NCBI RefSeq assembly: GCF_002946835.1
Contig: NZ_CP026652.1
Span: 2,046,001 to 2,110,000, forward strand
Source of the DNA: Streptomyces dengpaensis
GTDB taxonomy: Bacteria; Actinomycetota; Actinomycetes; Streptomycetales; Streptomycetaceae
Direction of reading: 5' to 3'
Length of the DNA stretch: 64,000 nt
Part shown: piece after piece, positions 1 to 64,000 of the stretch
Numbering within the stretch: the stretch's first letter is position 1
Layout of the letters: each line of letters opens with the position of its first letter
Position numbers and translations under genes: made by a program
The notes under the pieces: generated by a model
What the model was told of the DNA's origin: nothing
Seen by the model: only the letters and a program-made list of their open reading frames with translations
Databases searched by the model: none

Positions 1-237
1 CTGACCGAGGAGCAGGTCCGTGACCGCGTCCTGGACGCCGTCGCCCAGGAGATCGGGCTCATGCTCGACGAGGGCGTCGTAGCCGAGGCGCAGGACATCG
101 ACCTCTGCCTGATCACCGGTGCGGGGTGGCCCTTCCACCTGGGTGGCATTACGCCGTACCTGGACCGTGAGGGTGTCTCCGAGCGGGTGAACGGGAAGCG
201 GTTCCTGGAGGTTGGGGTGGCTTCCGTCCCGGCGTAA
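1..237 (+). CDS. fadB: 3-hydroxyacyl-CoA dehydrogenase (FadB-type), C-terminal 78 residues, partial
   Basis: The window opens inside this gene. The last 78 residues read through to a TAA and contain the pattern EEVxxR-like helix, then 'DIDLCLITGAGWPFHLGGI' and 'LDREG', which is typical of the C-terminal 3-hydroxyacyl-CoA dehydrogenase domain of fatty-acid oxidation complex alpha subunits. The complete enzyme would combine enoyl-CoA hydratase and NAD-dependent 3-hydroxyacyl-CoA dehydrogenase activity in cytoplasmic beta-oxidation. Only the end is visible, so the hydratase half and active sites cannot be checked. It converges on the gene at 507-1523, and the two share a large palindromic intergenic repeat. 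Confidence 0.8.
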   Translation: MTEEQVRDRVLDAVAQEIGLMLDEGVVAEAQDIDLCLITGAGWPFHLGGITPYLDREGVSERVNGKRFLEVGVASVPA

Positions 238-314
238 GCGCTCCGCTGTGTTTGCCGGTGCCCTGCACGCCCTCGTGGTGTGCGGGGCACCGGCGTCGCT
301 GCCGGACCAGACGT

Positions 315-497
315 TTTCGCCCCCTCCGCCCCTGCCCGTCCCGTACCTGGGGGCTGCCGCCCCCAGACCGCCGCGTCGGCCTGAACGGCCTCGTTCTCAA
401 ACGCCGGAGGGGCTGAAATTCAGCTCCTCCGGCGTTTGAGGAGCGGGGGTCTGGGGGCGGAGCCCCCAAGGGATGGGAAGGGGCGGTGGGGGCGAAA
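315..497. repeat. Large palindromic intergenic repeat with bidirectional terminator core
   Basis: The whole gap between two convergent genes is one imperfect palindrome. The outer arms run from about 315-372 (C-rich, ending in CCGCCCCCAGACC) and 448-497 (its complement). The core at 396-440 is nearly perfect: a 15-bp arm CTCAAACGCCGGAGG, an inner 6-bp arm, and the mirror copies, centred on base 418. This can form a very stable hairpin from either strand and would end transcripts of both flanking genes. Related sequence recurs at 8716-8890, so this is a dispersed element. Confidence 0.8.
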
Positions 498-506
498 CAA
501 TGCTTG

Positions 507-1523
507 TTACACCGGGCGCCACGGCTCCAGGGCAAGCCCCGGTTCGTCCTTGCGGCGCGTCACCAGCAACTCACCCGTAGACGGAGTGAGGCTCGCCGCG
601 ACCACGTGGCCGTTCTCGTCCTCCGCCAGGGACACCAGGGCTTCGGCGGGGAGTTGAGGACCGGACTCCGTCCACCAGGCGCCCGCCGACTCCGACTCCG
701 TCGGAAAAGCGGTGAAGGCCACCCGCCCACTCGCCGAACGCTGGGCGAGCAACGTGCAGTCGAGGCCGTCCAGCAAGCACCGGATGGCCGACACCGGGCC
801 GGGGCCGGCGGCCGCTACGAGGGCGACCGGCTTGGTGCCGGGTCGCCAGGCGCACAGGTCACCCGACGCGTCGGTGAAGAAGACGGTGGTCGACGACGGG
901 GAGGTGGCGAGCGCCCGGAGGGTGCCGGAACGTACCGGCGCTTCCAGGGCCTCCTCCATGACCGGTACCGCGCCCGGCTTCTCCTGGCGCCAGTGCAGGA
1001 TGCCGCCGGGGACGGCCGCGTACAGCTCGACGAGGCCGGACTCCCCCGTCACCGCCGCCAAGTCCTCGTGTACGGCACGCCCCTTGAGGTCGCGCCAAGG
1101 GCCCCAGCCGCCCTTCTCCTTCTGGCCGAGCATGCTCACCCCGCCGCCCTTGTTGCGTACGAAGACATGAGCGCGCCCCTGGGCGTCGACCGTGCAGGCG
1201 GGGTTGCCGGTCCGGCCCCCTGTCCTGTCAGGGTGCCCGATCGGGTCCCAGTCGAGGGCGGCAAGACGCGGCCGGAAGTGCGTCGAGTGGACGAGACCCG
1301 ACTCCTCGCGCACCGTGGGGCGCCAGGAGACGAGATGCGCGTAGCCGTCGGAGCCTTGGCCCACGGCGAGCACGGGATGCAGGCGTTGAGTGCCGCCCAC
1401 GGTGCGCGGAGGATCCCAGAGGCCGCCGGGGCCGCGCTCAGCCCGGCAGCGGACGGCGGCCTCCGACAGCAGGTAAGCACTGAGCCTGCCGTCGCGGCCG
1501 CGTATGAGCCAGTCGCCAATCAC
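507..1523 (-). CDS. Hypothetical protein, probable beta-propeller-like repeats
   Basis: A 338-residue protein with no signal peptide or membrane segment. It is rich in short beta-strand-like stretches with Trp and Gly (for example GGWGPW, ILHWRQE, LCAWRPG) spaced about 45-50 residues apart. That pattern resembles sugar-binding or lectin-type beta-propeller repeats seen in many Streptomyces hypothetical proteins. I do not recognise a catalytic motif and assign no function. The start begins MIGDWLIRGRDGRL. It converges on fadB across the palindromic repeat, and a 90-bp gap separates it from the upstream capsule operon on the same strand. Confidence 0.65.
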   Translation of the reverse strand: MIGDWLIRGRDGRLSAYLLSEAAVRCRAERGPGGLWDPPRTVGGTQRLHPVLAVGQGSDGYAHLVSWRPTVREESGLVHSTHFRPRLAALDWDPIGHPDRTGGRTGNPACTVDAQGRAHVFVRNKGGGVSMLGQKEKGGWGPWRDLKGRAVHEDLAAVTGESGLVELYAAVPGGILHWRQEKPGAVPVMEEALEAPVRSGTLRALATSPSSTTVFFTDASGDLCAWRPGTKPVALVAAAGPGPVSAIRCLLDGLDCTLLAQRSASGRVAFTAFPTESESAGAWWTESGPQLPAEALVSLAEDENGHVVAASLTPSTGELLVTRRKDEPGLALEPWRPV

Positions 1524-1560
1524 CGGTTCACTTTAGTCCGGGGCGGGCCCGTAGCCGAGG

Positions 1561-1605
1561 CCCTCCCCCAAGGTCTTGGCTTCTCTCGGCCAGGGAGTAC
1601 CCCAT
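1561..1605. repeat. Partial copy of a dispersed Streptomyces intergenic repeat
   Basis: The segment starting CCCTCCCCCAAGGTCTTGGC and continuing with TTCTC, a C-rich stretch and GGGAGTACCCC resembles the internal part of the repeat at 8716-8890 (CCCTCCCCCACTCTCGGC, TTCTCC, GGGAGGTACCCCC). It occupies the short gap between the gene ending at 1613 and the start of the gene at 1523, both on the minus strand. Similarity was judged by eye. Confidence 0.5.
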
Positions 1606-1612
1606 CATCCGG

Positions 1613-2674
1613 TCACAGCCGCTTGGCGCTGCGCAGCAGACCGGCGTAGAAGCCGTTGCCGTCGATGCGCGAGGCGCCGCCCTTGTCGCCCATCGTCGGT
1701 CCGTTGACCTCCTTGCGGCTGGAGATGAAGACGCGGTGGCCGTCGGTGTCCAGGCCCAGATACAGGGCGACGTGGTCCATGTGGTTGCCGGTGCGGTGGT
1801 CCATCTTGAAGAAGAGGAGGTCGCCCGGCTGGAGGACGTCGATGTTCTTCGGGCGCGTGTACCAGGGCGCGGGCCCCTGCAGCTTGATGATGTCGACGCC
1901 CACCTTCGAGCGGGCCATGCCGTCGGCGGTGCGCGGCAGACCGTCGCCCGCGGTGTTCGTGGCCATCAGCGGATGGCGGGCGCGGTAGCCCCAGATCATC
2001 CGCATGAAGCCGGAGCAGTCCAGGGCCCGGTAGCGGTCCTGGCGTGCCGGCATGGTGGTGCCGTCGCGGAAGGTGTACGGGATGCCGAGGTAGTCGTAGA
2101 AGTCGTTCTGCTCCAGGCGGTCCACACCGTCCGGCTTGAACGGGCCGAAGACCGCGTCGCCCGCGTACGGGATGCCTTCGTCGTCCTTCTTGACCGGAGC
2201 GCCCTGCACGTACTGGAAGGAGTACGCGAAGATGTCGTCCTCCTGGCTGCCGTAGTACTCCTTGAACCAGTCCTTGAACCACTTCTCCTTCTCGGCGCCC
2301 TTGGTCCACGGCTCGGGCATCAGCCGCACCCAGTCCTCCGTCACCACCTTGGACGTGGTGTTGGCGGACTCGCTGAAGGTGCGGGAGGGGCCGCGCAGGG
2401 TGGCGGTGCGGGCGTTGTCCGTGAAGGTGGCGAGCACCTGGCCCTCGGCGCCGCGCAGCACCGTGCGCTCGGGGTTCTTCAGGCGCTCCCAGGTCTGCTT
2501 GCCGCCCTGCTGTCCGGTGCTGGACTCCAGGTTCGGCTCGTCCGTGACGGCCTGCACCGAAGGCGCCTTGGCCTGCTCGTCCTTGCGCAGTTCAACCGTG
2601 AGGTAGCCGCTGGTGCCGAGCAGCGCGAGGACGGTCACGGCGTGCAGCACGGGGCGCTTCTTCTTGGGGGGCAT
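1613..2674 (-). CDS. NlpC/P60-family hydrolase of the poly-gamma-glutamate operon
   Basis: A 353-residue protein starting MPPKKKRPVLHAVTVLALL, a cationic N-terminus with one signal-anchor or signal-peptide segment (about residues 8-25). The C-terminal third is an NlpC/P60-type papain-like domain: nucleophile Cys220 in LDCSGF and catalytic His301 in MDHVALYLG, with PGDLLFFK between them as is usual. Such enzymes cleave gamma-glutamyl bonds. In Bacillus, PgdS of this fold cuts poly-gamma-glutamate, so a role in releasing, trimming or anchoring the polymer made by PgsBC is a reasonable inference. It occupies the place of the usual CapA/PgsA gene. The start is 17 nt after the pgsC stop. The middle region (about 40-215) is unassigned. 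Confidence 0.75.
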   Translation of the reverse strand: MPPKKKRPVLHAVTVLALLGTSGYLTVELRKDEQAKAPSVQAVTDEPNLESSTGQQGGKQTWERLKNPERTVLRGAEGQVLATFTDNARTATLRGPSRTFSESANTTSKVVTEDWVRLMPEPWTKGAEKEKWFKDWFKEYYGSQEDDIFAYSFQYVQGAPVKKDDEGIPYAGDAVFGPFKPDGVDRLEQNDFYDYLGIPYTFRDGTTMPARQDRYRALDCSGFMRMIWGYRARHPLMATNTAGDGLPRTADGMARSKVGVDIIKLQGPAPWYTRPKNIDVLQPGDLLFFKMDHRTGNHMDHVALYLGLDTDGHRVFISSRKEVNGPTMGDKGGASRIDGNGFYAGLLRSAKRL

Positions 2675-2691
2675 GGGGTCGGCTCCGATGG

Positions 2692-3174
2692 TCAGGCGGA
2701 CGGCATGACGCCGAGGAGGATCCCGGCGGTGAGGACGACATAGGCCATGAGCGTCACCGAGCCGGTGGCCAGCAGGGTGGGACCCTTGGGCTGGCGGACC
2801 AGCTGGTAGGCGATCAGGCCGGGCACGATGAAACCGAGGGTCTGGTTCGCGTACATCAGCGGGAACTCGAGCGACAGCACGATCATCACGGTCGCCTGGA
2901 GGGTCACGCCGAGCAGTACGACCGCGGCGAACAGCCGCTTGCCGTACAGGATCACGAACTTCTGCATCAACAGCGTGCCGACGTACGTCAGCACGGTCAC
3001 GCCGACCACCATGGCCGCGCGCTGGAGGTCCTCGACGAGGGTCAGCGCCAGCCAGCCGGGGGTGATCATTCCGCCGGGCGAGAGGTTGGTCGTCAGATAG
3101 CAGACGAGCGAGAAGAGCAGCCCGATGGCGATGCCGATCGCGGCGATCTCGGGGGTGAGGACGGCGGGGATCAA
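2692..3174 (-). CDS. pgsC: PgsC/CapC-like poly-gamma-glutamate synthase membrane subunit
   Basis: A small integral membrane protein of 160 residues with four to five hydrophobic helices (IAAIGIAIGLLFSLVCYLTT near the start, AVVLLGVTLQATVMIVLSL in the middle). It also has the CapC/PgsC-type phrases 'SPGGMITPGWLAL' and 'PGLIAYQLVRQ'. PgsC forms the polymerase complex with PgsB at the membrane. I place the start at a TTG (3174-3172) because it overlaps the pgsB stop as TTGA and has AGGAGAG about 10 nt upstream; the longer ATG frame to 3201 lacks this. The overlap implies translational coupling to pgsB. Confidence 0.85.
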   Translation of the reverse strand: MIPAVLTPEIAAIGIAIGLLFSLVCYLTTNLSPGGMITPGWLALTLVEDLQRAAMVVGVTVLTYVGTLLMQKFVILYGKRLFAAVVLLGVTLQATVMIVLSLEFPLMYANQTLGFIVPGLIAYQLVRQPKGPTLLATGSVTLMAYVVLTAGILLGVMPSA

Positions 3175-4856
3175 GGGTGCTGCTCTCCTGGGTTCTGCCA
3201 CTGCTGAGAGTCGTCGGCGGGGGGCGCGGGCGGGAGGCGGGGCTCGAACAGGCCGCGGGACTGCGGCCGTTCGCGGTGCTGCGGCGGAGCGGGGTGCTGC
3301 TGCGGAGCGTGATGCTGCGGCGGAGCGTTGTGCTGCGGCGGAGCGTTATGCTGACGGGCCTCGGGGGTCTGGAGGGGAGCCTGGGCCGGCGTCTGGACGG
3401 GAGCCTGGACGGCGGTCGGCCAGGCTTCGTGGGTGCCCTGGGCCGGCCCCGACCGCGGGTCGTACGACTCCTGCGGATACGGCTGCCGCGCACCCCGCTG
3501 CACCGGCACGTGCGGCTGCGGCTGCGGCGCGTACCGCGACTCGTACGCCTCCGAGTACTGCTGGTACGGGTCGAGGCGCGGGGCGTACAGCTGCACCGTC
3601 TCGACGTGCTCGCGGGGCTCGGCCGGCGCCTTCGCCGGTGTGGCGGCGGGGCGGGTCGGGGCGTCGTCGGGGCTGTCGTCGGCCGGGAGTTCGGCCAGGT
3701 GCTCCAGGAGCAGCTCGCCCTGGCCGTGGATGTTGCCGATGGCCACGAGCGAGGAGTCGGGGCCGAGGCGGCCGAGGAGCTGCGCCATGAACTCCTCGGG
3801 GTCACGCCGGTCGCCGCCGAGGTCGACGGCGCGGTCGCGGTACGCGGCCGGGATCGCATCGATGGCGGACTTGGCCGGGTGGCCGATCACGAAGACCTGC
3901 TCGGGGTCGAGCTCGGGGATGATCTCGCCCATCTGGCCGTTGCGTTCGACGCGGTCGGGACGGCAGTTGATGACGACGTTCAGCGGGCGGTGGATGGCGC
4001 CGAGGTCGAGCAGCTGGTTGATGTTCATCAGCGTCGACTCGGGGTCGTTGGCCGCGAAGACGTTGGCGAACCGCAGCTTCTTGTCGTCGTGGGTGAGGTA
4101 CCGCTCGACGGAGAGGACACCGGGGTCCGGCGGGGCGTCGTACATGCCCTGCAGGGCGGTCTGCCTCTCCACGCCCAGGAGTTCGGCGACCTTGAGCGCG
4201 ATGGCCACGTTCTCCTTGAAGGTGAACCAGCTGAAGCCACGCAGCTCCTCGTCGCTGACCGTCTCGGGGTCGGCGTAGATCAGCTCGCAGTCCCGGGCGT
4301 CCGCCTCCTCCTGGAGGATGTGGAAGCGGTCCTTCTCGGCGGTGACGCAGATGCCGCCCTCGGGCATGGAGCGGCACAGGGAGCGCGCCACGTCGTCGAG
4401 GGTCGGGCCCATTTCGGCGAGATGGTCCTCGCGGACGTTGCACAGGACGCCGATCGTGGAGCGGATCAGCTTGGACTGGTTGATCTCCTGGAGGGCCGGC
4501 ATCACGGCCATGCACTCGATGACGAGGGCGTCCGGGTGGTACGCGGCGGCGCGCCGCACGATGCCGATCTGCTCCACGACGTTGGCGATGCCGAACTTGC
4601 GGTAGACCGGCTCCTCCGTCGCGTCGGGGTGGATGAACCGGGCCGCGGTGCCAGTGGTCTTGGCCACGGTGGTCAGCCCGCCGCCGCGCAGGGCGCCCGC
4701 GCACAGCCGGGTGATGGACGACTTGCCGCGGATGCCGTTGACGAGAACGCGGCTGGGGATGCGGTCGAGGTTCACGAAGTGGCGCCGCTGTTCGACGATT
4801 CCGGCGATCAGCAGGATGGCTCCGCACACCACGAGCACGGTGTAGAGGAAGAGCAC
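3171..4856 (-). CDS. pgsB: PgsB/CapB-like poly-gamma-glutamate synthase ATPase/ligase subunit with long C-terminal extension
   Basis: A 561-residue protein. An N-terminal membrane helix (residues 1-22) is followed by a Mur-ligase-like core with the P-loop GIRGKS at 41-46 and the family phrases 'TRLCAGALRGGG', 'IECMAVMP' and 'GVLCNVREDHLAEMGP'. PgsB activates the gamma-carboxylate of glutamate with ATP and extends the polymer. Family members are about 390-400 residues. Here about 160 extra residues rich in Pro, Gln, His and Ala follow, including five degenerate hexapeptides (Q-H-x-A-P-P type, residues 502-531). The start is a GTG 9 nt after the upstream gene's stop. The extension is probably disordered and its role is unknown. 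Confidence 0.88.
   Translation of the reverse strand: MLFLYTVLVVCGAILLIAGIVEQRRHFVNLDRIPSRVLVNGIRGKSSITRLCAGALRGGGLTTVAKTTGTAARFIHPDATEEPVYRKFGIANVVEQIGIVRRAAAYHPDALVIECMAVMPALQEINQSKLIRSTIGVLCNVREDHLAEMGPTLDDVARSLCRSMPEGGICVTAEKDRFHILQEEADARDCELIYADPETVSDEELRGFSWFTFKENVAIALKVAELLGVERQTALQGMYDAPPDPGVLSVERYLTHDDKKLRFANVFAANDPESTLMNINQLLDLGAIHRPLNVVINCRPDRVERNGQMGEIIPELDPEQVFVIGHPAKSAIDAIPAAYRDRAVDLGGDRRDPEEFMAQLLGRLGPDSSLVAIGNIHGQGELLLEHLAELPADDSPDDAPTRPAATPAKAPAEPREHVETVQLYAPRLDPYQQYSEAYESRYAPQPQPHVPVQRGARQPYPQESYDPRSGPAQGTHEAWPTAVQAPVQTPAQAPLQTPEARQHNAPPQHNAPPQHHAPQQHPAPPQHRERPQSRGLFEPRLPPAPPADDSQQWQNPGEQHP
3264..3353 (-). repeat. Coding 18-bp tandem repeat in pgsB (QHNAPP-type hexapeptides)
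   Basis: Five consecutive 18-bp units encode QHNAPP, QHNAPP, QHHAPQ, QHPAPP and QHRERP (pgsB residues 502-531). The first two are nearly identical at the DNA level and later ones are degenerate. The repeat lies in the low-complexity C-terminal tail, outside the enzymatic core, so copy-number change would not break the frame. Confidence 0.8.
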
Positions 4857-4865
4857 GGTCTGGTC

Positions 4866-7091
4866 CTAGTTCCTTCCGACTCCGGCGGGGGTGCGTGTCC
4901 CGCCGTCGCGTCCGCGCCGCTGCTCCTGGAGCTGCTGACGTATGAGTTCCAGGCTGCGGGCGACGGCGCCGACCTCGTCGTGGTGGCGCGGATAGAGCAC
5001 GGTCTTGCGGTCGCCGCCCGCGAGCGCCTCGGCCTGGCGGGCCAGTTCGCGCAACGGGCGTACGACGACGATGTGCAGCCAGCCCAGGCAGGCCGCGGCG
5101 GCGGTCAGGCCGAGGAGTCCGGCGAGCACCGTGCGGTTCTGGAGGCTGTACTCGGGGATGGCGAGCCCGGAGGCGGGCTGCCAGCTGACGACCTTCCACT
5201 GCAGGGACTTGGCCTCGCCACCGCCGGTGAAGGGCGCCACGGCCGCGACGCGCACGGTGCCGCCGGTGCGCTGGACGGTGGCGTACGCGTCCTTCTTGCC
5301 GAGCAGCGGGGTGAGGTGGGAGGGCGCCTTCTGGAAGGCGAGGTAGCCCGCGTCGCCGCCGATGACACGGTTCTCTGCGTCGAGGACCCGGACGTCGCCC
5401 ATGCCCTGGCGGCCGAGGAGCGCATTGAGGAACTCGATGCGGAACTCGGCGACCACGGCGGCCCCGTCGCGTCCGGGTGCCTCGGCGGTCGCGGTGATGA
5501 CGGGCGTCTTGCCGCCCTCGCCGGTCACCTCGACGGACTTCGTGGAGGGGCCCTTGCCCGCCGTGTGGTGCGGGGTGCTCCCCGCCTGGGCGAGGATCGT
5601 GCCGTCGGCGCCGAGGACGTACACCGACTGGTAGCGGTCGTGGTCCTCCACCGTGCGCTCCAGGACGGTCTTCATGTCCTCGGCCGAGGTGCGGTCGCCG
5701 ATCAGCGCGGCGACCGCGGCGAGGTCCGCGTGGCCTTCGTTGAGCGCGCGGCGCACCCGGTCGCTGACGGTGGCGGTACGCGACTTCTGGTCCCGGACGA
5801 TCTGGCTCGGTACGCGTACGGAGTCGTCGGCGCGGTTGAGCACCAGCATCAGCGGCACCGACCAGGCGAGGAGCAGGACGGCGCAGACGGCGAGCAGGGC
5901 GCGGGCGCCGAGTCCCCTGCGGGACGCCGGTGCCTCCGCGTCGGCGGGCGCGCCCTGCAGTTGACGGCGCAGCCGCTCCAGGGCGGCACCGACCCGGGCG
6001 GCCTCACCGGACTTGGGCACGGTCACCGGGCGCGCGAGGTCGCCGCGGGTCAGCCGGCGGCTCTCCAGGAACAGCCGGATCAGCGGGCGTTGCACGGTGC
6101 CGAGCAGCACCATGACGGCGAGTCCGCCGATGACCAGCAGGGCGCCGGCCGCGGCGATACCGAAGGCGGGGCGGGTGAGCTGTGCGGTCCGCTCCTCGAC
6201 GTCGACCTGGGTGACGACGGTGAGGCCGAGGCCGCTGGCCACGGTGGTCTCACCGGCGACGGGCGCGGCGAGGGTGGCGTATCCGCCGACGGTGCGCATG
6301 TCCTGGGCGGCGCCTCCGGTGAGGTGGCCGCTGACGCCCGTGTAGCCGCCCGCGCCGGGCTCCTTGGCGGTGATGGGGTGCTGCTCGGCTTTCTTGGCGG
6401 CGGCCGTGGCGAAGGACTTGAGCTGCTGCTGGGCGCGCTTGGTGTCGAGGTTGCCGTGGCTGCTGAGCACCTGCCCGGTGGAGTCGACGACGCCGATGGC
6501 GCGGCCGTCGGCCAGGCTCACTCCGGGGAAGGTCAGGCTGCTGGAGGCGACCAGGAGCTGCTGCGGCTTCCCCTCCCAGGACAGCACGGCGAGGATGACC
6601 AGGCGGGTCTGGCCGTTGTCCATGCGCACCATGCGCGGGGCCAGGCCGTCCTTCGCGGAGAGCTTGCTCCGGTCGATCGCGGTCAGCGGCACGTTCTCGC
6701 CGCGTGCGGCGAGCAGGTTGCCCGACTTGATCTCGACGACGGCAGTGCCGCGCCACTTCTGGTAGACGTTGCCGATCTTGTCCAGGACGGTGTCGGCGGA
6801 GACGGGCTGTCCCTCGTTGAAGAGGGTGGCCGTGTTGGTGAGGTCCCTGATCGACTCGTCGAGCGAGGTCCGCAGGGCGACGGCGCCGTCCTCGGCGACG
6901 TACTGCTGCGAGGTCAGGACGGCCTTCGGGACCAGGACGCCGGCCGGTTTGCCGAGGGTGAGAGCGGTGATACCCGCGAGCGTGAGCAGCAGAACGGACA
7001 AGACAGCTATGGGTGGACGTATCCCACCAATCAGGGACATGTCGGCCCTTCGACGGACCTTGTGCCGCCGCTTCGGCGCCGCAGCGGCCAA
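4866..7091 (-). CDS. Membrane protein with two Cache-type sensor plus HAMP modules, no output domain
   Basis: A 741-residue protein with a duplicated architecture. Part one has TM helix about 27-47, extracytoplasmic Cache-like domain about 50-300, TM about 303-325 (AAAGALLVIGGLAVMVLLG), and HAMP-like region about 326-370. Part two has TM about 397-420, a second Cache-like domain, TM near 655, and a final HAMP-like segment with 'VVRPLRELARQAEALAGGD'. No kinase, cyclase or methyl-acceptor domain follows. It is the first gene of the capsule operon, so it may sense or regulate polymer assembly; that is inference. The start is a TTG at 7091 with AGAGGAG 7 nt upstream. Its stop lies 9 nt before pgsB. 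Confidence 0.75.
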   Translation of the reverse strand: MAAAAPKRRHKVRRRADMSLIGGIRPPIAVLSVLLLTLAGITALTLGKPAGVLVPKAVLTSQQYVAEDGAVALRTSLDESIRDLTNTATLFNEGQPVSADTVLDKIGNVYQKWRGTAVVEIKSGNLLAARGENVPLTAIDRSKLSAKDGLAPRMVRMDNGQTRLVILAVLSWEGKPQQLLVASSSLTFPGVSLADGRAIGVVDSTGQVLSSHGNLDTKRAQQQLKSFATAAAKKAEQHPITAKEPGAGGYTGVSGHLTGGAAQDMRTVGGYATLAAPVAGETTVASGLGLTVVTQVDVEERTAQLTRPAFGIAAAGALLVIGGLAVMVLLGTVQRPLIRLFLESRRLTRGDLARPVTVPKSGEAARVGAALERLRRQLQGAPADAEAPASRRGLGARALLAVCAVLLLAWSVPLMLVLNRADDSVRVPSQIVRDQKSRTATVSDRVRRALNEGHADLAAVAALIGDRTSAEDMKTVLERTVEDHDRYQSVYVLGADGTILAQAGSTPHHTAGKGPSTKSVEVTGEGGKTPVITATAEAPGRDGAAVVAEFRIEFLNALLGRQGMGDVRVLDAENRVIGGDAGYLAFQKAPSHLTPLLGKKDAYATVQRTGGTVRVAAVAPFTGGGEAKSLQWKVVSWQPASGLAIPEYSLQNRTVLAGLLGLTAAAACLGWLHIVVVRPLRELARQAEALAGGDRKTVLYPRHHDEVGAVARSLELIRQQLQEQRRGRDGGTRTPAGVGRN

Positions 7092-7328
7092 CGGGGGGCT
7101 CCTCTCACGCAGTTACAGACGGCGCGGGCACGCCAAGGAAGGCACCGCACGCCTCAGAGGGCACACGGGTGCCACTCGGTCTGGTCAGACAAGTAATGAA
7201 GCCAAAGGGTTGCACATGTTGAAGAAACAGATAGGAAATCTGCTTGTGTCCGATCACGACCGGGCATACGGAACGCTTCATACCCCGCGTGAGCCTGGTC
7301 CCGCCCTGTGACTATCTTGTGTGCGGCC

Positions 7329-8327
7329 ATGGGTACGAGAGTGAACCGAGCGAAAACGATCAGCGTCACGGCGGCGATCGTGATCCTCGGCGTACTCGCC
7401 GCCGGGCTCACCGCATACGGTTTCGGCCGCGCGAGCCAGTCACGCGGGGGCGACACCCCGGCCCCGGAACAGACCGCCGCCACCGCTCCCGCGGGCGTCC
7501 GCCTGGAGCGGCGGATCACCGACTTCACCGCCGGGTTCGACGAGGACTCCGGGTACCGCGAGCCGCGCCGCGCCGAGCGGCGGGCGGTCGCCGACGCCGT
7601 GGGCCAGATCCTCGACGGCCACCCCGACCGCGCCCGCGGCCTCCTCTCCGACGTCGACTTCCAGCTGCGTACGCTCACGGACTCCACGACCGGACGCCGG
7701 TACGCGGAGCTGTCCGACCGCACGGAGGAGAGCCCCGCGCCGCGTGGCTGGGGCCGCGTCTACATCGACCTGTCCGCGCCGGTCCGCTGGTCCGCGCAGG
7801 TGCCGCACCCCGTCGCCGACGCGGAGACCGAACGGCTCGGCGCGCGGGTGCTGCTCGGCTCGCCCGGCGGGGTGCTCGTGCTCGCGGGCGCGCACCGCAG
7901 GGCCGGGGAGGGCGACGCCGCCGACATGGCGCACCGGCGCGACTCCGTCTTCGACGCCGTGTGCGACGAACTGGCCGAGCGGGGACTGCCCGGCATCCAG
8001 CTGCACGGCTTCGCCGACGACTCCGCTCCCGGCCACGATGCCGTCGCCTCCGCGGGCAGCGGCACGGAGGGTCGCGCCGACGGGCGCCGGCTCGCCGCCG
8101 CGCTCGGGGCGCGGGACTTCGCGGTGTGCCGCGCCTGGGTGCGCTCCTGCCCCCTGGAGGGCCAGGACAACGTCCAGGGGCGCAAGGCCGCCGCGGAGCG
8201 GGTGCCGTTCCTGCATGTCGAGCTCGCGCGGTCCGTGCGGACGAGCGATGCGCGGGTCGCGGAGGCTGCCTCCGCGGTCCGCGCGGTCACCTCGCGGTGG
8301 GCGAGCGCGACTTCCGTGCGACCCTGA
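7329..8327 (+). CDS. Membrane-anchored hypothetical protein
   Basis: A 332-residue protein beginning MGTRVNRAKTI with one N-terminal transmembrane helix (about residues 9-30, AAIVILGVLAAGLTAYGFG), then a soluble, presumably extracytoplasmic domain rich in Arg, Asp and Glu. I do not recognise the domain. The ATG at 7329 is preferred over the upstream in-frame ATG at 7308 because it directly precedes the basic-plus-hydrophobic anchor. It is divergent from the capsule operon (237-bp shared gap) and followed 4 nt later by a NYN-domain gene, so the two are probably cotranscribed. Confidence 0.6.
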   Translation: MGTRVNRAKTISVTAAIVILGVLAAGLTAYGFGRASQSRGGDTPAPEQTAATAPAGVRLERRITDFTAGFDEDSGYREPRRAERRAVADAVGQILDGHPDRARGLLSDVDFQLRTLTDSTTGRRYAELSDRTEESPAPRGWGRVYIDLSAPVRWSAQVPHPVADAETERLGARVLLGSPGGVLVLAGAHRRAGEGDAADMAHRRDSVFDAVCDELAERGLPGIQLHGFADDSAPGHDAVASAGSGTEGRADGRRLAAALGARDFAVCRAWVRSCPLEGQDNVQGRKAAAERVPFLHVELARSVRTSDARVAEAASAVRAVTSRWASATSVRP

Positions 8328-8331
8328 TGCC

Positions 8332-8709
8332 ATGGACGACCGCGAGCCCCTCCTCGTCATCGTCGACGGCGCCAACGTCGTCGGCTCCGTGCCCGACGGG
8401 TGGTGGCGTGACCGGCGCGGGGCCGCGGAGCGGCTGCGCGACCGGTTGGGCCGGGAGGGGCTTCCCGGGCACGCCGGCCCCGTGGAACTGGTCCTGGTCG
8501 TCGAAGGCGCCGCCCGGGGCGTGGCGTCCGTCCCGGGCGTACGGGTCGAGTCCGCGTCCGGCAGCGGCGACGACCACATCACCGAGCTTGCGGCCTCGGC
8601 CCGTCATCGGCCCTGCCTGGTCGTCACCGCCGATCGTGAACTGCGTCGGCGGGTGGCCGAGTTCGGGGCGGAGGTGACGGGGCCGCGGGCGGTGCGGGGC
8701 GACATGTAG
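8332..8709 (+). CDS. Small NYN/PIN-like domain protein, possible ribonuclease
   Basis: A 125-residue protein made almost entirely of one PIN/NYN-type fold. Acidic motifs are in order: LLVIVDGANVVG near the N-terminus, VELVLVVEG, then SGSGDDHITELA and LVVTADRELRRRV. These acidic positions normally bind Mg in PIN-like nucleases, so a metal-dependent RNase is likely but the substrate is unknown. The ATG at 8332 starts 4 nt after the upstream stop; a second ATG at 8327 is in the wrong frame. The dispersed repeat at 8716-8890 follows immediately and could act as a terminator. Confidence 0.7.
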   Translation: MDDREPLLVIVDGANVVGSVPDGWWRDRRGAAERLRDRLGREGLPGHAGPVELVLVVEGAARGVASVPGVRVESASGSGDDHITELAASARHRPCLVVTADRELRRRVAEFGAEVTGPRAVRGDM

Positions 8710-8715
8710 CAGCGT

Positions 8716-8890
8716 GTTTCGCCCCTCCGCCCCTACCCTCCCCCACTCTCGGCTTCTCCCCCAGTGCCTTAAGGGCCTGGGAGGTACCCCCAGAGCGGGG
8801 GGACCCCCATCGTCCCTGGGAGCTGCCGCCCCCAGACCCCCGCATCGGCCTGAACGGCCTCGTCCTCAAACGCCGGACGGGCTGAAACGG
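8716..8890. repeat. Dispersed Streptomyces intergenic repeat, second copy with internal insertion
   Basis: This fills the gap between two convergent genes. It begins with a C-rich block like that at 318-345 and ends with GCCGCCCCCAGACC, then CGGCCTGAACGGCCTCGT and CTCAAACGCCGGA, which match 352-410 with only a few changes. Compared with the first copy it carries about 60 extra bases (about 8740-8810) including GGGAGGTACCCCC and short inverted arms CCCAG/CTGGG. It lacks the right-hand half of the 315-497 palindrome. Confidence 0.75.
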
Positions 8891-8903
8891 GGCGAAAAAC
8901 CCG

Positions 8904-10403
8904 TCACCCGCCTCCCCGCACGTACATCACCGCCCCGTCCACCTCCCCCACCACCTCGTACCCCACCGCCAGCAGCCGCCGCAGCGACGCCACCCGTTCG
9001 GGGCCGTACGGCTTGTCGTCGGAATCGTCGACGACAAGGACCGGCGGACGGGCGGCCATCTCCCCCCGGAACACGGACCAGGCACCCGTAACCCCGTACT
9101 TCTCCCCGACCTGGGGACCATTACGCCCCCCGCTGTAGTTGGTGAGCAGCCCGGCGGTCAGATAACGGCTGGCGGGCGCGCGGTCGGCGAGCCAGTACGT
9201 CTCCGGGTGCATGCCCCAGACCAGCACCCGGTCCCCGGGATCCGTACGCCGGGCCACCGCGTCCGCGAGACGCGTCGCATGCGCGAGGTCGGAGCGTGGC
9301 GCCAGCAGCCCCCAGGCCACGAACAGCGTGCAGCAGCAGGCCGAGGTGACGACGGCCCTCACCAGCCGCTCGCGGGGCAGGACGTGCAGCGCGGCCGTCG
9401 CCAACAGGGCGATAGGCGGGATGAGTTGCAGGTAGTAGTGGCCGAAGAAGTGGAAGCCCAACATGACCGCCCCCGCGGACGAGGCCAGCCACACCCAGAG
9501 CTCCACCGATCCCGCACGGGCCATGCGCAGCACCCGTACGACGGGAGGAATCAGCCCGGCACAGGCCACCGCCAGGATCACGCTGTTGGTCAACCCCCGT
9601 GTCAGAACGTGGAGTTCGGACCCGGCGAAGGAGGCGTACGCGCCCGAACCGGTGACCGTCCAGAACAGAAAGCCCGCGGGATCGGTGAGCAGCGCCGCGC
9701 ACAGCACGGGAGCGGTCACCCCAACTCCCAGCCGTGCCACCCCGGTTCGCGAGCAACCGGAGCGCCACAGCATCCACACCACCGGCACCAGCACCGCCCC
9801 GCCCGTCTGCTTCACCAGCAACGCGCACGCGACCGCGCACCCCGCCGCACCCCAGCGGCGCCGGTCCGCGCACCACATCGCCGCGGCGGTGCAGGGCAGC
9901 ATGAAGACCTCGAAGGTCGCGGCCTGCGCGTCCTCGGGGTTGAGCCCGATGGAGGCGAGCAGATACAGCACGCCCGCCGTGCGCCCGGCCGTCCCGCCCC
10001 AGCGGCGCCGGGCCAGGGACGCCAGCAGCACGGCGGTCGTCAGCTGCGCCATCACCGCGAGGACCCGTACCGGGGTGAGCGAGTCGGAGCCGCACACGGC
10101 GAACGCCGCCTCGTACAGCCATGGCACGAGCGGCGGCTTGCGGTCCACGACCGTCTCGTAGAGCTCTCCCCCGTGCGCCAGTATCCGTGCCTGTACGGCG
10201 AGATAGCCCTCGTCCGGGTTCCACAGCGGTCGTACGAAGGAGGGGACCCGGGTGACGCAGGCGAGCAGCGTCAGCACGGGCAGGACCCGTCTCCAGTAGC
10301 CGCGGTCCGATACCGACGACGTCACGGACGTAACTACGGAGCGTGGTGATTCCAGGAGCCCGGCGAGCATAGGGAGCACGCTATCCGGCCCCGCAGTCTC
10401 CAC
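8904..10403 (-). CDS. Glycosyltransferase family 39-like membrane protein (ArnT/PMT type)
   Basis: About 499 residues with 10 or more hydrophobic helices. The first periplasmic-side loop contains NPDEGYLAVQARILAHG, the acidic DE motif that in GT39/ArnT-type enzymes follows the first helix, and later 'VDRKPPLVPWLYEAAF', another hallmark (D-x-K-P-P). Such enzymes use polyprenyl-phosphate sugars to glycosylate proteins or lipids outside the membrane. The acceptor is unknown. The GTG start at 10403 has no strong Shine-Dalgarno; an ATG at 10370 is an alternative. It lies 40 nt downstream of the permease gene on the same strand, so readthrough is possible. Confidence 0.75.
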   Translation of the reverse strand: METAGPDSVLPMLAGLLESPRSVVTSVTSSVSDRGYWRRVLPVLTLLACVTRVPSFVRPLWNPDEGYLAVQARILAHGGELYETVVDRKPPLVPWLYEAAFAVCGSDSLTPVRVLAVMAQLTTAVLLASLARRRWGGTAGRTAGVLYLLASIGLNPEDAQAATFEVFMLPCTAAAMWCADRRRWGAAGCAVACALLVKQTGGAVLVPVVWMLWRSGCSRTGVARLGVGVTAPVLCAALLTDPAGFLFWTVTGSGAYASFAGSELHVLTRGLTNSVILAVACAGLIPPVVRVLRMARAGSVELWVWLASSAGAVMLGFHFFGHYYLQLIPPIALLATAALHVLPRERLVRAVVTSACCCTLFVAWGLLAPRSDLAHATRLADAVARRTDPGDRVLVWGMHPETYWLADRAPASRYLTAGLLTNYSGGRNGPQVGEKYGVTGAWSVFRGEMAARPPVLVVDDSDDKPYGPERVASLRRLLAVGYEVVGEVDGAVMYVRGGG

Positions 10404-10443
10404 CGAAGCGGGACATACGGGGCCGGAACAACAAGCCGTTCGA

Positions 10444-11970
10444 TTACTTGGTGTCGTCGCGTTTCCGCCCCTTCAGTACTTGGCCCACCGTCGTCTCCTC
10501 GTGCCGGCCGAGACGGCTGTGCGAACGCCCGTACAGGAAGAAGACGACGAAGCCGATCGCCATCCAGATCCCGAACCGCACCCAGGTCTCCGCGGGCAGG
10601 TTCAGCATCAGCCACAGCGAGGCGAGCGCCGACACGGCCGGGACGAGGGGCACCCACGGGGCGCGGAAGGCGCGATGCAGGTCGGGGCGGGCGCGGCGGA
10701 GGACGATGACGCCGATCGCGACGACGACGAAGGCGAAGAGCGTGCCGATGTTGACCAGTTCGGCCAGCTCGCCGAGGCTCGTGAAACCCGCGACGACCGC
10801 GATGATCACGCCGAGCAGGATGGTCGGCCGGTGCGGGGTGCGGAACCGCGGGTGGACCCGGGAGAAGAAGCGCGGCAGCAGTCCGTCACGGCTCATCGCG
10901 AAGAAGACCCGGGTCTGGCCGAGGAGAAGGATCATGCAGACCGTTGTCAGACCGACCACGGCACCGAAGCTGATGACGCCCGCGTACCAGGGGTGCCCGG
11001 TCGCCTTGAACGCGTCGGCGAGCGGGGCGTCGATGGACAGTTGGGTGTACTTCTGCATGCCCGTGACCACGAGCGAGACCAGGACGTAGAGCGTGGTGCA
11101 GATGAGGAGCGAGCCCAGGATGCCGCGGGGCATGTCGCGTTGCGGGTTCTTCGTCTCCTCCGCGGCCGTCGCCACGACGTCGAAGCCGATGAAGGCGAAG
11201 AAGACCACGGAGGCGGCAGTGAAGATGCCCATCACACCGAAGTTGGTGGGCGCGTAGCCGAAGATCAACTGGACGAGCGGGGAGTGCAGACCGCCGCCCG
11301 CCTCCTGTGGCTGTGCGTTCGGGAGGAAGGGGTCGTAGTTGTCGGCCATGATGAAGAACGCGCCCGCGATGATCACAATGAGGACGACGGTGACCTTGAT
11401 GGCGACGACCAGCGAGGTGACCCGGGCGGAGAGCTTCACGCCGATGACGAGGACGGCGGTGAGCACCAGCACCAGCGCGGCGGCGAGGATGTCGAAGCCG
11501 AACCCGGTGGCGCCTTCCCGTCCGCCGAGATATTCGGGCAGATGCCAGCCCCAGCTGTCCATCGCCGAGCGCAGATACCCCGACCAGCCGACGGCGACCA
11601 CCGCCGTACCGAGCGCGAACTCCAGGACCAGGTCCCAGCCGATGATCCAGGCGGGCAGCTCACCGATCGAGGCGTACGCGAAGGTGTACGCCGATCCCGC
11701 CACGGGAACCGTGGACGCGAACTCCGCGTAGCAGAGCGCGGCCAGAGCGCAGACGATGCCCGCGGCGATGAACGCGAGGGAGACCGCGGGGCCCGCGTTC
11801 TCCTTGGCGACCTTGCCGGTGAGGACGAAGATGCCGGTGCCGATGATGACACCGACGCCGAAGACGGTGAGATCCAGAGCGGACAGCGACTTCTTGAGTG
11901 CGTGCTCCGGCTCCTCAGTGTCCAAGATCGATTGTTCGACCTTCTTCGTCCTGAAGAGGGTGTTGCTCAC
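10444..11970 (-). CDS. APC-family amino acid permease (cationic amino acid transporter type)
   Basis: A 508-residue integral membrane protein with about 12-14 helices. The first helix region has 'GVGVIIGTGIFVLTG', the APC-superfamily consensus where the unwound helix binds the amino acid carboxylate. 'FFAFIGFDVVATAAEE' and 'SRDGLLPRFFSRVHPRFRTP' are typical of the YfnA/CAT-type subfamily that imports cationic or branched amino acids by proton coupling. Substrate cannot be fixed from sequence. The GTG at 11970 is chosen because GGGAGG lies about 7 nt upstream and residues 1-12 (MSNTLFRTKKVE) form the usual short cytoplasmic tail. Confidence 0.85.
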   Translation of the reverse strand: MSNTLFRTKKVEQSILDTEEPEHALKKSLSALDLTVFGVGVIIGTGIFVLTGKVAKENAGPAVSLAFIAAGIVCALAALCYAEFASTVPVAGSAYTFAYASIGELPAWIIGWDLVLEFALGTAVVAVGWSGYLRSAMDSWGWHLPEYLGGREGATGFGFDILAAALVLVLTAVLVIGVKLSARVTSLVVAIKVTVVLIVIIAGAFFIMADNYDPFLPNAQPQEAGGGLHSPLVQLIFGYAPTNFGVMGIFTAASVVFFAFIGFDVVATAAEETKNPQRDMPRGILGSLLICTTLYVLVSLVVTGMQKYTQLSIDAPLADAFKATGHPWYAGVISFGAVVGLTTVCMILLLGQTRVFFAMSRDGLLPRFFSRVHPRFRTPHRPTILLGVIIAVVAGFTSLGELAELVNIGTLFAFVVVAIGVIVLRRARPDLHRAFRAPWVPLVPAVSALASLWLMLNLPAETWVRFGIWMAIGFVVFFLYGRSHSRLGRHEETTVGQVLKGRKRDDTK

Positions 11971-12054
11971 GGGCGTACCTCCCACGCTTGTCGTCCACGA
12001 CATGATCGGGAGGGTGGGCGCCCCGTAAGCATCGGCATAAGAGGGTTCACACGA

Positions 12055-12099
12055 ATGGGCCGGTTTCTCCACCCGTAGGGGTTGGAGAAACCGGCCCAT
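12055..12099 (-). terminator. Hairpin terminator downstream of dxs
   Basis: A perfect 17-bp inverted repeat, ATGGGCCGGTTTCTCCA and its complement, with an 11-nt loop. It starts 18 nt after the dxs stop on the minus strand and lies upstream of the permease gene. No U-tract follows, as is common in Streptomyces. Confidence 0.85.
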
Positions 12100-12116
12100 C
12101 GGACCTGCGGGGTACG

Positions 12117-14081
12117 TCAGTCGCGCACGCGCTCCACCGAGTCCACGGCCTGTGCGGCGGTGTCGATGGGGGTTCCCCCGGCCGGGCGCGGCCGGGGCCG
12201 GGGCAGGCCGTCGAGCTGGGACACGAGGCCGGTGACCTGACGGGCGATGTCCGGCGCGGTCAGGCCGATCTCGGCCATGACCTCCGCGCGGGAGGCGTGG
12301 TCGAGGAAGCGCGGCGGGATGCCGAAGTCGCGCAGCGGGACGTCGACGCCCGCGTCGCGCAGGGCCTGCGCGATCGTCGAACCGACGCCGCCGACGCGGG
12401 AGTTGTCCTCGACGGTGACGACCACCCGGTGCCGCTCGGCGAGCGGGGCCATGGCCTCGTCGACCGGCTTGACCCAGCGCGGGTCGACGACGGTGGTGGA
12501 GATGCCCTGCTTGTCGAGGAGGCAGGCGATCTCCAGGCACATCGGCGCGAGCGCACCGACCGAGACGAGCAGCACATCGGGCGTGTCGGTGCCCGGCTCG
12601 CGCAGCACGTCCATGCCGCCGACCCGGCCCACGGCGGGCACGGCCGGGCCGACCGCGCCCTTGGAGAAGCGGACCACGGTGGGCGCGTCGGTCACCTCGA
12701 TGGCCTCGCGCAGCTGGGCGCGGACCTGGTCGGCGTCGCGCGGCGCGGCCAGGCGCAGGCCCGGCACGACCTGAAGGATCGACATGTCCCACATGCCGTT
12801 GTGCGAGGCGCCGTCGGTGCCGGTGACGCCCGCGCGGTCCAGGACGAAGGTGACACCGCACTTGTGCAGGGCCACATCCATCAGGACCTGGTCGAAGGCG
12901 CGGTTGAGGAAGGTCGCGTAGACGGCGAAGACGGGGTGCAGGCCGCCGGTGGCGAGGCCCGCGGCCGATACGGCGCCGTGCTGCTCCGCGATACCGACGT
13001 CGTAGACCCGTTTCGGGAAAGCCTTGGCGAACTTGTCGAGGCCGACCGGCTGGAGCATCGCGGCCGTGATGGCGACGATGTCCTTGCGCTCCTGCCCGAG
13101 CTTGACCATCTCCTCGCCGAAGACGGAGGTCCAGTCGGCGCCGGAGGAGGCGATCGGCAGGCCCGTGTCGGGGTGGATCTTGCCGACGGCGTGGAAACGG
13201 TCCGCCTCGTCCTGCAGGGCAGGCTGGTAGCCGCGGCCCTTCTCGGTGAGGCAGTGCACGATGACCGGGCCGCCGAAGCGCTTGGCGCGGGCCAGCGCCG
13301 ACTCCAGGGCCTCGATGTCATGACCGTCGATCGGGCCGACGTACTTCAGGCCCAGGTCCTCGAACATGCCCTGCGGGGCGATGAAGTCCTTGAGGCCCTT
13401 CTTGGCGCCGTGCAGGGTCTCGTAGAGCGGCCTGCCGACGACGGGCGTGCGCTCCAGGATGTCCTTGCCGCGGGCCAGGAAGCGCTCGTAGCCGTCCGTG
13501 GTGCGCAGGGTCGCCAGGTGGTTGGCGAGGCCGCCGATGGTGGGGGCGTACGAGCGCTCGTTGTCGTTGACGACGATGACCAGGGGACGGTCCTTGGCGT
13601 CGGCGATGTTGTTGAGCGCCTCCCAGGCCATGCCGCCGGTGAGGGCGCCGTCGCCGATGACGGCGACGACATGGGCGTCCTTGCGCAGGACCTCGTTCGC
13701 CTTCGCCAGGCCGTCGGCCCAGCCGAGCACCGTGGAGGCGTGCGAGTTCTCGATGACGTCGTGCTCGGACTCGGCCTGCGAGGGGTAGCCGGACAGGCCG
13801 CCCTTCATCTTCAGCTTGGAGAAGTCCTGACGGCCGGTGAGCAGTTTGTGGACGTAGGACTGGTGGCCCGTGTCCCACAGCACCTTGTCCTTCGGCGACT
13901 CGAAGACACGGTGCAGAGCGATGGTGAGCTCCACGACACCGAGGTTGGGGCCGAGGTGGCCGCCTGTCTTGGAGACCGCGTCGACGAGAAAGGTCCTGAT
14001 CTCACCGGCCAGCTGGTCCAGCTGCTCCAGGCTGAGCCGGTCCAGATCACGCGGTCCCCTGATGCGGGTCAGCAGCGGCAC
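12117..14081 (-). CDS. dxs: 1-deoxy-D-xylulose-5-phosphate synthase
   Basis: A 654-residue thiamine-diphosphate enzyme that condenses pyruvate and glyceraldehyde-3-phosphate, the first step of the MEP isoprenoid pathway. Visible hallmarks are the N-terminal '[14 protein letters not shown]', '[16 protein letters not shown]', the ThDP/Mg motif starting GDGALTGG and ending about 30 residues later in VVNDN, 'GPIDGHD', and the transketolase C-terminal domain with '[18 protein letters not shown]'. Length matches the family. The GTG start at 14081 has AAGGAGG 5 nt upstream. The last 30 residues form a Pro/Arg-rich tail. It appears monocistronic, with a strong terminator downstream. Confidence 0.97.
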
Positions 14082-14246
14082 CCGTGCCTCCTTGCAGTAG
14101 AGCTGATCGAGCTGTTGCCGGGCCTGTCGAGTCTAATGTTCCGCCTTTGCGGTGGAGGCCCGGGCCTGGCGATCTATGCCACACGATCGGCGGTACGGAG
14201 CGGGAACTCGCGCTCCCCTTCCCGCTCTCGTTGCGGACATGACTGC

Positions 14247-14272
14247 GCCCGGCACCGCCAGGGGTGCCGGGC
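14247..14272 (-). terminator. Hairpin terminator downstream of xylH
   Basis: A 10-bp perfect stem GCCCGGCACC / GGTGCCGGGC with a 6-nt loop lies 49 nt past the xylH stop and upstream of the dxs promoter region. Confidence 0.7.
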
Positions 14273-14320
14273 ACAGGTCTCACGGGCTTACCCGCACAGC
14301 GGGGACGGCCGACGGGGCGC

Positions 14321-15613
14321 TCACGCGCGGCCGGCGGTCTTCTGGGTCTTGCGGGTGATCGCGTCGATGACGACCGTGGCGAGAAGCACACCACCGGTGA
14401 TCATGTACTGGATCGGCGAGGCGATGCCCTGCAGGGCGAGGCCGTACTGGATCGAGACGATCACGAGGACACCGAGCAGCGCGTTCCAGGTGCGGCCCCG
14501 GCCGCCGAAGAGGCTGGTGCCACCGATGACGGACGCCGCGATGGCGTTCATCAGCAGGTCACCGGCGCCGGCGCCCTGGTTGGCGGAGGCGATCTTCGAG
14601 GCGATGAACAGACCGCCGATCGCGGCGAAGGTGCCGGAGATCGCGAAGACCGAGATCCGGATCATCTCCACGTTGATACCCGCACGCCGGGAGGCCTCGA
14701 CGCTGCCGCCGAGCGCGAAGATCTTCCGTCCGTACGAGGTGCGGCGCAGCACGAAGTCCGTGAGCAGCAGCACCGCGATGAAGATCACCACGGCGAGCGG
14801 CAGGCCCTTGTACTGGTTGTAGAGGATCGCCACGGCGAAGGTGACGACCGCGAGCAGCGCGGTGCGCACGATGGTCTCGCTCAGCGGCCGGGACGGCACA
14901 CCGGCGGCCTCGCGGCGGCGGTTGCCGGAGTAGGAGCTGAGGAAGTACGCGGCGGTCACGACGATCGCGAGCCCGTAGGCGGCGGCCACATCGGTGAAGT
15001 AGTAGCTGGTCAGCTTGGCGACGACGCCCTCGCTGTCCAGGTTGATGGTGCCGTTGCTGCCCAGGACCTGGAGCATGAAGCCGTTCCAGAACAGCAGACC
15101 CGCCAGGGTGACGGCGAAGGCCGGCACACCGATGCGCGCGAAGACGTAACCGTGGATCGCGCCGGCGGCCGTACCGGTGAGGATGGCCAGCACGAAGGCC
15201 AGCCATTCGTTCATGCCGTTCGAGACGTTGAGCACCGCGAACGTGGCGCCCGCGACACCGGAGACCGAACCGACGGACAGGTCGATCTCGCCGAGCAGCA
15301 GCACGAAGACGATACCGACGGCGATCATGCCCGTGCCGACCATGGCGACGGAGATGTCGGACAGGTTGCCCGCGGTGAGGAAGTTGGAGTTCAGGCTCTG
15401 GAAGATGATCCAGATGGCGATCAGACCGATGACGACCGGGAGGGAACCCAGGTCACCGGCCTTCATCTTGCGCTTGAACTCGGTGACGTAGCCCTTGAGG
15501 CCCTCTTCGCGGACCAGCAGGCGGGGGTCGACGGCGGTGACCGCCGCGGCGGCCGCCTCCGGGTTCTCCACGGCGTGGTCCTCGGCGGTGGCGGAGGTCT
15601 TGTCGGTGCTCAC
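14321..15613 (-). CDS. xylH: Sugar ABC transporter permease (XylH-like)
   Basis: A 430-residue permease with about 10 helices, of the BPD_transp_2 family used by xylose and ribose importers. Hallmarks are 'FVLLLGEIDLSVGSVSG', 'GVPAFAVTLAGLLFWNG', 'RRTSYGRKIFALGGS' with 'EASRRAGIN', and 'ASVIGGTSLFGGRGR'. The N-terminal 45 residues are an acidic/alanine-rich extension. The GTG start overlaps the ATPase stop (GTGA), implying coupled translation. In S. coelicolor the matching operon (recalled as SCO6009-6011) imports xylose and is controlled by the neighbouring ROK regulator. Confidence 0.88.
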   Translation of the reverse strand: MSTDKTSATAEDHAVENPEAAAAAVTAVDPRLLVREEGLKGYVTEFKRKMKAGDLGSLPVVIGLIAIWIIFQSLNSNFLTAGNLSDISVAMVGTGMIAVGIVFVLLLGEIDLSVGSVSGVAGATFAVLNVSNGMNEWLAFVLAILTGTAAGAIHGYVFARIGVPAFAVTLAGLLFWNGFMLQVLGSNGTINLDSEGVVAKLTSYYFTDVAAAYGLAIVVTAAYFLSSYSGNRRREAAGVPSRPLSETIVRTALLAVVTFAVAILYNQYKGLPLAVVIFIAVLLLTDFVLRRTSYGRKIFALGGSVEASRRAGINVEMIRISVFAISGTFAAIGGLFIASKIASANQGAGAGDLLMNAIAASVIGGTSLFGGRGRTWNALLGVLVIVSIQYGLALQGIASPIQYMITGGVLLATVVIDAITRKTQKTAGRA

Positions 15614-16392
15614 TTCTGAGCCTCCCCGTTGCTGCGCGCCGCACGACGGGTCACGGCGTTCTCCGTGGCGCCCGTGATGGCGGAAATGATCTCTTCCTGG
15701 GAGGTCGACTTGACCTCGAAGACGCCGTTGTTGCGCCCCAGGCGCAGGACGGCGACCTTGTCGGCCACTGCCTTCACGTCAGCCATGTTGTGGCTGATGA
15801 GGATCACCGCGTGGCCGCGCTCGCGCAGCCGCTCGACCAGGTCGAGGACCTGGGCGGTCTGCTCGACACCGAGGGCCGCGGTGGGCTCGTCGAGGATGAC
15901 GAGCTTGGGCTCACCGAGCATCGAACGGGCGATCGCCACCGTCTGGCGCTGACCGCCGGAGAGCGAGGCGATCGGGATACGGACGCTGGGGATCCGGATG
16001 GACAGCGTGTCCAGCAGCTCGCGGGAGCGGCGCTCCATCTCGACCTCGTTCAGGACACCGCGCTTCTTCAGCTCGCGGCCCAGGTAGAGGTTGCCGACGA
16101 CATCGATGTTGTCGCACAGCGCGAGGTCCTGGTAGACGGTCGCGATGCCCAGCGCCTGCGCGTCGTGCGGCTTGTTGATCTGGACGGACTTGCCGTCCCA
16201 CTCAATGGCGCCCTCATCGATCGGGTGCACGCCGGCGATCGTCTTGACCAGCGTGGACTTTCCGGCGCCGTTGTCGCCCACCAGGGCGACCACTTCACCG
16301 GCGTGGACCTCAAGCTCTACGTCGGTGAGCGCCTGAACGGCACCGAACCGCTTGGAGACCCCGCGCAACGCCAGGACAGGCGTAGCGGACAC
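15610..16392 (-). CDS. xylG: Sugar ABC transporter ATP-binding protein, single-domain (XylG-like)
   Basis: A 260-residue ATPase with all nucleotide-binding motifs: Walker A GDNGAGKST, Q-loop TVYQD, signature LSGGQRQ, Walker B LVILDEPTAAL and switch His in LISHNM. Classical XylG/RbsA proteins have two such domains in about 500 residues. This one has a single domain, as in the FrcA-like subgroup, and would act as a homodimer. I chose GTG 16392 because AAGGAG is 9 nt upstream; the ATG at 16401 overlaps that Shine-Dalgarno. It is translationally coupled to xylH and separated from xylF by a 354-bp gap with hairpins. Confidence 0.88.
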   Translation of the reverse strand: MSATPVLALRGVSKRFGAVQALTDVELEVHAGEVVALVGDNGAGKSTLVKTIAGVHPIDEGAIEWDGKSVQINKPHDAQALGIATVYQDLALCDNIDVVGNLYLGRELKKRGVLNEVEMERRSRELLDTLSIRIPSVRIPIASLSGGQRQTVAIARSMLGEPKLVILDEPTAALGVEQTAQVLDLVERLRERGHAVILISHNMADVKAVADKVAVLRLGRNNGVFEVKSTSQEEIISAITGATENAVTRRAARSNGEAQK

Positions 16393-16685
16393 GTGAACCA
16401 TCTCCTTCGCCGCCTGACCCGGCGGGAGGTTGTGCAGAAGTTTTTGGAGGGGGGTACCGTCCGGCGCCCCGCCAAGCGGCGCCGGGGAAGTGCGGGTGCG
16501 TTCCCGCGTCGTTCGGTGCGTGCTCTCGGCGTGCCGGGCGAAGGTCCTCGTAGCGGAGCTACTTGGGCCTTTGGCCGGTGCGGCGAGAGTGCGTGCCGGG
16601 CGGCGTGGGTGCGTGCCTGAACTTCCCCGGGGTCGCTCAGCTTGCGGGGCTGGTGGATGCGGGGCGCCGGAGGGGCTTGGAGTGC

Positions 16686-16740
16686 GCAAGTCCCGTACGG
16701 GAATTCAAGAGGGAATTCCCGTACGTGGAAAGAGACTTGC
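16686..16740 (-). terminator. Hairpin between xylF and xylG, likely attenuator
   Basis: A 13-bp perfect stem CGTACGGGAATTC / GAATTCCCGTACG (16694-16706 and 16713-16725) with a 6-nt loop is enclosed by a second pair of arms GCAAGTC/GACTTGC (16686-16692, 16734-16740). It begins 7 nt after the xylF stop. The downstream 300 bases to xylG have no gene and contain a further small hairpin (GTAGCGGAGCTAC). Partial termination here would give more binding protein than transporter. Confidence 0.75.
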
Positions 16741-16746
16741 GGCGGA

Positions 16747-17856
16747 TTACTTCAGGCCGAGCTTGTCGCAGTCCGCCTTGTACGCGGAGGTGCAGATGTC
16801 GCTGACCGTGTAGACGCCGTCCTTGATGACGGTGTCCTGGATGTTGTCCTTGGTCAGGGAGGTGACCCCGACGAGCACCGACGGAACGCCCTTGGTGGTC
16901 GGGCTGTCGACCTTGTCCTTGGCGATGGAGTCCAGCGACTTGCCCTGGGCGAGCGCGACGGCCATCTCGGCGGCGGCGTCGGCCTCGGGGGCGTACGGCT
17001 TGTAGACGCTCATGTACTGCTCACCGGCGACGATGCGCTGCACACCCGCGAGTTCGGCGTCCTGGCCGGTGACCGGGACGGAGATGCCGGCGGCCTTGAG
17101 GGCGGTGATGATACCGCCGGCCATGCCGTCGTTGGCGGAGTAGACACCGACGATGTTCTTCTTGCCGAGAGCCGAAATGGCGCCCTCCATGTTGGAGTTG
17201 GCGTTCTCCGGCTTCCACTCCTTGGTGTCGTACTCCTTGCCGACGTTCACCTTGCCGTCGAGGACGGAGTGGGCGCCGCTCTTGAACTGGGCGGCGTTCG
17301 GGTCGGTCACCGACCCGTTCATCATGACGATCTTGCCGCTCTTGGCCTTGGAGCCGAGGGCCTTGAGGAGGGCCTCGCCCTGCGTCTTGCCGACGGTCTC
17401 GTTGTCGAACGAGGTGTAGGCGTCGATCGGGCCCTGCGCGAGACGGTCGTAGGCGACGACCGGGATGCCGGCGTCCTTGGCCTTCTGGACCGAGTTCTTG
17501 ATGGCCGCGGCGTCCACAGCGTCGATGATCAGCACGTCCACCTTGTTGGTGATCATCGTGTCGACCTGCTGGTTCTGCGTGCTGGCGTCCTGCTTGGCGT
17601 TGGCGTAGACGACCTCGCCCTTGTCGTTCGTCAGCTCCTTGATCTTCGCCTCGATCAGCGGCTTGTCGAACTTCTCGTAACGCGCGGTCTGGTTCTCGGG
17701 AAGGAGCAGACCGACCTTGATCGCATCGCCCTTCTTGGCGGAGCTGGGGCTGTCGCCCTTGTCGCCGGACTCCTTGGCACTGCCACAGGCGGCCAGCGAA
17801 ACAGCCATCGCACCAGCGGCAACGGCGACGGCGGCACGACGCATACGCGTGTTCAC
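16747..17856 (-). CDS. xylF: Sugar-binding lipoprotein of ABC transporter (XylF-like)
   Basis: A 369-residue periplasmic-binding-protein of the ribose/xylose type 1 fold. The signal peptide ends in a lipobox LAAC with Cys24, so it is membrane-tethered. Fold hallmarks include 'KVGLLLPENQTARYEKFD', 'DVLIIDAVDAAAIKNSV', 'IPVVAYDRL' and 'VGVYSANDGMAGGIITAL'. The DRL after VVAY and the 'NDGMAGG' loop contact the sugar in XylF homologues. It is the first gene of the operon, with a strong hairpin after it. The ATG start gives a normal short basic n-region (MNTRMRR). Confidence 0.92.
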   Translation of the reverse strand: MNTRMRRAAVAVAAGAMAVSLAACGSAKESGDKGDSPSSAKKGDAIKVGLLLPENQTARYEKFDKPLIEAKIKELTNDKGEVVYANAKQDASTQNQQVDTMITNKVDVLIIDAVDAAAIKNSVQKAKDAGIPVVAYDRLAQGPIDAYTSFDNETVGKTQGEALLKALGSKAKSGKIVMMNGSVTDPNAAQFKSGAHSVLDGKVNVGKEYDTKEWKPENANSNMEGAISALGKKNIVGVYSANDGMAGGIITALKAAGISVPVTGQDAELAGVQRIVAGEQYMSVYKPYAPEADAAAEMAVALAQGKSLDSIAKDKVDSPTTKGVPSVLVGVTSLTKDNIQDTVIKDGVYTVSDICTSAYKADCDKLGLK

Positions 17857-17936
17857 TACAGAAACCTCCCTGACGAGGCCGCGTCGTTGCGGCCGAGGTG
17901 GCTGGAAGTCAACTCGGCCACAGGTTCGGCGTCAAG

Positions 17937-17970
17937 AAGTAAATACTTAACGAGATGGCAACGGTGCCAT
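17937..17970. promoter_or_regulatory. Two short inverted repeats upstream of xylF, candidate ROK operator
   Basis: In the 121-bp gap between the ROK gene stop and xylF there are two inverted repeats: AAGTAAATACTT (17937-17948) and ATGGCAACGGTGCCAT (17955-17970). The first resembles a sequence about 30-45 bases upstream of the ROK gene itself (around 19210-19230) when read on the minus strand. ROK repressors usually bind AT-rich inverted repeats, so autoregulation and xyl control by the neighbour are plausible, but unproven. Confidence 0.45.
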
Positions 17971-17977
17971 GCGTTCT

Positions 17978-19177
17978 CTAAGTGAAGACGGGCGTCGTTG
18001 TGGAAAGCGAGCCATCCAAAAGGGTCGAATCGCCCATCTCGCTGAGCGCGAGCGCGAGTGCCCCGAGGACCTCCGCACGGCCCCCGAGCGCCCCTGGCAG
18101 CACCGAGAGCTGGCGCGCGGCGCTGGGGATCGCGTAGCGGCCGACGGACTCCCTGATGGGCGCGAGAACCAGCTCCCCGGCCTCGGCGAGATCGCCGCCG
18201 AGGACCACCCGGCTGGGGTTCAGCAAATTGCAGAGGTTCGCGACGCCGCTGCCGATGTGACGGCCCACGTCGGCGATCACCCGGCGGCAGCCCGGATCGC
18301 CGTCCCGCGCCAGCCTGACCACGCCCTCCATGGTCAGATCGGTGCCGTGACTCGGCTGCAGGAGCGGCAGCACATAGCGCGCCGCCGTGAAGGTCTCCAG
18401 GCATCCCCGGTTGCCGCAACGACAGACCGGGCCGGACTCATCAAGGGTGATATGACCGATTTCTCCCGCTGTGCCGCCCGGGCCGCGGTAGATCTTGCCG
18501 TCGATCACCAGGCCCGCGCCGACACCGCTGGCGACCTTGATGTACGCCAGGTCCCTGACCCCGCGCCCGCTCCCCCAGACCATCTCGCCGAGCGCGCCGA
18601 GATTGGCGTCGTTGTCCACGTGCACGGGCACCCTGAGCCGCCCGCGGAGCTCCTCGGCGGGCTTCGCGCCGGTCCAGCCCGGCAGGATGGCGGTGGAGCC
18701 GAGGGTGCCCGACTCCACGTCGATCGGGGCCGGCACGCCGAGCCCCACGCCCGCGATCTTGGAACGGTCGACCCCGGTGGCCGCGATCAGGCGGCTGACC
18801 AGCACTTCCGCCCGGTCGAAGCCCTGCGCGGCGGAGGCGTCCACATCCAGCGGCTCGGCCTCCTCGGCCAGCACCTGGTGGGCGAGATTCCCGACCGCGA
18901 CGCGCAGATGCGTATGCCCGAAGTCGACGCCGATGACAATGCCGGCGTCACCGCTCAGGGACACACTGCGGGCCCGGCGGCCGCCCGCCGACGTGGGGGT
19001 GACCTCGACCGTCCCGCGGTCCTTGAGCTCCCGGACGATATTGGACACCGTCGCGGCGGACAGGCCCGTCGTCCTCGCGATCTCCGCCTGCGTGAGCGAA
19101 CCTGCAAGGCGCACCGCCCGAACGACGCGCTCCAGATTGGCTCGGTGCAGCGACGACTGCGACCCCGGAGTCTCCAC
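17978..19177 (-). CDS. rok7B7: ROK-family transcriptional regulator (Rok7B7-like)
   Basis: A 399-residue regulator. The N-terminal winged helix (residues about 15-75, 'SLTQAEIARTTGLSAATVSN') is followed by a sugar-kinase-like ROK domain with 'GVDFGHTHLRVAVGNL', 'GVPAPIDVESG', 'VHVDNDANLGALGEM' and the zinc motif CRCGNRGCLE. By position between xylFGH and ngcEFG it matches the S. coelicolor regulator Rok7B7 (recalled as SCO6008), reported to control xylFGH, carbon catabolite repression and antibiotic output. The GTG start has GGGAGG 6 nt upstream. DNA-binding activity should respond to a sugar ligand. Confidence 0.88.
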   Translation of the reverse strand: METPGSQSSLHRANLERVVRAVRLAGSLTQAEIARTTGLSAATVSNIVRELKDRGTVEVTPTSAGGRRARSVSLSGDAGIVIGVDFGHTHLRVAVGNLAHQVLAEEAEPLDVDASAAQGFDRAEVLVSRLIAATGVDRSKIAGVGLGVPAPIDVESGTLGSTAILPGWTGAKPAEELRGRLRVPVHVDNDANLGALGEMVWGSGRGVRDLAYIKVASGVGAGLVIDGKIYRGPGGTAGEIGHITLDESGPVCRCGNRGCLETFTAARYVLPLLQPSHGTDLTMEGVVRLARDGDPGCRRVIADVGRHIGSGVANLCNLLNPSRVVLGGDLAEAGELVLAPIRESVGRYAIPSAARQLSVLPGALGGRAEVLGALALALSEMGDSTLLDGSLSTTTPVFT

Positions 19178-19305
19178 GACGAACCTCCCGCGTACGAGGC
19201 CGCCACGATGAGGCCCCGCCTATGTCCAAGTAGTGAACTCTAAGCTGAGCTGTTTGGGTTGCCTCCCGTCAAGAGGTTGAGCTGGATCCGGCACGGATGG
19301 GCACA

Positions 19306-19436
19306 TGTGTACGGGCTGGGTCCCGCCTGCGTACGGACTCGGCCCCAGCCTGCGTACGGGCCCGGCCCCGGCCGCGGACCGGCCCGGCCCCCCGCCTGTG
19401 TACGGACCCCGCCCCGGCCGCGGACCGGGGCGGGTT
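19306..19436. repeat. Tandem array of about six 22-23 bp units
   Basis: Units start at 19306, 19328, 19351, 19374, 19397 and 19420. Four begin TGYGTACGG and two begin GCGGACCGG, each followed by a C/G-rich half ending GCC. The array lies between the end of the ngc operon and the start of the ROK gene. The last units fold into the terminator at 19408-19434. Confidence 0.8.
19408..19434 (-). terminator. Hairpin downstream of ngcG
   Basis: A 10-bp perfect stem CCCGCCCCGG / CCGGGGCGGG with a 7-nt loop begins 31 nt past the ngcG stop, built from two units of the 23-bp array. Confidence 0.6.
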
Positions 19437-19464
19437 CACACATCGACCGTTCGGCTACGGTCCG

Positions 19465-20385
19465 CTACTTCAGCGCACCCGCCGTCAGCCCCTGCACTAC
19501 CTGCCGCTGGAAGACGATGTACGCGGCCAGCACGGGGAGCATGGCCATCACCAGGCCCGCGAACAGGCCCGACCAGTCGCCCTTGTACCCCTGGCTGGTG
19601 GCCAGCTCGACGAGGCCCTGGGACAGCACCTTCTTGTCCGGGTCGGTGTTCAGCACGGTGGGGAGCATGTACTGGTTCCACTGGCCCAGGAAGTTGAAGA
19701 TGCCGACGCTGACCAGGCCCGGCTTGGCCATCGGCAGCATGATCTGGAAGAACGTCCTGGTGTGCGAGGCCCCGTCGACGAACGCCGCCTCGGCGATCGA
19801 GGTCGGCAGCGTCCTGAAGAACGAGGTCAGGAAGAACACCGTGAACGGCAGCGAGTAGGCGATGTAGACGAGGATCAGGCCCGGTAGCGTGTTCAGCAGC
19901 TGCATGTTGTTCAGCACATAGAACAGCGGCACCAGGGCGAGCATGATCGGGAAGCTCATTCCTCCGACGAAGAGGAAGTAGATGAACCGGTTGCCCGGGA
20001 AGTCGAAGCGGGCCAGGACGTAGGCCGCCATCGAGCCGAGCACGAGCGTACCGGCCAGTGAAAAGCCCACCACGATGAGCGTGTTGCCGAAGTAGTCGTT
20101 CATGTGCGCCTGGGACCACGCGCGCGACCAGTTCTCGAAGTGCAGCTTGTCCGGCAGCGACCAGGGTGAGCTGAAGATGGAGTTGTCGTCCTTGAAGGAC
20201 GTCATCACCGCCCAGAGCAGCGGCAGGACGACCATGATCGCCCAGATGACGAGGATGCCGTGCGAGAAGACGTTGAGGACACCTCCTTCGCCGTTCTTCG
20301 CCTTCTCGGGCGCGGCCTGCGTCTTCGTCACGCGGGGGTGGTCCTCGACCGGATCCGCGGGCGGCGGAGTGTCAGTGGTCTTCAT
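19465..20385 (-). CDS. ngcG: Sugar ABC transporter permease, MalG type (NgcG-like)
   Basis: A 306-residue inner membrane permease with six helices and the MalG-family EAA loop 'IAEAAFVDGASHTRTFFQIMLP', which docks the ATPase. The N-terminal 35 residues are a charged cytoplasmic tail. It forms a heterodimer with the NgcF-like partner. Its ATG shares one base with the ngcF stop (TGATG), so translation is coupled. The operon has no ATPase gene; as known for Streptomyces carbohydrate importers, the shared MsiK ATPase probably energises it. By synteny this is the N-acetylglucosamine/chitobiose importer. Confidence 0.85.
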   Translation of the reverse strand: MKTTDTPPPADPVEDHPRVTKTQAAPEKAKNGEGGVLNVFSHGILVIWAIMVVLPLLWAVMTSFKDDNSIFSSPWSLPDKLHFENWSRAWSQAHMNDYFGNTLIVVGFSLAGTLVLGSMAAYVLARFDFPGNRFIYFLFVGGMSFPIMLALVPLFYVLNNMQLLNTLPGLILVYIAYSLPFTVFFLTSFFRTLPTSIAEAAFVDGASHTRTFFQIMLPMAKPGLVSVGIFNFLGQWNQYMLPTVLNTDPDKKVLSQGLVELATSQGYKGDWSGLFAGLVMAMLPVLAAYIVFQRQVVQGLTAGALK

Positions 20386-21308
20386 CAGAACTCCAGCCGC
20401 TCGCGCCGCCCCAGCCGCATCACGATCGCCGCGAACAGCAGCGTGACGATGAGGAGAGCGACACCGATCGTCGTTGCGTAGGCGGCGTTCGCGTCGCGGA
20501 ACGCCGATTGGTACACGTACAGCGGTAGGACCGTGGTCGAATAGTCAGGACCGCCCGGGCCCACCGTCATGATCTGAACAGCGGCGAACGCCTCGGCACC
20601 CAGGGCCAGGATTCCCATGTAGACCCAACCCGACTGCACCGTGTCCCAGAGCAGCGGAAGGGTGATTCTGAAGAACGTGGTGAACCGGTTCGCGCCGTCG
20701 AGAAGCGCGGCTTCGTAGAAGTCCATGGGAATCGATGCCATTCCCGCGGAGAACAGCACGACGAAGAACCCGACCGTGCTCCACAGGAGCACGGCCATCA
20801 CGCACCAGAGGGCGAGATTCGGGTCACCCAGCCAGTCCGGCTGGACACTGCCGAGGCCGATGGCCGTCAACGTCCCGTTGAGCACACCGTCGTTGGGGTT
20901 GTACGCGAACCGGAAGAGCAGGGCGACGATCGCGATCGACAGCACCTGCGGAAAGAAATACGCGATTTTGTAGAAACCCGATCCCCGCACTCCGGTGATG
21001 GCGGCGCCCTTACGGCGCCGCCCACCGACATTGAGCATGAAGGCGAAGAAGAGCGCGAGGCCCAGCGTCACCAGCGGCAGCAGCAACGCGAACAGCAGGC
21101 TGTGCTGCAACGACTTCCAGAAGACGTCGTCGTCCAGCATTCTGGTGTAGTTCGCGAAACCGACCATCTTGAAGTCGGGGCTCAGGCCGGTCCAGTCCGT
21201 GAACGAGTAGTAGATCGCCTGGATGAACGGCCAGATCACGAAGACCGCGTACAACACCAAGGGGGTCACCAAGAACCCCCCGATGAACCGGTACTTGCCA
21301 TGCTGCAT
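20385..21308 (-). CDS. ngcF: Sugar ABC transporter permease, MalF type (NgcF-like)
   Basis: A 307-residue permease with six helices. The EAA loop 'DFYEAALLDGANRFTTFFRI' is the standard coupling helix. 'LYAVFVIWPFIQAIYYSFTDW' is the usual first transmembrane segment of MalF/LacF-type subunits. It lies between the binding protein (60-nt gap) and NgcG (1-nt overlap) in one minus-strand operon. Substrate assignment rests on order and similarity to the recalled S. coelicolor ngcEFG genes, not on residues visible here. Confidence 0.85.
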   Translation of the reverse strand: MQHGKYRFIGGFLVTPLVLYAVFVIWPFIQAIYYSFTDWTGLSPDFKMVGFANYTRMLDDDVFWKSLQHSLLFALLLPLVTLGLALFFAFMLNVGGRRRKGAAITGVRGSGFYKIAYFFPQVLSIAIVALLFRFAYNPNDGVLNGTLTAIGLGSVQPDWLGDPNLALWCVMAVLLWSTVGFFVVLFSAGMASIPMDFYEAALLDGANRFTTFFRITLPLLWDTVQSGWVYMGILALGAEAFAAVQIMTVGPGGPDYSTTVLPLYVYQSAFRDANAAYATTIGVALLIVTLLFAAIVMRLGRRERLEF

Positions 21309-21368
21309 GGTTACCGACCCCGATCGTTGCGCGGATGCCGCCGCTGGTGACGTGTGCGCAGCGCGCCG

Positions 21369-22820
21369 CTACTGGTGCTTGAAGTGCTTGATGGACTGGT
21401 CCTTGGCCGCCGCGTCCGCGTAGCCCTGGATCTTCTTGATGGCCTCGGCCGGGGTCAGACGCCCTGCCATCATCTCGCCGAGACCGGCGACACCGATCTG
21501 CTCCTTCTGGAGCTTCACGTACCAGTCCTGGAGACGCGGGTTCACCACGTTGTCGCCGGCCTTCTCCAGCGCCGCGACACCGGACTTGAGGCCCGGGGTC
21601 AGCTCGATGCCGTCGGTACCGCCGTTGAAGGCGCTCAGCGACTTCACCTGGCTGGTGAAGTTCTTCGACGAGGCCTCGCTGAGCATGATGCGCAGCTGCT
21701 CCATGCCGCCCGCGGGGTTGGCCGCCTTGGCCGGGACGATGAAGGGCTCGCCGCCGGAGGCCCAGATGGTGCCGAACGGCAGCTTGTCGGAGCTGTCGAG
21801 GCCCGTCGGGGCGCCGACGGCCAGATTGAAGTCCGACGGGATGACACTCGCGGACTCGTTCTCCACCCAGGAGCCGTTCGGGATGAACAGCGCCTCGCCC
21901 TTGGCCCAGGCGGTCTGCGACTGGATGTGGTCGATGCCCGGGGTGCCCTTGAGGATGTAACCCTTCTTGTAGAGCTCGTAGTACGCCTCGAAACCGGCCT
22001 TGACGGCCGGGTCCTTCCAGGCGTTCGGCTCCAGGTTGTCGATCTTGTCGAGAACCTCGCGGCCGCCGATCTTGGCGATGAAGGGGTAGAGCGAGAACGG
22101 CAGGTAGTACGGGTGCTTGCCCGCGTACGTCCAGCCGGCGATGCCCTTCTTCTTCGCCTTCGCACACAGTGCGAGCATGGCGTCCCAGTCCTCGGGGTAC
22201 GTCGAGTCGAGCTTCTCGAGGGCCGTCTGCGAGTACCAGACCCCGTAGACCGTGTACGCGTAGTACATGATCCAGACCGGGTCGCCGTCGAACTGGCCCA
22301 TCTCGACGATGCCGGGGCGCAGCGTGTCCCGGACCTTCTTCGCCGGGTCGTCGATGGACGGGGCGTCGAGCAGCGGCGTCAGATCGGTGAGCTGCTTCTT
22401 GCCGACGAGCACACCCATGTCCATCTGCTCGGCGCCTGAGTTGTCGATCAGGTCCGGAGGGGTACCGCCGTTGAACTTGGGCTGCAGCTCGGACTGGATC
22501 TTCTGGGTCTTGTGGAAATCGATCTTGACCTTCGGATACGCCTTCTTGTACTCGGCGTTGGCGTCCGTCGCGTATTTCGTACCGAAACCGCCGTCGAAGA
22601 TGACGACGGAGAGTGCGGCCGTCTCGTTGACGCCCAGCGGATTCTTCGTCGTCTTCTTGCCGGTCTTGGCCTTGTCGTCCGAACCGCTGTCACTGCTGGC
22701 ACAGGCGGAGAGGAAGCCCATCGTCGGTGCGGCGATCAGGCCGAGTGCGGCCGACCGCTTGATCAGATCGCGCCGTCCGACGCCTTCGGGCTTGCTGTTC
22801 TCGGCGGAAGTGGATCCCAT
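21369..22820 (-). CDS. ngcE: Extracellular sugar-binding lipoprotein (NgcE-like)
   Basis: A 483-residue solute-binding protein. The N-terminus carries a twin-arginine-like motif (GRRDLIKRS, residues 15-23) and then a lipobox LSAC with Cys40, suggesting a Tat-exported lipoprotein. The mature part has cluster B (type 2 fold) binding-protein features such as 'AAPTMGFLSAC' then a Ser/Lys-rich linker, 'PPDLIDNSGAEQMDMGVLVG' and 'KGEALFIPNGSWVENE'. NgcE homologues bind N-acetylglucosamine and chitobiose. I use ATG 22820, with GAGGA 7 nt upstream, over the TTG at 22826. Confidence 0.88.
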   Translation of the reverse strand: MGSTSAENSKPEGVGRRDLIKRSAALGLIAAPTMGFLSACASSDSGSDDKAKTGKKTTKNPLGVNETAALSVVIFDGGFGTKYATDANAEYKKAYPKVKIDFHKTQKIQSELQPKFNGGTPPDLIDNSGAEQMDMGVLVGKKQLTDLTPLLDAPSIDDPAKKVRDTLRPGIVEMGQFDGDPVWIMYYAYTVYGVWYSQTALEKLDSTYPEDWDAMLALCAKAKKKGIAGWTYAGKHPYYLPFSLYPFIAKIGGREVLDKIDNLEPNAWKDPAVKAGFEAYYELYKKGYILKGTPGIDHIQSQTAWAKGEALFIPNGSWVENESASVIPSDFNLAVGAPTGLDSSDKLPFGTIWASGGEPFIVPAKAANPAGGMEQLRIMLSEASSKNFTSQVKSLSAFNGGTDGIELTPGLKSGVAALEKAGDNVVNPRLQDWYVKLQKEQIGVAGLGEMMAGRLTPAEAIKKIQGYADAAAKDQSIKHFKHQ

Positions 22821-23019
22821 GCTCAAGTCCTCGCCTTCTCCAGGACTCAGGCGGTGAACCGGATCCTCCCCGGCACCGCGGTTAGGTCAAGCTGGGGTCG
22901 TGCGTGGGGGATTCAGCGGGACGACGCGACGGCAGGTCTCTGTGTCACGGTCCGCCACCTCCCGAATTCCCCCTGGACGTTGCCTGTCCACGACCGCCGA
23001 ACGGCGGGGGCGGACGCCG

Positions 23020-23035
23020 ACAGGTATAGTCCACT
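23020..23035. promoter_or_regulatory. Candidate DasR-type operator (dre-like) between ngcE and the GH92 gene
   Basis: ACAGGTATAGTCCACT matches the recalled dre consensus AGTGGTCTAGACCACT at 12 of 16 positions. DasR is the GntR regulator of GlcNAc uptake in Streptomyces. The site is about 200 bp upstream of ngcE in the 497-bp divergent gap, which holds no gene that I can see. TATAGT within it could instead be a -10 element for plus-strand transcription. Confidence 0.3.
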
Positions 23036-23270
23036 TCCCGCCAACGGAGCAAGATCGAATGCAGGTTTGGCCGTTGGTCTTTTCCGAGTTGAGACCTCGC
23101 GGAAATGTGCGGGCTCCGCACCTTGCCCCAGCGAAGATCGACAGGGTGTCAGCCTCCCCCGATGAACGCGATGCCCAGTTCGTCGCACGGTAGTTACCCC
23201 GGACGCCACATCCAACGCCCTTGACATCACTGACAACTTGGCTCCCAAATGGTCCTTGCGCAGCGCAGTT

Positions 23271-23282
23271 GACAACGTTGTC
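23271..23282. promoter_or_regulatory. Perfect 12-bp palindrome upstream of the GH92 gene, LacI-type operator candidate
   Basis: GACAACGTTGTC is a perfect palindrome with the central CG typical of LacI-family sites, ending 35 bp before the start codon. A related half-site TGACAACTTG lies about 40 bp upstream (23231-23240). No LacI-family regulator gene is in the window. Confidence 0.5.
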
Positions 23283-23317
23283 CGGTGCACGCGAGTGGAC
23301 AGGGAGGGTGCTAGCGG

Positions 23318-26300
23318 ATGCAGCACAGAGCCAGGTACAGACGGAGTTCCACGGCTAGATGGGGTTCCTCGACGGCAATGGGGGTGGCAGCGCTCTCCCT
23401 CGTCGTGGCCTCGCAGGGTGTGGCGGTCGCCCTGCCCGGCCAACCGGCCGCTGCCGACCGGGAGTTCGCCTCCTCCTTCGAATCCGGCGATCCAGCGCCG
23501 GACTGGCTGAACACGGTCGATACAGAACCTGACGGAACGAAACGAGCGTCCGGCGTCGACGGCGGCTACAGCTCCGGCATCCCCGGCAACGTCACCGACC
23601 ATGTCACCGACGTCCGCGCGAGCGGCGAGCACACCGGCGCCGGCGAGGTGAAGGAGAACCTCGTCGACGGCGAGCCGGGCACCAAGTGGCTGACCTTCGC
23701 GCCCACCGGCTGGGTAGAGTTCGACCTGGACGCCCCGGTCAAGGTGGTGACGTACGCGCTCACTTCGGCCAACGACCACGACGAGCGCGACCCCAAGGAC
23801 TGGACCCTCCAGGGCTCCACCGACGGCAAGGACTGGAAGACCCTCGACACCCGCGCGGGTGAATCCTTCGGCGAGCGGTTCCAGACGAAGTCGTACGACA
23901 TCGCGAGCCCCGTCGAGTACCAGCACTTCCGGCTCGATGTCACCCAGAACAACGGCGGAGGCGGCATTCTGCAGCTCGCCGACGTCCAGTTCTCGACGGG
24001 CCAGGGCGACGATCCGGCCCCCAAGGACATGCTCTCGCTGGTGGACCGCGGCCCGAGCGGCTCTCCCACCGCGAAGGCGGGCGCGGGCTTCACCGGCAAG
24101 CGTGCCCTGCGCTACGCCGGTACCCACAAGCCGGACGGCCGGGCGTACTCGTACAACAAGGTCTTCGACGTGAACGTGCCCGTCGGGCGCGACACCGAAC
24201 TGTCGTACCGGGTCTTCCCGTCGATGGCGGACCGCGACCGGGACTACGACGCCACGAACGTGGCCGTGGACCTGGTCTTCACGGACGGCACCTATCTGAG
24301 TGACCTCAACGCCACCGACCAGCATGGCTTCAGGCTCACCCCGCAGGGGCAGGGCGCGGCCAAGGTGCTGTACGTCAACCAGTGGAACAACGTGACCTCG
24401 CGGATCGGTTCGGTCGCGGCGGGCAGGACGGTGGACCGGATCCTGGTCGCGTACGACTCCCCGAAGGGGCCGGCGAAGTTCCGCGGCTGGCTGGACGACG
24501 TCGCGCTGCGGGTGAAGCAGCCGGAGAAGCCCAAGGCGCATCTGTCCGACTATGCGCTGACGACGCGCGGCACCAACTCCAGCGGCGGCTTCTCGCGCGG
24601 CAACAACTTCCCGGCGACGGCCGTCCCGCACGGCTTCAACTTCTGGACGCCGGTGACCAACGCGGGCTCGCTGAGCTGGCTCTACGACTACGCACGTGCG
24701 AACAACTCCGACAATCTGCCGACGATCCAGGCGTTCAGCGCAAGCCATGAGCCCAGCCCCTGGATGGGTGACCGGCAGACCTTCCAGGTGATGCCGTCGG
24801 CCGCGTCCGGCACCCCGGACACCGGCCGCACGGCCCGCGCGCTCGCGTTCCGGCACGAGAAGGAGACCGCGCGCCCGTACTACTACGGGGTGACCTTCGA
24901 GAACGGCCTCAAGGCAGAGATGGCCCCCACGGACCACGCGGCGGTGATGCGCTTCACCTATCCCGGTGACGACGCGAGCGTGCTCTTCGACAACGTGACC
25001 GACCAGGCGGGGCTGACGCTCGACAAGGAGAAGGGGATCGTCACGGGCTACTCGGACGTGAAGTCCGGCCTGTCGACGGGGGCCACCCGGCTCTTCGTGT
25101 ACGGGGTCTTCGACGCGAAGGTGACGGAAGGGGACGCCAGCGGGGTCAAGGGCTATCTGCGGTTCGACCCTTCGGACGACCGCACGGTCACCCTGCGCCT
25201 CGCCACCTCCCTCATCAGCATCGACCAGGCCAAGGACAACCTCCGCCAGGAGATCCCCGACGGCACGTCCTTCGGGGAGGTCAAGGCGCGGGCACAGCAG
25301 CAGTGGGACAAGGTGCTCGGCAAGGTCGAGGTCGAGGGCGCGACGCCGGACCAGCTGACGACGCTGTACTCCAGCCTGTACCGGCTGTATCTGTACCCCA
25401 ACTCGGGCTTCGAGAAGGTCGGTTCGAAGTACCAGTACGCGTCGCCGTTCTCGCCGATGCCGGGTCCGGACACCCCCACCCACACCGGCGCGAAGATCGT
25501 CGAGGGCAAGGTGTACGTCAACAACGGCTTCTGGGACACCTATCGGACGACCTGGCCGGCGTACTCCTTCCTGACCCCCCGTCAGGCAGGCGAGATGGTC
25601 GACGGGTTCGTTCAGCAGTACAAGGACGGCGGCTGGACCTCGCGCTGGTCCTCGCCGGGGTACGCGGACCTGATGACCGGCACCTCGTCGGACGTGGCCT
25701 TCGCGGACGCGTACGTCAAGGGCGTGGACTTCGACGCGAAGTCGGCGTACGACGCGGCCCTGAAGAACGCGACGGTCGTCCCGCCGACGTCGGGCGTGGG
25801 CCGCAAGGGCATGACGACTTCCCCCTTCCTCGGCTACACGAGCACCGACACGCACGAGGGCCTGTCGTGGGCGCTGGAGGGCTACCTCAACGACTACGGC
25901 ATCGCGAGGATGGGCCAGGCCCTCTACAAGAAGACCGGCGAGAAGCACTACAAGGAGGAGTCCTCGTACTTCCTCAACCGGGCCCAGGAATACGTGCGCC
26001 TCTTCGACGCGAAGGCCGGCTTCTTCCAGGGCCGCGACGAGAAGGGCGGCTGGCGGGTCGAGTCGTCCACGTACGACCCGCGCGTGTGGGGCTACGACTA
26101 CACGGAGACGAACGGCTGGGGGTACGCGTTCACCGCGCCGCAGGACTCCCGCGGCCTGGCGAACCTGTACGGCGGCCGCGACGGACTCGCGGAGAAGCTC
26201 GACAGGTACTTCGCGACGCCCGAGACGGCCTCGCCGGAGTTCGTGGGCTCGTACGGCGGGGTCATCCATGAGATGACCGAGGCCCGTGACGTACGGATGG

Positions 26301-27139
26301 GCATGTACGGGCACTCCAACCAGGTGGCGCACCACGTGAATTACATGTACGACGCCGCCGGACAGCCCTGGAAGACGCAGAAGAACGTCCGCGAGGTCCT
26401 CTCCCGCCTCTACACCGGCAGTGAGATCGGGCAGGGCTACCACGGCGACGAGGACAACGGCGAGCAGTCGGCCTGGTTCCTCTTCTCCTCGCTCGGCTTC
26501 TACCCGCTGGTGATGGGCAGCGGCGAATACGCCGTCGGCTCGCCGCTGTTCACCAAGGCCACGGTCCATCTGGAGAACGGTGAGGACCTGGTCGTCAAGG
26601 CTCCCAAGAACAGCGCGAAGAACGTGTACGTGCGGGGCCTGAAGGTCAACGGCAAGACGTGGACCTCGACGTCGCTCCCCCACTCGCTCATCTCCCGGGG
26701 CGGCGTCCTGGAGTTCGACATGAGCTCCAAGCCGTCCTCGTGGGGCTCGGGCAGGAACGCGGCGCCCGTGTCGATCACGCAGGACGACAAGGTGCCCTCG
26801 CCGCGCGCGGACGCCCTCAAGGGGGAGGGCGCGCTCTTCGACAACACCTCGGCGACGGACGCTGCGGTCACGTCCGTGGATCTGCCGACGTCCGCGTCCG
26901 CCAAGGGGGTTCAGTACACCCTGACCTCCTCGGACCGCGCCAAGGCCCCGGCCGGATGGGTCCTCCAGGGCTCGTCCGACGGCAGCAAGTGGACCGACCT
27001 GGACCGGCGCTCCGGCGAGTCCTTCGCCTGGGACAAGCAGACCCGGGCGTTCACGGTCGCGGACCCGGGCTCGTACGCGCACTACCGCCTGGTCCTCGAC
27101 GGTGAGGCGAGGCTCGCGGAGGTGGAGCTGCTGGCCTGA
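23318..27139 (+). CDS. Secreted GH92 alpha-1,2-mannosidase with carbohydrate-binding F5/8-type domains
   Basis: A 1273-residue secreted enzyme. Signal peptide about 1-46. A F5/8 type C (discoidin) domain at about 80-230 contains 'WVEFDLDAPVKVVTYALTSA'. The GH92 core, about 410-1130, has 'PHGFNFWTPVTNAGSLSWLY', 'AFSASHEPSPWMGDR', the Ca-linked acidic stretch 'YHGDEDNGEQSAWF' and 'GFYPLVMGSGEYAVGSPLF'. A second, partial discoidin-like domain ends the protein. GH92 enzymes remove alpha-mannose by inversion with Ca. The start has GGGAGG 10 nt upstream. It is divergent from ngcEFG, which fits a role in glycan foraging. Confidence 0.93.
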   Translation: MQHRARYRRSSTARWGSSTAMGVAALSLVVASQGVAVALPGQPAAADREFASSFESGDPAPDWLNTVDTEPDGTKRASGVDGGYSSGIPGNVTDHVTDVRASGEHTGAGEVKENLVDGEPGTKWLTFAPTGWVEFDLDAPVKVVTYALTSANDHDERDPKDWTLQGSTDGKDWKTLDTRAGESFGERFQTKSYDIASPVEYQHFRLDVTQNNGGGGILQLADVQFSTGQGDDPAPKDMLSLVDRGPSGSPTAKAGAGFTGKRALRYAGTHKPDGRAYSYNKVFDVNVPVGRDTELSYRVFPSMADRDRDYDATNVAVDLVFTDGTYLSDLNATDQHGFRLTPQGQGAAKVLYVNQWNNVTSRIGSVAAGRTVDRILVAYDSPKGPAKFRGWLDDVALRVKQPEKPKAHLSDYALTTRGTNSSGGFSRGNNFPATAVPHGFNFWTPVTNAGSLSWLYDYARANNSDNLPTIQAFSASHEPSPWMGDRQTFQVMPSAASGTPDTGRTARALAFRHEKETARPYYYGVTFENGLKAEMAPTDHAAVMRFTYPGDDASVLFDNVTDQAGLTLDKEKGIVTGYSDVKSGLSTGATRLFVYGVFDAKVTEGDASGVKGYLRFDPSDDRTVTLRLATSLISIDQAKDNLRQEIPDGTSFGEVKARAQQQWDKVLGKVEVEGATPDQLTTLYSSLYRLYLYPNSGFEKVGSKYQYASPFSPMPGPDTPTHTGAKIVEGKVYVNNGFWDTYRTTWPAYSFLTPRQAGEMVDGFVQQYKDGGWTSRWSSPGYADLMTGTSSDVAFADAYVKGVDFDAKSAYDAALKNATVVPPTSGVGRKGMTTSPFLGYTSTDTHEGLSWALEGYLNDYGIARMGQALYKKTGEKHYKEESSYFLNRAQEYVRLFDAKAGFFQGRDEKGGWRVESSTYDPRVWGYDYTETNGWGYAFTAPQDSRGLANLYGGRDGLAEKLDRYFATPETASPEFVGSYGGVIHEMTEARDVRMGMYGHSNQVAHHVNYMYDAAGQPWKTQKNVREVLSRLYTGSEIGQGYHGDEDNGEQSAWFLFSSLGFYPLVMGSGEYAVGSPLFTKATVHLENGEDLVVKAPKNSAKNVYVRGLKVNGKTWTSTSLPHSLISRGGVLEFDMSSKPSSWGSGRNAAPVSITQDDKVPSPRADALKGEGALFDNTSATDAAVTSVDLPTSASAKGVQYTLTSSDRAKAPAGWVLQGSSDGSKWTDLDRRSGESFAWDKQTRAFTVADPGSYAHYRLVLDGEARLAEVELLA

Positions 27140-27160
27140 CAGACTCCCCCCACAGGAGAG

Positions 27161-27192
27161 GGGCGGGCCCGGAGGAGACTCCGGGCCCGCCT
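27161..27192 (+). terminator. Hairpin terminator after the GH92 gene
   Basis: GGCGGGCCCGGAG pairs with CTCCGGGCCCGCC-type sequence: 12-13 bp stem (27162-27174 / 27179-27191) with a 4-nt loop, followed by TTGCGTT. It starts 22 nt after the stop. Confidence 0.85.
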
Positions 27193-27242
27193 TGCGTTCG
27201 TGGGTGGGGCAGCCGGCCAGCGGATCCGGTGCCGGCGATGGC

Positions 27243-27350
27243 TCTGTGACGCACGGTATTTCTGTGACGCAGGGTACTTCTGTGACGCACGCACGGTGCT
27301 TATGATGCAAGGCTTGTGCGACGCAAGGGTCTTCTGCGACGCAAGGGGCC
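27243..27350. repeat. Tandem array of six 18-bp units upstream of the sensor phosphatase gene
   Basis: Six back-to-back units start at 27243, 27261, 27279, 27297, 27315 and 27333. Typical units are TCTGTGACGCAGGGTACT and TCTGCGACGCAAGGGGCC; the fourth is the most divergent. The array is entirely intergenic, between the GH92 terminator and the SpoIIE-type gene, and ends about 50-100 bp before its start. Regular repeats of this kind could bind a regulator cooperatively. Confidence 0.85.
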
Positions 27351-27449
27351 AATGAAAGCTATGCGCCATGCGAGTCAGAAGCGAGCAATGCTGTCCAGCG
27401 CTTGGACTGGGCCATGGCCACCAGGGATCACCAATGCTACAAATGGCGC

Positions 27450-30176
27450 ATGCCGGACCGATTCGCCCGCTTTAGGCGCATCTTCCTGCGCCCGCTGCAC
27501 GGCAAAAGCCCCCGAAGCGTCGCCGGGCAGGTGCTCGTGCTGCAGGTGGCGCTGGTCGTGCTGCTCGTGGCCTGTGGCGTCTTCGCCCTGGTTCTGCAGT
27601 CGCAGCGGGACAGCAACGCCGAGGCCAGAAGCCGCTCCATGGCCGTCGCACAGACGTTCGCGAACTCTCCGGGCGTCCTGGCGGCGCTGCGGGCCCCCGA
27701 CCCCTCGAAAGAGCTCCAGCCACTCACCGAGACGGCGCGCCAGTCCGCGGGCGTCGACTTCATCGTGGTCATGGACACCAAGGGCATCCGCTACACCCAT
27801 CCCCTGCCGGGCCTGATCGGAAAGCGGTTCGTGGGCGAGCTGGGCCCGCCGCTGGCGGGGAAGGCGTACACCGAAAGCGTCATCGGCCCGCTCGGCCAGG
27901 AGGTGCAGTCCACCGTTCCCGTCAGGAACGCCGACGGCACGGTGGTGGCCCTTGTCTCCGCCGGGCTGAAGGTCGAGAACGTGACCCAGCAGGTGTACCA
28001 GCAACTGCCGATCATCCTTGCCGCCGGCGCCGGTGCGCTCGCGCTGGCCACCGGCGGGACGGCGCTGGTGGGCAGGCGGCTGCGACGGCAGACCCACAGC
28101 CTGGCCCCGGCCGAGATGACCCGCATGTACGAGCACCACGACGCGGTGCTCCACTCCGTACGGGAAGGGGTGCTCATCCTGGGTGACGGCGGGCGGCTGC
28201 TGCTGGTCAACGACGAGGCCAGACGGCTGCTGGAGCTGTCCCCTGACGCCGAGGGGCGGCGCGTGTGGGAGCTGTCCGGCCTCGACCCCGACATGGTGGA
28301 GCTGCTCGCCTCCGGGCGCGAGGCCTCCGACGAGGTGCACTTCGCCGGGGAACGGCTGCTGGCGGTCAACCAGCGGCCCACGGACCGCGACGGCGGCCCC
28401 GAGGGAACCGTGGTGACGCTCCGTGACTCCACCGAGCTCCAGGCGGTGTCCGGCACGGCGAAAGTCGCACGTGAGCGGCTCAAGCTGCTGTACGACGCGG
28501 GAATGAGCGTCGGCACCACCCTCGACGTGATCCGCACGGCCGACGAGCTGGCGCAGGTCGCCGTCCCCCGCTTCGCCGACTTCGCCACCGTCGACCTGGC
28601 CGACGACGTGGTGCGCGGCGAGGAGCCGGCCCGCACGGCGACGGCCCTGCGGCGCATCGCCGTGTGCGGCATCCGCGACGACCACCCGCTCTACGAGAAG
28701 GGCAGGCTGATCGACTTCCCGCCGTCCACGCCCCAAGGACACGGCTACGCCACCGGCCGCCCCGAGCTGGTGACCGACCTGTCGAGCGCGGCGGGCTGGT
28801 ACGCACAGGACCCGGAGCGCACCCAGGCGATCACCGACTACGGCATTCACTCGCTCATCGCCGCCCCGCTCCAGGCCCGCGGTGTCGTGCTGGGCCTGGC
28901 CAACTTCTGGCGTTCCAAGCCGCACGACCCCTTCGACGAGGAGGAGCTGTCGCTCGCGGAGGAGCTGGTGGCCCGTGCCGCGGTCAGCATCGACAACGCC
29001 CGCCGGTACACCCGCGAGCACGCCCTGGCGGTCACCCTCCAGCGCAGCCTGTTGCCCCGGGCCCTGCCGGAGCAGAGCGCCCTCGACGTCGCCTACCGCT
29101 ACCTCCCCGCGCAGTCGGGCGTGAGCGGAGACTGGTTCGACGTGATTCCCCTGCCGGGCAGCCGGGTGGCGCTGACCGTCGGCGACGTGGTCGGCCACGG
29201 CCTCCACGCCGCCGCGACGATGGGGCGGCTGCGGACCGCGGTGCACAACTTCTCCACGCTCGACCTGCCGCCCGACGAGCTGCTGAGCCATCTGGACGAC
29301 CTGGTCGGCCGCATCGACCAGGACGAGGCGAGCGCGGAGGCGTCCGCGGAGATCGTGGGGGTCACCTGCGTGTACGCGATCTACGACCCCGTGACGCGCC
29401 GCTGCGCCATGGCACGCGCGGGGCACCTGGCGCCCGCGCTGGTCCAGCCCGACGGAAGCGTCACGTTCCCCGATGTGCCGACCGGGCCGCCGCTCGGGCT
29501 CGGCGGCATGCCGTTCCAGACGGCGGAACTGGACCTCGCGGAGGGCACTCAGCTCGTCCTGTACACCGACGGCCTGATCGAGGACCGTACGCGCGACCTG
29601 GACGTGGGAATGGAGCTGCTGCGCCAGGCGCTGGCGGGCCATCCCGACCGGCCGCCGGAGGAGAGCTGCCGGGCGGTACTGGACGAACTGCTGCCGGAGC
29701 GCCCCAAGGACGACGTCGCTCTGCTCATCGCGCGCACGCGGGCGCTGCCGCCCGGCCAGGTCGCCGACTGGGACGTGCCGCGCGATCCGGCCGCCGTGTC
29801 ACGGATGCGCTTCGCCGTGTCCGGAAAACTCAAGGAGTGGGGCCTGTCCGAACTCGTCTTCTGCATGGAACTCGTCCTGAGCGAGCTCATCACCAACGCC
29901 ATCCGCTACGGCTCCGATCCGATCCACGTACGGCTGATCCGCGACCGCACGCTGATCTGCGAGGTGGCCGACGGCAGCAGCACCTCGCCGCATCTGCGCT
30001 ACGCCGCGACGACCGACGAGGGAGGCCGGGGTCTGTTCCTGGTCTCACAGATGACCGAGCGCTGGGGCACCCGGTACACGCCGCAGGGCAAGGTGATCTG
30101 GGCCGAACTGGTCCTTCCGGAGGCCACGGACGCCGTGCCGGGCGGAGAGGCAGGCGGGCCGCAGGCTCCCGCGTGA
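27450..30176 (+). CDS. SpoIIE-type sensor phosphatase with Cache, PAS, GAF, PP2C and ATPase domains
   Basis: A multi-domain membrane regulator of 908 residues. Order: short cationic N-terminus; TM about 22-45; extracytoplasmic sCache-like sensor (with 'VDFIVVMDTKGIRYTHP'); TM about 190-212; PAS-like domain ('LVNDEARRLLELSPDAEG'); GAF domain; PPM/SpoIIE phosphatase ('GVSGDWFDVIPLPGSRVALT' and 'GDVVGHG' with metal-binding Asp); C-terminal HATPase_c anti-sigma-like domain ('ELVLSELITNAIRYG', 'DEGGRGLFLV'). It likely senses an outside signal and controls a partner-switching sigma pathway by dephosphorylating an anti-anti-sigma factor. ATG 27450 is my choice; ATGs at 27402 and 27414 are in frame and no Shine-Dalgarno decides. 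Confidence 0.88.
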   Translation: MPDRFARFRRIFLRPLHGKSPRSVAGQVLVLQVALVVLLVACGVFALVLQSQRDSNAEARSRSMAVAQTFANSPGVLAALRAPDPSKELQPLTETARQSAGVDFIVVMDTKGIRYTHPLPGLIGKRFVGELGPPLAGKAYTESVIGPLGQEVQSTVPVRNADGTVVALVSAGLKVENVTQQVYQQLPIILAAGAGALALATGGTALVGRRLRRQTHSLAPAEMTRMYEHHDAVLHSVREGVLILGDGGRLLLVNDEARRLLELSPDAEGRRVWELSGLDPDMVELLASGREASDEVHFAGERLLAVNQRPTDRDGGPEGTVVTLRDSTELQAVSGTAKVARERLKLLYDAGMSVGTTLDVIRTADELAQVAVPRFADFATVDLADDVVRGEEPARTATALRRIAVCGIRDDHPLYEKGRLIDFPPSTPQGHGYATGRPELVTDLSSAAGWYAQDPERTQAITDYGIHSLIAAPLQARGVVLGLANFWRSKPHDPFDEEELSLAEELVARAAVSIDNARRYTREHALAVTLQRSLLPRALPEQSALDVAYRYLPAQSGVSGDWFDVIPLPGSRVALTVGDVVGHGLHAAATMGRLRTAVHNFSTLDLPPDELLSHLDDLVGRIDQDEASAEASAEIVGVTCVYAIYDPVTRRCAMARAGHLAPALVQPDGSVTFPDVPTGPPLGLGGMPFQTAELDLAEGTQLVLYTDGLIEDRTRDLDVGMELLRQALAGHPDRPPEESCRAVLDELLPERPKDDVALLIARTRALPPGQVADWDVPRDPAAVSRMRFAVSGKLKEWGLSELVFCMELVLSELITNAIRYGSDPIHVRLIRDRTLICEVADGSSTSPHLRYAATTDEGGRGLFLVSQMTERWGTRYTPQGKVIWAELVLPEATDAVPGGEAGGPQAPA

Positions 30177-30191
30177 TCCGCCGTCGCCCCG

Positions 30192-30866
30192 TCACCCCGC
30201 ATCGCCGAGCGGCACCTCGGACGGGAATCCGTAGGTGCCGTACAGCCGGACGAACCGGGCCGGTACGACGAGCCCGACACGTACGAATCCGTGCTCCGAC
30301 CGCTCGTACAGCTCGACGTCCTCCGCCCCGCCGGGCCCGATCGGCTGAACCAGTCGGCCGCCGGCGCGCAGCTGCGCGACAAGCGGCGGCGGTACCTCGG
30401 GGTGGGCGGCGCAGACGATGACGGCGTCATAGGGGGCGCGGCCCGGCAGGCCCAGGGTGCCGTCGCCGACGACGAGCTCGACGTTCTCGGCGCCTTCCGC
30501 AGCCAGGTTGTCCCGCGCCTGTCGGGCCATGTCCGGCCATCGCTCGATGCTGACGACGTGGGCGGCGAGGCGGGCCAGGAGGGCGGTCTGATAGCCGTGG
30601 CCGGTGCCGATCTCCAGGACGGTTTCGCTGCCGGTCAGGGCCAGTGCGTCGACCATGAGGGCCACGAGCGAGGGCTGTGTCGTCACCTGTCCGTGGCTGA
30701 GGGGAATCGGCGTATCCCAGTAGGCCGACGCGAGGTGGGACTCCGGCACGAACCGGGCCCGCGGCGTGTCACGGATCGCCTTCAGCAGGCGCTCGTCCCG
30801 CACACCCGCGGCACGGGCGGCCCTGACCAGTCCGTCATGAAGGGCTCCGGAGCCGGGACCGGGCAT
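30192..30866 (-). CDS. pcm: Protein-L-isoaspartate O-methyltransferase
   Basis: A 224-residue SAM-dependent enzyme that methylates L-isoaspartyl residues in damaged proteins to start their repair. PCMT hallmarks are 'RARFVPESHLASAYWDTPIP', 'QVTTQPSLVALMVDAL', SAM motif I 'VLEIGTGHGYQTALLA' and 'DAVIVCAAHPEVPPPLVAQL'. The extra C-terminal 30 residues are usual in actinobacterial forms. ATG 30866 has GGAGG 8 nt upstream; the GTG at 30875 overlaps that Shine-Dalgarno. It converges on the sensor phosphatase gene with only 15 bp between stops. Confidence 0.92.
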   Translation of the reverse strand: MPGPGSGALHDGLVRAARAAGVRDERLLKAIRDTPRARFVPESHLASAYWDTPIPLSHGQVTTQPSLVALMVDALALTGSETVLEIGTGHGYQTALLARLAAHVVSIERWPDMARQARDNLAAEGAENVELVVGDGTLGLPGRAPYDAVIVCAAHPEVPPPLVAQLRAGGRLVQPIGPGGAEDVELYERSEHGFVRVGLVVPARFVRLYGTYGFPSEVPLGDAG

Positions 30867-31044
30867 GCTGTCCACCTCCGGTGCGGTGCGTGCCGCTCCT
30901 GGGACCGGCGAGGACTCGAGGCCCCGGCGGGCCGGGCCCTGCGCCGGTCACTTCCAGCAGAACACCACGGCCGATTGCCACAGTGGAACCGGGGATTCAT
31001 GAAGGGCCGCGCCCACGTGGCCGGCACTCGGACGCATGCGGAAC

Positions 31045-31074
31045 TGGCCGCCACCCGGTGACGGGCGGCGGCCA
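31045..31074 (-). terminator. Hairpin terminator downstream of acnA
   Basis: TGGCCGCC pairs with GGCGGCCA, and after one mismatch CCCG pairs with CGGG, closing a 4-nt loop. It starts 31 nt after the acnA stop. Confidence 0.7.
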
Positions 31075-31104
31075 GAACCCTGGGCAGTCACGCCAAGGGG
31101 CACA

Positions 31105-33885
<2,781 letters not shown>

Positions 33886-33893
33886 CTATCCGC

Positions 33894-33924
33894 TAAGGTA
33901 AGGCTAAGTTAGGTAACCCTTACC
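33894..33924. promoter_or_regulatory. Iron-box-like repeat region upstream of acnA
   Basis: TAAGGTAAGGCTAAGTTAG (33894-33912) agrees with the recalled DmdR/DtxR iron box TTAGGTTAGGCTCACCTAA at about 13 of 19 positions. GGTAAGG (33897-33903) is mirrored by CCTTACC (33918-33924). It lies about 70-100 bp upstream of the acnA start, inside the likely promoter. Confidence 0.35.
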
Positions 33925-33954
33925 GGGGTGGCGGCTGCGGTGCACCTCGGCAGA

Positions 33955-33972
33955 TATCTCGATGTCGAGATA
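33955..33972. promoter_or_regulatory. 18-bp near-perfect palindrome upstream of acnA, MarR/TamR-type operator candidate
   Basis: TATCTCGATGTCGAGATA has perfect 8-bp arms around a TG centre, about 130 bp upstream of the acnA start. The MarR-family regulator TamR is reported to control the aconitase gene in S. coelicolor through palindromic sites; identity of this site with a TamR box is my inference from form and position. Confidence 0.5.
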
Positions 33973-33982
33973 ACTCTAGTAC

Positions 33983-34566
33983 ATGGGGGCGGGCTGGTCA
34001 TGCCCGGCCTCCTTGTCGCCTGTCATCCCATCGAGGCGAATCCAGCTGCTTCGGCACACTCCCCAGGGTGGCACCGGGCCCGCGCGAGTCCGCCGGCACA
34101 CCGCCGGGCTCGTACGGGAGCACCTGGCGGGCCACCCGGACGGATGGACGGCTGCGCTGCGCCTTATGGAGACGTACGCCGGGACGCTCGCCGAACTGAT
34201 CCAGGTGGCCGCGCAGGGGGCTGGCCCCGGCCGAACCCGGAGGAGCCGGACCGCCAGGAAGCGGGTGAACTCGCGGCAACGGAGGCCCGGTTGAAGCCTG
34301 CCCCGGTCGCACCCGAGCTCACGCATGCCGAAGAACGCGATCTGCGCCAGGAGTTGACCCCCTCTCGCCCTGGCCGCAGTCCGAGGCGCTCAACGAGGGG
34401 GAGCGATTCCTCGAGCTGCCATATGCGCGCGATGGGGACGTACTACTCAAAGCACATGAACAGGCGTCGCGAACTCACCGAGACCGTCCGCGTCGCCGCG
34501 CGTGAGACTACGGACGAAGTGGACAAATTGGTGACAAAAACTCTCAACACCGACGAACCGTCATGA
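33983..34566 (+). pseudogene. Decayed gene with coding-like sequence scattered over three frames
   Basis: Protein-like stretches follow one another but in different frames: 'TAGLVREHLAGHPDGWTAAL' and 'METYAGTLAELIQVAA' (to about 34215), then 'NPEEPDRQEAGELAATEARL' and 'APELTHAEERDLRQEL' in the next frame (to about 34358), then 'PWPQSEALNEGERFLELPYA' with 'RDGDVLLKAHEQASR' in the third (to about 34470). The end returns to the second frame with 'TETVRVAARETTDEVDKLVT' and a stop at 34566. This order suggests one ancestral reading frame broken by at least three small indels. I do not recognise the family. Alternatively the region is non-coding and the stretches are chance. Confidence 0.4.
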
Positions 34567-34753
34567 GGGAGTCCTTTCACGGCACTAGCCGGCGGCGACC
34601 TCAATGGGCTGCACCCTGGTTGCACCGCCACCGTCGCGGCACTCCTCGAACACAGCGCCCGAACTCCCCTGTGACCGGCCCGCCCTGACGCTCCCGCACC
34701 CGGAAGGACCTGCTCCACTTTTCTTTATCTCACATCCGATATACGGTCGCGCC

Positions 34754-36283
34754 ATGGCAGATGACTACCTCGTACGCATCGGCAAGCTCATCCGTGACGC
34801 CCGGCAGCACCGGCGCTGGACACAGTCGCAGCTTGCCGAGGCGCTCGGCACCAGCCAGAGCGCCGTCAATCGCATCGAGCGCGGCAACCAGAACATCAGC
34901 CTTGAGATGATCGCCCGAATCGGTGAAGCCCTGGACAGCGAAATCGTCTCGCTCGGCTATGCGGGCCCGATGCATCTGCGCGTCGTCGGCGGACGTCGTC
35001 TGTCCGGCTCGATCGACGTCAAGACGAGCAAGAACGCGGGCGTGGCGCTGCTGTGCGCGACGCTGCTCAACAAGGGGCGCACGGTGCTGCGTCGCGTCGC
35101 CCGTATCGAAGAGGTGTACCGGCTTCTGGAGGTGCTCGGTTCGATCGGGGTGCGCACCCGGTGGATCAACGACGGCGTCGACTTGGAGATCGTGCCCCCG
35201 AGCGAGCTGGAGATGGAGGCGATCGACGCGGAGGCGGCCCGCCGTACCCGCTCGATCATCATGTTCCTCGGCCCGCTGCTGCACCGTATGGACGCCTTCA
35301 AGCTGCCGTACGCGGGCGGTTGCGACCTGGGGACCAGGACCGTCGAGCCGCACATGATCGCGCTGCGCCGGTTCGGGCTCGACATCGCCGCCACCGAGGG
35401 GCACTACCACGCCCAGGTGGACCGCGCGGTCGCCCCCGGCCGCCCGATCGTGCTGACCGAACGCGGGGACACCGTCACCGAGAACGCGCTCCTGGCCGCC
35501 GCCCGCCACGACGGCGTGACCGTCATCCGCAACGCGTCCTCCAACTACATGGTCCAGGACCTGTGTTTCTTCCTGGAGGCCCTGGGCGTACGGGTCGAGG
35601 GCATCGGCACGACCACGCTCACCGTGCACGGCGTACCGAACATCGACGTCGACGTGGACTACTCGCCGTCCGAGGACCCGGTCGAGGCGATGAGCCTGCT
35701 CGCCGCCGCCGTGGTCACCGAGTCGGAACTGACGGTGCGTCGGGTGCCGATCGAGTTCCTGGAGATCGAGCTCGCGGTCCTGGAGGAGATGGGCCTCGAC
35801 CACGACCGTACGCCGGAGTACTTCGCGGACAACGGGCGTACGCGGCTGGTGGACCTGACCGTGCGGCCCTCCAAGCTGGAGGCGCCGATCGACAAGATCC
35901 ACCCGATGCCGTTCCCGGGCCTGAACATCGACAACGTCCCGTTCTTCGCGGCCATCGCGGCCTCCGCGCAGGGCAAGACGCTGATCCACGACTGGGTCTA
36001 CGACAACCGGGCCATCTATCTGACTGACCTCAACCGCCTCGGCGGACGCCTGCAGTTGCTCGACCCGCACCGCGTCCTGGTCGAGGGCCCGACCCGCTGG
36101 CGCGCCGCCGAGATGATGTGCCCGCCCGCGCTGCGGCCGGCCGTGGTCGTCCTGCTGGCCATGATGGCGGCCGAGGGCACGTCCGTGCTCCGCAACGTGT
36201 ATGTGATCAACCGCGGTTACGAGGACCTCGCCGAGCGCCTGAACTCGATCGGGGCGCAGATCGAGATCTTCCGGGACATCTGA
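34754..36283 (+). CDS. murA: MurA-like UDP-N-acetylglucosamine 1-carboxyvinyltransferase with N-terminal HTH domain
   Basis: A 509-residue fusion. Residues about 5-65 are a Cro/C1-type helix-turn-helix ('WTQSQLAEALGTSQSAVNRI'). Residues about 75-509 are an EPT/MurA enolpyruvyl transferase with 'SKNAGVALLCATLL' and the Cys loop 'YAGGCDLGTRTVEPHMIALR' (the PEP-binding/catalytic Cys is kept), plus 'RAAEMMCPPALRPAVVVLLA' near the end. The usual region around the catalytic Asp (PTDMQ in E. coli) reads PGLNIDNVPF here, so activity is not certain. Typical MurA is about 420-445 residues. S. coelicolor has two MurA paralogues and this matches the second, next to aconitase. Confidence 0.88.
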   Translation: MADDYLVRIGKLIRDARQHRRWTQSQLAEALGTSQSAVNRIERGNQNISLEMIARIGEALDSEIVSLGYAGPMHLRVVGGRRLSGSIDVKTSKNAGVALLCATLLNKGRTVLRRVARIEEVYRLLEVLGSIGVRTRWINDGVDLEIVPPSELEMEAIDAEAARRTRSIIMFLGPLLHRMDAFKLPYAGGCDLGTRTVEPHMIALRRFGLDIAATEGHYHAQVDRAVAPGRPIVLTERGDTVTENALLAAARHDGVTVIRNASSNYMVQDLCFFLEALGVRVEGIGTTTLTVHGVPNIDVDVDYSPSEDPVEAMSLLAAAVVTESELTVRRVPIEFLEIELAVLEEMGLDHDRTPEYFADNGRTRLVDLTVRPSKLEAPIDKIHPMPFPGLNIDNVPFFAAIAASAQGKTLIHDWVYDNRAIYLTDLNRLGGRLQLLDPHRVLVEGPTRWRAAEMMCPPALRPAVVVLLAMMAAEGTSVLRNVYVINRGYEDLAERLNSIGAQIEIFRDI

Positions 36284-36314
36284 GCGCTCTCTGACAGATA
36301 GCCGCCGCGCCCGG

Positions 36315-36340
36315 CCTGACCTGCGCACATGCGGGTCGGG
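36315..36340 (+). terminator. Hairpin terminator after the murA-like gene
   Basis: A 10-bp stem (CCTGACCTGC / GCGGGTCGGG, with two G-T pairs) and a GCACAT loop start 32 nt after the stop. Confidence 0.6.
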
Positions 36341-36457
36341 AACGGGCGTAGCGGCCCTGTGGGACTTCTCGGGGACTTTGGGCCGGAACGGAGCTGTTCC
36401 CAGAGCGGCCCGGGCTACGCGAAGACCCAGGTATACCTGCACGGACGTGCCGTTCGC

Positions 36458-36784
36458 TCAGAACCGGCGCGGACCCTCGAAATTCCAGTGCTCGATCAGG
36501 GAAGGAACCTGGGTCCAGACCACGATGAGCACAACCAGAAGACTCAGGGACACTCCCCAGGCGGCCTTCCACCTGCGGGACACCACGGCGGCGGCCAGCA
36601 GAAAGACGGCGGCGAACAAGAGGATGAAGTTGGCCCCCGCAACGTCGTCGGGGTCACTCGTGGGTCCGATTTCCTCGCCCACGAACGGAAGACTCAAGGC
36701 CAACCAGAACAACGTGGCAAGGTACAGGCACGCGGCAACGACCGCCCTGGACCACAGGCCCCCTCGACTTTCGGGGAAAAGCAC
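36458..36784 (-). CDS. Small integral membrane protein, unknown function
   Basis: A 108-residue protein with three hydrophobic helices (about 14-32 'AVVAACLYLATLFWLALSL', 53-71 and 80-97) and short polar loops. No family recognised. I place the start at GTG 36784 because AAAGGA lies about 7 nt upstream; the longer frame to 36865 adds an unconvincing Pro/Ala-rich leader that overlaps the divergent NYN remnant. It converges on the murA-like gene. Confidence 0.55.
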   Translation of the reverse strand: MLFPESRGGLWSRAVVAACLYLATLFWLALSLPFVGEEIGPTSDPDDVAGANFILLFAAVFLLAAAVVSRRWKAAWGVSLSLLVVLIVVWTQVPSLIEHWNFEGPRRF

Positions 36785-36891
36785 TCGCCAGTCCTTTCGG
36801 TTCGAAACTCGCTGTGCTGCACCCGGACCCGGGTGCGCCCAAGCCCGCCCCGCCGCGTTCTTCACCCCTGCCTGCCGGCGCGAGCGCGACC

Positions 36892-37065
36892 GTGCCGCCG
36901 CTCGTCATCGACGGATCCAACCTCGCCTGGAACGGGCGCCCTCCGCGCACGGCGGGCGGCAAGCCGAGCTTCGCGGCGTTGGAGGCGGCCGTCCGGTCAC
37001 TGCGGTTCAAGCATCCCGACCGCGACATCCACGGCCCACCTGGAGTGCGGAACATTGACCCCTGA
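36892..37065 (+). pseudogene. NYN-domain ribonuclease gene, truncated after the first third
   Basis: From a GTG at 36892 the frame reads PPLVIDGSNLAWNGRPP and then SFAALEAAVRSLRFKHPDRD. This is the start of a Zc3h12a-like NYN nuclease: the first metal-binding Asp in VIDGSN and the helix preceding the second strand. In intact relatives the strand 'VVVDATF' follows directly after this point. Here the sequence switches after 'DIH' (about 37029) to an unrelated ten residues and a stop. The break lies 200 bp before pglW, so the gene was probably truncated when the defence island arrived. It is unlikely to encode an active enzyme. Confidence 0.55.
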
Positions 37066-37228
37066 ACTGGGCATAACCCTTTATTTCGACTCCAAGTTGC
37101 TCACAGCCTCGACGTCATGACTCATCCCGGCGTCAGACCCCACCGCTAGGATTTCACCACACCATCACCCTCTGAGCGGCAGAGCGGGCAGACGGTCGGC
37201 CAGGGGGGCCGTTCACTACGTTCAAGAG

Positions 37229-40200
37229 GTGGGGCAGAGCATGCGGGACGGCCGGTGGACCACGGTCACCGTCTCCGAGTTCGATCACGAGCGCCGGGGA
37301 CTGGAGGCCATCCGGGAGAAGCTGCCCGACTCCGACCCGTGGCGTGCGTGGTCGAACTTCACCTTCACCGCGAACACCGGACACGTCCGCGAGGTCGACC
37401 TCCTCGTCGTCGCCCCGGGCGGCGTCTACATGATCGAGCTCAAGAACTGGCACGGCTCGGTCGCGGGCGAGAACGGCACCTGGGTGCAGACCACGCCCCG
37501 TGGTCACCGCCGCCCGCACGGCAACCCCCTGCACCTGGTCAACAAGAAGGCGAAGGAGCTCGCCGGCCTGCTCGGCAGGAACGGCAAGCGGGTGTGGGTC
37601 GGCGAGGCCGTGTGCTTCACCGAAGGATCGCTGCGCGTCCGTCTCCCGGCCCACGACCAGAACGGCGTCCATAAAATCGACGACCTGGTGGCGATGCTGA
37701 AGCAGCCGCCGCGCGACGCGCGCCAGCGCATCACCGCGATCGACTCCCGCGAGGTCAAGGCCGCGCTGGAGCGGGTCGGCATCCGGCGCAGCGACGCCGA
37801 GTACAAGGTCGGCCCCTACCTGCTGGAGCGCAAGGCCTTTGACACCGGCCGGACCTGGGCCGACTACTCGGCCCGGCACAGCGAGCTGCCGGAGACCGCC
37901 CGCGTACGCATCTACCTGCGCGAGCGCGGCTCCGAGGCGTCCGTACGGCAGTCCGTGGAGAACGCGGCGCGGCGCGAGGCGGCGGTCCTGCGGCGCTTCA
38001 AGCACACCGGCGTCGTCCAGCTCAAGCAGTACGACCCGTCGGGCCACTCCGCGGGCCCGGCCCTGATCTTCGACTACCACCCGCAGACGCTGCGCCTGGA
38101 CGAGTACCTGCTCCAGTACGGCGGCAGGCTCGACGTCCTCGGCCGCATGGCACTGGTGCGGCAGCTGGCGGAGACGATGCGGTCGGCGCACTCCAGCCGG
38201 ATCTACCACCGCGCGCTGGCCGCCCGCTCCGTGCACGTCGTTCCACGCGCCCGTGGGCCCCGCGGCAAGGCGGTCGGCGAGGAGGCGGCCTGGCTCAGCC
38301 CGCGTCTGGAGATCTCCGACTGGCAGATCGCGACGCACCGCGGCACCGGCAGCTCCGGCCAGGGCATGACGAGGTACGCCCCGACGGCGCTGTCCGCGAT
38401 GCACCTCTCCGACGACGCGGACCCGTACCTCGCCCCCGAGCTGACCGCACTCAACGCCGACCCGGTGTACCTGGACGTGTACGGCCTCGGCGTCCTCACG
38501 TACCTCCTCGTCACCGGCAAGGCCCCGGCCGCGAGCCAGGCGGAGCTGCTGGCCCGGCTGGAGGCGGGCGAAGGCCTGCGCCCCGGCTCGCTGGTGGACG
38601 ACCTGTCGGAGGACATCGACGAACTCGTACAGGCGGCCACCGCCTACCGCCCCGAGCAACGCCTGTCCACGGTCGACGAGTTCATGGAGATGCTGGAGTT
38701 CGTCGAGGACGCGCTCACCGCACCGCCCGCGACGCCGGAGGCACCCGAGAGGGACCCCTTGGAGGCGGCGAAGGGCGACGTCCTCGCCGGCCGCTGGGAG
38801 GTCCTGCGCCGCCTGGGCACCGGCTCCACCAGTCGTGCCTTCCTCGTCCGCGACCTGGAAGCGGAGACCCGCAGGACGCGCACGCTCGCCGTACTGAAGG
38901 TGGCGCTGACCGACAGCCGCGGCGAGATCCTGGCCCACGAGGCCGAGGTGATGGGCCGGCTGCGCCCCGACTCCCGCGTGATCCGCCTCGTCGAACCGGA
39001 GCCGCTGCGCATCGGCGGACGCACGGCCCTGGCGCTGGAGTACGTGGGTGACGAGCGGGAGGAGACGACCGAGGAGGCCGAGTCCGGCGGCAGTCGCACA
39101 CGCCGCCGCGAGGAGACCGTCGCGCGCCAGCTGCGCGAGCGGGGCCGCCTGCCCATGGACCAGCTGGAGGCGTACGGCGACTACCTCTTCGGCGCCGTCG
39201 ACTTCCTGGAGGGCGAGGGTGTCTGGCACCGCGACATCAAGCCGGACAACATCGCGATCCGCGTCCGCCCGAACCGCACCCGCGAACTGGTCCTCATCGA
39301 CTTCTCCCTCGCGGGCTACCCGGCGAAGGACTACGAGGCGGGCACCGACGGCTACCTGGACCCGTTCATCGGCACGCTGACGCGCACCGCGTACGACTCG
39401 CACGCCGAGCGGTACGCACTCGCGGTCACGCTGCACCAGATGGCGTCGGGCGAACTGCCCAAGTGGGGCGACGGCTCGGTCCTCCCGCGCCAGACGGACC
39501 AGGCGGAGTTCCCGCACCCGAAGATCGAGTCGGACGCGTTCGAGCGTCCCATCGCCGACGGCCTGACCTCCTTCTTCAAGAAGGCCCTGCGCCGCGACGC
39601 CGCCCAGCGCTTCCCCGAGCTGAAGCCGATGCGGGACGCCTGGAAGAAGATCTTCCTGGACGCGTCGCAGACGGTGCCGTCCAGCCACCGCCCCTCCCGC
39701 CACCCCGAGGCGAAGGCCGACGAGACCGCCCCCACTCCGGCGGGCCGGGCCGCGATCGCCGAGGCCGAACCGCTCACCGCCGAACAGCAGCGCGACCAGC
39801 TCGCCGAGAACGTCACCCGGGAGACGCACCTGTCCCAGGCGGGCCTCTCCCCCGCCGCCGAGTCCTTCCTCTACGGCCTGGACATCACGGACGTCGGCCA
39901 GTTCCTGGACTACAGCCGCCGCAAACTGCTCAACGCGCCCGGACTCGGCGCCAAGACGCGGGCGGAACTGCAGCGCCGGCAGCGCGAGTGGGGCCAGTTG
40001 CTGCGCGCGGCCCCCGTATCACCGCTGACGCCGCGAGGCCGGGCCGAGGCCGAGGAGGAGCTGGAGCAGCTGACGGGTGCGGAGTCCGCCGTCGCCGGAG
40101 CACTGGCGACCGGCGAGGCGGCCGGCGCCCTGCCCGGCGCGGCCCTGCGCTCGGTGAGCCTCGACGCCCTCGCCACGATCCTCGTCCAGGAGCTGAACAA

Positions 40201-41917
40201 CAACGGCGCCAACCGCGACAAGGTCGAGACCGTACGGCTGCTGCTGCGTCTGCCCAACGAACGCGGCGAGCTGCCCGACATCGGGGTGTGGCCGTTCCAG
40301 AAGGACGTGGCCGACCGGATCGGCCAGTCCGCGCCGCAGGTGTCGCGGCTGATGAAGGAGGAGCGCAAGCGCTGGAAGAAGCACCCGGCGGTGCGGGCGC
40401 TGCGCTCGGAGATCATCGGCCTGCTGGAGGACCTGGGCCGCGTCGCCCCGGCCGCCGAGATCGCGGACGCGCTGGCGTTGCGCCGGGGCACGCAGCTCGC
40501 GGAGCGCGAACAGCGGCGCGCCCTCGCGCTCGCGGCGGTGCGGGCGGTCGTGGAGGTCGAGCAACTCGACCCGGAGACCGCCCAGTTCCAGCACCAGCCC
40601 AACCGCAAGGCGACGGAGGAGTCCCTGGGCGCGGGCCTGCTCGCGCTGGACGTCCGCGAGGCCGACGAGGAGGCGGGCACGCCGGGCGACCCGCCGGACA
40701 CGCCGACGGCGCCGGGTCTGCTGCATTACGCGACGCGCCTGGGCAAGAAGGCCGATGACCTGGCCAAGCTCGACACGCTGCCGACGGCGACGACCGTGCT
40801 CAGCGAGCTGACAGCCTTGGCTCCGCCGCCGGGCACGATCGAGTGGGACGAGCGGCGCCTCGTGGAACTGGCGGCGGCGGCCTCGGTGAACGCGGCGGCG
40901 ACCCCGCGGCTGGAGATATACCCGCGGGACCTGTCCCTGGTGCGGGCGTTGAGACTGACGCAGGCCGGCCTGGTCCGCCTCACGCCGGGCATGCGGGAAG
41001 GCATCCAGCCGGGTCTGACGCCGGACGCCGTCCACGAGCGGGTACGGGCGCGTTTCCCGGAGCTGGTCGTCCCCGACATGCGGGGTGCCTTCACGCACGA
41101 CCTGCCGACCGACGGTGCCCTCACCAAGGCGCTGCGGGAGGCAGGCTTCGATCTGGCGCTCTCGACCCACGAGGACGGGAAGACGCTGCGCTATCTGCCG
41201 ACGCGGATGGACAGCGCGTCCAGCTACGTGACGACGCGCGCCGGGCGCCATGCGACGGACGTGGGCGCGGTGACGCGGTACTCCGACGACCCGACGCTGG
41301 CGGGGGCGGTGCGGGCGGAGGAACAGCTCGCCGCGTCGTCGCGCCGGGACGGCTACCGGGTGCTGACGGTACGGGCGGGACTGTCCCGGCGTGCGGTGGA
41401 GCAGCTGGGCCGGGTGGACCGGACCGGGGCCGAGGTGGTGTCGGTGACGGAGCTGTTCCTTGAGGCCATGCACGGGCTGGTGCCTCCGGGGACCAAGCCG
41501 ACGTGGGAGACGCTGCTGAAGGCCGACGTGGCGGAGCCGGGTTCGCGGGGTGCGGTGAAGTTCGCGGAGTACGCGCGTACGGCTTGGGGCGCGCTGGAGC
41601 CGCGGGTGCGGGAGCTGCTGGGCGGCGCTGGGGCTGGGGCTGGGTTGCGTCCTGTGCTGCTGACGGACGCGGCCGTGTTCGCGCGGTACGACGCGATGGG
41701 CGTCCTGGACCGGCTGGCCGAGGTCGCGCGGCAGGGCGGGCGCGGGCTGTGGCTGCTGGTGCCGCAGGGCGACCCGGCGCGCGAACCGAAGCTCGGGCCG
41801 GTGGCGGTGCCGTACCAGGCCGGCCTGGGCGAGTGGATCGAACTTCCGGACTCGTGGGTGAACAACTCCCACCGGTCCGGCGCGGGTGAGGGAATGACCG
41901 AGGGAGACGACAAGTGA
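37229..41917 (+). CDS. pglW: PglW, BREX type 2 serine/threonine protein kinase
   Basis: A 1562-residue protein. Order: NERD domain (about 20-130, 'REVDLLVVAPGGVYMIELKN'); a first kinase-like domain whose catalytic loop reads YHRALAARS (His327-Arg328-Ala329, Asp lost); a second kinase domain with G-loop GTGSTSRAF, Lys in AVLKV, catalytic His667-Arg668-Asp669 in HRDIKPDN and metal motif Asp691-Phe-Ser instead of DFG; a helix-hairpin-helix domain like the RpoA C-terminus (about 878-925); a sigma-region-4-like HTH ('WPFQKDVADRIGQSAPQVSR', about 1020-1050); then a long C-terminal region. PglW is the kinase of the phage growth limitation system. Its stop overlaps pglX (GTGA). Confidence 0.95.
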   Translation: MGQSMRDGRWTTVTVSEFDHERRGLEAIREKLPDSDPWRAWSNFTFTANTGHVREVDLLVVAPGGVYMIELKNWHGSVAGENGTWVQTTPRGHRRPHGNPLHLVNKKAKELAGLLGRNGKRVWVGEAVCFTEGSLRVRLPAHDQNGVHKIDDLVAMLKQPPRDARQRITAIDSREVKAALERVGIRRSDAEYKVGPYLLERKAFDTGRTWADYSARHSELPETARVRIYLRERGSEASVRQSVENAARREAAVLRRFKHTGVVQLKQYDPSGHSAGPALIFDYHPQTLRLDEYLLQYGGRLDVLGRMALVRQLAETMRSAHSSRIYHRALAARSVHVVPRARGPRGKAVGEEAAWLSPRLEISDWQIATHRGTGSSGQGMTRYAPTALSAMHLSDDADPYLAPELTALNADPVYLDVYGLGVLTYLLVTGKAPAASQAELLARLEAGEGLRPGSLVDDLSEDIDELVQAATAYRPEQRLSTVDEFMEMLEFVEDALTAPPATPEAPERDPLEAAKGDVLAGRWEVLRRLGTGSTSRAFLVRDLEAETRRTRTLAVLKVALTDSRGEILAHEAEVMGRLRPDSRVIRLVEPEPLRIGGRTALALEYVGDEREETTEEAESGGSRTRRREETVARQLRERGRLPMDQLEAYGDYLFGAVDFLEGEGVWHRDIKPDNIAIRVRPNRTRELVLIDFSLAGYPAKDYEAGTDGYLDPFIGTLTRTAYDSHAERYALAVTLHQMASGELPKWGDGSVLPRQTDQAEFPHPKIESDAFERPIADGLTSFFKKALRRDAAQRFPELKPMRDAWKKIFLDASQTVPSSHRPSRHPEAKADETAPTPAGRAAIAEAEPLTAEQQRDQLAENVTRETHLSQAGLSPAAESFLYGLDITDVGQFLDYSRRKLLNAPGLGAKTRAELQRRQREWGQLLRAAPVSPLTPRGRAEAEEELEQLTGAESAVAGALATGEAAGALPGAALRSVSLDALATILVQELNNNGANRDKVETVRLLLRLPNERGELPDIGVWPFQKDVADRIGQSAPQVSRLMKEERKRWKKHPAVRALRSEIIGLLEDLGRVAPAAEIADALALRRGTQLAEREQRRALALAAVRAVVEVEQLDPETAQFQHQPNRKATEESLGAGLLALDVREADEEAGTPGDPPDTPTAPGLLHYATRLGKKADDLAKLDTLPTATTVLSELTALAPPPGTIEWDERRLVELAAAASVNAAATPRLEIYPRDLSLVRALRLTQAGLVRLTPGMREGIQPGLTPDAVHERVRARFPELVVPDMRGAFTHDLPTDGALTKALREAGFDLALSTHEDGKTLRYLPTRMDSASSYVTTRAGRHATDVGAVTRYSDDPTLAGAVRAEEQLAASSRRDGYRVLTVRAGLSRRAVEQLGRVDRTGAEVVSVTELFLEAMHGLVPPGTKPTWETLLKADVAEPGSRGAVKFAEYARTAWGALEPRVRELLGGAGAGAGLRPVLLTDAAVFARYDAMGVLDRLAEVARQGGRGLWLLVPQGDPAREPKLGPVAVPYQAGLGEWIELPDSWVNNSHRSGAGEGMTEGDDK

Positions 41918-44900
41918 TCGACCGCAAGGCCCTGTTGGAGGACCTGAAGAAGCAGGTCAAGGCGGTCGAGACCGACCTCGGGAAACAGGTGAAGGCCGTC
42001 GCGGAGGTCGGCTCGCGGCTGAAGGGCGAGTACGAGAAGGCGCGCAAGCTGGGGCGTACGGCGGCGACGTGGAACTCGTGGCTCGACGAGCGCGTCACGC
42101 AGGTCGCCGTGGCGTGGGTGCTGGGGACTGTCTTCGTACGCTTCTGTGAGGACAACGGGCTGATTCCCGAGCCGTACGTCACGGCTCCGGGCGACGACCG
42201 GCGTGAGCTGGCGCTCGCCCGCTTCGACGACTACGTGTCGAGGTCCCAGGACCCCACGTACCGGGGCTGGCTTGAGCTGGCGTTCGCGGAGCTGGGGTCG
42301 GGCCAGGCGGGTCGGCTGCTGTTCGACCGCCGGCACAACCCGCTGTACCAGATCCCGCTGTCGCATGACGGGGCGCGGGAGTTGGTCGAGTTCTGGCGGG
42401 GGCGGGACGAGTCGGGTGCGCTGGTGCACGACTTCACCGACCCGCTGGAGGAGGACGGCGACGGCACGCGGGGCTGGGACACGCGGTTCCTGGGTGACCT
42501 GTACCAGGACCTGAGCGAGGCGGCTCGTAAGACGTACGCGCTGCTTCAAACTCCGGAGTTCGTCGAGGAGTTCATCCTCGACCGGACAATGGATCCGGCG
42601 GTACGGGAGTTCGGCTACGAGGGCTTGAAGATGATCGACCCGACTTGTGGGTCGGGTCACTTCGTGCTGGGGGCGTTCCGGCGGTTGGTTCGGCTGTGGG
42701 GGGAAGGGCAGCCGGGGCGCGATGTTCATGAGCGGGTCCGGGCGGCGCTGGATTCGGTGCACGGGGTTGACCTGAATCCGTTCGCTGTGGCTATTGCGCG
42801 GTTCCGGTTGCTTGTTGCGGCTATGGCGGCCAGTGGGGTGACCACTATGGCTGGGGCCGGGAAGTACGAGTGGCCGATTCATTTGGCGGTGGGTGACTCC
42901 CTCATCAAGCATCGGCACACGCAGGGCAACCTCTTCGATGGGCTGGAGGAGGAGGGGGCCGATGAGCTTGCGGAGTTCAAGTACGAGACTGAGGATGTGC
43001 ATGAGCACCCGGATATTTTGCGGGCGGGGCGGTATCACGTGGTGGTGGGGAATCCGCCTTATCCCACGGTGAAGGACAAGAGGCTCAATCAGCTTTACCG
43101 GGATCTGTACGACGCGTGCGCGGGGAAGTATGCGCTGTCGGTGCCGTTCGCTCAGCGGTTCTTCGAGCTGGCGAAGGTGGGGGGCGCCGATAGCGGGCTC
43201 GGGTACGGCATGGTCGGCCAGATCACTGCTAGCTCATTCATGAAGCGCGAGTTCGGAAGAAGACTCATCGAAGACTATTTCGCGCACAAGGTAGAACTGA
43301 CAGAGGTAATTGACACCTCGGGAGCATACATCCCGGGACACGGAACCCCCACCGTGATGCTGATTGGAAAGCCACGTGGAGGGAGCGGGCGATCCAGCAC
43401 TGTGCGGACGATTCGAGGGGTTCTTGGCGAGCCGTCAAGCCCTAAAGTTGCCGAAAATGGGCTCGTCTGGCGCGCAATCGTCGAGCACATCGACGAGCCA
43501 GGGGCACCAAGCAAGTGGGTATCAATTGGCGACCTTGATCGAGACCGATACTTCGGACAACATCCGTGGATGTTGGCGGATGGTAGTTTGGAAACTGTTG
43601 AAACCTTGCAGGCCGCATCGCAGCAGCCGTTGAGTTCTGTCGCGGAGGCGATTGGATCGGCCGCGATCACCGGAGATGACGAGCTGTACGTCTACCCGCA
43701 CCCAACGGCAACTTGGGCGGAACGCAACGTCTCCCCGATGCGCCCATTTGTTGAAGGTGACCAAGTACGCGACTGGGTTTGCGACCCAGCGGCATCCTGC
43801 ATCTTTCCGGTCGGGGTTTCAACTGAAGAACGCGAACGTATCGAAGCTAGCATGCTGTGGCGCGGGCGCAAGATACTGCGCAGCACGCTCTACTTCGGTG
43901 AGACAAAGGAACAGCGTGGAATGGCATGGTCAGACTATGCCTTCTCTAAGCGCGATCGACTCAACTCACCTCGTCTTCTTTCCTTCTCCTTTGTCGCAAC
44001 ACACAATCACTTCGTACTGGACCGCGGAGGACGGGTATTCAATAAGTCCGCCCCAGTGATTAAGTTGCGGGATGGAGCGAACGAGGAGGGGCATCTGCAA
44101 CTGCTCGGCACCCTTAATAGCTCCACCGCCGGCTTCTGGATGAAGCAGGTCAGCCACAACATGGGCAGCACCGTCGATTCCAAAGGGGCCCGCCAGAGCA
44201 CCCTCCCGTTCGATGACTTCTACCAGTTCAACAGCACCCCCATGTTGGGCTTCCCTCTCCCTGCGACTCACCCCACCCTGCTAGCAACTGCCTTGGACGA
44301 CCTGGGACGAGGTCTCTCGGCCACCACCCCCTCGACCCTCGTCACCGAGGCGTCCCCCACAGCCACTGCACTCCGCAAGGCCAGCGCCGCCTGGCACTCT
44401 AGGCGCGCCCGCATGATCGCCCTGCAAGAGGAACTCGATTGGCAGGTCTATTCGCTCTACAACCTGCACCCCGATGACCTCCGCGTCTCCGAGGACCCCG
44501 CCTCCCCCGACATCCCCGAACTCAACCTCGGTGAGCGGGCATTCGAGATCGTGCTCGCGCGGCGCGTGGCCGCCGGGGAGGCCAGTGACGAGTGGTTCAA
44601 GCGGCACGGGTCCACGCCCATCACGGAGATCCCCGACCACTGGCCCGCCGCCTACCGCGAGGTCGTCCAGAAGCGGATCGACGCCATCGAGTCGAGCCGG
44701 GCCATCGGCATGGTCGAGCGCCCCGAGTACAAGCGGCGCTGGGCAACCGAGGGTTGGGACGCTCTCCAGGAGAAGGCCCTGCGGGCCTGGCTGCTCGATC
44801 GGATCGAGAAGCGTGAGCACTGGTACGACGAGAACGGCATGCCCACCCTCGTCACACTCTCCCGGCTCACCGACACCCTCTCCCGCGATGAGGACTTCGT

Positions 44901-45537
44901 CTCCGTCGCCAAGATCTACGCTCCTCGTAAGGAACTTCCCACCGTCGTCGCCGAGTTGATGACCGACGAGCACGTGCCGTTCCTCTCCGCACTGCGCTAC
45001 AAGCCCTCCGGCCTGAAGAAGCGCGAGGACTGGGAGCACGTCTGGGAACTCCAGCGTCAGGAGGACGCCGCCCCCGACGAGCCTGCCAAGAAGAAGATCC
45101 GGGACTCCATCCCCGTGCCGCCGAAGTACACCTCGGCCGACTTCCTGCGCCCCTCCTACTGGCGGGCGCGCGGCAAGCTCGACGTGCCCAAGGAGCGCTT
45201 CATCTCGTTCGGGAACGCCAACGTCCCCACCCCCGACCTCTACGGCTGGGCCGGCTGGGACCACCGCGAGCAGGCGTACGCCATCGACACGTATATCGCC
45301 ACCCGCGAGGCCATGAGCACGGAGGAGGTGACGCCGTTCCTCGCCGGGCTCCTGGAGCTTCAGCCCTGGCTGGAACAGTGGCACAACGAGGTCGACCCGA
45401 CCTTCGGCGTCTCCCCTGCCGCGTTCATCAAGGGTGACCGGCAGATGGCCCAGGGCGAACACGGCCTCACAGATGAACAGCTGAAGGCCTGGCGTCCGGC
45501 CGCCGCGACTCGCGGACGCCGTACCGCTAAGAACTAG
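41914..45537 (+). CDS. pglX: PglX, BREX type 2 adenine-N6 DNA methyltransferase
   Basis: A 1207-residue protein. SAM-binding motif I is 'DPTCGSGHFVLGAF' (Pro243 onward) and the catalytic motif IV NPPY is at 380-383, as in N6-adenine methyltransferases that mark host DNA in BREX. The preceding 240 residues are helical. The specificity region, about residues 430-783 (43.2-44.27 kb), has clearly lower GC than both ends: sample 60-base rows at 43261 and 43921 hold 28 and 30 G/C, against 45 and 43 at 42661 and 44641. G-runs of six at 42698-42703 and 43179-43184 could slip. It is translationally coupled to pglW and followed by a strong terminator. Confidence 0.95.
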   Translation: MIDRKALLEDLKKQVKAVETDLGKQVKAVAEVGSRLKGEYEKARKLGRTAATWNSWLDERVTQVAVAWVLGTVFVRFCEDNGLIPEPYVTAPGDDRRELALARFDDYVSRSQDPTYRGWLELAFAELGSGQAGRLLFDRRHNPLYQIPLSHDGARELVEFWRGRDESGALVHDFTDPLEEDGDGTRGWDTRFLGDLYQDLSEAARKTYALLQTPEFVEEFILDRTMDPAVREFGYEGLKMIDPTCGSGHFVLGAFRRLVRLWGEGQPGRDVHERVRAALDSVHGVDLNPFAVAIARFRLLVAAMAASGVTTMAGAGKYEWPIHLAVGDSLIKHRHTQGNLFDGLEEEGADELAEFKYETEDVHEHPDILRAGRYHVVVGNPPYPTVKDKRLNQLYRDLYDACAGKYALSVPFAQRFFELAKVGGADSGLGYGMVGQITASSFMKREFGRRLIEDYFAHKVELTEVIDTSGAYIPGHGTPTVMLIGKPRGGSGRSSTVRTIRGVLGEPSSPKVAENGLVWRAIVEHIDEPGAPSKWVSIGDLDRDRYFGQHPWMLADGSLETVETLQAASQQPLSSVAEAIGSAAITGDDELYVYPHPTATWAERNVSPMRPFVEGDQVRDWVCDPAASCIFPVGVSTEERERIEASMLWRGRKILRSTLYFGETKEQRGMAWSDYAFSKRDRLNSPRLLSFSFVATHNHFVLDRGGRVFNKSAPVIKLRDGANEEGHLQLLGTLNSSTAGFWMKQVSHNMGSTVDSKGARQSTLPFDDFYQFNSTPMLGFPLPATHPTLLATALDDLGRGLSATTPSTLVTEASPTATALRKASAAWHSRRARMIALQEELDWQVYSLYNLHPDDLRVSEDPASPDIPELNLGERAFEIVLARRVAAGEASDEWFKRHGSTPITEIPDHWPAAYREVVQKRIDAIESSRAIGMVERPEYKRRWATEGWDALQEKALRAWLLDRIEKREHWYDENGMPTLVTLSRLTDTLSRDEDFVSVAKIYAPRKELPTVVAELMTDEHVPFLSALRYKPSGLKKREDWEHVWELQRQEDAAPDEPAKKKIRDSIPVPPKYTSADFLRPSYWRARGKLDVPKERFISFGNANVPTPDLYGWAGWDHREQAYAIDTYIATREAMSTEEVTPFLAGLLELQPWLEQWHNEVDPTFGVSPAAFIKGDRQMAQGEHGLTDEQLKAWRPAAATRGRRTAKN
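43179..43184 (+). repeat. G6 homopolymer in pglX, candidate slippage site
   Basis: Six G residues encode part of KVGGAD just before the specificity region; another G6 is at 42698-42703. In S. coelicolor, phase variation of Pgl is reported to come from a G-tract in pglX. These runs are short, so strong phase variation is uncertain. Confidence 0.4.
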
Positions 45538-45567
45538 CGTCGGCACCGAGTCGGACGAGAACGGCGG

Positions 45568-45604
45568 CGGCCCCGTATCCACCACGCTGGTGGGTACGGG
45601 GCCG
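45568..45604 (+). terminator. Strong hairpin terminator after pglX
   Basis: A 17-bp stem with a 3-nt CGC loop: CGGCCCCGTATCCACCA pairs with TGGTGGGTACGGGGCCG (one T-G pair). It starts 31 nt after the pglX stop and would separate pglWX from downstream genes. It can also end the minus-strand DUF397 transcript. Confidence 0.9.
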
Positions 45605-45635
45605 TCGTAACGTCTCGACTCCTTGGACGCGCGGG

Positions 45636-45845
45636 TCAGGCGCCCAACTCGCCACGCCTCACGGCCGTTACGAACGAGAACCAGCCATCAGCGGCGAACG
45701 TGATCACCGGCCCGTGCGGGTTCTTACTGTCGCGCACAGGGACGGCGGTAACGAAGTCGTCGGAAACCTCCACGCACTCGCCGCCGTCCTGGTTGCTGTA
45801 GCTGCTCTTGCGCCAAGTAGCGAAGGTCAGGTCGAGGGATCGCAC
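45636..45845 (-). CDS. DUF397-domain small protein, partner of the adjacent regulator
   Basis: A 69-residue protein that is a single DUF397 domain: 'TWRKSSYSNQDGGECVEVSD', then 'VPVRDSKNPHGPVITF' and 'WFSFVTAVRRGEL'. DUF397 proteins are very common in Streptomyces and nearly always pair with an HTH regulator of the WhiJ/Scr1 type. In some cases they act as a toxin-like partner or ligand of it. The GTG start overlaps the end of the upstream regulator gene by 19 bp, supporting co-translation. Its job in the BREX island is unknown. Confidence 0.85.
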   Translation of the reverse strand: MRSLDLTFATWRKSSYSNQDGGECVEVSDDFVTAVPVRDSKNPHGPVITFAADGWFSFVTAVRRGELGA

Positions 45846-46669
45846 GGTGTTTCCTCCAACAGGCGCAGGACGAACTTCCGCGACTCGGCGGGGGGCAACG
45901 CCAGGTCGCGCACTGCATCGTACGCACGCTGCAAGCGATCAACCGGGCCGTTTTCCTCGATCAGTTCGCCCCGGTAGCCGTTCTCCATGTATGCCACCGT
46001 ACGTCCGTCCAGCAAGCGCAGGAACATGACGGTGGCGTTCATCAAGCCATGCGGTCCAACGCTCAGCGGCAGGACGTGAACCGTCAAGTCCTCCCGCTCC
46101 GCCATCGCCAGCAGATGCTCCAGTTGCTTGCGCCATTCCCCCGCATCACGCAGCGGCGACCGCAGGACCGCTTCCGAAATGATCGACCGGAACGGTGGCG
46201 ACTCCTCCCCCGTCAACAGTTCCCGCCGCCCCATGCGCGCCTCGACCTGCTGCTCCAGTTCGTCACCCTTGAGACCGCCCGCCGCCAGCAGTTCCCGTGC
46301 GTACCCCGGAGTCTGAAGCAAGCCCGGCAGAACGCTCACTGCAAAGTGCCACAAGCTGGTGGCCTCCGCCTCCAGCGCCATGTAGCGCCGATACTGCTCA
46401 CGGAACTGCGTATGGTCGCCACGCGCCAACTCCCACAGCGCGAGCAGCATCCCCGGCGTCCCGAAGTACTGGTCCAACGCCTGGACAACCTCCGGACCGC
46501 CCAGCGTCTCCCCCTTCTCCATCTTCCCGAACAACGACCAGTCCCACCCCAGCCGTTCCCCGAGCTGCCGCAGGCTGTCGCCCTTGCCTGCCCGCAACTG
46601 CCGTAACTCCTCGGCGAACCGTTGGCGCGGCTCCTGACTGCGGCCCGTGACGACGCGTCGCTGCGGCAA
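45827..46669 (-). CDS. Scr1/WhiJ-type helix-turn-helix regulator (DUF5753 C-terminal domain)
   Basis: A 280-residue XRE-type regulator. N-terminal HTH about 20-75 ('RAGKGDSLRQLGERLGWDWS', 'LFGKMEKGETLGGPEVVQAL'). The C-terminal domain, about 95-275, has the DUF5753 landmarks 'VLPGLLQTPGYARELLAAGG', 'ARMGRRELLTGEESPPF' and 'AVLRSPLRDAGEWRKQLEHL'. Such proteins control their own DUF397 partner and developmental genes. I choose TTG 46669 because GGAGG is 9 nt upstream; the frame stays open to 46846 but the extra residues are not family-like. It lies on the opposite strand to the pgl genes, inside the island. Confidence 0.88.
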   Translation of the reverse strand: MPQRRVVTGRSQEPRQRFAEELRQLRAGKGDSLRQLGERLGWDWSLFGKMEKGETLGGPEVVQALDQYFGTPGMLLALWELARGDHTQFREQYRRYMALEAEATSLWHFAVSVLPGLLQTPGYARELLAAGGLKGDELEQQVEARMGRRELLTGEESPPFRSIISEAVLRSPLRDAGEWRKQLEHLLAMAEREDLTVHVLPLSVGPHGLMNATVMFLRLLDGRTVAYMENGYRGELIEENGPVDRLQRAYDAVRDLALPPAESRKFVLRLLEETPCDPST

Positions 46670-46953
46670 CGTGACTCCCCTCCAGGGCTCCCGGTCACCG
46701 ACCGTCCCGGACCGGCCCGTAAGCCCTTCGTACCCGTACTCACACATAACCCGTGCCCACGCGCCCACAGCCGCCCCTGTGGAAGTTGTGGAACGTGCGC
46801 CGTCCCACGAGGAACTCGACCGCGTCCACGGCACGTCCCGACCCACTCCGGCGGCATTCTCGTAATGCGCCCACTACGCACGGTAATTCACCGATCACCC
46901 AGGCAAAGGCCGATTCGCGAATCCACCCCACCCTCCCGGAAGGACGACAACCC

Positions 46954-47253
46954 ATGCCGCACCCGAACCACGCCAAGGACCGCAAGCCCACGCCCAAGCT
47001 TCAGGAAGCGCTCGCCGCCCGCGACGCCCTCGCCACCGCCCTCACCCACGCCGGCATCCAGCTCCCCGCGATGGACATCCGCACCCCGTATGGCGACGCT
47101 CTCCCCGACGACCCGGAGGAGGCGGCGCAGGAGACCGCACCAGGCGACCACCACACTCCGCCCAGCGCCCGCTACGCCCTCGTCCACCTCGGCGTCTGCT
47201 CGGCCCCCGTAGCCCTCGCCCTCGCCGCCGTCATCGCGAGGGGCGCTGCTTGA
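46954..47253 (+). CDS. Small hypothetical protein with C-terminal hydrophobic segment
   Basis: A 99-residue protein starting MPHPNHAKDRKPTPKLQEAL. The middle is acidic (LPDDPEEAAQETAPGD). The end is hydrophobic ('LGVCSAPVALALAAVIARGA', about 77-96), possibly a membrane or packing helix. ATG 46954 has GGAAGGAC about 9 nt upstream. It is divergent from the HTH regulator and its stop overlaps the next gene (TGATG), so these form a small operon inside the BREX island. No family recognised. Confidence 0.55.
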   Translation: MPHPNHAKDRKPTPKLQEALAARDALATALTHAGIQLPAMDIRTPYGDALPDDPEEAAQETAPGDHHTPPSARYALVHLGVCSAPVALALAAVIARGAA

Positions 47254-47516
47254 TGAACACCCCGCACCCCACCACTCCCACCCCCACTCCCGAAACCGGC
47301 ACCCCGCCCCCACCCGGCACCGCCGTCCGCGACACAACCCGTGACCGCATCGGCATCGTCATGGGGCACGAGGGCCCGTACCTCCAGCTCCGCCCCCTCT
47401 CCGGCGGCCGGGAATGGGACGCCGACCCGGCGGCCGTCCGGCCGCTCACCCCGGCGGAACTGCTCCGTGCCCGCCTGGCCGAGGCGAACGCGCGCAGTCG
47501 GCAGACCCTTGCCTGA
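47253..47516 (+). CDS. Small hypothetical protein
   Basis: An 87-residue protein. The first 28 residues are Thr/Pro-rich and probably disordered. The rest looks like a small compact beta domain: 'GTAVRDTTRDRIGIVMGHEG', 'YLQLRPLSGGREWDADPAAV', 'RPLTPAELLRARLAEANA'. Proteins with this pattern (RDxTRxRVGxVMG ... LRPxxGGxEWDxxP) are frequent beside Streptomyces HTH/DUF397 loci, from memory. ATG at 47253 overlaps the upstream stop, implying coupling. Confidence 0.6.
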   Translation: MNTPHPTTPTPTPETGTPPPPGTAVRDTTRDRIGIVMGHEGPYLQLRPLSGGREWDADPAAVRPLTPAELLRARLAEANARSRQTLA

Positions 47517-47648
47517 ACGGAGGCGGGGCGGCAGATCAGGAGAACACCGCGTCACGCCCCACATACCGTGAAACCGACACCGCGAAGAAGGAGCCACCGT
47601 CGCCGTGACCACGCACCGGCAGCCCCCGAACCGCCTCACCTTCCCCCC

Positions 47649-47894
47649 ATGCGCACCATCGGCGAACTCCGGGCCGCCCTCGTCATGGGTTACGGCTTCC
47701 CGGGCGACGCCGACGACTTCGAGGCCGAACTCGCCCGTGAGATCAACCCCGCCGACCCCGCCGACCTCTCCGGTGCAGTCAGGCTGGTGGAGGAGTTCCG
47801 CGGCCGGATCGTCGCCCGTCAGGACCCCGGGTTCGACACCGCTGTCGCCGCGGCAGTCGCCGAGATCCGCGCGGCACGGGCGACCTCCCGGTGA
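47649..47894 (+). CDS. Small hypothetical protein, possibly affected by a frameshift near its start
   Basis: From ATG 47649 the product has 81 residues (MRTIGELRAALVMGYGFPGD, then 'DDFEAELAREINPADPADLS' and a helical C-terminus). This ATG has no Shine-Dalgarno. A good one (GAAGGAG) precedes GTG 47605, which opens MTTHRQPPNRLTFPP in another frame. That frame meets this one at a run of six C (47643-47648). A one-base change in the run would join them into a protein of about 96 residues, so either a frameshift or a leader peptide is possible. Function unknown. Confidence 0.5.
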   Translation: MRTIGELRAALVMGYGFPGDADDFEAELAREINPADPADLSGAVRLVEEFRGRIVARQDPGFDTAVAAAVAEIRAARATSR

Positions 47895-48082
47895 CCGAGG
47901 AGCGACAGCCGGTCGTCGCCGAGATCACGCGTGAGGCCCACGACCGCTGCACTGTGTCAACCGCGCGGGTCCAGCGGTGTCACCCCCGAGCCGCCGTACA
48001 TCTCCGGACTCAGGGAAAGGATCGTGCGCTCGCTCTGGTAATGGAGAGGTCGCGGCCCTCACTGGTTGTCCGCGGCGGATGA
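47891..48082 (+). CDS. Short ORF coupled to the preceding gene, doubtful
   Basis: A GTG at 47891 overlaps the previous stop (GTGA) and opens 63 codons: MTEERQPVVAEITREAHDRC at the start, becoming Arg/Ser-rich. The first 25 residues look coding; the rest looks like random GC-rich sequence, so it may be a truncated gene. It ends 51 bp before pglY. The surrounding 239-bp gap probably also contains the pglY promoter, but I cannot point to it. Confidence 0.3.
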   Translation: MTEERQPVVAEITREAHDRCTVSTARVQRCHPRAAVHLRTQGKDRALALVMERSRPSLVVRGG

Positions 48083-48133
48083 CATGCTGGGACAGCGCCC
48101 CGTCGGCCACCACAGAAGGAGAACGAGACCCCG

Positions 48134-51100
48134 ATGGCCCAGGCCCAGCAGCCGCCCCTGCTCCGCGATGTCATCGACATCAAGGAGTCCATCTCGACCT
48201 CGGACTTCGTGCTCCAGCTCTCCGAGGCGACGACCCCCGAAGGCGCCGAACGCGCGCTCAAGGACTATGTGGTCACCGAGCGGCTGCTGGAGAACTTCGA
48301 CGAGGCGCTGGGGCTCATCAAGACGGCTCTCGACGGGCACGCCTCCAAGGCGGCCTACCTGCACGGCTCGTTCGGCTCCGGTAAGTCGCACTTCATGGCC
48401 GTGCTGCACGCACTGCTCAGCGGCAGGTCGGCCGCCCGTGCCGAGCAGGCCTTCGACCCGCTGTTCACCAAGCACGAGTGGCTCACCACGGACGGGAAGA
48501 GGTTCCTGCTCGTGCCGTACCACATGCTCGGCGCGAAGGCGATGGAGCAGCGGGTCCTCGGTGGATACGTCTCCCATGTCAAGAAGCTGCACCCCGACGC
48601 GCCCACCCCGCAGGTGTACCGGACCGACGCGCTCTTCGAGGACATCCGTGCGCTGCGGGCCCGTCACGGCGACGAGTTCATCGTCAACGGGCTCGCGTCC
48701 CCCGACGGGGCGGACGCCGACGCCGAGGACGACGAGTGGGGCGAGTCCTTCGCGTGGGCCCCTGCCCTCCTCGACACCGCCCTGGCCGCCGAGGAGATCC
48801 ACGAGTCCGGGCAGGCGCTGAACCTCGTCAGCCCGTCCACCCCGGCCGAGCTGCGCGCGCGTCTCGTCCAGGACGCGAGCACCAATCTCCTGCCCGGCTT
48901 CGCCAAGAACGCCGCCGAGAACGAGCACGGGTTCATCTCGCTCGACGCCGGTCTGTCCGTGATCGCGGCACACGCCAAGGAGTTGGGCTACGACGGGCTG
49001 ATCCTCTTCCTCGACGAGCTGATCCTCTGGCTGGCCACCCTCATTCACGACCAGAAGTTCGTGGGGCGCGAGGCCGGGAAGATCACGAACTTTGTGGAGG
49101 GGGCCGACGCGCGCCGGGCCATTCCGGTCGTGTCGTTCATCGCCCGGCAGCGTGATCTGCGTGAGTTGGTGGGTGAGGAGTTGTCCGGTGCCGCCGAGGC
49201 TTCCATTCAGGACACCCTCAGCCAGGCCTCCGGGCGGTTCGACAAGATCACGCTGGAGGACCGCAACCTTCCGCAGATCGCCCACGCCCGTCTGCTCCAG
49301 GCCAAGAGCCCCGAGGCGGCCACGCAGATCAACACCGAGTTCGAGAAGACCCGCAAGGTCCGCCAGGAGGTGTGGGACACGCTGCTGGGGTCCGATCGGG
49401 GCACCGACGGGGTCGGGGCGGACGAGGAGAGCTTCCGGCTGACGTACCCCTTCTCGCCCGCGTTCATGGACACCCTTGTGCACGTGTCGTCGGCGCTCCA
49501 GCGGAACCGGACCGGTATGAAGCTCATGGGCCAGCTGCTCGCCGACCACCGGGACGAGCTGCGGCTCGGGGACCTCATCCCCGTGGGAGATCTGTACCCG
49601 CTGATCACCGCCGGGGGCGACAAGCCGTTCACCGACAGCCTGAAGGTCGTCTTCGAGGCCGCCGACAAGTTGTACCGGACCAAGCTGCGCCCGTACCTGC
49701 TCGCCACGTACAACGTGTCCGAGGAGGACGTCGAGCAGTACACGCACCGCGGCCCCGACAGCATCACCGACCCCGAACTGCGCGGCCGGGTGAAGAGCTT
49801 CGTCGGCGACAACCGCATCGTCGGCACGCTGCTTCTGTCCGCGCTGGCGCCGAGCGTGCCCGCGCTTTCCGACCTCACCGTCCGGCGGCTGTCCGCGCTC
49901 AACTACGGCTCTGTCGTCGCCCCGATTCCGGGGCGCGAGTACGGCATCCTGAAGAACAAGATCGCCGAGTGGGCGGGCCGGTTCCCGGAGATCAAGGAGA
50001 CCGGCACCGACGCCAACCCGGGCGTGCGGCTCGAACTGTCCGGCGTGGACGTCGACTCCGTCATCGCCAACGCCCAGGTCAACGACAACCCGGCCAACCG
50101 GCAGGCGCTGGCCAAGCGGCTGCTGGCTGAGGAACTGGGCGTTGAGCAAGGGCAGTTGTCGACCCACCTCGACTTCGTGTGGCGGGGCACCCAGCGCAGT
50201 GCCGAGGTCGTGTTCGGGAATGTCGCCGACGAGGACGAGCTGCCCGACCACGACCTGACGCCCCAGGAGGAGGGGCTGTGGCGGATCGTCATCGACCTGC
50301 CGTACGACGAGAGCGAGTACGGGACCGCCGAGGACGTCGACCGGATGCGGCGGCTGCGGGAGCGGCAGCAGGGCGAGCGGTCGCGGACCGTCGCGTGGCT
50401 GCCCGCGCACCTGTCCGCGCAGCGGTACGCGGACTTCCGGCGGCTGGTCGTCATCGACAAGGCGCTCGACGACGACCAGCGGTTCAACGGCCAGTACGCC
50501 GGCCACCTCAACGCCGACAACCGGGCCCGCGCGAAGGGCCTGTTGGAGACCCAGCGGGAGTCGCTGCTCAGGAACGTCAAGGCCGCCTTCAAGCAGGCGT
50601 ACGGCCTCGCCGACAAGAAGGAGTCCGACGTCGAGCTGGGCTTCTTTGACCACCTGCAGTCGCTGCGCGAGGTCGACGGGCTCACGCTGTCCTTCGGGCA
50701 CTCGATGCACGAGGGACTGCGGCACATCGCGCGCAGGTTGCTGGCGAGCCAGTACCCCGACCATCCGGACCTGGCCGCCGACGACCCCGAGTGGACGATG
50801 AAGCCGGCCGACGCCCGCAAGGTGTTCAGCCACGTACGGGACGCCGCCGAGGCCCGCGACGGGCGCACCGAAGTGCCCGGTCCGGACCGGAAGTTGATGC
50901 AGCGGGTCGCCGGGCCGCTGCGACTGGGGCAGCAGAAGGAGGCCTACTTCGAGCTGTCGCTGTACTGGGCCGACCACTTCCGCAAGCTGGCGCGCGAGCG
51001 TGGCATCACCGGCGACCTGAGCCTGATCACGCTGACCGACTGGACGGACCAGCCGAACCCGCGTGGCCTGCCCGACTTCCTCGCCCGGCTCGTCGTCGCG

Positions 51101-52045
51101 TCGTTCGCGGAGATGGACGACCGGGTGTGGGTGCGCGGCGGTATGCCGCTCGACCCGGCGCCCGAGCTGACGCAGATCAAGGACCACGACGCGCTGCGCA
51201 GCCAGCCGCTGCCGTCCGAGGAGGACTGGGAGGCGGCCCGGCAGCGGTTCGAGGCGATCTTCGGGGAGAAGGCGCCCACGCTGCGCCGTGGCCGGATCGT
51301 CAACCAGTTCGCCCGCCAGATCGTCGACCTCGCCCGCACCTACCAGGACGCGGCCGCCGATCTCGTACGGCAGTTGGAGACGCACGCCGGTTTCCTGCGG
51401 CTGGACGAGACCGACGAGACGGGCCGCCTCGCCCTCGCGCGGCGCTCCGTCGACCTGCTGAAGGCGCTGACGCAGGCGGCCGGGCAGGGCGCGGCCGGTG
51501 CGAAGAAGACGGTGGAGGCGCTGGCGTCGTTCGGCCTGGGGCAGGTCACCGCCGACCGCTACGGCACGTCCGTCAAGCAGGCCCGGACGGTGGCGCAGGC
51601 GCTGGACTCGGCGTCCTGGACGACGCTGGAACTGGCGTCGAACGAAGGGCCCGAGGGGCTCGCCCTGCTGGACTCGCTGCGGAACGTGGCGCAGAGCGAC
51701 CAGCGGACCTACCCGCTGCACGAGGCCCTGCCCCGCACCCAGCGCGAGGTCCTCGCCCTGGTGAAGCGGAACCGGGCCGCCGCCCAGCCGGTGCCGCCCG
51801 CCCCGCCGCGGCCCGGCCCGGGGGACGTGTCGCTGTCCACGGACACCAGCCACCCGCCGGTGCCCGAGATCCCCGTGCAACTGTCCCCGGCGGCGGGTGC
51901 GTCCGGTACCGGCCGGACCCGCCGGTCCGGCGGCGGTCGTACGACGGCAGCGCGTGCCGCCGCCGAACTCCAGGCTGAACTGGCCGAGTTGGCAGCGCAG
52001 GAGCCGGGCGCCACGATCGAGATCACCTGGCGGGTCGTCGACTGA
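48134..52045 (+). CDS. pglY: PglY, BREX type 2 large ATPase (BrxC-like)
   Basis: A 1303-residue AAA-type P-loop protein. Walker A is GSFGSGKS at 78-85 and Walker B is '[12 protein letters not shown]' with Asp294-Glu295. These sit in an N-terminal ATPase module, followed by a long helical body with coiled-coil-like stretches (near 700-800, rich in Arg/Glu/Gln) and a Pro/Gly-rich tail about 1225-1265. The frame '[14 protein letters not shown]' near the N-terminus is typical of PglY. It is essential for the Pgl phenotype in S. coelicolor. AAGGAG lies 12 nt before the ATG. Its stop overlaps the pglZ start (TGATG). Confidence 0.95.
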
Positions 52046-55011
52046 TGAGCACCACCGTCACCGCTGCCGAGGCGGCCGGGCCGATCGCCATCCGGCTGAA
52101 CCTCGCGACCGTCACGCAGTACCTGTCGTCCCAGACGTCGCTGGCCGCCTCCCTCCGGGACGGCGACAAGCGGCGGGTGGTCCTGCTGCGCTCCGAGCCT
52201 GTGTGGGACGGGCCGGCTGATCCGGTGTGGGGCGACGGGCACACCGCCCGTATCGCCGCTGCCCCGTCCCCGCTGGCCGTGCACGAACTGGTCCTGGACC
52301 ATCTCGCCGGGCGGCCGGCGCGGTCCGGCGGCGGGACCGGTCCGGCCGTCCTGGTGGTGCTGACCGACCGGGAGCAGAGCGAGCTGGACCCGGCGGTCCT
52401 GGCCCGCGTCCACAAGCAGCGCATCAACAGCCTGGACAGCTGGGACGTGGTCCGCGAGGCGTTCGGGGCCAGGCAGGTCGACCAGCGGCTCCGGGACGCC
52501 AACTGGGCCGCCGAGGCCCTGCTCGACGCGACTCCGCCGGGCGGCTGGCCATCGCTCGCCGGGGGCATCCTGTCCCGGCGTACCGCCCTGTCCGCGCTGG
52601 CGATGCGGCGGCTGCGGCTGGGCGGGTACGGCACCGACGCGGACCGTTCGCCGGGCGCCGCGGCGGGTGCGCGAGTGGGTGCTCCGGCGGGTGGGACGCT
52701 CGACCCGCACTCCCTGCTGCGGTGGTCCCTCACGCCTGGCGGTCCCGAGCTGCTGCTCGAACTGCGCGGTCCGGAACGCGCGGGGCTGGCCGAGTTCCTC
52801 GGTGAGGAGGACCAGGCCGGCCTCACCGGCCGGGCGCTGCTCGCCCTGGTGGAGGCCGAGCACGGCGTGGACGCGGTCGCCTTCGGGCTGGTCTGCGGCG
52901 CGCTGTGGCTGCACACGCCCGCCGACGCCGACGCCTACCGGGCGCGGGGCCGCGCCGAGCGCTGGTTCGGGGAACAGCCGCCGGCGACCGGCGAGCAACT
53001 CGATTCCCTGGCCTCCGTGTTCGCGCGGGCCTGCGAGGAGTACGTCGGCACCCTGCTCGCCACTGCGGCCCGCCGCACGGGTTCCGACGCGGCCTCGGAG
53101 GACGCGCGTGAGGCGCGCCGGGTCAGCGACACCGTGCTGGAGCGCGCCGCGGCTCTGGTGCGGCAGTTCGGTGCCGAGGCGGCCGGGCGGACCAGCCCTC
53201 TGCTGCCCGCGGGTCTGGAGGCGCGGTTCACCGCCGTGGGGCACGCCCTGAGGTCCGGCAGACTCGACGCCGTGGCGGAGGCCGTCCGCGCGCTGGGCGA
53301 CCACAAGCGTGCCGACGGCCCCGACGCCCGCGCCCGCATCGAGCGAGCCCGCATGGGCAGGCGGCTGGCCGAGTGGCTCGCCGGTGACCCGGCCGTCGCC
53401 TGCGAGACGGTCGCGGCTGCCCTAGAGCGCCAGATCGCCGAGACCGGCTGGGTCGACCAGGCGCTGGAGCACATCGAGGCGGGCGGCGACCCCGACGCCG
53501 TACTGAAGTCCGCCTACGACGCGCTCGCCGCGCGCGTGCGCGAGCGGCGGCACGAGATCGACCGTCATTTCGCCCGCGCCCTGGCCACCTGGACGGCGGC
53601 GGGCACGCAGCCCGGCTCCATGCTCACGGTGGAGACCTTCCTCGACCGGGCCGTGAAGCCCGTCGTGCGCGCGGGCGGCGACCGGCGCGTGCTGCTCCTC
53701 GTGCTGGACGGGATGAGCGCGGCCATCGCGAGCGAGCTGGCCGAGGAACTGCGCGCCTCCTGGGCGGAGTTCGACCCACTGCCGGACGGCGAGCCGCGCC
53801 GCCGGTCCATGGCCGCCGCCCTGCCCACCCTCACGGCCGTGTCCCGCACCGCGCTGCTGACCGGCGCCCTGATGAAGGGCTCGCAGGCGGACGAGAAGCG
53901 GCTGTTGCCCACGCTGAAGCTGTGGGGCGGGGCACCGGCGGCCGTGTTCCACAAGGACGACCTGCGGGCCGCCAGCGCCGGGGAGACCTTCGGCCCGGCC
54001 CTGACCGATGCGCTCACCGACGGCCGTACGCATGTCGCCGTGGTCCTCAACGCCATCGACGACCGGCTGGCGAAGGAGCAGAAGCTCGGCGACGGCACCT
54101 GGCTGCCCGAGCACATCCCGGGTCTGCCGGACCTGCTGCGGGTCGCCGTCGAGGAGGGCATGGCCGTCCTCGTCACCAGCGACCACGGCCACGTCGTGGA
54201 CCGGCACGGCGCGAAGGCCGAGGCGGTGGCGCCCGGCTCCGCCCGGCACCGCGCACCCGGCGGACCGCTCGGGCCCTCCGAGGTCGAGCTCACCGGCCCC
54301 CGGGTGGTGTGGCCGGAGCCCGGCGCGTCGATCGTCGCCCTGTGGGACGCCGACTCCCGCTACACGGCACTCAAGGCGGGTTACCACGGCGGCGCCTCCC
54401 TCGCCGAGTTCGCCATCCCGGTCCTGGCCTTCCTGCCGTTCGGCGCCACACCGCCGAAGGAATGGCGGGAACTGGGCGACCAGCGGCCGTCCTGGTGGCA
54501 CCTGGACGAGAGGGCCGCCGTGCCGGTCGCCGCCCGCCCGGAGCGCGCGGCACCCGCGAAGAGGCCGACCCGGTCGAAGCAGGCCATCAAGGCACAGGCG
54601 GAGATCGCCGAGACGCACGACTCCCTCTTCGACGACTCCCAGGTGCCGAGCGCGCCCTCTCCCGCCCCGGCCGCCGCGGAACAGGCGGCGCCGGCCGACT
54701 CCCTCGTCACGCGCCTCTTCGCCTCGGACGCGCTGCACAGCCAGGCCGAGCTGCTGGCGCGCAAGCCGCCAGAACGGGAGATGGTCAAGTTCCAGAAGGC
54801 GGTCACCGCGCTGCTCGATGCCGGCGGCACCCTGCCCGTGACGGCGCTGGCGCAACGCGCCGGATATCCGGCGACGCGGGCGGACGGCTTCGCCGCGGTG
54901 CTCCGCCAGCTGCTCAACTACGACGGCGTACAGGTGCTGGAGACGCTGCCGGACGGGCGCACCGTGCGGCTGCATCCGGGGCTGCTGCGGGAGCAGTTCG
55001 GGCTCGGCTGA
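52045..55011 (+). CDS. pglZ: PglZ, alkaline-phosphatase-superfamily core protein of BREX
   Basis: A 988-residue protein and the defining component of BREX systems. The PglZ domain, about 545-800, has the metal-site motifs '[20 protein letters not shown]' (Asp555) and '[14 protein letters not shown]' (Asp713, His714, His716), as in the alkaline phosphatase fold. The N-terminal half is helical and of unknown fold. Residues about 825-870 form an Ala/Pro linker before a small winged-helix-like end. In S. coelicolor PglZ is proposed to be a toxic effector balanced by PglX. It is translationally coupled to pglY and followed by two hairpins. Confidence 0.95.
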
Positions 55012-55019
55012 CCCACTGC

Positions 55020-55125
55020 CACGGCATCCCCGAAGCGGGATGCCGTGCCGGCCTCGGTCCCAGGGACGTCACAGCAATCCGACGCCCGGTTCGCCTCAGG
55101 CCCCGCACGTCGCAAGTGCGGGGCC
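55020..55125 (+). terminator. Two tandem hairpins after pglZ
   Basis: Hairpin 1: CACGGCATCCC / GGGATGCCGTG, 11-bp stem, 6-nt loop (55020-55047), 9 nt after the stop. Hairpin 2: GGCCCCGCAC / GTGCGGGGCC, 10-bp stem, 7-nt loop (55099-55125). The remaining 146 bp to brxD must hold its own promoter. Confidence 0.85.
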
Positions 55126-55271
55126 CTGGTGCCGGCGCCCGCGCCCCGCGCGGTCAGAAACAAGCGTGCGTGTCCCACACAACGATCCACGTCCCGGACC
55201 GAGTTGACCTCGTGACGAGGCACGTCGGCGACCCCGCATTCCCGTCACACGGGGGGTGAGAGACTGGGGCG

Positions 55272-56606
55272 GTGAGCACGACCAGACCTTCCACGGCCTC
55301 TCCCGCCTCCGCGGCACGTCGGCGCGCGGTCATCGACGCGCTGCGCCGCGGGGCCGTTCCCGAGAGCGGGCTCGATCTGCTCGCCACCGGACTCGACCGG
55401 TTCGAGTCCGCGCTGGACGCCGAGTTGCAGGCGGTCGCCTCCGGGTCCTCGGTGTTCAAGGCGGTGCGGGGCGAGTACGGATCCGGTAAGACGTTCTTCA
55501 CCCGCTGGCTCGGGGAGCGCGCCAAGCGTCTGGGCATGGCCGTCTCGGAGATCCAGATCTCGGAGACGGAAACCCCGCTCCACCGGCTGGAGACCGTCTA
55601 CCGACGGCTGACCGAGCGCCTCGCCACCGCCGGCTTCCCGCCGAGCGCGCTCAGGCCCGTCGTGGACGCCTGGTTCTACGCGCTGGAGGAGGACGCCCTC
55701 GCGGCCGGGGCGGGCGAGGACGACCTGGCGGAGGAGGCCGACCGGCTGCTGACCGCCCGCCTGGCGGAGGTCTCGCGGCAGGCACCGGCCTTCGCCACCG
55801 CCCTGCGCGGCTACCGCACCGCGCTCGCGCAGGGCGACGAGGCGACCGCCTCGGCCGTACTGGCGTGGCTCGGCGGCCAGCCGCACGTGGCCGCGTCGGC
55901 CCGGCGGTCCGTCGGAGTGCGCGGCGACCTGGACCACTTCGGCGCCCTCGGCTTCCTCCAGGGCCTGCTCACCGTGTTGCGGGACTCCGGACACCGGGGG
56001 CTCTTCGTCGTCCTGGACGAGGTCGAGACCCTCCAGCGGGTCCGCTCGGACGCCCGCGACAAGGCGCTCAACGCCCTGCGCCAGCTCATCGACGAGGTGC
56101 ACTCCGGCCGCTTCCCCGGCCTGTACCTGGTCATCACCGGCACGCCCGCTTTCTACGACGGTCAGCAGGGCGTCCAGCGGCTCGCCCCGCTCGCCCAGCG
56201 GCTGGCCACGGATTTCTCCACCGACCCCCGGTTCGACAATCCGCGCGCCGTGCAGCTGCGCCTGCCGGGCTTCACTCAGGAGTCCCTCACCGGCCTGGGC
56301 GTGACCATCCGTGACCTGTACGCGGCCGGTGCCGACGCGCCCGAGCGGATCACATCCCTCGCCGACGACGCATACGTGGCCGATCTGGCCCGGGCGGTCG
56401 GGGGTGCACTCGGCGGAAAGGCCGGGGTGGCGCCACGGCTGTTCCTCAAGAAGCTCGTCGGCGACGTCCTCGACCGCGTCGACCAGTTCGCCGACTTCGA
56501 CCCGAGGAAGCACTACAGACTGACCGTGAGCAGCGGCGAACTCACTGACGTGGAAAGGAATTTCGCCACAGCCGATGCGGCCGACGAGATCGAGCTGGAC
56601 GTATGA
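55272..56606 (+). CDS. brxD: BrxD, BREX type 2 ATP-binding protein
   Basis: A 444-residue P-loop ATPase of the BrxD family. Walker A is GEYGSGKT at 67-74 and Walker B 'LFVVLDEVETL' with Asp249-Glu250. Typical phrases are 'VRGEYGSGKTFFTRWLGERA', 'ISETETPLHRLETVYRRL' and 'PGLYLVITGTPAFYDGQQGV'. Its exact role is unknown; it accompanies pglWXYZ and brxHI in type 2 BREX loci. The GTG start follows a TG-rich leader with GGGGTGAGAG upstream. ATGA overlap with brxHI indicates coupling. Confidence 0.93.
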   Translation: MSTTRPSTASPASAARRRAVIDALRRGAVPESGLDLLATGLDRFESALDAELQAVASGSSVFKAVRGEYGSGKTFFTRWLGERAKRLGMAVSEIQISETETPLHRLETVYRRLTERLATAGFPPSALRPVVDAWFYALEEDALAAGAGEDDLAEEADRLLTARLAEVSRQAPAFATALRGYRTALAQGDEATASAVLAWLGGQPHVAASARRSVGVRGDLDHFGALGFLQGLLTVLRDSGHRGLFVVLDEVETLQRVRSDARDKALNALRQLIDEVHSGRFPGLYLVITGTPAFYDGQQGVQRLAPLAQRLATDFSTDPRFDNPRAVQLRLPGFTQESLTGLGVTIRDLYAAGADAPERITSLADDAYVADLARAVGGALGGKAGVAPRLFLKKLVGDVLDRVDQFADFDPRKHYRLTVSSGELTDVERNFATADAADEIELDV

Positions 56607-58840
56607 GCGCGGACGGAACAGACGACAGCGCCGCAGCGCCGCGGCCGATCGGGGAGGAACCCGTCGACCGCCTGGACCCGGTGGACCGCCTGGACCCGGT
56701 GGACCGTCTGGACCCGGTGGACCGCCTGGACCCGGTCGTCCTTCACCACGTCGTGAACACCCTGGGATGGCCCGACCTGCGCCCCCTCCAGCGAGCCGCG
56801 ATCGCGCCGCTGATGGACGGTGAGGACGCCGTGCTGCTCGCCCCCACCGCGGGCGGAAAAACCGAGGCGGCCTGCCTGCCGCTCCTGTCGGCCATGTCCC
56901 AGCACCGCTGGTCCGGCACGTCGGTCCTGTACCTGTGCCCCCTCAAGGCACTGCTCAACAACCTCGTCCCACGCATCGACACCTACGCACAGTGGCTGGG
57001 GCGCCGGGCGGCCCTGTGGCACGGGGACACCAAGGAGTCCCAGCGGCGGCGCATCCGCACCGAGCCCCCGGACATTCTGCTCACGACGCCCGAGTCGCTG
57101 GAAGCGATGCTCATCGGTGTGAAGACCGACCACGCCCACCTGCTCGGTCAGGTACGGGCGGTCGTGGTCGACGAGGTACACGCCTTCGCCGGCGACGACC
57201 GCGGCTGGCACCTGTTGGCCGTACTGGAACGTCTGCAAAGGGTGGTGGGGCGCCCCATCCAGCGAGTCGGCCTCTCGGCAACCGTGGGCAACCCACGACA
57301 CCTGCTCACCTGGCTCCAGGGCTCCGGGGCGGGACAGCGCCCGGGCACGGTCGTCGCGCCCGAACCCTCCGCCGTACCTGCCGACGCCACCGCGGGGCAC
57401 CCACCCGGCGCCGTGGAACTCGACTACGTCGGCTCGCTCGGCAACGCCGCCAAGGTGATCGCAGCCCTGCACAAGGGCGAGAAGCGGTTGGTGTTCTGCG
57501 ATTCGCGGGTGCAGGTCGAGCAACTGGGCGCGGCGCTGCGCGAACGAGAGGTGACGGTGTTCCTGTCGCACGCCTCCCTGTCGGCGGACGAACGGGCGCG
57601 CTCGGAGCAGGCCTTCGCGGAGGCGCGCGACTGCGTCATCGTCTCGACGTCCACGTTGGAGCTGGGCATCGACGTGGGCGACCTGGACCGCGTCATCCAG
57701 ATCGATGCGCCCGCCACTGTGGCGTCGTTCCTCCAACGCATCGGGCGGACCGGCAGACGCCCCGGCTCGACTCGCAACTGCCTGTTCCTGGCCACCACCA
57801 AGGACACCTTCCTCCAGGCTGCGGGTCTTCTGCTGCTGTGGGGACGCGGCTGGGTGGAGCCGGTGACGGCGCCGCCCGAGCCACGGCATCTGGTGGCTCA
57901 GCAATTGCTGGCCGTGACGCTCCAACAGCACAAACTCGGGGATCAGTTGTGGGCCGACCAGTGGAACGGCCTTGCACCTTTCAACCGTTCGGCGGCCCCC
58001 GTCCTGCGGCACTTGGTCTCCGAGGGCTTCCTCGACACCGACAGCGGCCAGCTTTTCATCGGGGAGGCCGCCGAGCGCCGTTTCGGCCGCCGCCACTTCA
58101 TGGGACTGACCGCCTCCTTCACCGCGCCTCCCCAGTTCACCGTCCTGTCCGGCCGCAGCGAGATCGGCCGGATGGACCCGACGGTCCTGACGGAGGAACG
58201 TCCCGGGCCCCGGCGCCTGCTGCTCGCCGGGCGCAGTTGGCAGGTGACGTTCATCGACTGGGGACGCAAACGGGTGTTCGTCGAGCCCGTCGACAGCGGA
58301 GGCGTGGCCAAGTGGACGGGTGGCTCGCCGGCGGGGCTCTCGTTCGCGCTCGTGCGCGCGATGCGCGACGTACTGCTGGGAGCGGAACCGCCCGTACCCC
58401 TCACGCGCAGGGCGGAGGCGTGCCTCGCCGAATGGCGCTCGCAGGAGGCCCCGCACATGGTCCACCCCGGCGGGACGCTGGTGACCCGGTCCGGAACGGA
58501 TGTCCGCTGGTGGACCTGGGCCGGCTATCGGGCCAACGCGACCCTCACGGCAACCCTTTCGCCGATCACCGACCCGGTACAACGTCCGACGGACTGCTTC
58601 GTGCGTCTGCGGGAGGATCTGACCCCGGCCATGTGGCACATCCACCACACATCCGCTGTCGACGCGGAGTTCCTCGTCCTCCCGGACGTCGACCCTCGTG
58701 CGGTCAACGGCCTGAAGTTCTCCGCCGCGCTGCCCCAGAGGCTGGCGGTCGCGACGGTGGCTGCGCGCCTCGCGGACTTCACGGGCGCCCGGAGCGTGCT
58801 GCGGGAGCCGGTGCGTTGGCAGCTGGGGACTGCGCAGTGA
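56603..58840 (+). CDS. brxHI: BrxHI, BREX type 2 DEAD/DEAH-box helicase (Lhr-like)
   Basis: A 745-residue superfamily 2 helicase. Motif I is APTAGGKTE (80-88), motif II DEVH (190-193), motif III 'LSATVGNP', motif VI '[14 protein letters not shown]'. The C-terminal half is Lhr-type. Residues about 21-44 are four perfect VDRLDP hexapeptides encoded by 18-bp tandem DNA repeats. The helicase presumably remodels DNA or DNA-bound BREX complexes. ATG overlaps the brxD stop. No clear terminator follows before 59160. Confidence 0.93.
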   Translation: MSADGTDDSAAAPRPIGEEPVDRLDPVDRLDPVDRLDPVDRLDPVVLHHVVNTLGWPDLRPLQRAAIAPLMDGEDAVLLAPTAGGKTEAACLPLLSAMSQHRWSGTSVLYLCPLKALLNNLVPRIDTYAQWLGRRAALWHGDTKESQRRRIRTEPPDILLTTPESLEAMLIGVKTDHAHLLGQVRAVVVDEVHAFAGDDRGWHLLAVLERLQRVVGRPIQRVGLSATVGNPRHLLTWLQGSGAGQRPGTVVAPEPSAVPADATAGHPPGAVELDYVGSLGNAAKVIAALHKGEKRLVFCDSRVQVEQLGAALREREVTVFLSHASLSADERARSEQAFAEARDCVIVSTSTLELGIDVGDLDRVIQIDAPATVASFLQRIGRTGRRPGSTRNCLFLATTKDTFLQAAGLLLLWGRGWVEPVTAPPEPRHLVAQQLLAVTLQQHKLGDQLWADQWNGLAPFNRSAAPVLRHLVSEGFLDTDSGQLFIGEAAERRFGRRHFMGLTASFTAPPQFTVLSGRSEIGRMDPTVLTEERPGPRRLLLAGRSWQVTFIDWGRKRVFVEPVDSGGVAKWTGGSPAGLSFALVRAMRDVLLGAEPPVPLTRRAEACLAEWRSQEAPHMVHPGGTLVTRSGTDVRWWTWAGYRANATLTATLSPITDPVQRPTDCFVRLREDLTPAMWHIHHTSAVDAEFLVLPDVDPRAVNGLKFSAALPQRLAVATVAARLADFTGARSVLREPVRWQLGTAQ
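56663..56734 (+). repeat. Four 18-bp tandem repeats inside brxHI (VDRLDP)4
   Basis: Units at 56663, 56681, 56699 and 56717 read GTSGACCGYCTGGACCCG with at most two differences between copies. They keep the frame, so copy number can change without inactivating the gene. They precede the helicase core. Confidence 0.9.
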
Positions 58841-58954
58841 GCCGTTCCCGCCACTTGGCCAGGTGCCGCCGTACCCCCACCCACGATGAGCGTCAGGAGG
58901 GGGTGCGGCCGCATCTGTGCGAGCCGGAAATGCCAGATCCGCGGAGCGGCGTCG

Positions 58955-59014
58955 TCAGATGACGCCCTGCGCCGTCATAGCCTGCGCCACCCTCAGGAAC
59001 CCCGCCACAGAGCG
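58955..59014 (-). pseudogene. Remnant of a gene 3' end, resembling glutamate dehydrogenase C-terminus
   Basis: On the minus strand the last codons before a TGA at 58957-58955 read RSVAGFLRVAQAMTAQGVI. NADP-dependent glutamate dehydrogenases end with the very similar 'NIAGFVKVADAMLAQGVI' and a stop. Upstream of this the frame continues but has no recognisable GDH sequence. It looks like a fragment left by recombination at the right edge of the island. The match is short, so chance similarity cannot be excluded. The rest of 58841-59331 holds only a terminator. Confidence 0.4.
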
Positions 59015-59159
59015 TGACCCCGGCCAACCGCACCGCGGCCACCACGGGCCGTCCCCTCACCGGCTTCGCCGCGCACCCCGCTGGTCCGCGCTGCCGAGGA
59101 TCTTCACCTCCGCGCTGCGCGGCTGACCACGCCCCCTCCCCTCACCTTTCTCCACCCGC

Positions 59160-59190
59160 CCGCCACCCGAGCCATCGGGTGGCGGTTTTT
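59160..59190 (+). terminator. Classical rho-independent terminator
   Basis: CCGCCACCCG / CGGGTGGCGG, 10-bp stem with AGCCAT loop, followed by TTTTT (59186-59190), one of the few U-tract terminators in the window. It would end rightward readthrough from the BREX operon. Confidence 0.85.
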
Positions 59191-59331
59191 GTGGGTTTCT
59201 GCCGGAGGATCAACTTTCGTACGGGGCTTCGACAGATCCATGTCAACTGCGCACGGGCGGCCCGGCGCCGCTGCTTGGCTGGCGACAGTTTCAGCCGTTC
59301 CCCGGACTTTGAGAAAAGGTGAGTGCTCGAC

Positions 59332-60930
59332 ATGGTTTCGCGCCGCACGTTCCTGGGCTCCTCCATCGTTGCGGCGGGCACCGCGACGGGGCTGTCCGCC
59401 GTGGTGCCCGCCGCCTACGGCGGTACCTCCGGCGCCGCGGCGGTGCCGCCGGCGGAGATCGTCAGGCCCGGTGACACGCGCTACGCGGCGCTGGCGGGGC
59501 GCGGCTACAACAGCCGCTTCGTCAGCAGCCCCGACGAGATCTGGCTGGTGCACAGCGCCTCCCAGGTGGAGAAGGCGGTCAACCAGGCGATCCGCGACAA
59601 CCAGCGGATCACCGTCCGCAGCGGTGGTCACTGCTTCGACGGCCTGGTGGACGACCCGCGGTTCCGGCTCCTGGTCGACACCTCGGAGATGAAGGCGATC
59701 TCCTTCGACAGAGAGATGAACGCCTTCGCCGTCGAGTCCGGCGCCCGGCTCGGCGAGGTGTACAAGGCGCTGTACGAGGGATGGGGGGTGACCCTGCCGG
59801 GCGGAGTCTGCCCCGAGGTCGGTGTCGGCGGGCATGTCTCCGGCGGCGGCTACGGCCCCCTGTCCCGGCGCTACGGACTCTCGGTCGACCATCTCTACGC
59901 CGTCGAGGTCGTGGTCGCCGGACGCGACGGAGCGGCCCGTACGATCGTCGCCACCAGCCGGCGCGGCGACCCGCACCGCGACCTGTGGTGGGCGCACACC
60001 GGAGGCGGCGGCGGCCAGTTCGGCATCGTGACCAAGTTCTGGTTCCGTACACCCGGTACGTCCGGGAGCCCGGCCGCACTGCTCCCCAAGCCGCCCGCCC
60101 GGGTGCGTAAGTCCCTGGTGACCTGGTCGTGGGCGGACATGACGGAGGCCCGCTTCACAAGGCTGCTGCTCAACCACGGTGCCTGGCACGCGGCCAACAG
60201 CGGGCCCACCTCGCCGTACGCCACCCTGCACAGCTCCTTCCAGCTGCACTCGTCGCTGGTGGGGACGTTCACGCTCGAAGTCCGGATGGATGCGACGCTC
60301 CCCGACACACCGCGGCTGTTCGACGCCTATGTGGTCGCGCTGTCGGCCGGTGTCGGGGTCACGCCCACGACGGACACGAAGGAGATGCCGTGGGTGGAGG
60401 CCGCCACCGAGCCGACGCCCGCGTTCGGCGCCTACAGCCGGCACAAGTCCATCGGCGGGCATCTGCGCAAGCCGCTGACCGAGGCCCAGATCGGCGTCGT
60501 CTACCGCTCGTTGACGGATCCGAAGCACTCCACCGGCGCCGGGCTGGTGTATCTCGCGGCGTACGGCTGCAAGATCAACACCGTGTCGTCGTCGGCGACC
60601 GCCGTGGCCCAGCGGGACTCCGTCTTCAAGCTCTGGTACTCGACCAACTGGTCCGAGGCGTCGTCCGACGCGGCCGAGATCGAGTGGATCAGAACGCTCC
60701 GCAAGGGCGTCCACGCCTCCACCGGCGGTTTCCCGGTCCCCAACGACCAGCAGGACGGCGGGTACATCAACTACCCCGACGTGGAGATCAGGGACCCGTA
60801 CCAGAACACCACGGGGGTGCCCTTCTACACGATCCTCTACAAGGACAACTACCCCCGGCTGCAGCGGGTCAAGGACACCTACGACCCGCGCAACGTCTTC
60901 CGGCACGGCCTCTCGCTCAACCCGTCCTGA
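59332..60930 (+). CDS. Tat-exported FAD-linked oxidase of the berberine-bridge type
   Basis: A 532-residue oxidoreductase. Twin-arginine signal SRRTFLG at the start and a hydrophobic stretch to AYGG near residue 30. FAD_binding_4 domain with His100 in RSGGHCFDG and Cys160 in GGVCPEVGVGGHVSGGGYG, the pair that covalently binds FAD twice in berberine-bridge-type enzymes. The C-terminal BBE segment is seen as 'YYxN'-like 'YINYPDVE' and 'YDPRNVFRHGLSL'. Members oxidise sugars or tailor natural products; substrate here is unknown. ATG 59332 is chosen over GTG 59323 for Shine-Dalgarno spacing. It is 32 nt from the next gene. Confidence 0.88.
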   Translation: MVSRRTFLGSSIVAAGTATGLSAVVPAAYGGTSGAAAVPPAEIVRPGDTRYAALAGRGYNSRFVSSPDEIWLVHSASQVEKAVNQAIRDNQRITVRSGGHCFDGLVDDPRFRLLVDTSEMKAISFDREMNAFAVESGARLGEVYKALYEGWGVTLPGGVCPEVGVGGHVSGGGYGPLSRRYGLSVDHLYAVEVVVAGRDGAARTIVATSRRGDPHRDLWWAHTGGGGGQFGIVTKFWFRTPGTSGSPAALLPKPPARVRKSLVTWSWADMTEARFTRLLLNHGAWHAANSGPTSPYATLHSSFQLHSSLVGTFTLEVRMDATLPDTPRLFDAYVVALSAGVGVTPTTDTKEMPWVEAATEPTPAFGAYSRHKSIGGHLRKPLTEAQIGVVYRSLTDPKHSTGAGLVYLAAYGCKINTVSSSATAVAQRDSVFKLWYSTNWSEASSDAAEIEWIRTLRKGVHASTGGFPVPNDQQDGGYINYPDVEIRDPYQNTTGVPFYTILYKDNYPRLQRVKDTYDPRNVFRHGLSLNPS

Positions 60931-60962
60931 TCCCCCAACACCCCCTACCGGAGGGCCCCTTC

Positions 60963-61409
60963 ATGACCAGCAGCAACCCCAGCGGCATCGCGCCTCACAC
61001 CACCGCTCGCGGACGCCGGGGGCTGCCCGTGTGGCAGGCCGCAGTGGGCAGTGCCGTCGTGGCGATGACCGTCAATCTCATCATCCTGTTCGTCGCCGAC
61101 GGCGCGGGAGCCTCCCTGACGATCGAGCTCAACGGAAGGGCGGACGACATCATCGCGGGCGGCGTCGTCTTCGCGTCGGTGGTGCCGACGGCGCTGGGTG
61201 TCACGGTCGCCGCGCTGGCGGCCCGGTGGAAACCGGTGCTCCTGCGCGTGGCGCAGATCGTGGCCGGCGCGCTCGCCGTGCTGACGGCCCTCGGTCCGCT
61301 CACCAGCGACACCGACGGCGGCACGGCGGCCGCCCTCACGGTCATGCATCTGATGGTGGGCGTCGCGACGGTCGCCGGCATCGAGGCGGTTCGGCGCGCA
61401 CGGTCCTAG
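60963..61409 (+). CDS. DUF6069-like small membrane protein
   Basis: A 148-residue protein with four helices ('VWQAAVGSAVVAMTVNLIIL', 'IIAGGVVFASVVPTALGVTV', 'LRVAQIVAGALAVLTALGPL', 'ALTVMHLMVGVATVAGIEAV'), a common Streptomyces membrane family of unknown function. ATG 60963 has GGAGGG 9 nt upstream. It is probably cotranscribed with the oxidase and followed one base later by a very long hairpin. Confidence 0.75.
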   Translation: MTSSNPSGIAPHTTARGRRGLPVWQAAVGSAVVAMTVNLIILFVADGAGASLTIELNGRADDIIAGGVVFASVVPTALGVTVAALAARWKPVLLRVAQIVAGALAVLTALGPLTSDTDGGTAAALTVMHLMVGVATVAGIEAVRRARS

Positions 61410-61465
61410 CCAGCACATGGCTGAGCCCGCGCCCCCCGAGGGGCGCGGGCTCAGCCATGTGCTGG
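61410..61465. terminator. 26-bp perfect hairpin, bidirectional terminator
   Basis: CCAGCACATGGCTGAGCCCG continues to CGCCCC (61410-61435), loop CCGA, then its full complement (61440-61465). It begins directly after the stop codon of the membrane protein and could also stop transcripts from the convergent response-regulator gene. Confidence 0.95.
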
Positions 61466-61605
61466 TGCGGGGATCAGCGGGATCCGGACTCCGCTACGGT
61501 CATGAATTCAACGAACCGGAAACGCTCACAAATACAGGGTTCCGCGTTACCGGAAATTGACCTGTCCCCTTCACGCATAGCCGAATCTTCGCGCATACTC
61601 AAAAT

Positions 61606-62424
61606 TCACGCATGCCCGAATCGAAAACCGACACCGCGGGCCGTGATGATCCAGTTGCTCGATCCGAGCTTGCTCCGCAGGCTGCTCACGTGCGTGTCGA
61701 TCGTACGGCCGGGGCGGGACCGTGAATCGCCCCAGACGAGCGTCATGATTTGCTCGCGGGAAATGACGCTTTCGGGCCTGGAGGCCAGCAGATAAAGCAG
61801 ATCGAACTCCTTGCGGGTCACGTCGACGGGCTGGTCGTCGAGACGGATCTCGCGCGTGCGGGCATCGATCCGCAGAGGGCCGCTGGTGATCACCTCACTG
61901 GTCAGCGGCAGCGGGCGGACCCTGCGCATGACAGCTTCGATACGGGCCATCAGCTCGGGCAGGCTGTATGGCTTGATCACATAGTCGTCCGCTCCTGCCT
62001 TGAGGCTGAGGACGCGGTCGAGCTCCGTGTCGCGTGCCGTGACGACGATGGCACCGATGCCGGACGCGGCCCGCACGGAGCGGCAGATCTCGATGCCGTC
62101 GAGGTCAGGCAGGTCGAGGTCGAGGAGGAGGACATCCGCCTCCCGGTACTTCCGCAGCGCCTCGCTGCCGGTGTCCACGCTGATGGCCTGGTAGCCGTGC
62201 CGGAGCAGACTCAGCACCAGGGACTCGGTGGCCGGCCCGCCGCTCTGCACGACCAGGACCCGCAGGGCCGCACGGGCCTTGCGGGGCGTCGACTGCGGTA
62301 AGGCCTGTATGGGCGGATGCTGCTGGGCGTTGCGACTGGCTGGGCGCGACTGCGTCGGCGCGCGGTGACTGGGCAGATGCTCCGACATCGGAGGTTCGAG
62401 AAATGTGGTGGACTGATGGCTCAT
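61606..62424 (-). CDS. Orphan OmpR/PhoB-family response regulator
   Basis: A 272-residue regulator. Residues 1-50 are a Ser/Pro/Gln-rich extension. The receiver domain, about 53-165, has the phosphoacceptor region 'VLLLDLDLPDLDGIEICRSV', Thr in 'VVTARD' and the conserved Lys in 'VIKPYSLPEL'. The winged-helix output, about 175-270, has 'RKEFDLLYLLASRPESVISR' and 'RTIDTHVSSLRSKLG'. No histidine kinase is encoded nearby. ATG 62424 is chosen because GGGGGAG is 6 nt upstream; an ATG 15 bases earlier lies before it. The upstream region is AT-rich. Confidence 0.88.
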   Translation of the reverse strand: MSHQSTTFLEPPMSEHLPSHRAPTQSRPASRNAQQHPPIQALPQSTPRKARAALRVLVVQSGGPATESLVLSLLRHGYQAISVDTGSEALRKYREADVLLLDLDLPDLDGIEICRSVRAASGIGAIVVTARDTELDRVLSLKAGADDYVIKPYSLPELMARIEAVMRRVRPLPLTSEVITSGPLRIDARTREIRLDDQPVDVTRKEFDLLYLLASRPESVISREQIMTLVWGDSRSRPGRTIDTHVSSLRSKLGSSNWIITARGVGFRFGHA

Positions 62425-62681
62425 CCGATACTCCCCCATGTTTATCCCAGATAAGCGGATCTAGTCGCGCTTCCAGAAGCCTACAAACCGCTCGATGAAA
62501 AGTCAAACATTACTATTGACAGCGCATCGAAAATGAGGTTGGTGAAGCATCCAGGGCGCACGGGGCAATATCGGCGGTGCATATTCGGCCATGATGGCCG
62601 TGCTTGATTGTTGATTCGCGGATTATTGGCGCGAGAGGCGCCGCCTTTCGTTTCGGATGGAATTGCTGTAGGCACGTGGCG
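62425..62681. promoter_or_regulatory. AT-rich leader between the Old Yellow Enzyme gene and the response-regulator gene
   Basis: This gap is markedly AT-rich for the chromosome: the 60 bases from 62461 contain 27 G/C. It includes TTGACA (62516-62521, plus strand), the inverted repeat CGGCC/GGCCG around 62588 and GGCGC/GGCGCC arms near 62630. It must hold the response-regulator promoter and the terminator of the upstream gene. No ORF is convincing. Confidence 0.4.
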
Positions 62682-63800
62682 TCAGTGGAGGGTGGCCAGC
62701 AGGCCCACGTGGAAGGACTCCAGCTCCTCGGTCCGGCCGTCCAGGACCTTCGTGATCCACTCGGGGTCGCCGAGCAGCGCGCGTCCGACGGCGACCAGGT
62801 CGAACTCGTCCCGCTCCATCCGGTCGAGCAGTCCGTCGATGCCGGTGACCAAGCCCGGCTTCCCCTGGAACACGTCGATGAACTCGTTGTCCAGGCCGAC
62901 CGATCCGACGCTGATCGTGGGCTTGCCGGAGACCTTCTTCGTCCAGCCGGCGAGGTTCAGGTCGGAGCCCTCGAACTCGGCCAGGTGGAAGCGGCGGGTG
63001 GAGCAGTGGAAGGCGTCGACGCCGGCGTCGGCCAACGGGGCGAGCAGGGCCTCCAGTTCCTGTGGCGACCGGGCGATCCTGGCTTGATAGGCGCCCACCT
63101 TCCACTGCGAGAACCGGAAGCTGATCGGGAAGTCCCGGGCCACCGCCGCGCGGCAGGCGGCGACGATCTCGGCGGCGAACTTCGTACGGGCGACCAGGTC
63201 ACCGCCGTACGCGTCGGTACGGCGGTTGGTCTGTTCCCAGAGGAACTGGTCGATGAGGTAGCCGTGCGCCGCGTGCACCTCGATGCCGTCGAAGCCGGTC
63301 CGCTCGGCGGCCGCGGCGGCCGCGGCGTAGGCCGCGACGACGGCGTCGATGTCGGCCTGCGTCATGGCCCGCCCGTACGGGGTGCCGTCGACGGCGATGC
63401 CGGAGGGGCCGATGCTCGGGGCCTCGGGCACCGGCGGGGCGCCGGCCTTGCGGTCCAGGCCCACGTGCCACAGCTGCGAGAGGATCTTGCCGCCCGCGCG
63501 GTGCACCTCGTCGGTCACGTCGGCCCAGCCCGCCAGGGCCGCTTCGCCGTGTATACGGGGGACTCGGTCACTGGAACCGGCCGAGTCGTGGCCGATGTAC
63601 GTCCCCTCGGTGATGATCAGGCCGGCACCGCCCGCCGCCCGCCGCGCGTAATAGGCGGCAACGTCCGGCCCCGGAACGCCGTTTGGCGAGAATTCGCGGG
63701 TCATGGGAGCCATGACGATCCGGTTGGCGAGGGTGAGGCCGCCCAGGGAAAAAGGGCGCAGCAGAAGTTCCTTGGCGCGTTCGGCGGAGCTGTTCGACAT
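62682..63800 (-). CDS. NADH:flavin oxidoreductase, Old Yellow Enzyme family
   Basis: A 372-residue FMN-dependent TIM-barrel enzyme. Hallmarks are 'NRIVMAPMTREFSPNGVP', 'GLIITEGTYIG', 'SQLWHVG', the substrate-binding pair in 'GFDGIEVHAAHGYLIDQFL' (H-x-x-H), 'NRRTDAYGGD' and 'VGRALLGDPEW'. OYE homologues reduce activated C=C bonds of enones and nitro compounds with NAD(P)H. ATG 63800 (MSNSSAERAKELL) fits the family start; the longer frame to 63860 adds a basic leader. No strong Shine-Dalgarno is visible. It could be cotranscribed with the partial gene upstream (118-bp gap). Confidence 0.9.
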   Translation of the reverse strand: MSNSSAERAKELLLRPFSLGGLTLANRIVMAPMTREFSPNGVPGPDVAAYYARRAAGGAGLIITEGTYIGHDSAGSSDRVPRIHGEAALAGWADVTDEVHRAGGKILSQLWHVGLDRKAGAPPVPEAPSIGPSGIAVDGTPYGRAMTQADIDAVVAAYAAAAAAAERTGFDGIEVHAAHGYLIDQFLWEQTNRRTDAYGGDLVARTKFAAEIVAACRAAVARDFPISFRFSQWKVGAYQARIARSPQELEALLAPLADAGVDAFHCSTRRFHLAEFEGSDLNLAGWTKKVSGKPTISVGSVGLDNEFIDVFQGKPGLVTGIDGLLDRMERDEFDLVAVGRALLGDPEWITKVLDGRTEELESFHVGLLATLH

Positions 63801-63918
63801 CTGCGGAGTCTGCTTTCGGTCGGGGCGCGGAAAGCGCCTGACGGGAAGGTGGCCGGACAACGGGGAAGGGCGATCAGGCGGGGTCGGCCGGGTCAGTCGG
63901 GCGGTCGGGCCGGTCGGG

Positions 63919-64000
63919 TCAGTCCGTGGTCGGCGCCGGGATCTGGGTGGGTTCCGGATCCGGGGCGGGCGCCGGGGACTTGGGGGGCGGGGTGCCGCGG
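63919..64000 (-). CDS. C-terminal end of an unknown gene, partial
   Basis: The minus strand is open from the window edge to a TGA at 63921-63919. The last 26 residues are RGTPPPKSPAPAPDPEPTQI followed by PAPTTD, a Pro-rich tail that is typical of secreted or cell-wall proteins. The function cannot be judged. The stretch 63861-63918 contains short GGTCGGG-type repeats. Confidence 0.45.
   Translation of the reverse strand, partial: RGTPPPKSPAPAPDPEPTQIPAPTTD

Follow-up and report, generated by a model that had tools for sequence, protein, structure and literature searches.

The closest described relative of the locus analysed here is the phage growth limitation (Pgl) system of Streptomyces coelicolor. 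Papers are cited by PMC accession. As in our locus, pglWX and pglYZ are separate units in S. coelicolor, where they form two operons 6 kb apart (PMC4365076). S. coelicolor also has an XRE/DUF397 pair, SCO6629/SCO6630 (PMC10364602), and such a pair is present in the window, the 64,000-nucleotide stretch of Streptomyces dengpaensis DNA that we analysed. By its locus number near pglX, SCO6627 (PMC4365076), the S. coelicolor pair probably lies in the pglX-pglY gap. Its overexpression made no appreciable difference on R2YE (PMC10364602), and the main text of that paper holds no word starting with pgl, phage or BREX. The two systems differ in a non-defining trait: S. coelicolor pglX undergoes G-tract phase variation, whereas the window pglX, like all 18 BREX genes of this genome's three BREX copies, has no run of seven or more equal bases.

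PglX/BrxX of type 1 BREX (E. coli, Salmonella) is likewise a methyltransferase with a separate recognition domain, at about 12% identity. PglW, BrxD and BrxHI are additional components of type 2 relative to type 1 (PMC12839542). BrxR of type 1 BREX is, like the candidate XRE regulator here, a DNA-binding regulator encoded with the BREX genes (PMC9122589), but it belongs to the WYL family and ours to XRE/DUF5753. The families are unrelated and the genes sit in different places. WhiJ-BldB-type pairs of Streptomyces consist of an XRE regulator and a small partner, with direct repeats in a divergent promoter, as in the window (PMC10294661, PMC10364602). The pairs studied in these papers act on development and antibiotics, unlike the putative BREX role considered here.

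The six-gene core and its setting

The core genes and a repeat within brxHI are as follows.

37229-41917, plus strand: PglW (PADLOC PglW, 1548 bits; Pfam NERD at residues 19-131, kinase at 524-795)
41914-45537, plus strand: PglX, N6-adenine methyltransferase with DUF7008 (PADLOC PglX, 1650 bits)
48134-52045, plus strand: PglY/BrxC-like ATPase (PADLOC BrxC/PglY, 1464 bits; GSFGSGKS at 78, ILFLDE at 290)
52045-55011, plus strand: PglZ (PADLOC, 892 bits; both conserved aspartate motifs, DGMS at 555 and DHGH at 713)
55272-56606, plus strand: BrxD ATPase (PADLOC, 678 bits; Pfam BrxC_BrxD, 3.3e-140)
56603-58840, plus strand: BrxHI helicase (PADLOC, 1073 bits; APTAGGKT, DEVH, QRIGRTGR)
56666-56736, plus strand: 18-bp tandem repeat, 3.9 copies, in frame in the brxHI N-terminus, giving VDRLDP repeats (Tandem Repeats Finder)

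A preliminary description of this DNA had claimed that all six type 2 components are intact and proposed an HMM search for PglW, PglX, PglY, PglZ, BrxD and BrxHI as a check. That search bears the claim out. The ORFs are full length, and each has the expected BREX component as its top PADLOC model, matched over nearly its whole length. PADLOC and Pfam place the tripartite core of PglX, PglY/BrxC and PglZ in the same locus as PglW, BrxD and BrxHI. The three translationally coupled pairs it had described also hold, with overlaps from the ORF coordinates of GTGA (pglW/pglX), TGATG (pglY/pglZ) and ATGA (brxD/brxHI). Loss of catalytic motifs had been named as a further thing to look for, and the motifs are kept in every enzyme of the window copy: NPPY, DHGH, Walker A and B in PglY and BrxD, the kinase HRDxxxxN, DEVH and QRIGRTGR. 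PglX has DPTCGSGHF at 242 and NPPY at 380. PglW runs from a NERD nuclease-like domain through a pseudokinase (the first kinase-like domain, with HRA replacing HRD) and an active-looking second kinase (HRDIKPDN at 667) to a C-terminal region. The NERD-pseudokinase-kinase order is that given for type 2 BREX (PMC12839542). No gene looks broken.

From these sequence features we judge, with a probability of roughly 0.85, that the locus at 37229-58840 encodes a type 2 BREX/Pgl anti-phage system that is complete and looks intact. As a system the six-gene set is ordinary, a member of type 2 BREX by its defining sequence features. Within the window, Rfam gave no match and ARAGORN found no tRNA. The start region of brxHI carries four in-frame copies of the 18-bp VDRLDP unit; BrxHI of the other two copies in this genome, b and c, is shorter overall by 27 and 35 residues.

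In the working scheme, PglX would read a specific DNA site via its recognition segment and methylate adenine. PglW (a kinase), PglY, BrxD and BrxHI would sense foreign DNA and act on it, while PglZ would restrain PglX and may cut DNA. The Pgl three-state model differs in having phage DNA marked in a first round and restricted in a second, in place of host methylation as in type 1 BREX. It draws on the S. coelicolor Pgl phenotype, for which it was put forward, and on antibodies that detected no N6-methyladenine in that host (PMC4365076). PMC12839542, however, finds convincing evidence for it lacking and favours a BREX-like mechanism. We regard the three-state model as possible, at somewhat less than even odds.

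This genome carries three type 2 BREX operons, all complete, with the window copy at C1:2083229-2104840 of 8.71 Mb. With at most four candidates scored per genome, three BrxD genes occur in this one genome of 392, and two occur in 4. We dropped G161 as a two-BrxD genome, which is really one gene split over two contigs. We also dropped the notion that three copies are exceptional: about 0.7 genomes with three are expected (Poisson, 93 genes in 392 genomes), so the state is rare but not beyond chance. All six genes of copy c (L018+L019, G000:C1:6162075-6180507) are full length, and the PglZ of this copy reads TGMT and AHGH at the two motifs, lacking both conserved aspartates. A solitary PglX-like methyltransferase gene (L083:13112-16969; 1206 aa from the homologous start, PADLOC PglX 1375 bits) lies about 10 kb upstream of copy c and is followed by a gene for a RecD-like helicase. 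Copy b has DinG and pPIWI genes directly downstream (L017:9446-15882), another known defence pair. A type 2 BREX in G122 (L042/L171) looks decayed: its PglX is short, at 1046 aa, and its PglY frame has just 875 aa. PglX of G362 and G380, two genomes of the same genus as the window, matches that of S. omiyaensis and S. dioscori in every residue, in line with the genus Streptomyces.

The preliminary description had the system inserted in a conserved backbone. This stands for the left side, where aconitase and an HTH/MurA-like gene (34604-36283) are found; all 12 relatives compared have the MurA-like gene, and 11 of them have aconitase beside it. It does not stand for the right side, which is variable. 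The FAD oxidase there has a best identity of 52% in the 30 other genomes searched. Within the 7-13 kb that follow the MurA-like gene, few predicted ORFs are common among the 12 relatives, and those just in L223, L228 and L231. No clean insertion with two conserved ends was found in the 12 relatives compared. The site is a variable spot beside a conserved gene pair, differing from strain to strain. G016 has another type 2 BREX about 9 kb from the same MurA-like gene. The ORF at 36814-37065, just upstream of pglW, is short and may be the cut-off start of a longer gene; its reading as an NYN-type RNase was dropped, as it has no Pfam match and one weak match in 30 other genomes.

The putative recognition segment of PglX

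Pfam places an Eco57I-type methyltransferase domain at residues 282-469 of PglX and DUF7008 at 834-1203. Between the two lies the following segment.

43336-44388, plus strand: PglX residues 475-825, hypervariable segment read as the target recognition domain, sharpest at about 43561-44010 (identity, GC3, trees)

We read it as the recognition domain from its position between the methyltransferase domain and DUF7008, where one is expected. The five relatives nearest to the window by their flanks share 80-88% identity with it over residues 1-465 and 836-1195 and only 43-47% over residues 478-825. In the segment core (residues 550-699), scored in blocks of 25, the same five reach 16-56%. Median identities over 55 PglX rows (1485 pairs) are 0.69 for the N flank, 0.44 for the segment and 0.62 for the C flank, and the segment median is 0.48 among the 544 pairs with an N flank above 0.75. 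The alignment leaves out L042, L048, L052, L053 (the window itself) and partial PglX of unfinished contigs (G008). Two duplicate rows, L060 (of L035) and L058 (of L041), were kept out of the trees and retained in the identity and GC3 counts.

The flanks and the segment give different trees. By its flanks the window groups with L072, L079, L073, G011 and L070 (support 98). By its segment it groups with L054-L057 and L059 (support 100), and, the window aside, no row is common to both clades. Five AU tests were run on groups picked post hoc from the trees, and each rejects its group. On flank data they reject the segment clade (p = 2.8e-9) and the window with L054 (p = 9.2e-97); on segment data they reject the flank clades of 6 (p = 7.9e-83) and of 10 (p = 7.1e-9) and the window with L072 (p = 5.9e-4). 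PglX is a mosaic, with methyltransferase and DUF7008 parts on one side and a recognition segment of different history on the other. Its target site has probably been exchanged, and such an exchange would give the system a new one.

The segment could instead have diverged in place under strong selection, with no exchange between lineages. Identity to the window segment still declines with flank identity (Spearman 0.61, 54 rows), as divergence in place would have it. No donor was caught either, since in none of the 1485 row pairs does the segment exceed both flanks in identity by more than 0.05. All 55 rows (proteobacteria included, two rows being duplicates) have a lower GC3 in the segment than in the flanks, with a median difference of 0.22. 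This dip could come from steady exchange or, in keeping with divergence in place, from a constraint. Against this stand the strongly supported conflict between the segment and flank trees and the rejections in all five AU tests (p 9e-97 to 6e-4, post hoc groups). We consider divergence in place very unlikely, and an exchanged segment remains our reading of PglX. The idea that the whole of pglX is foreign, taken from its low GC, was dropped; the dip is confined to the recognition segment and is the same in other loci examined.

The predicted structure of PglX is of moderate confidence (pLDDT 70), falling below 50 through most of 556-697, and a model of the segment alone is poor (pLDDT 57). The best Foldseek matches of the PglX model are E. 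coli BrxX and Salmonella PglX. The segments of the three PglX copies in this genome are only 39-52% identical to one another, so their target sites are likely to differ.

The gene pair between pglX and pglY

A 2.6-kb insert, absent from the preliminary description, separates pglX from pglY. It contains a DUF397 gene, an XRE/DUF5753 gene and small ORFs.

45636-45845, minus strand: DUF397 small protein (Pfam PF04149, 1.7e-22), starting 99 bp behind the pglX stop, antisense to pglX
45827-46669, minus strand: XRE/DUF5753 (WhiJ-like) DNA-binding regulator (Pfam PF19054, 4.2e-53; HTH_31, 1.5e-10)
46779-46794, plus strand: direct repeat GTGGAA-N3-GTGGAA, putative operator, upstream of the regulator
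46954-47516, plus strand: two small overlapping ORFs of 99 and 87-88 aa, divergent from the regulator, no Pfam family
47649-47894, plus strand: small ORF of 81 aa, weakly DUF6247-like (Pfam 0.0036, below cut-off)

An HTH plus DUF5753 gene followed by a DUF397 gene is the arrangement of an XRE-DUF397 (WhiJ-like) pair. The regulator start, TTG at 46669, was picked from relatives beginning MPQRR; the open frame extends to 46846. The two overlapping ORFs have homologues in 12 and 15 pglX-pglY gaps, the window's own counted, and the 81-aa ORF has one other, in L148.

Junctions were measured in 79 same-genus systems, from a set of 80 in which PglY of L158 lies beyond the 20-kb stretch. The set leaves out segment or BrxD rows without a same-contig partner and weak or partial rows. 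Nine systems (L150-L158) were covered in part, and the pglZ-brxD gap was measured in 71. pglY and pglZ are at most 30 bp apart in 76 of 78 systems. The pglX-pglY gap is at least 400 bp in 63 of 79, the pglZ-brxD gap is at least 700 bp in 27 of 71, and some systems have pglW-pglX inserts. The system seems to be built of the three coupled pairs as units, with cargo inserted between them. Among pglZ-brxD cargo, typed from one representative each, GmrSD_N proteins are commonest (17 systems), ahead of CBS-domain proteins (16) and AbiU (6). The GmrSD_N and CBS-domain genes are antisense to the operon in all cases (e.g. L143:170-2002, L113:1990-3054), and no PADLOC family matched the CBS-domain representative. 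A HATPase_c_2 protein, which we take to be AbaA-like, occurs in 32 pglX-pglY gaps that also hold the XRE-DUF397 pair (e.g. L150:1149-1712).

A DUF397 gene is present in 60 of the 63 pglX-pglY gaps of at least 400 bp (confirmed by Pfam in 60 of 60), together with an XRE/DUF5753 regulator in 58 of 63. This genome has 31 Pfam DUF397 matches, which fall at about 28 places in its 8.71 Mb; at that rate, 355 kb should contain about 1.1. Taking the DUF397 gene closest to pglX, 34 systems have it antisense, and in 32 of these, as in the window, no more than 130 bp separate it from the pglX stop. The other 26 have it in sense orientation, in many cases about 1.5 kb behind pglX. The pair also occurs at other junctions: it abuts pglW in G372, G234 and G007, which have no full pair in the pglX-pglY gap, and lies in the pglW-pglX gap in S. 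flaveolus and Actinomadura nitritigenes. The stretches examined around BREX in Acrocarpospora, Nocardia, S. anandii and the proteobacterial systems hold no pair. In the places examined, a complete pair is missing in 18 of 79 systems, copies b and c of this genome included, so the pair is not indispensable.

Hitch-hiking would explain the pair as common mobile XRE-DUF397 genes of Streptomyces landing by chance where insertions are tolerated. DUF397 genes are as plentiful as the genome rate above indicates, the pglX-pglY and pglZ-brxD junctions accept varied cargo (up to about 15 kb between pglX and pglY), and two non-BREX paralogues of this genome fall inside the window's regulator clade. Still, 60 DUF397 gaps against 1.1 expected is too many even for a tenfold local rate, assuming independent systems, which they are not; shared descent inflates the count. 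In a tree of 68 BREX-linked regulators with 24 paralogues of this genome (24 of 29 paralogue places gave a row; two pairs of rows are identical), the BREX-linked regulators fall in several clades. Well-supported branches force at least 4 changes, against 9 on the drawn tree and 21 in shuffles. Counting these 4 events alone (at least 4 against 1.1 expected) gives p of about 0.03, which leaves more room for chance. Placement speaks against chance: the 3 pairs found in 21 loci examined upstream of pglW, mostly systems without a pglX-pglY pair, all lie within about 2 kb of pglW, and the pglZ-brxD gaps (72.8 kb) hold none, though just 0.2 would be expected there. We find hitch-hiking doubtful. The several regulator clades mean that pairs were recruited repeatedly or replaced by unrelated ones, which suggests that the position favours such a pair.

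Among open papers, we found none that joins DUF397 with BREX or DUF5753 with phage. A word search of the main text of a 2026 BREX survey (PMC12839542) found no DUF397, DUF5753 or XRE. PMC4239341 takes up DUF397-HTH, as a toxin-antitoxin pair, and a phage-defence region as separate topics, which its passages do not join.

A possible switch on the pglYZ side

The direct repeats in the regulator's own promoter are a feature of WhiJ-like pairs, and their operator role is putative. Among 12 promoters aligned from the same regulator clade, 9 carry GTGGAA-N3-GTGGAA without mismatch (L110, with no start recognised, was left out). These nine are the sole exact matches across the BREX spans, which total 1.08 Mb, and none occurs in the 419 kb taken from other loci. 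In the window, the mismatch-free repeat occurs only in the regulator's own promoter. With up to three mismatches there are 11 matches against 3.2 expected, a number reached in 0 of 100 shuffles; the ten others all lie inside genes, of which pglX holds two and pglZ and brxHI one each. Genome-wide, the 8 matches with at most one mismatch are barely above the 6 of a reversed-pattern control. Two of the eight are just upstream of two non-BREX paralogues of the window's regulator clade.

The divergent side of the regulator promoter reads into the two overlapping small ORFs and onward to pglY on the same strand. Direct repeats in the divergent promoter of its own gene are bound by WhiJ9, an XRE regulator of the same kind, which mediates activation of the gene on the other side (PMC10294661). 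From this precedent and from the divergent side reading toward pglY, we think that the pair may set pglYZ expression. Acting at its own divergent promoter, which points toward pglY-pglZ, the pair would be a WhiJ-type switch by which the pglYZ half could be set apart from the pglWX half. In the window scan the repeat, at up to three mismatches, is absent before pglW, pglY and brxD, which keeps control of pglYZ at the level of a hypothesis. No conserved block or operator stood out upstream of pglY. We put the WhiJ-type switch forward tentatively, with confidence below one half.

The pair might otherwise be a toxin-antitoxin-like or back-up effector module that would keep the locus stable or kill the cell upon failure of BREX. 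XRE-DUF397 has been proposed as a type II toxin-antitoxin (PMC7159879, PMC4239341), with observational support claimed in the latter. Other cargo of the pglX-pglY and pglZ-brxD gaps is effector-like (GmrSD_N, AbiU and a Schlafen helicase, from one representative each), and effector-like cargo is described for BREX in general (PMC12839542). Overexpression of 14 S. coelicolor pairs argues the other way, as the pairs were regulators and none behaved as a toxin-antitoxin (PMC10364602). The operator-like repeat in the pair's own promoter is compatible with either reading. A toxin-antitoxin or effector role seems to us unlikely.

The switch reading extends to the family. PglX is toxic without PglZ in S. 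coelicolor (PMC4365076). The pair could be an integral component of actinobacterial type 2 BREX that has gone unrecognised so far: a pglWX/pglYZ switch supplied by several regulator lineages, which would balance the toxic PglX against its restraint PglZ or turn the system on at infection. We hold this wider reading, too, as a possibility somewhat short of an even chance.

An exchangeable recognition segment predicts different methylated sites in close relatives and in the three systems of this genome. Type 2 BREX dates back to the first BREX phenotype described, Pgl. If the pair is a switch, control of its toxic methyltransferase becomes genetically testable.
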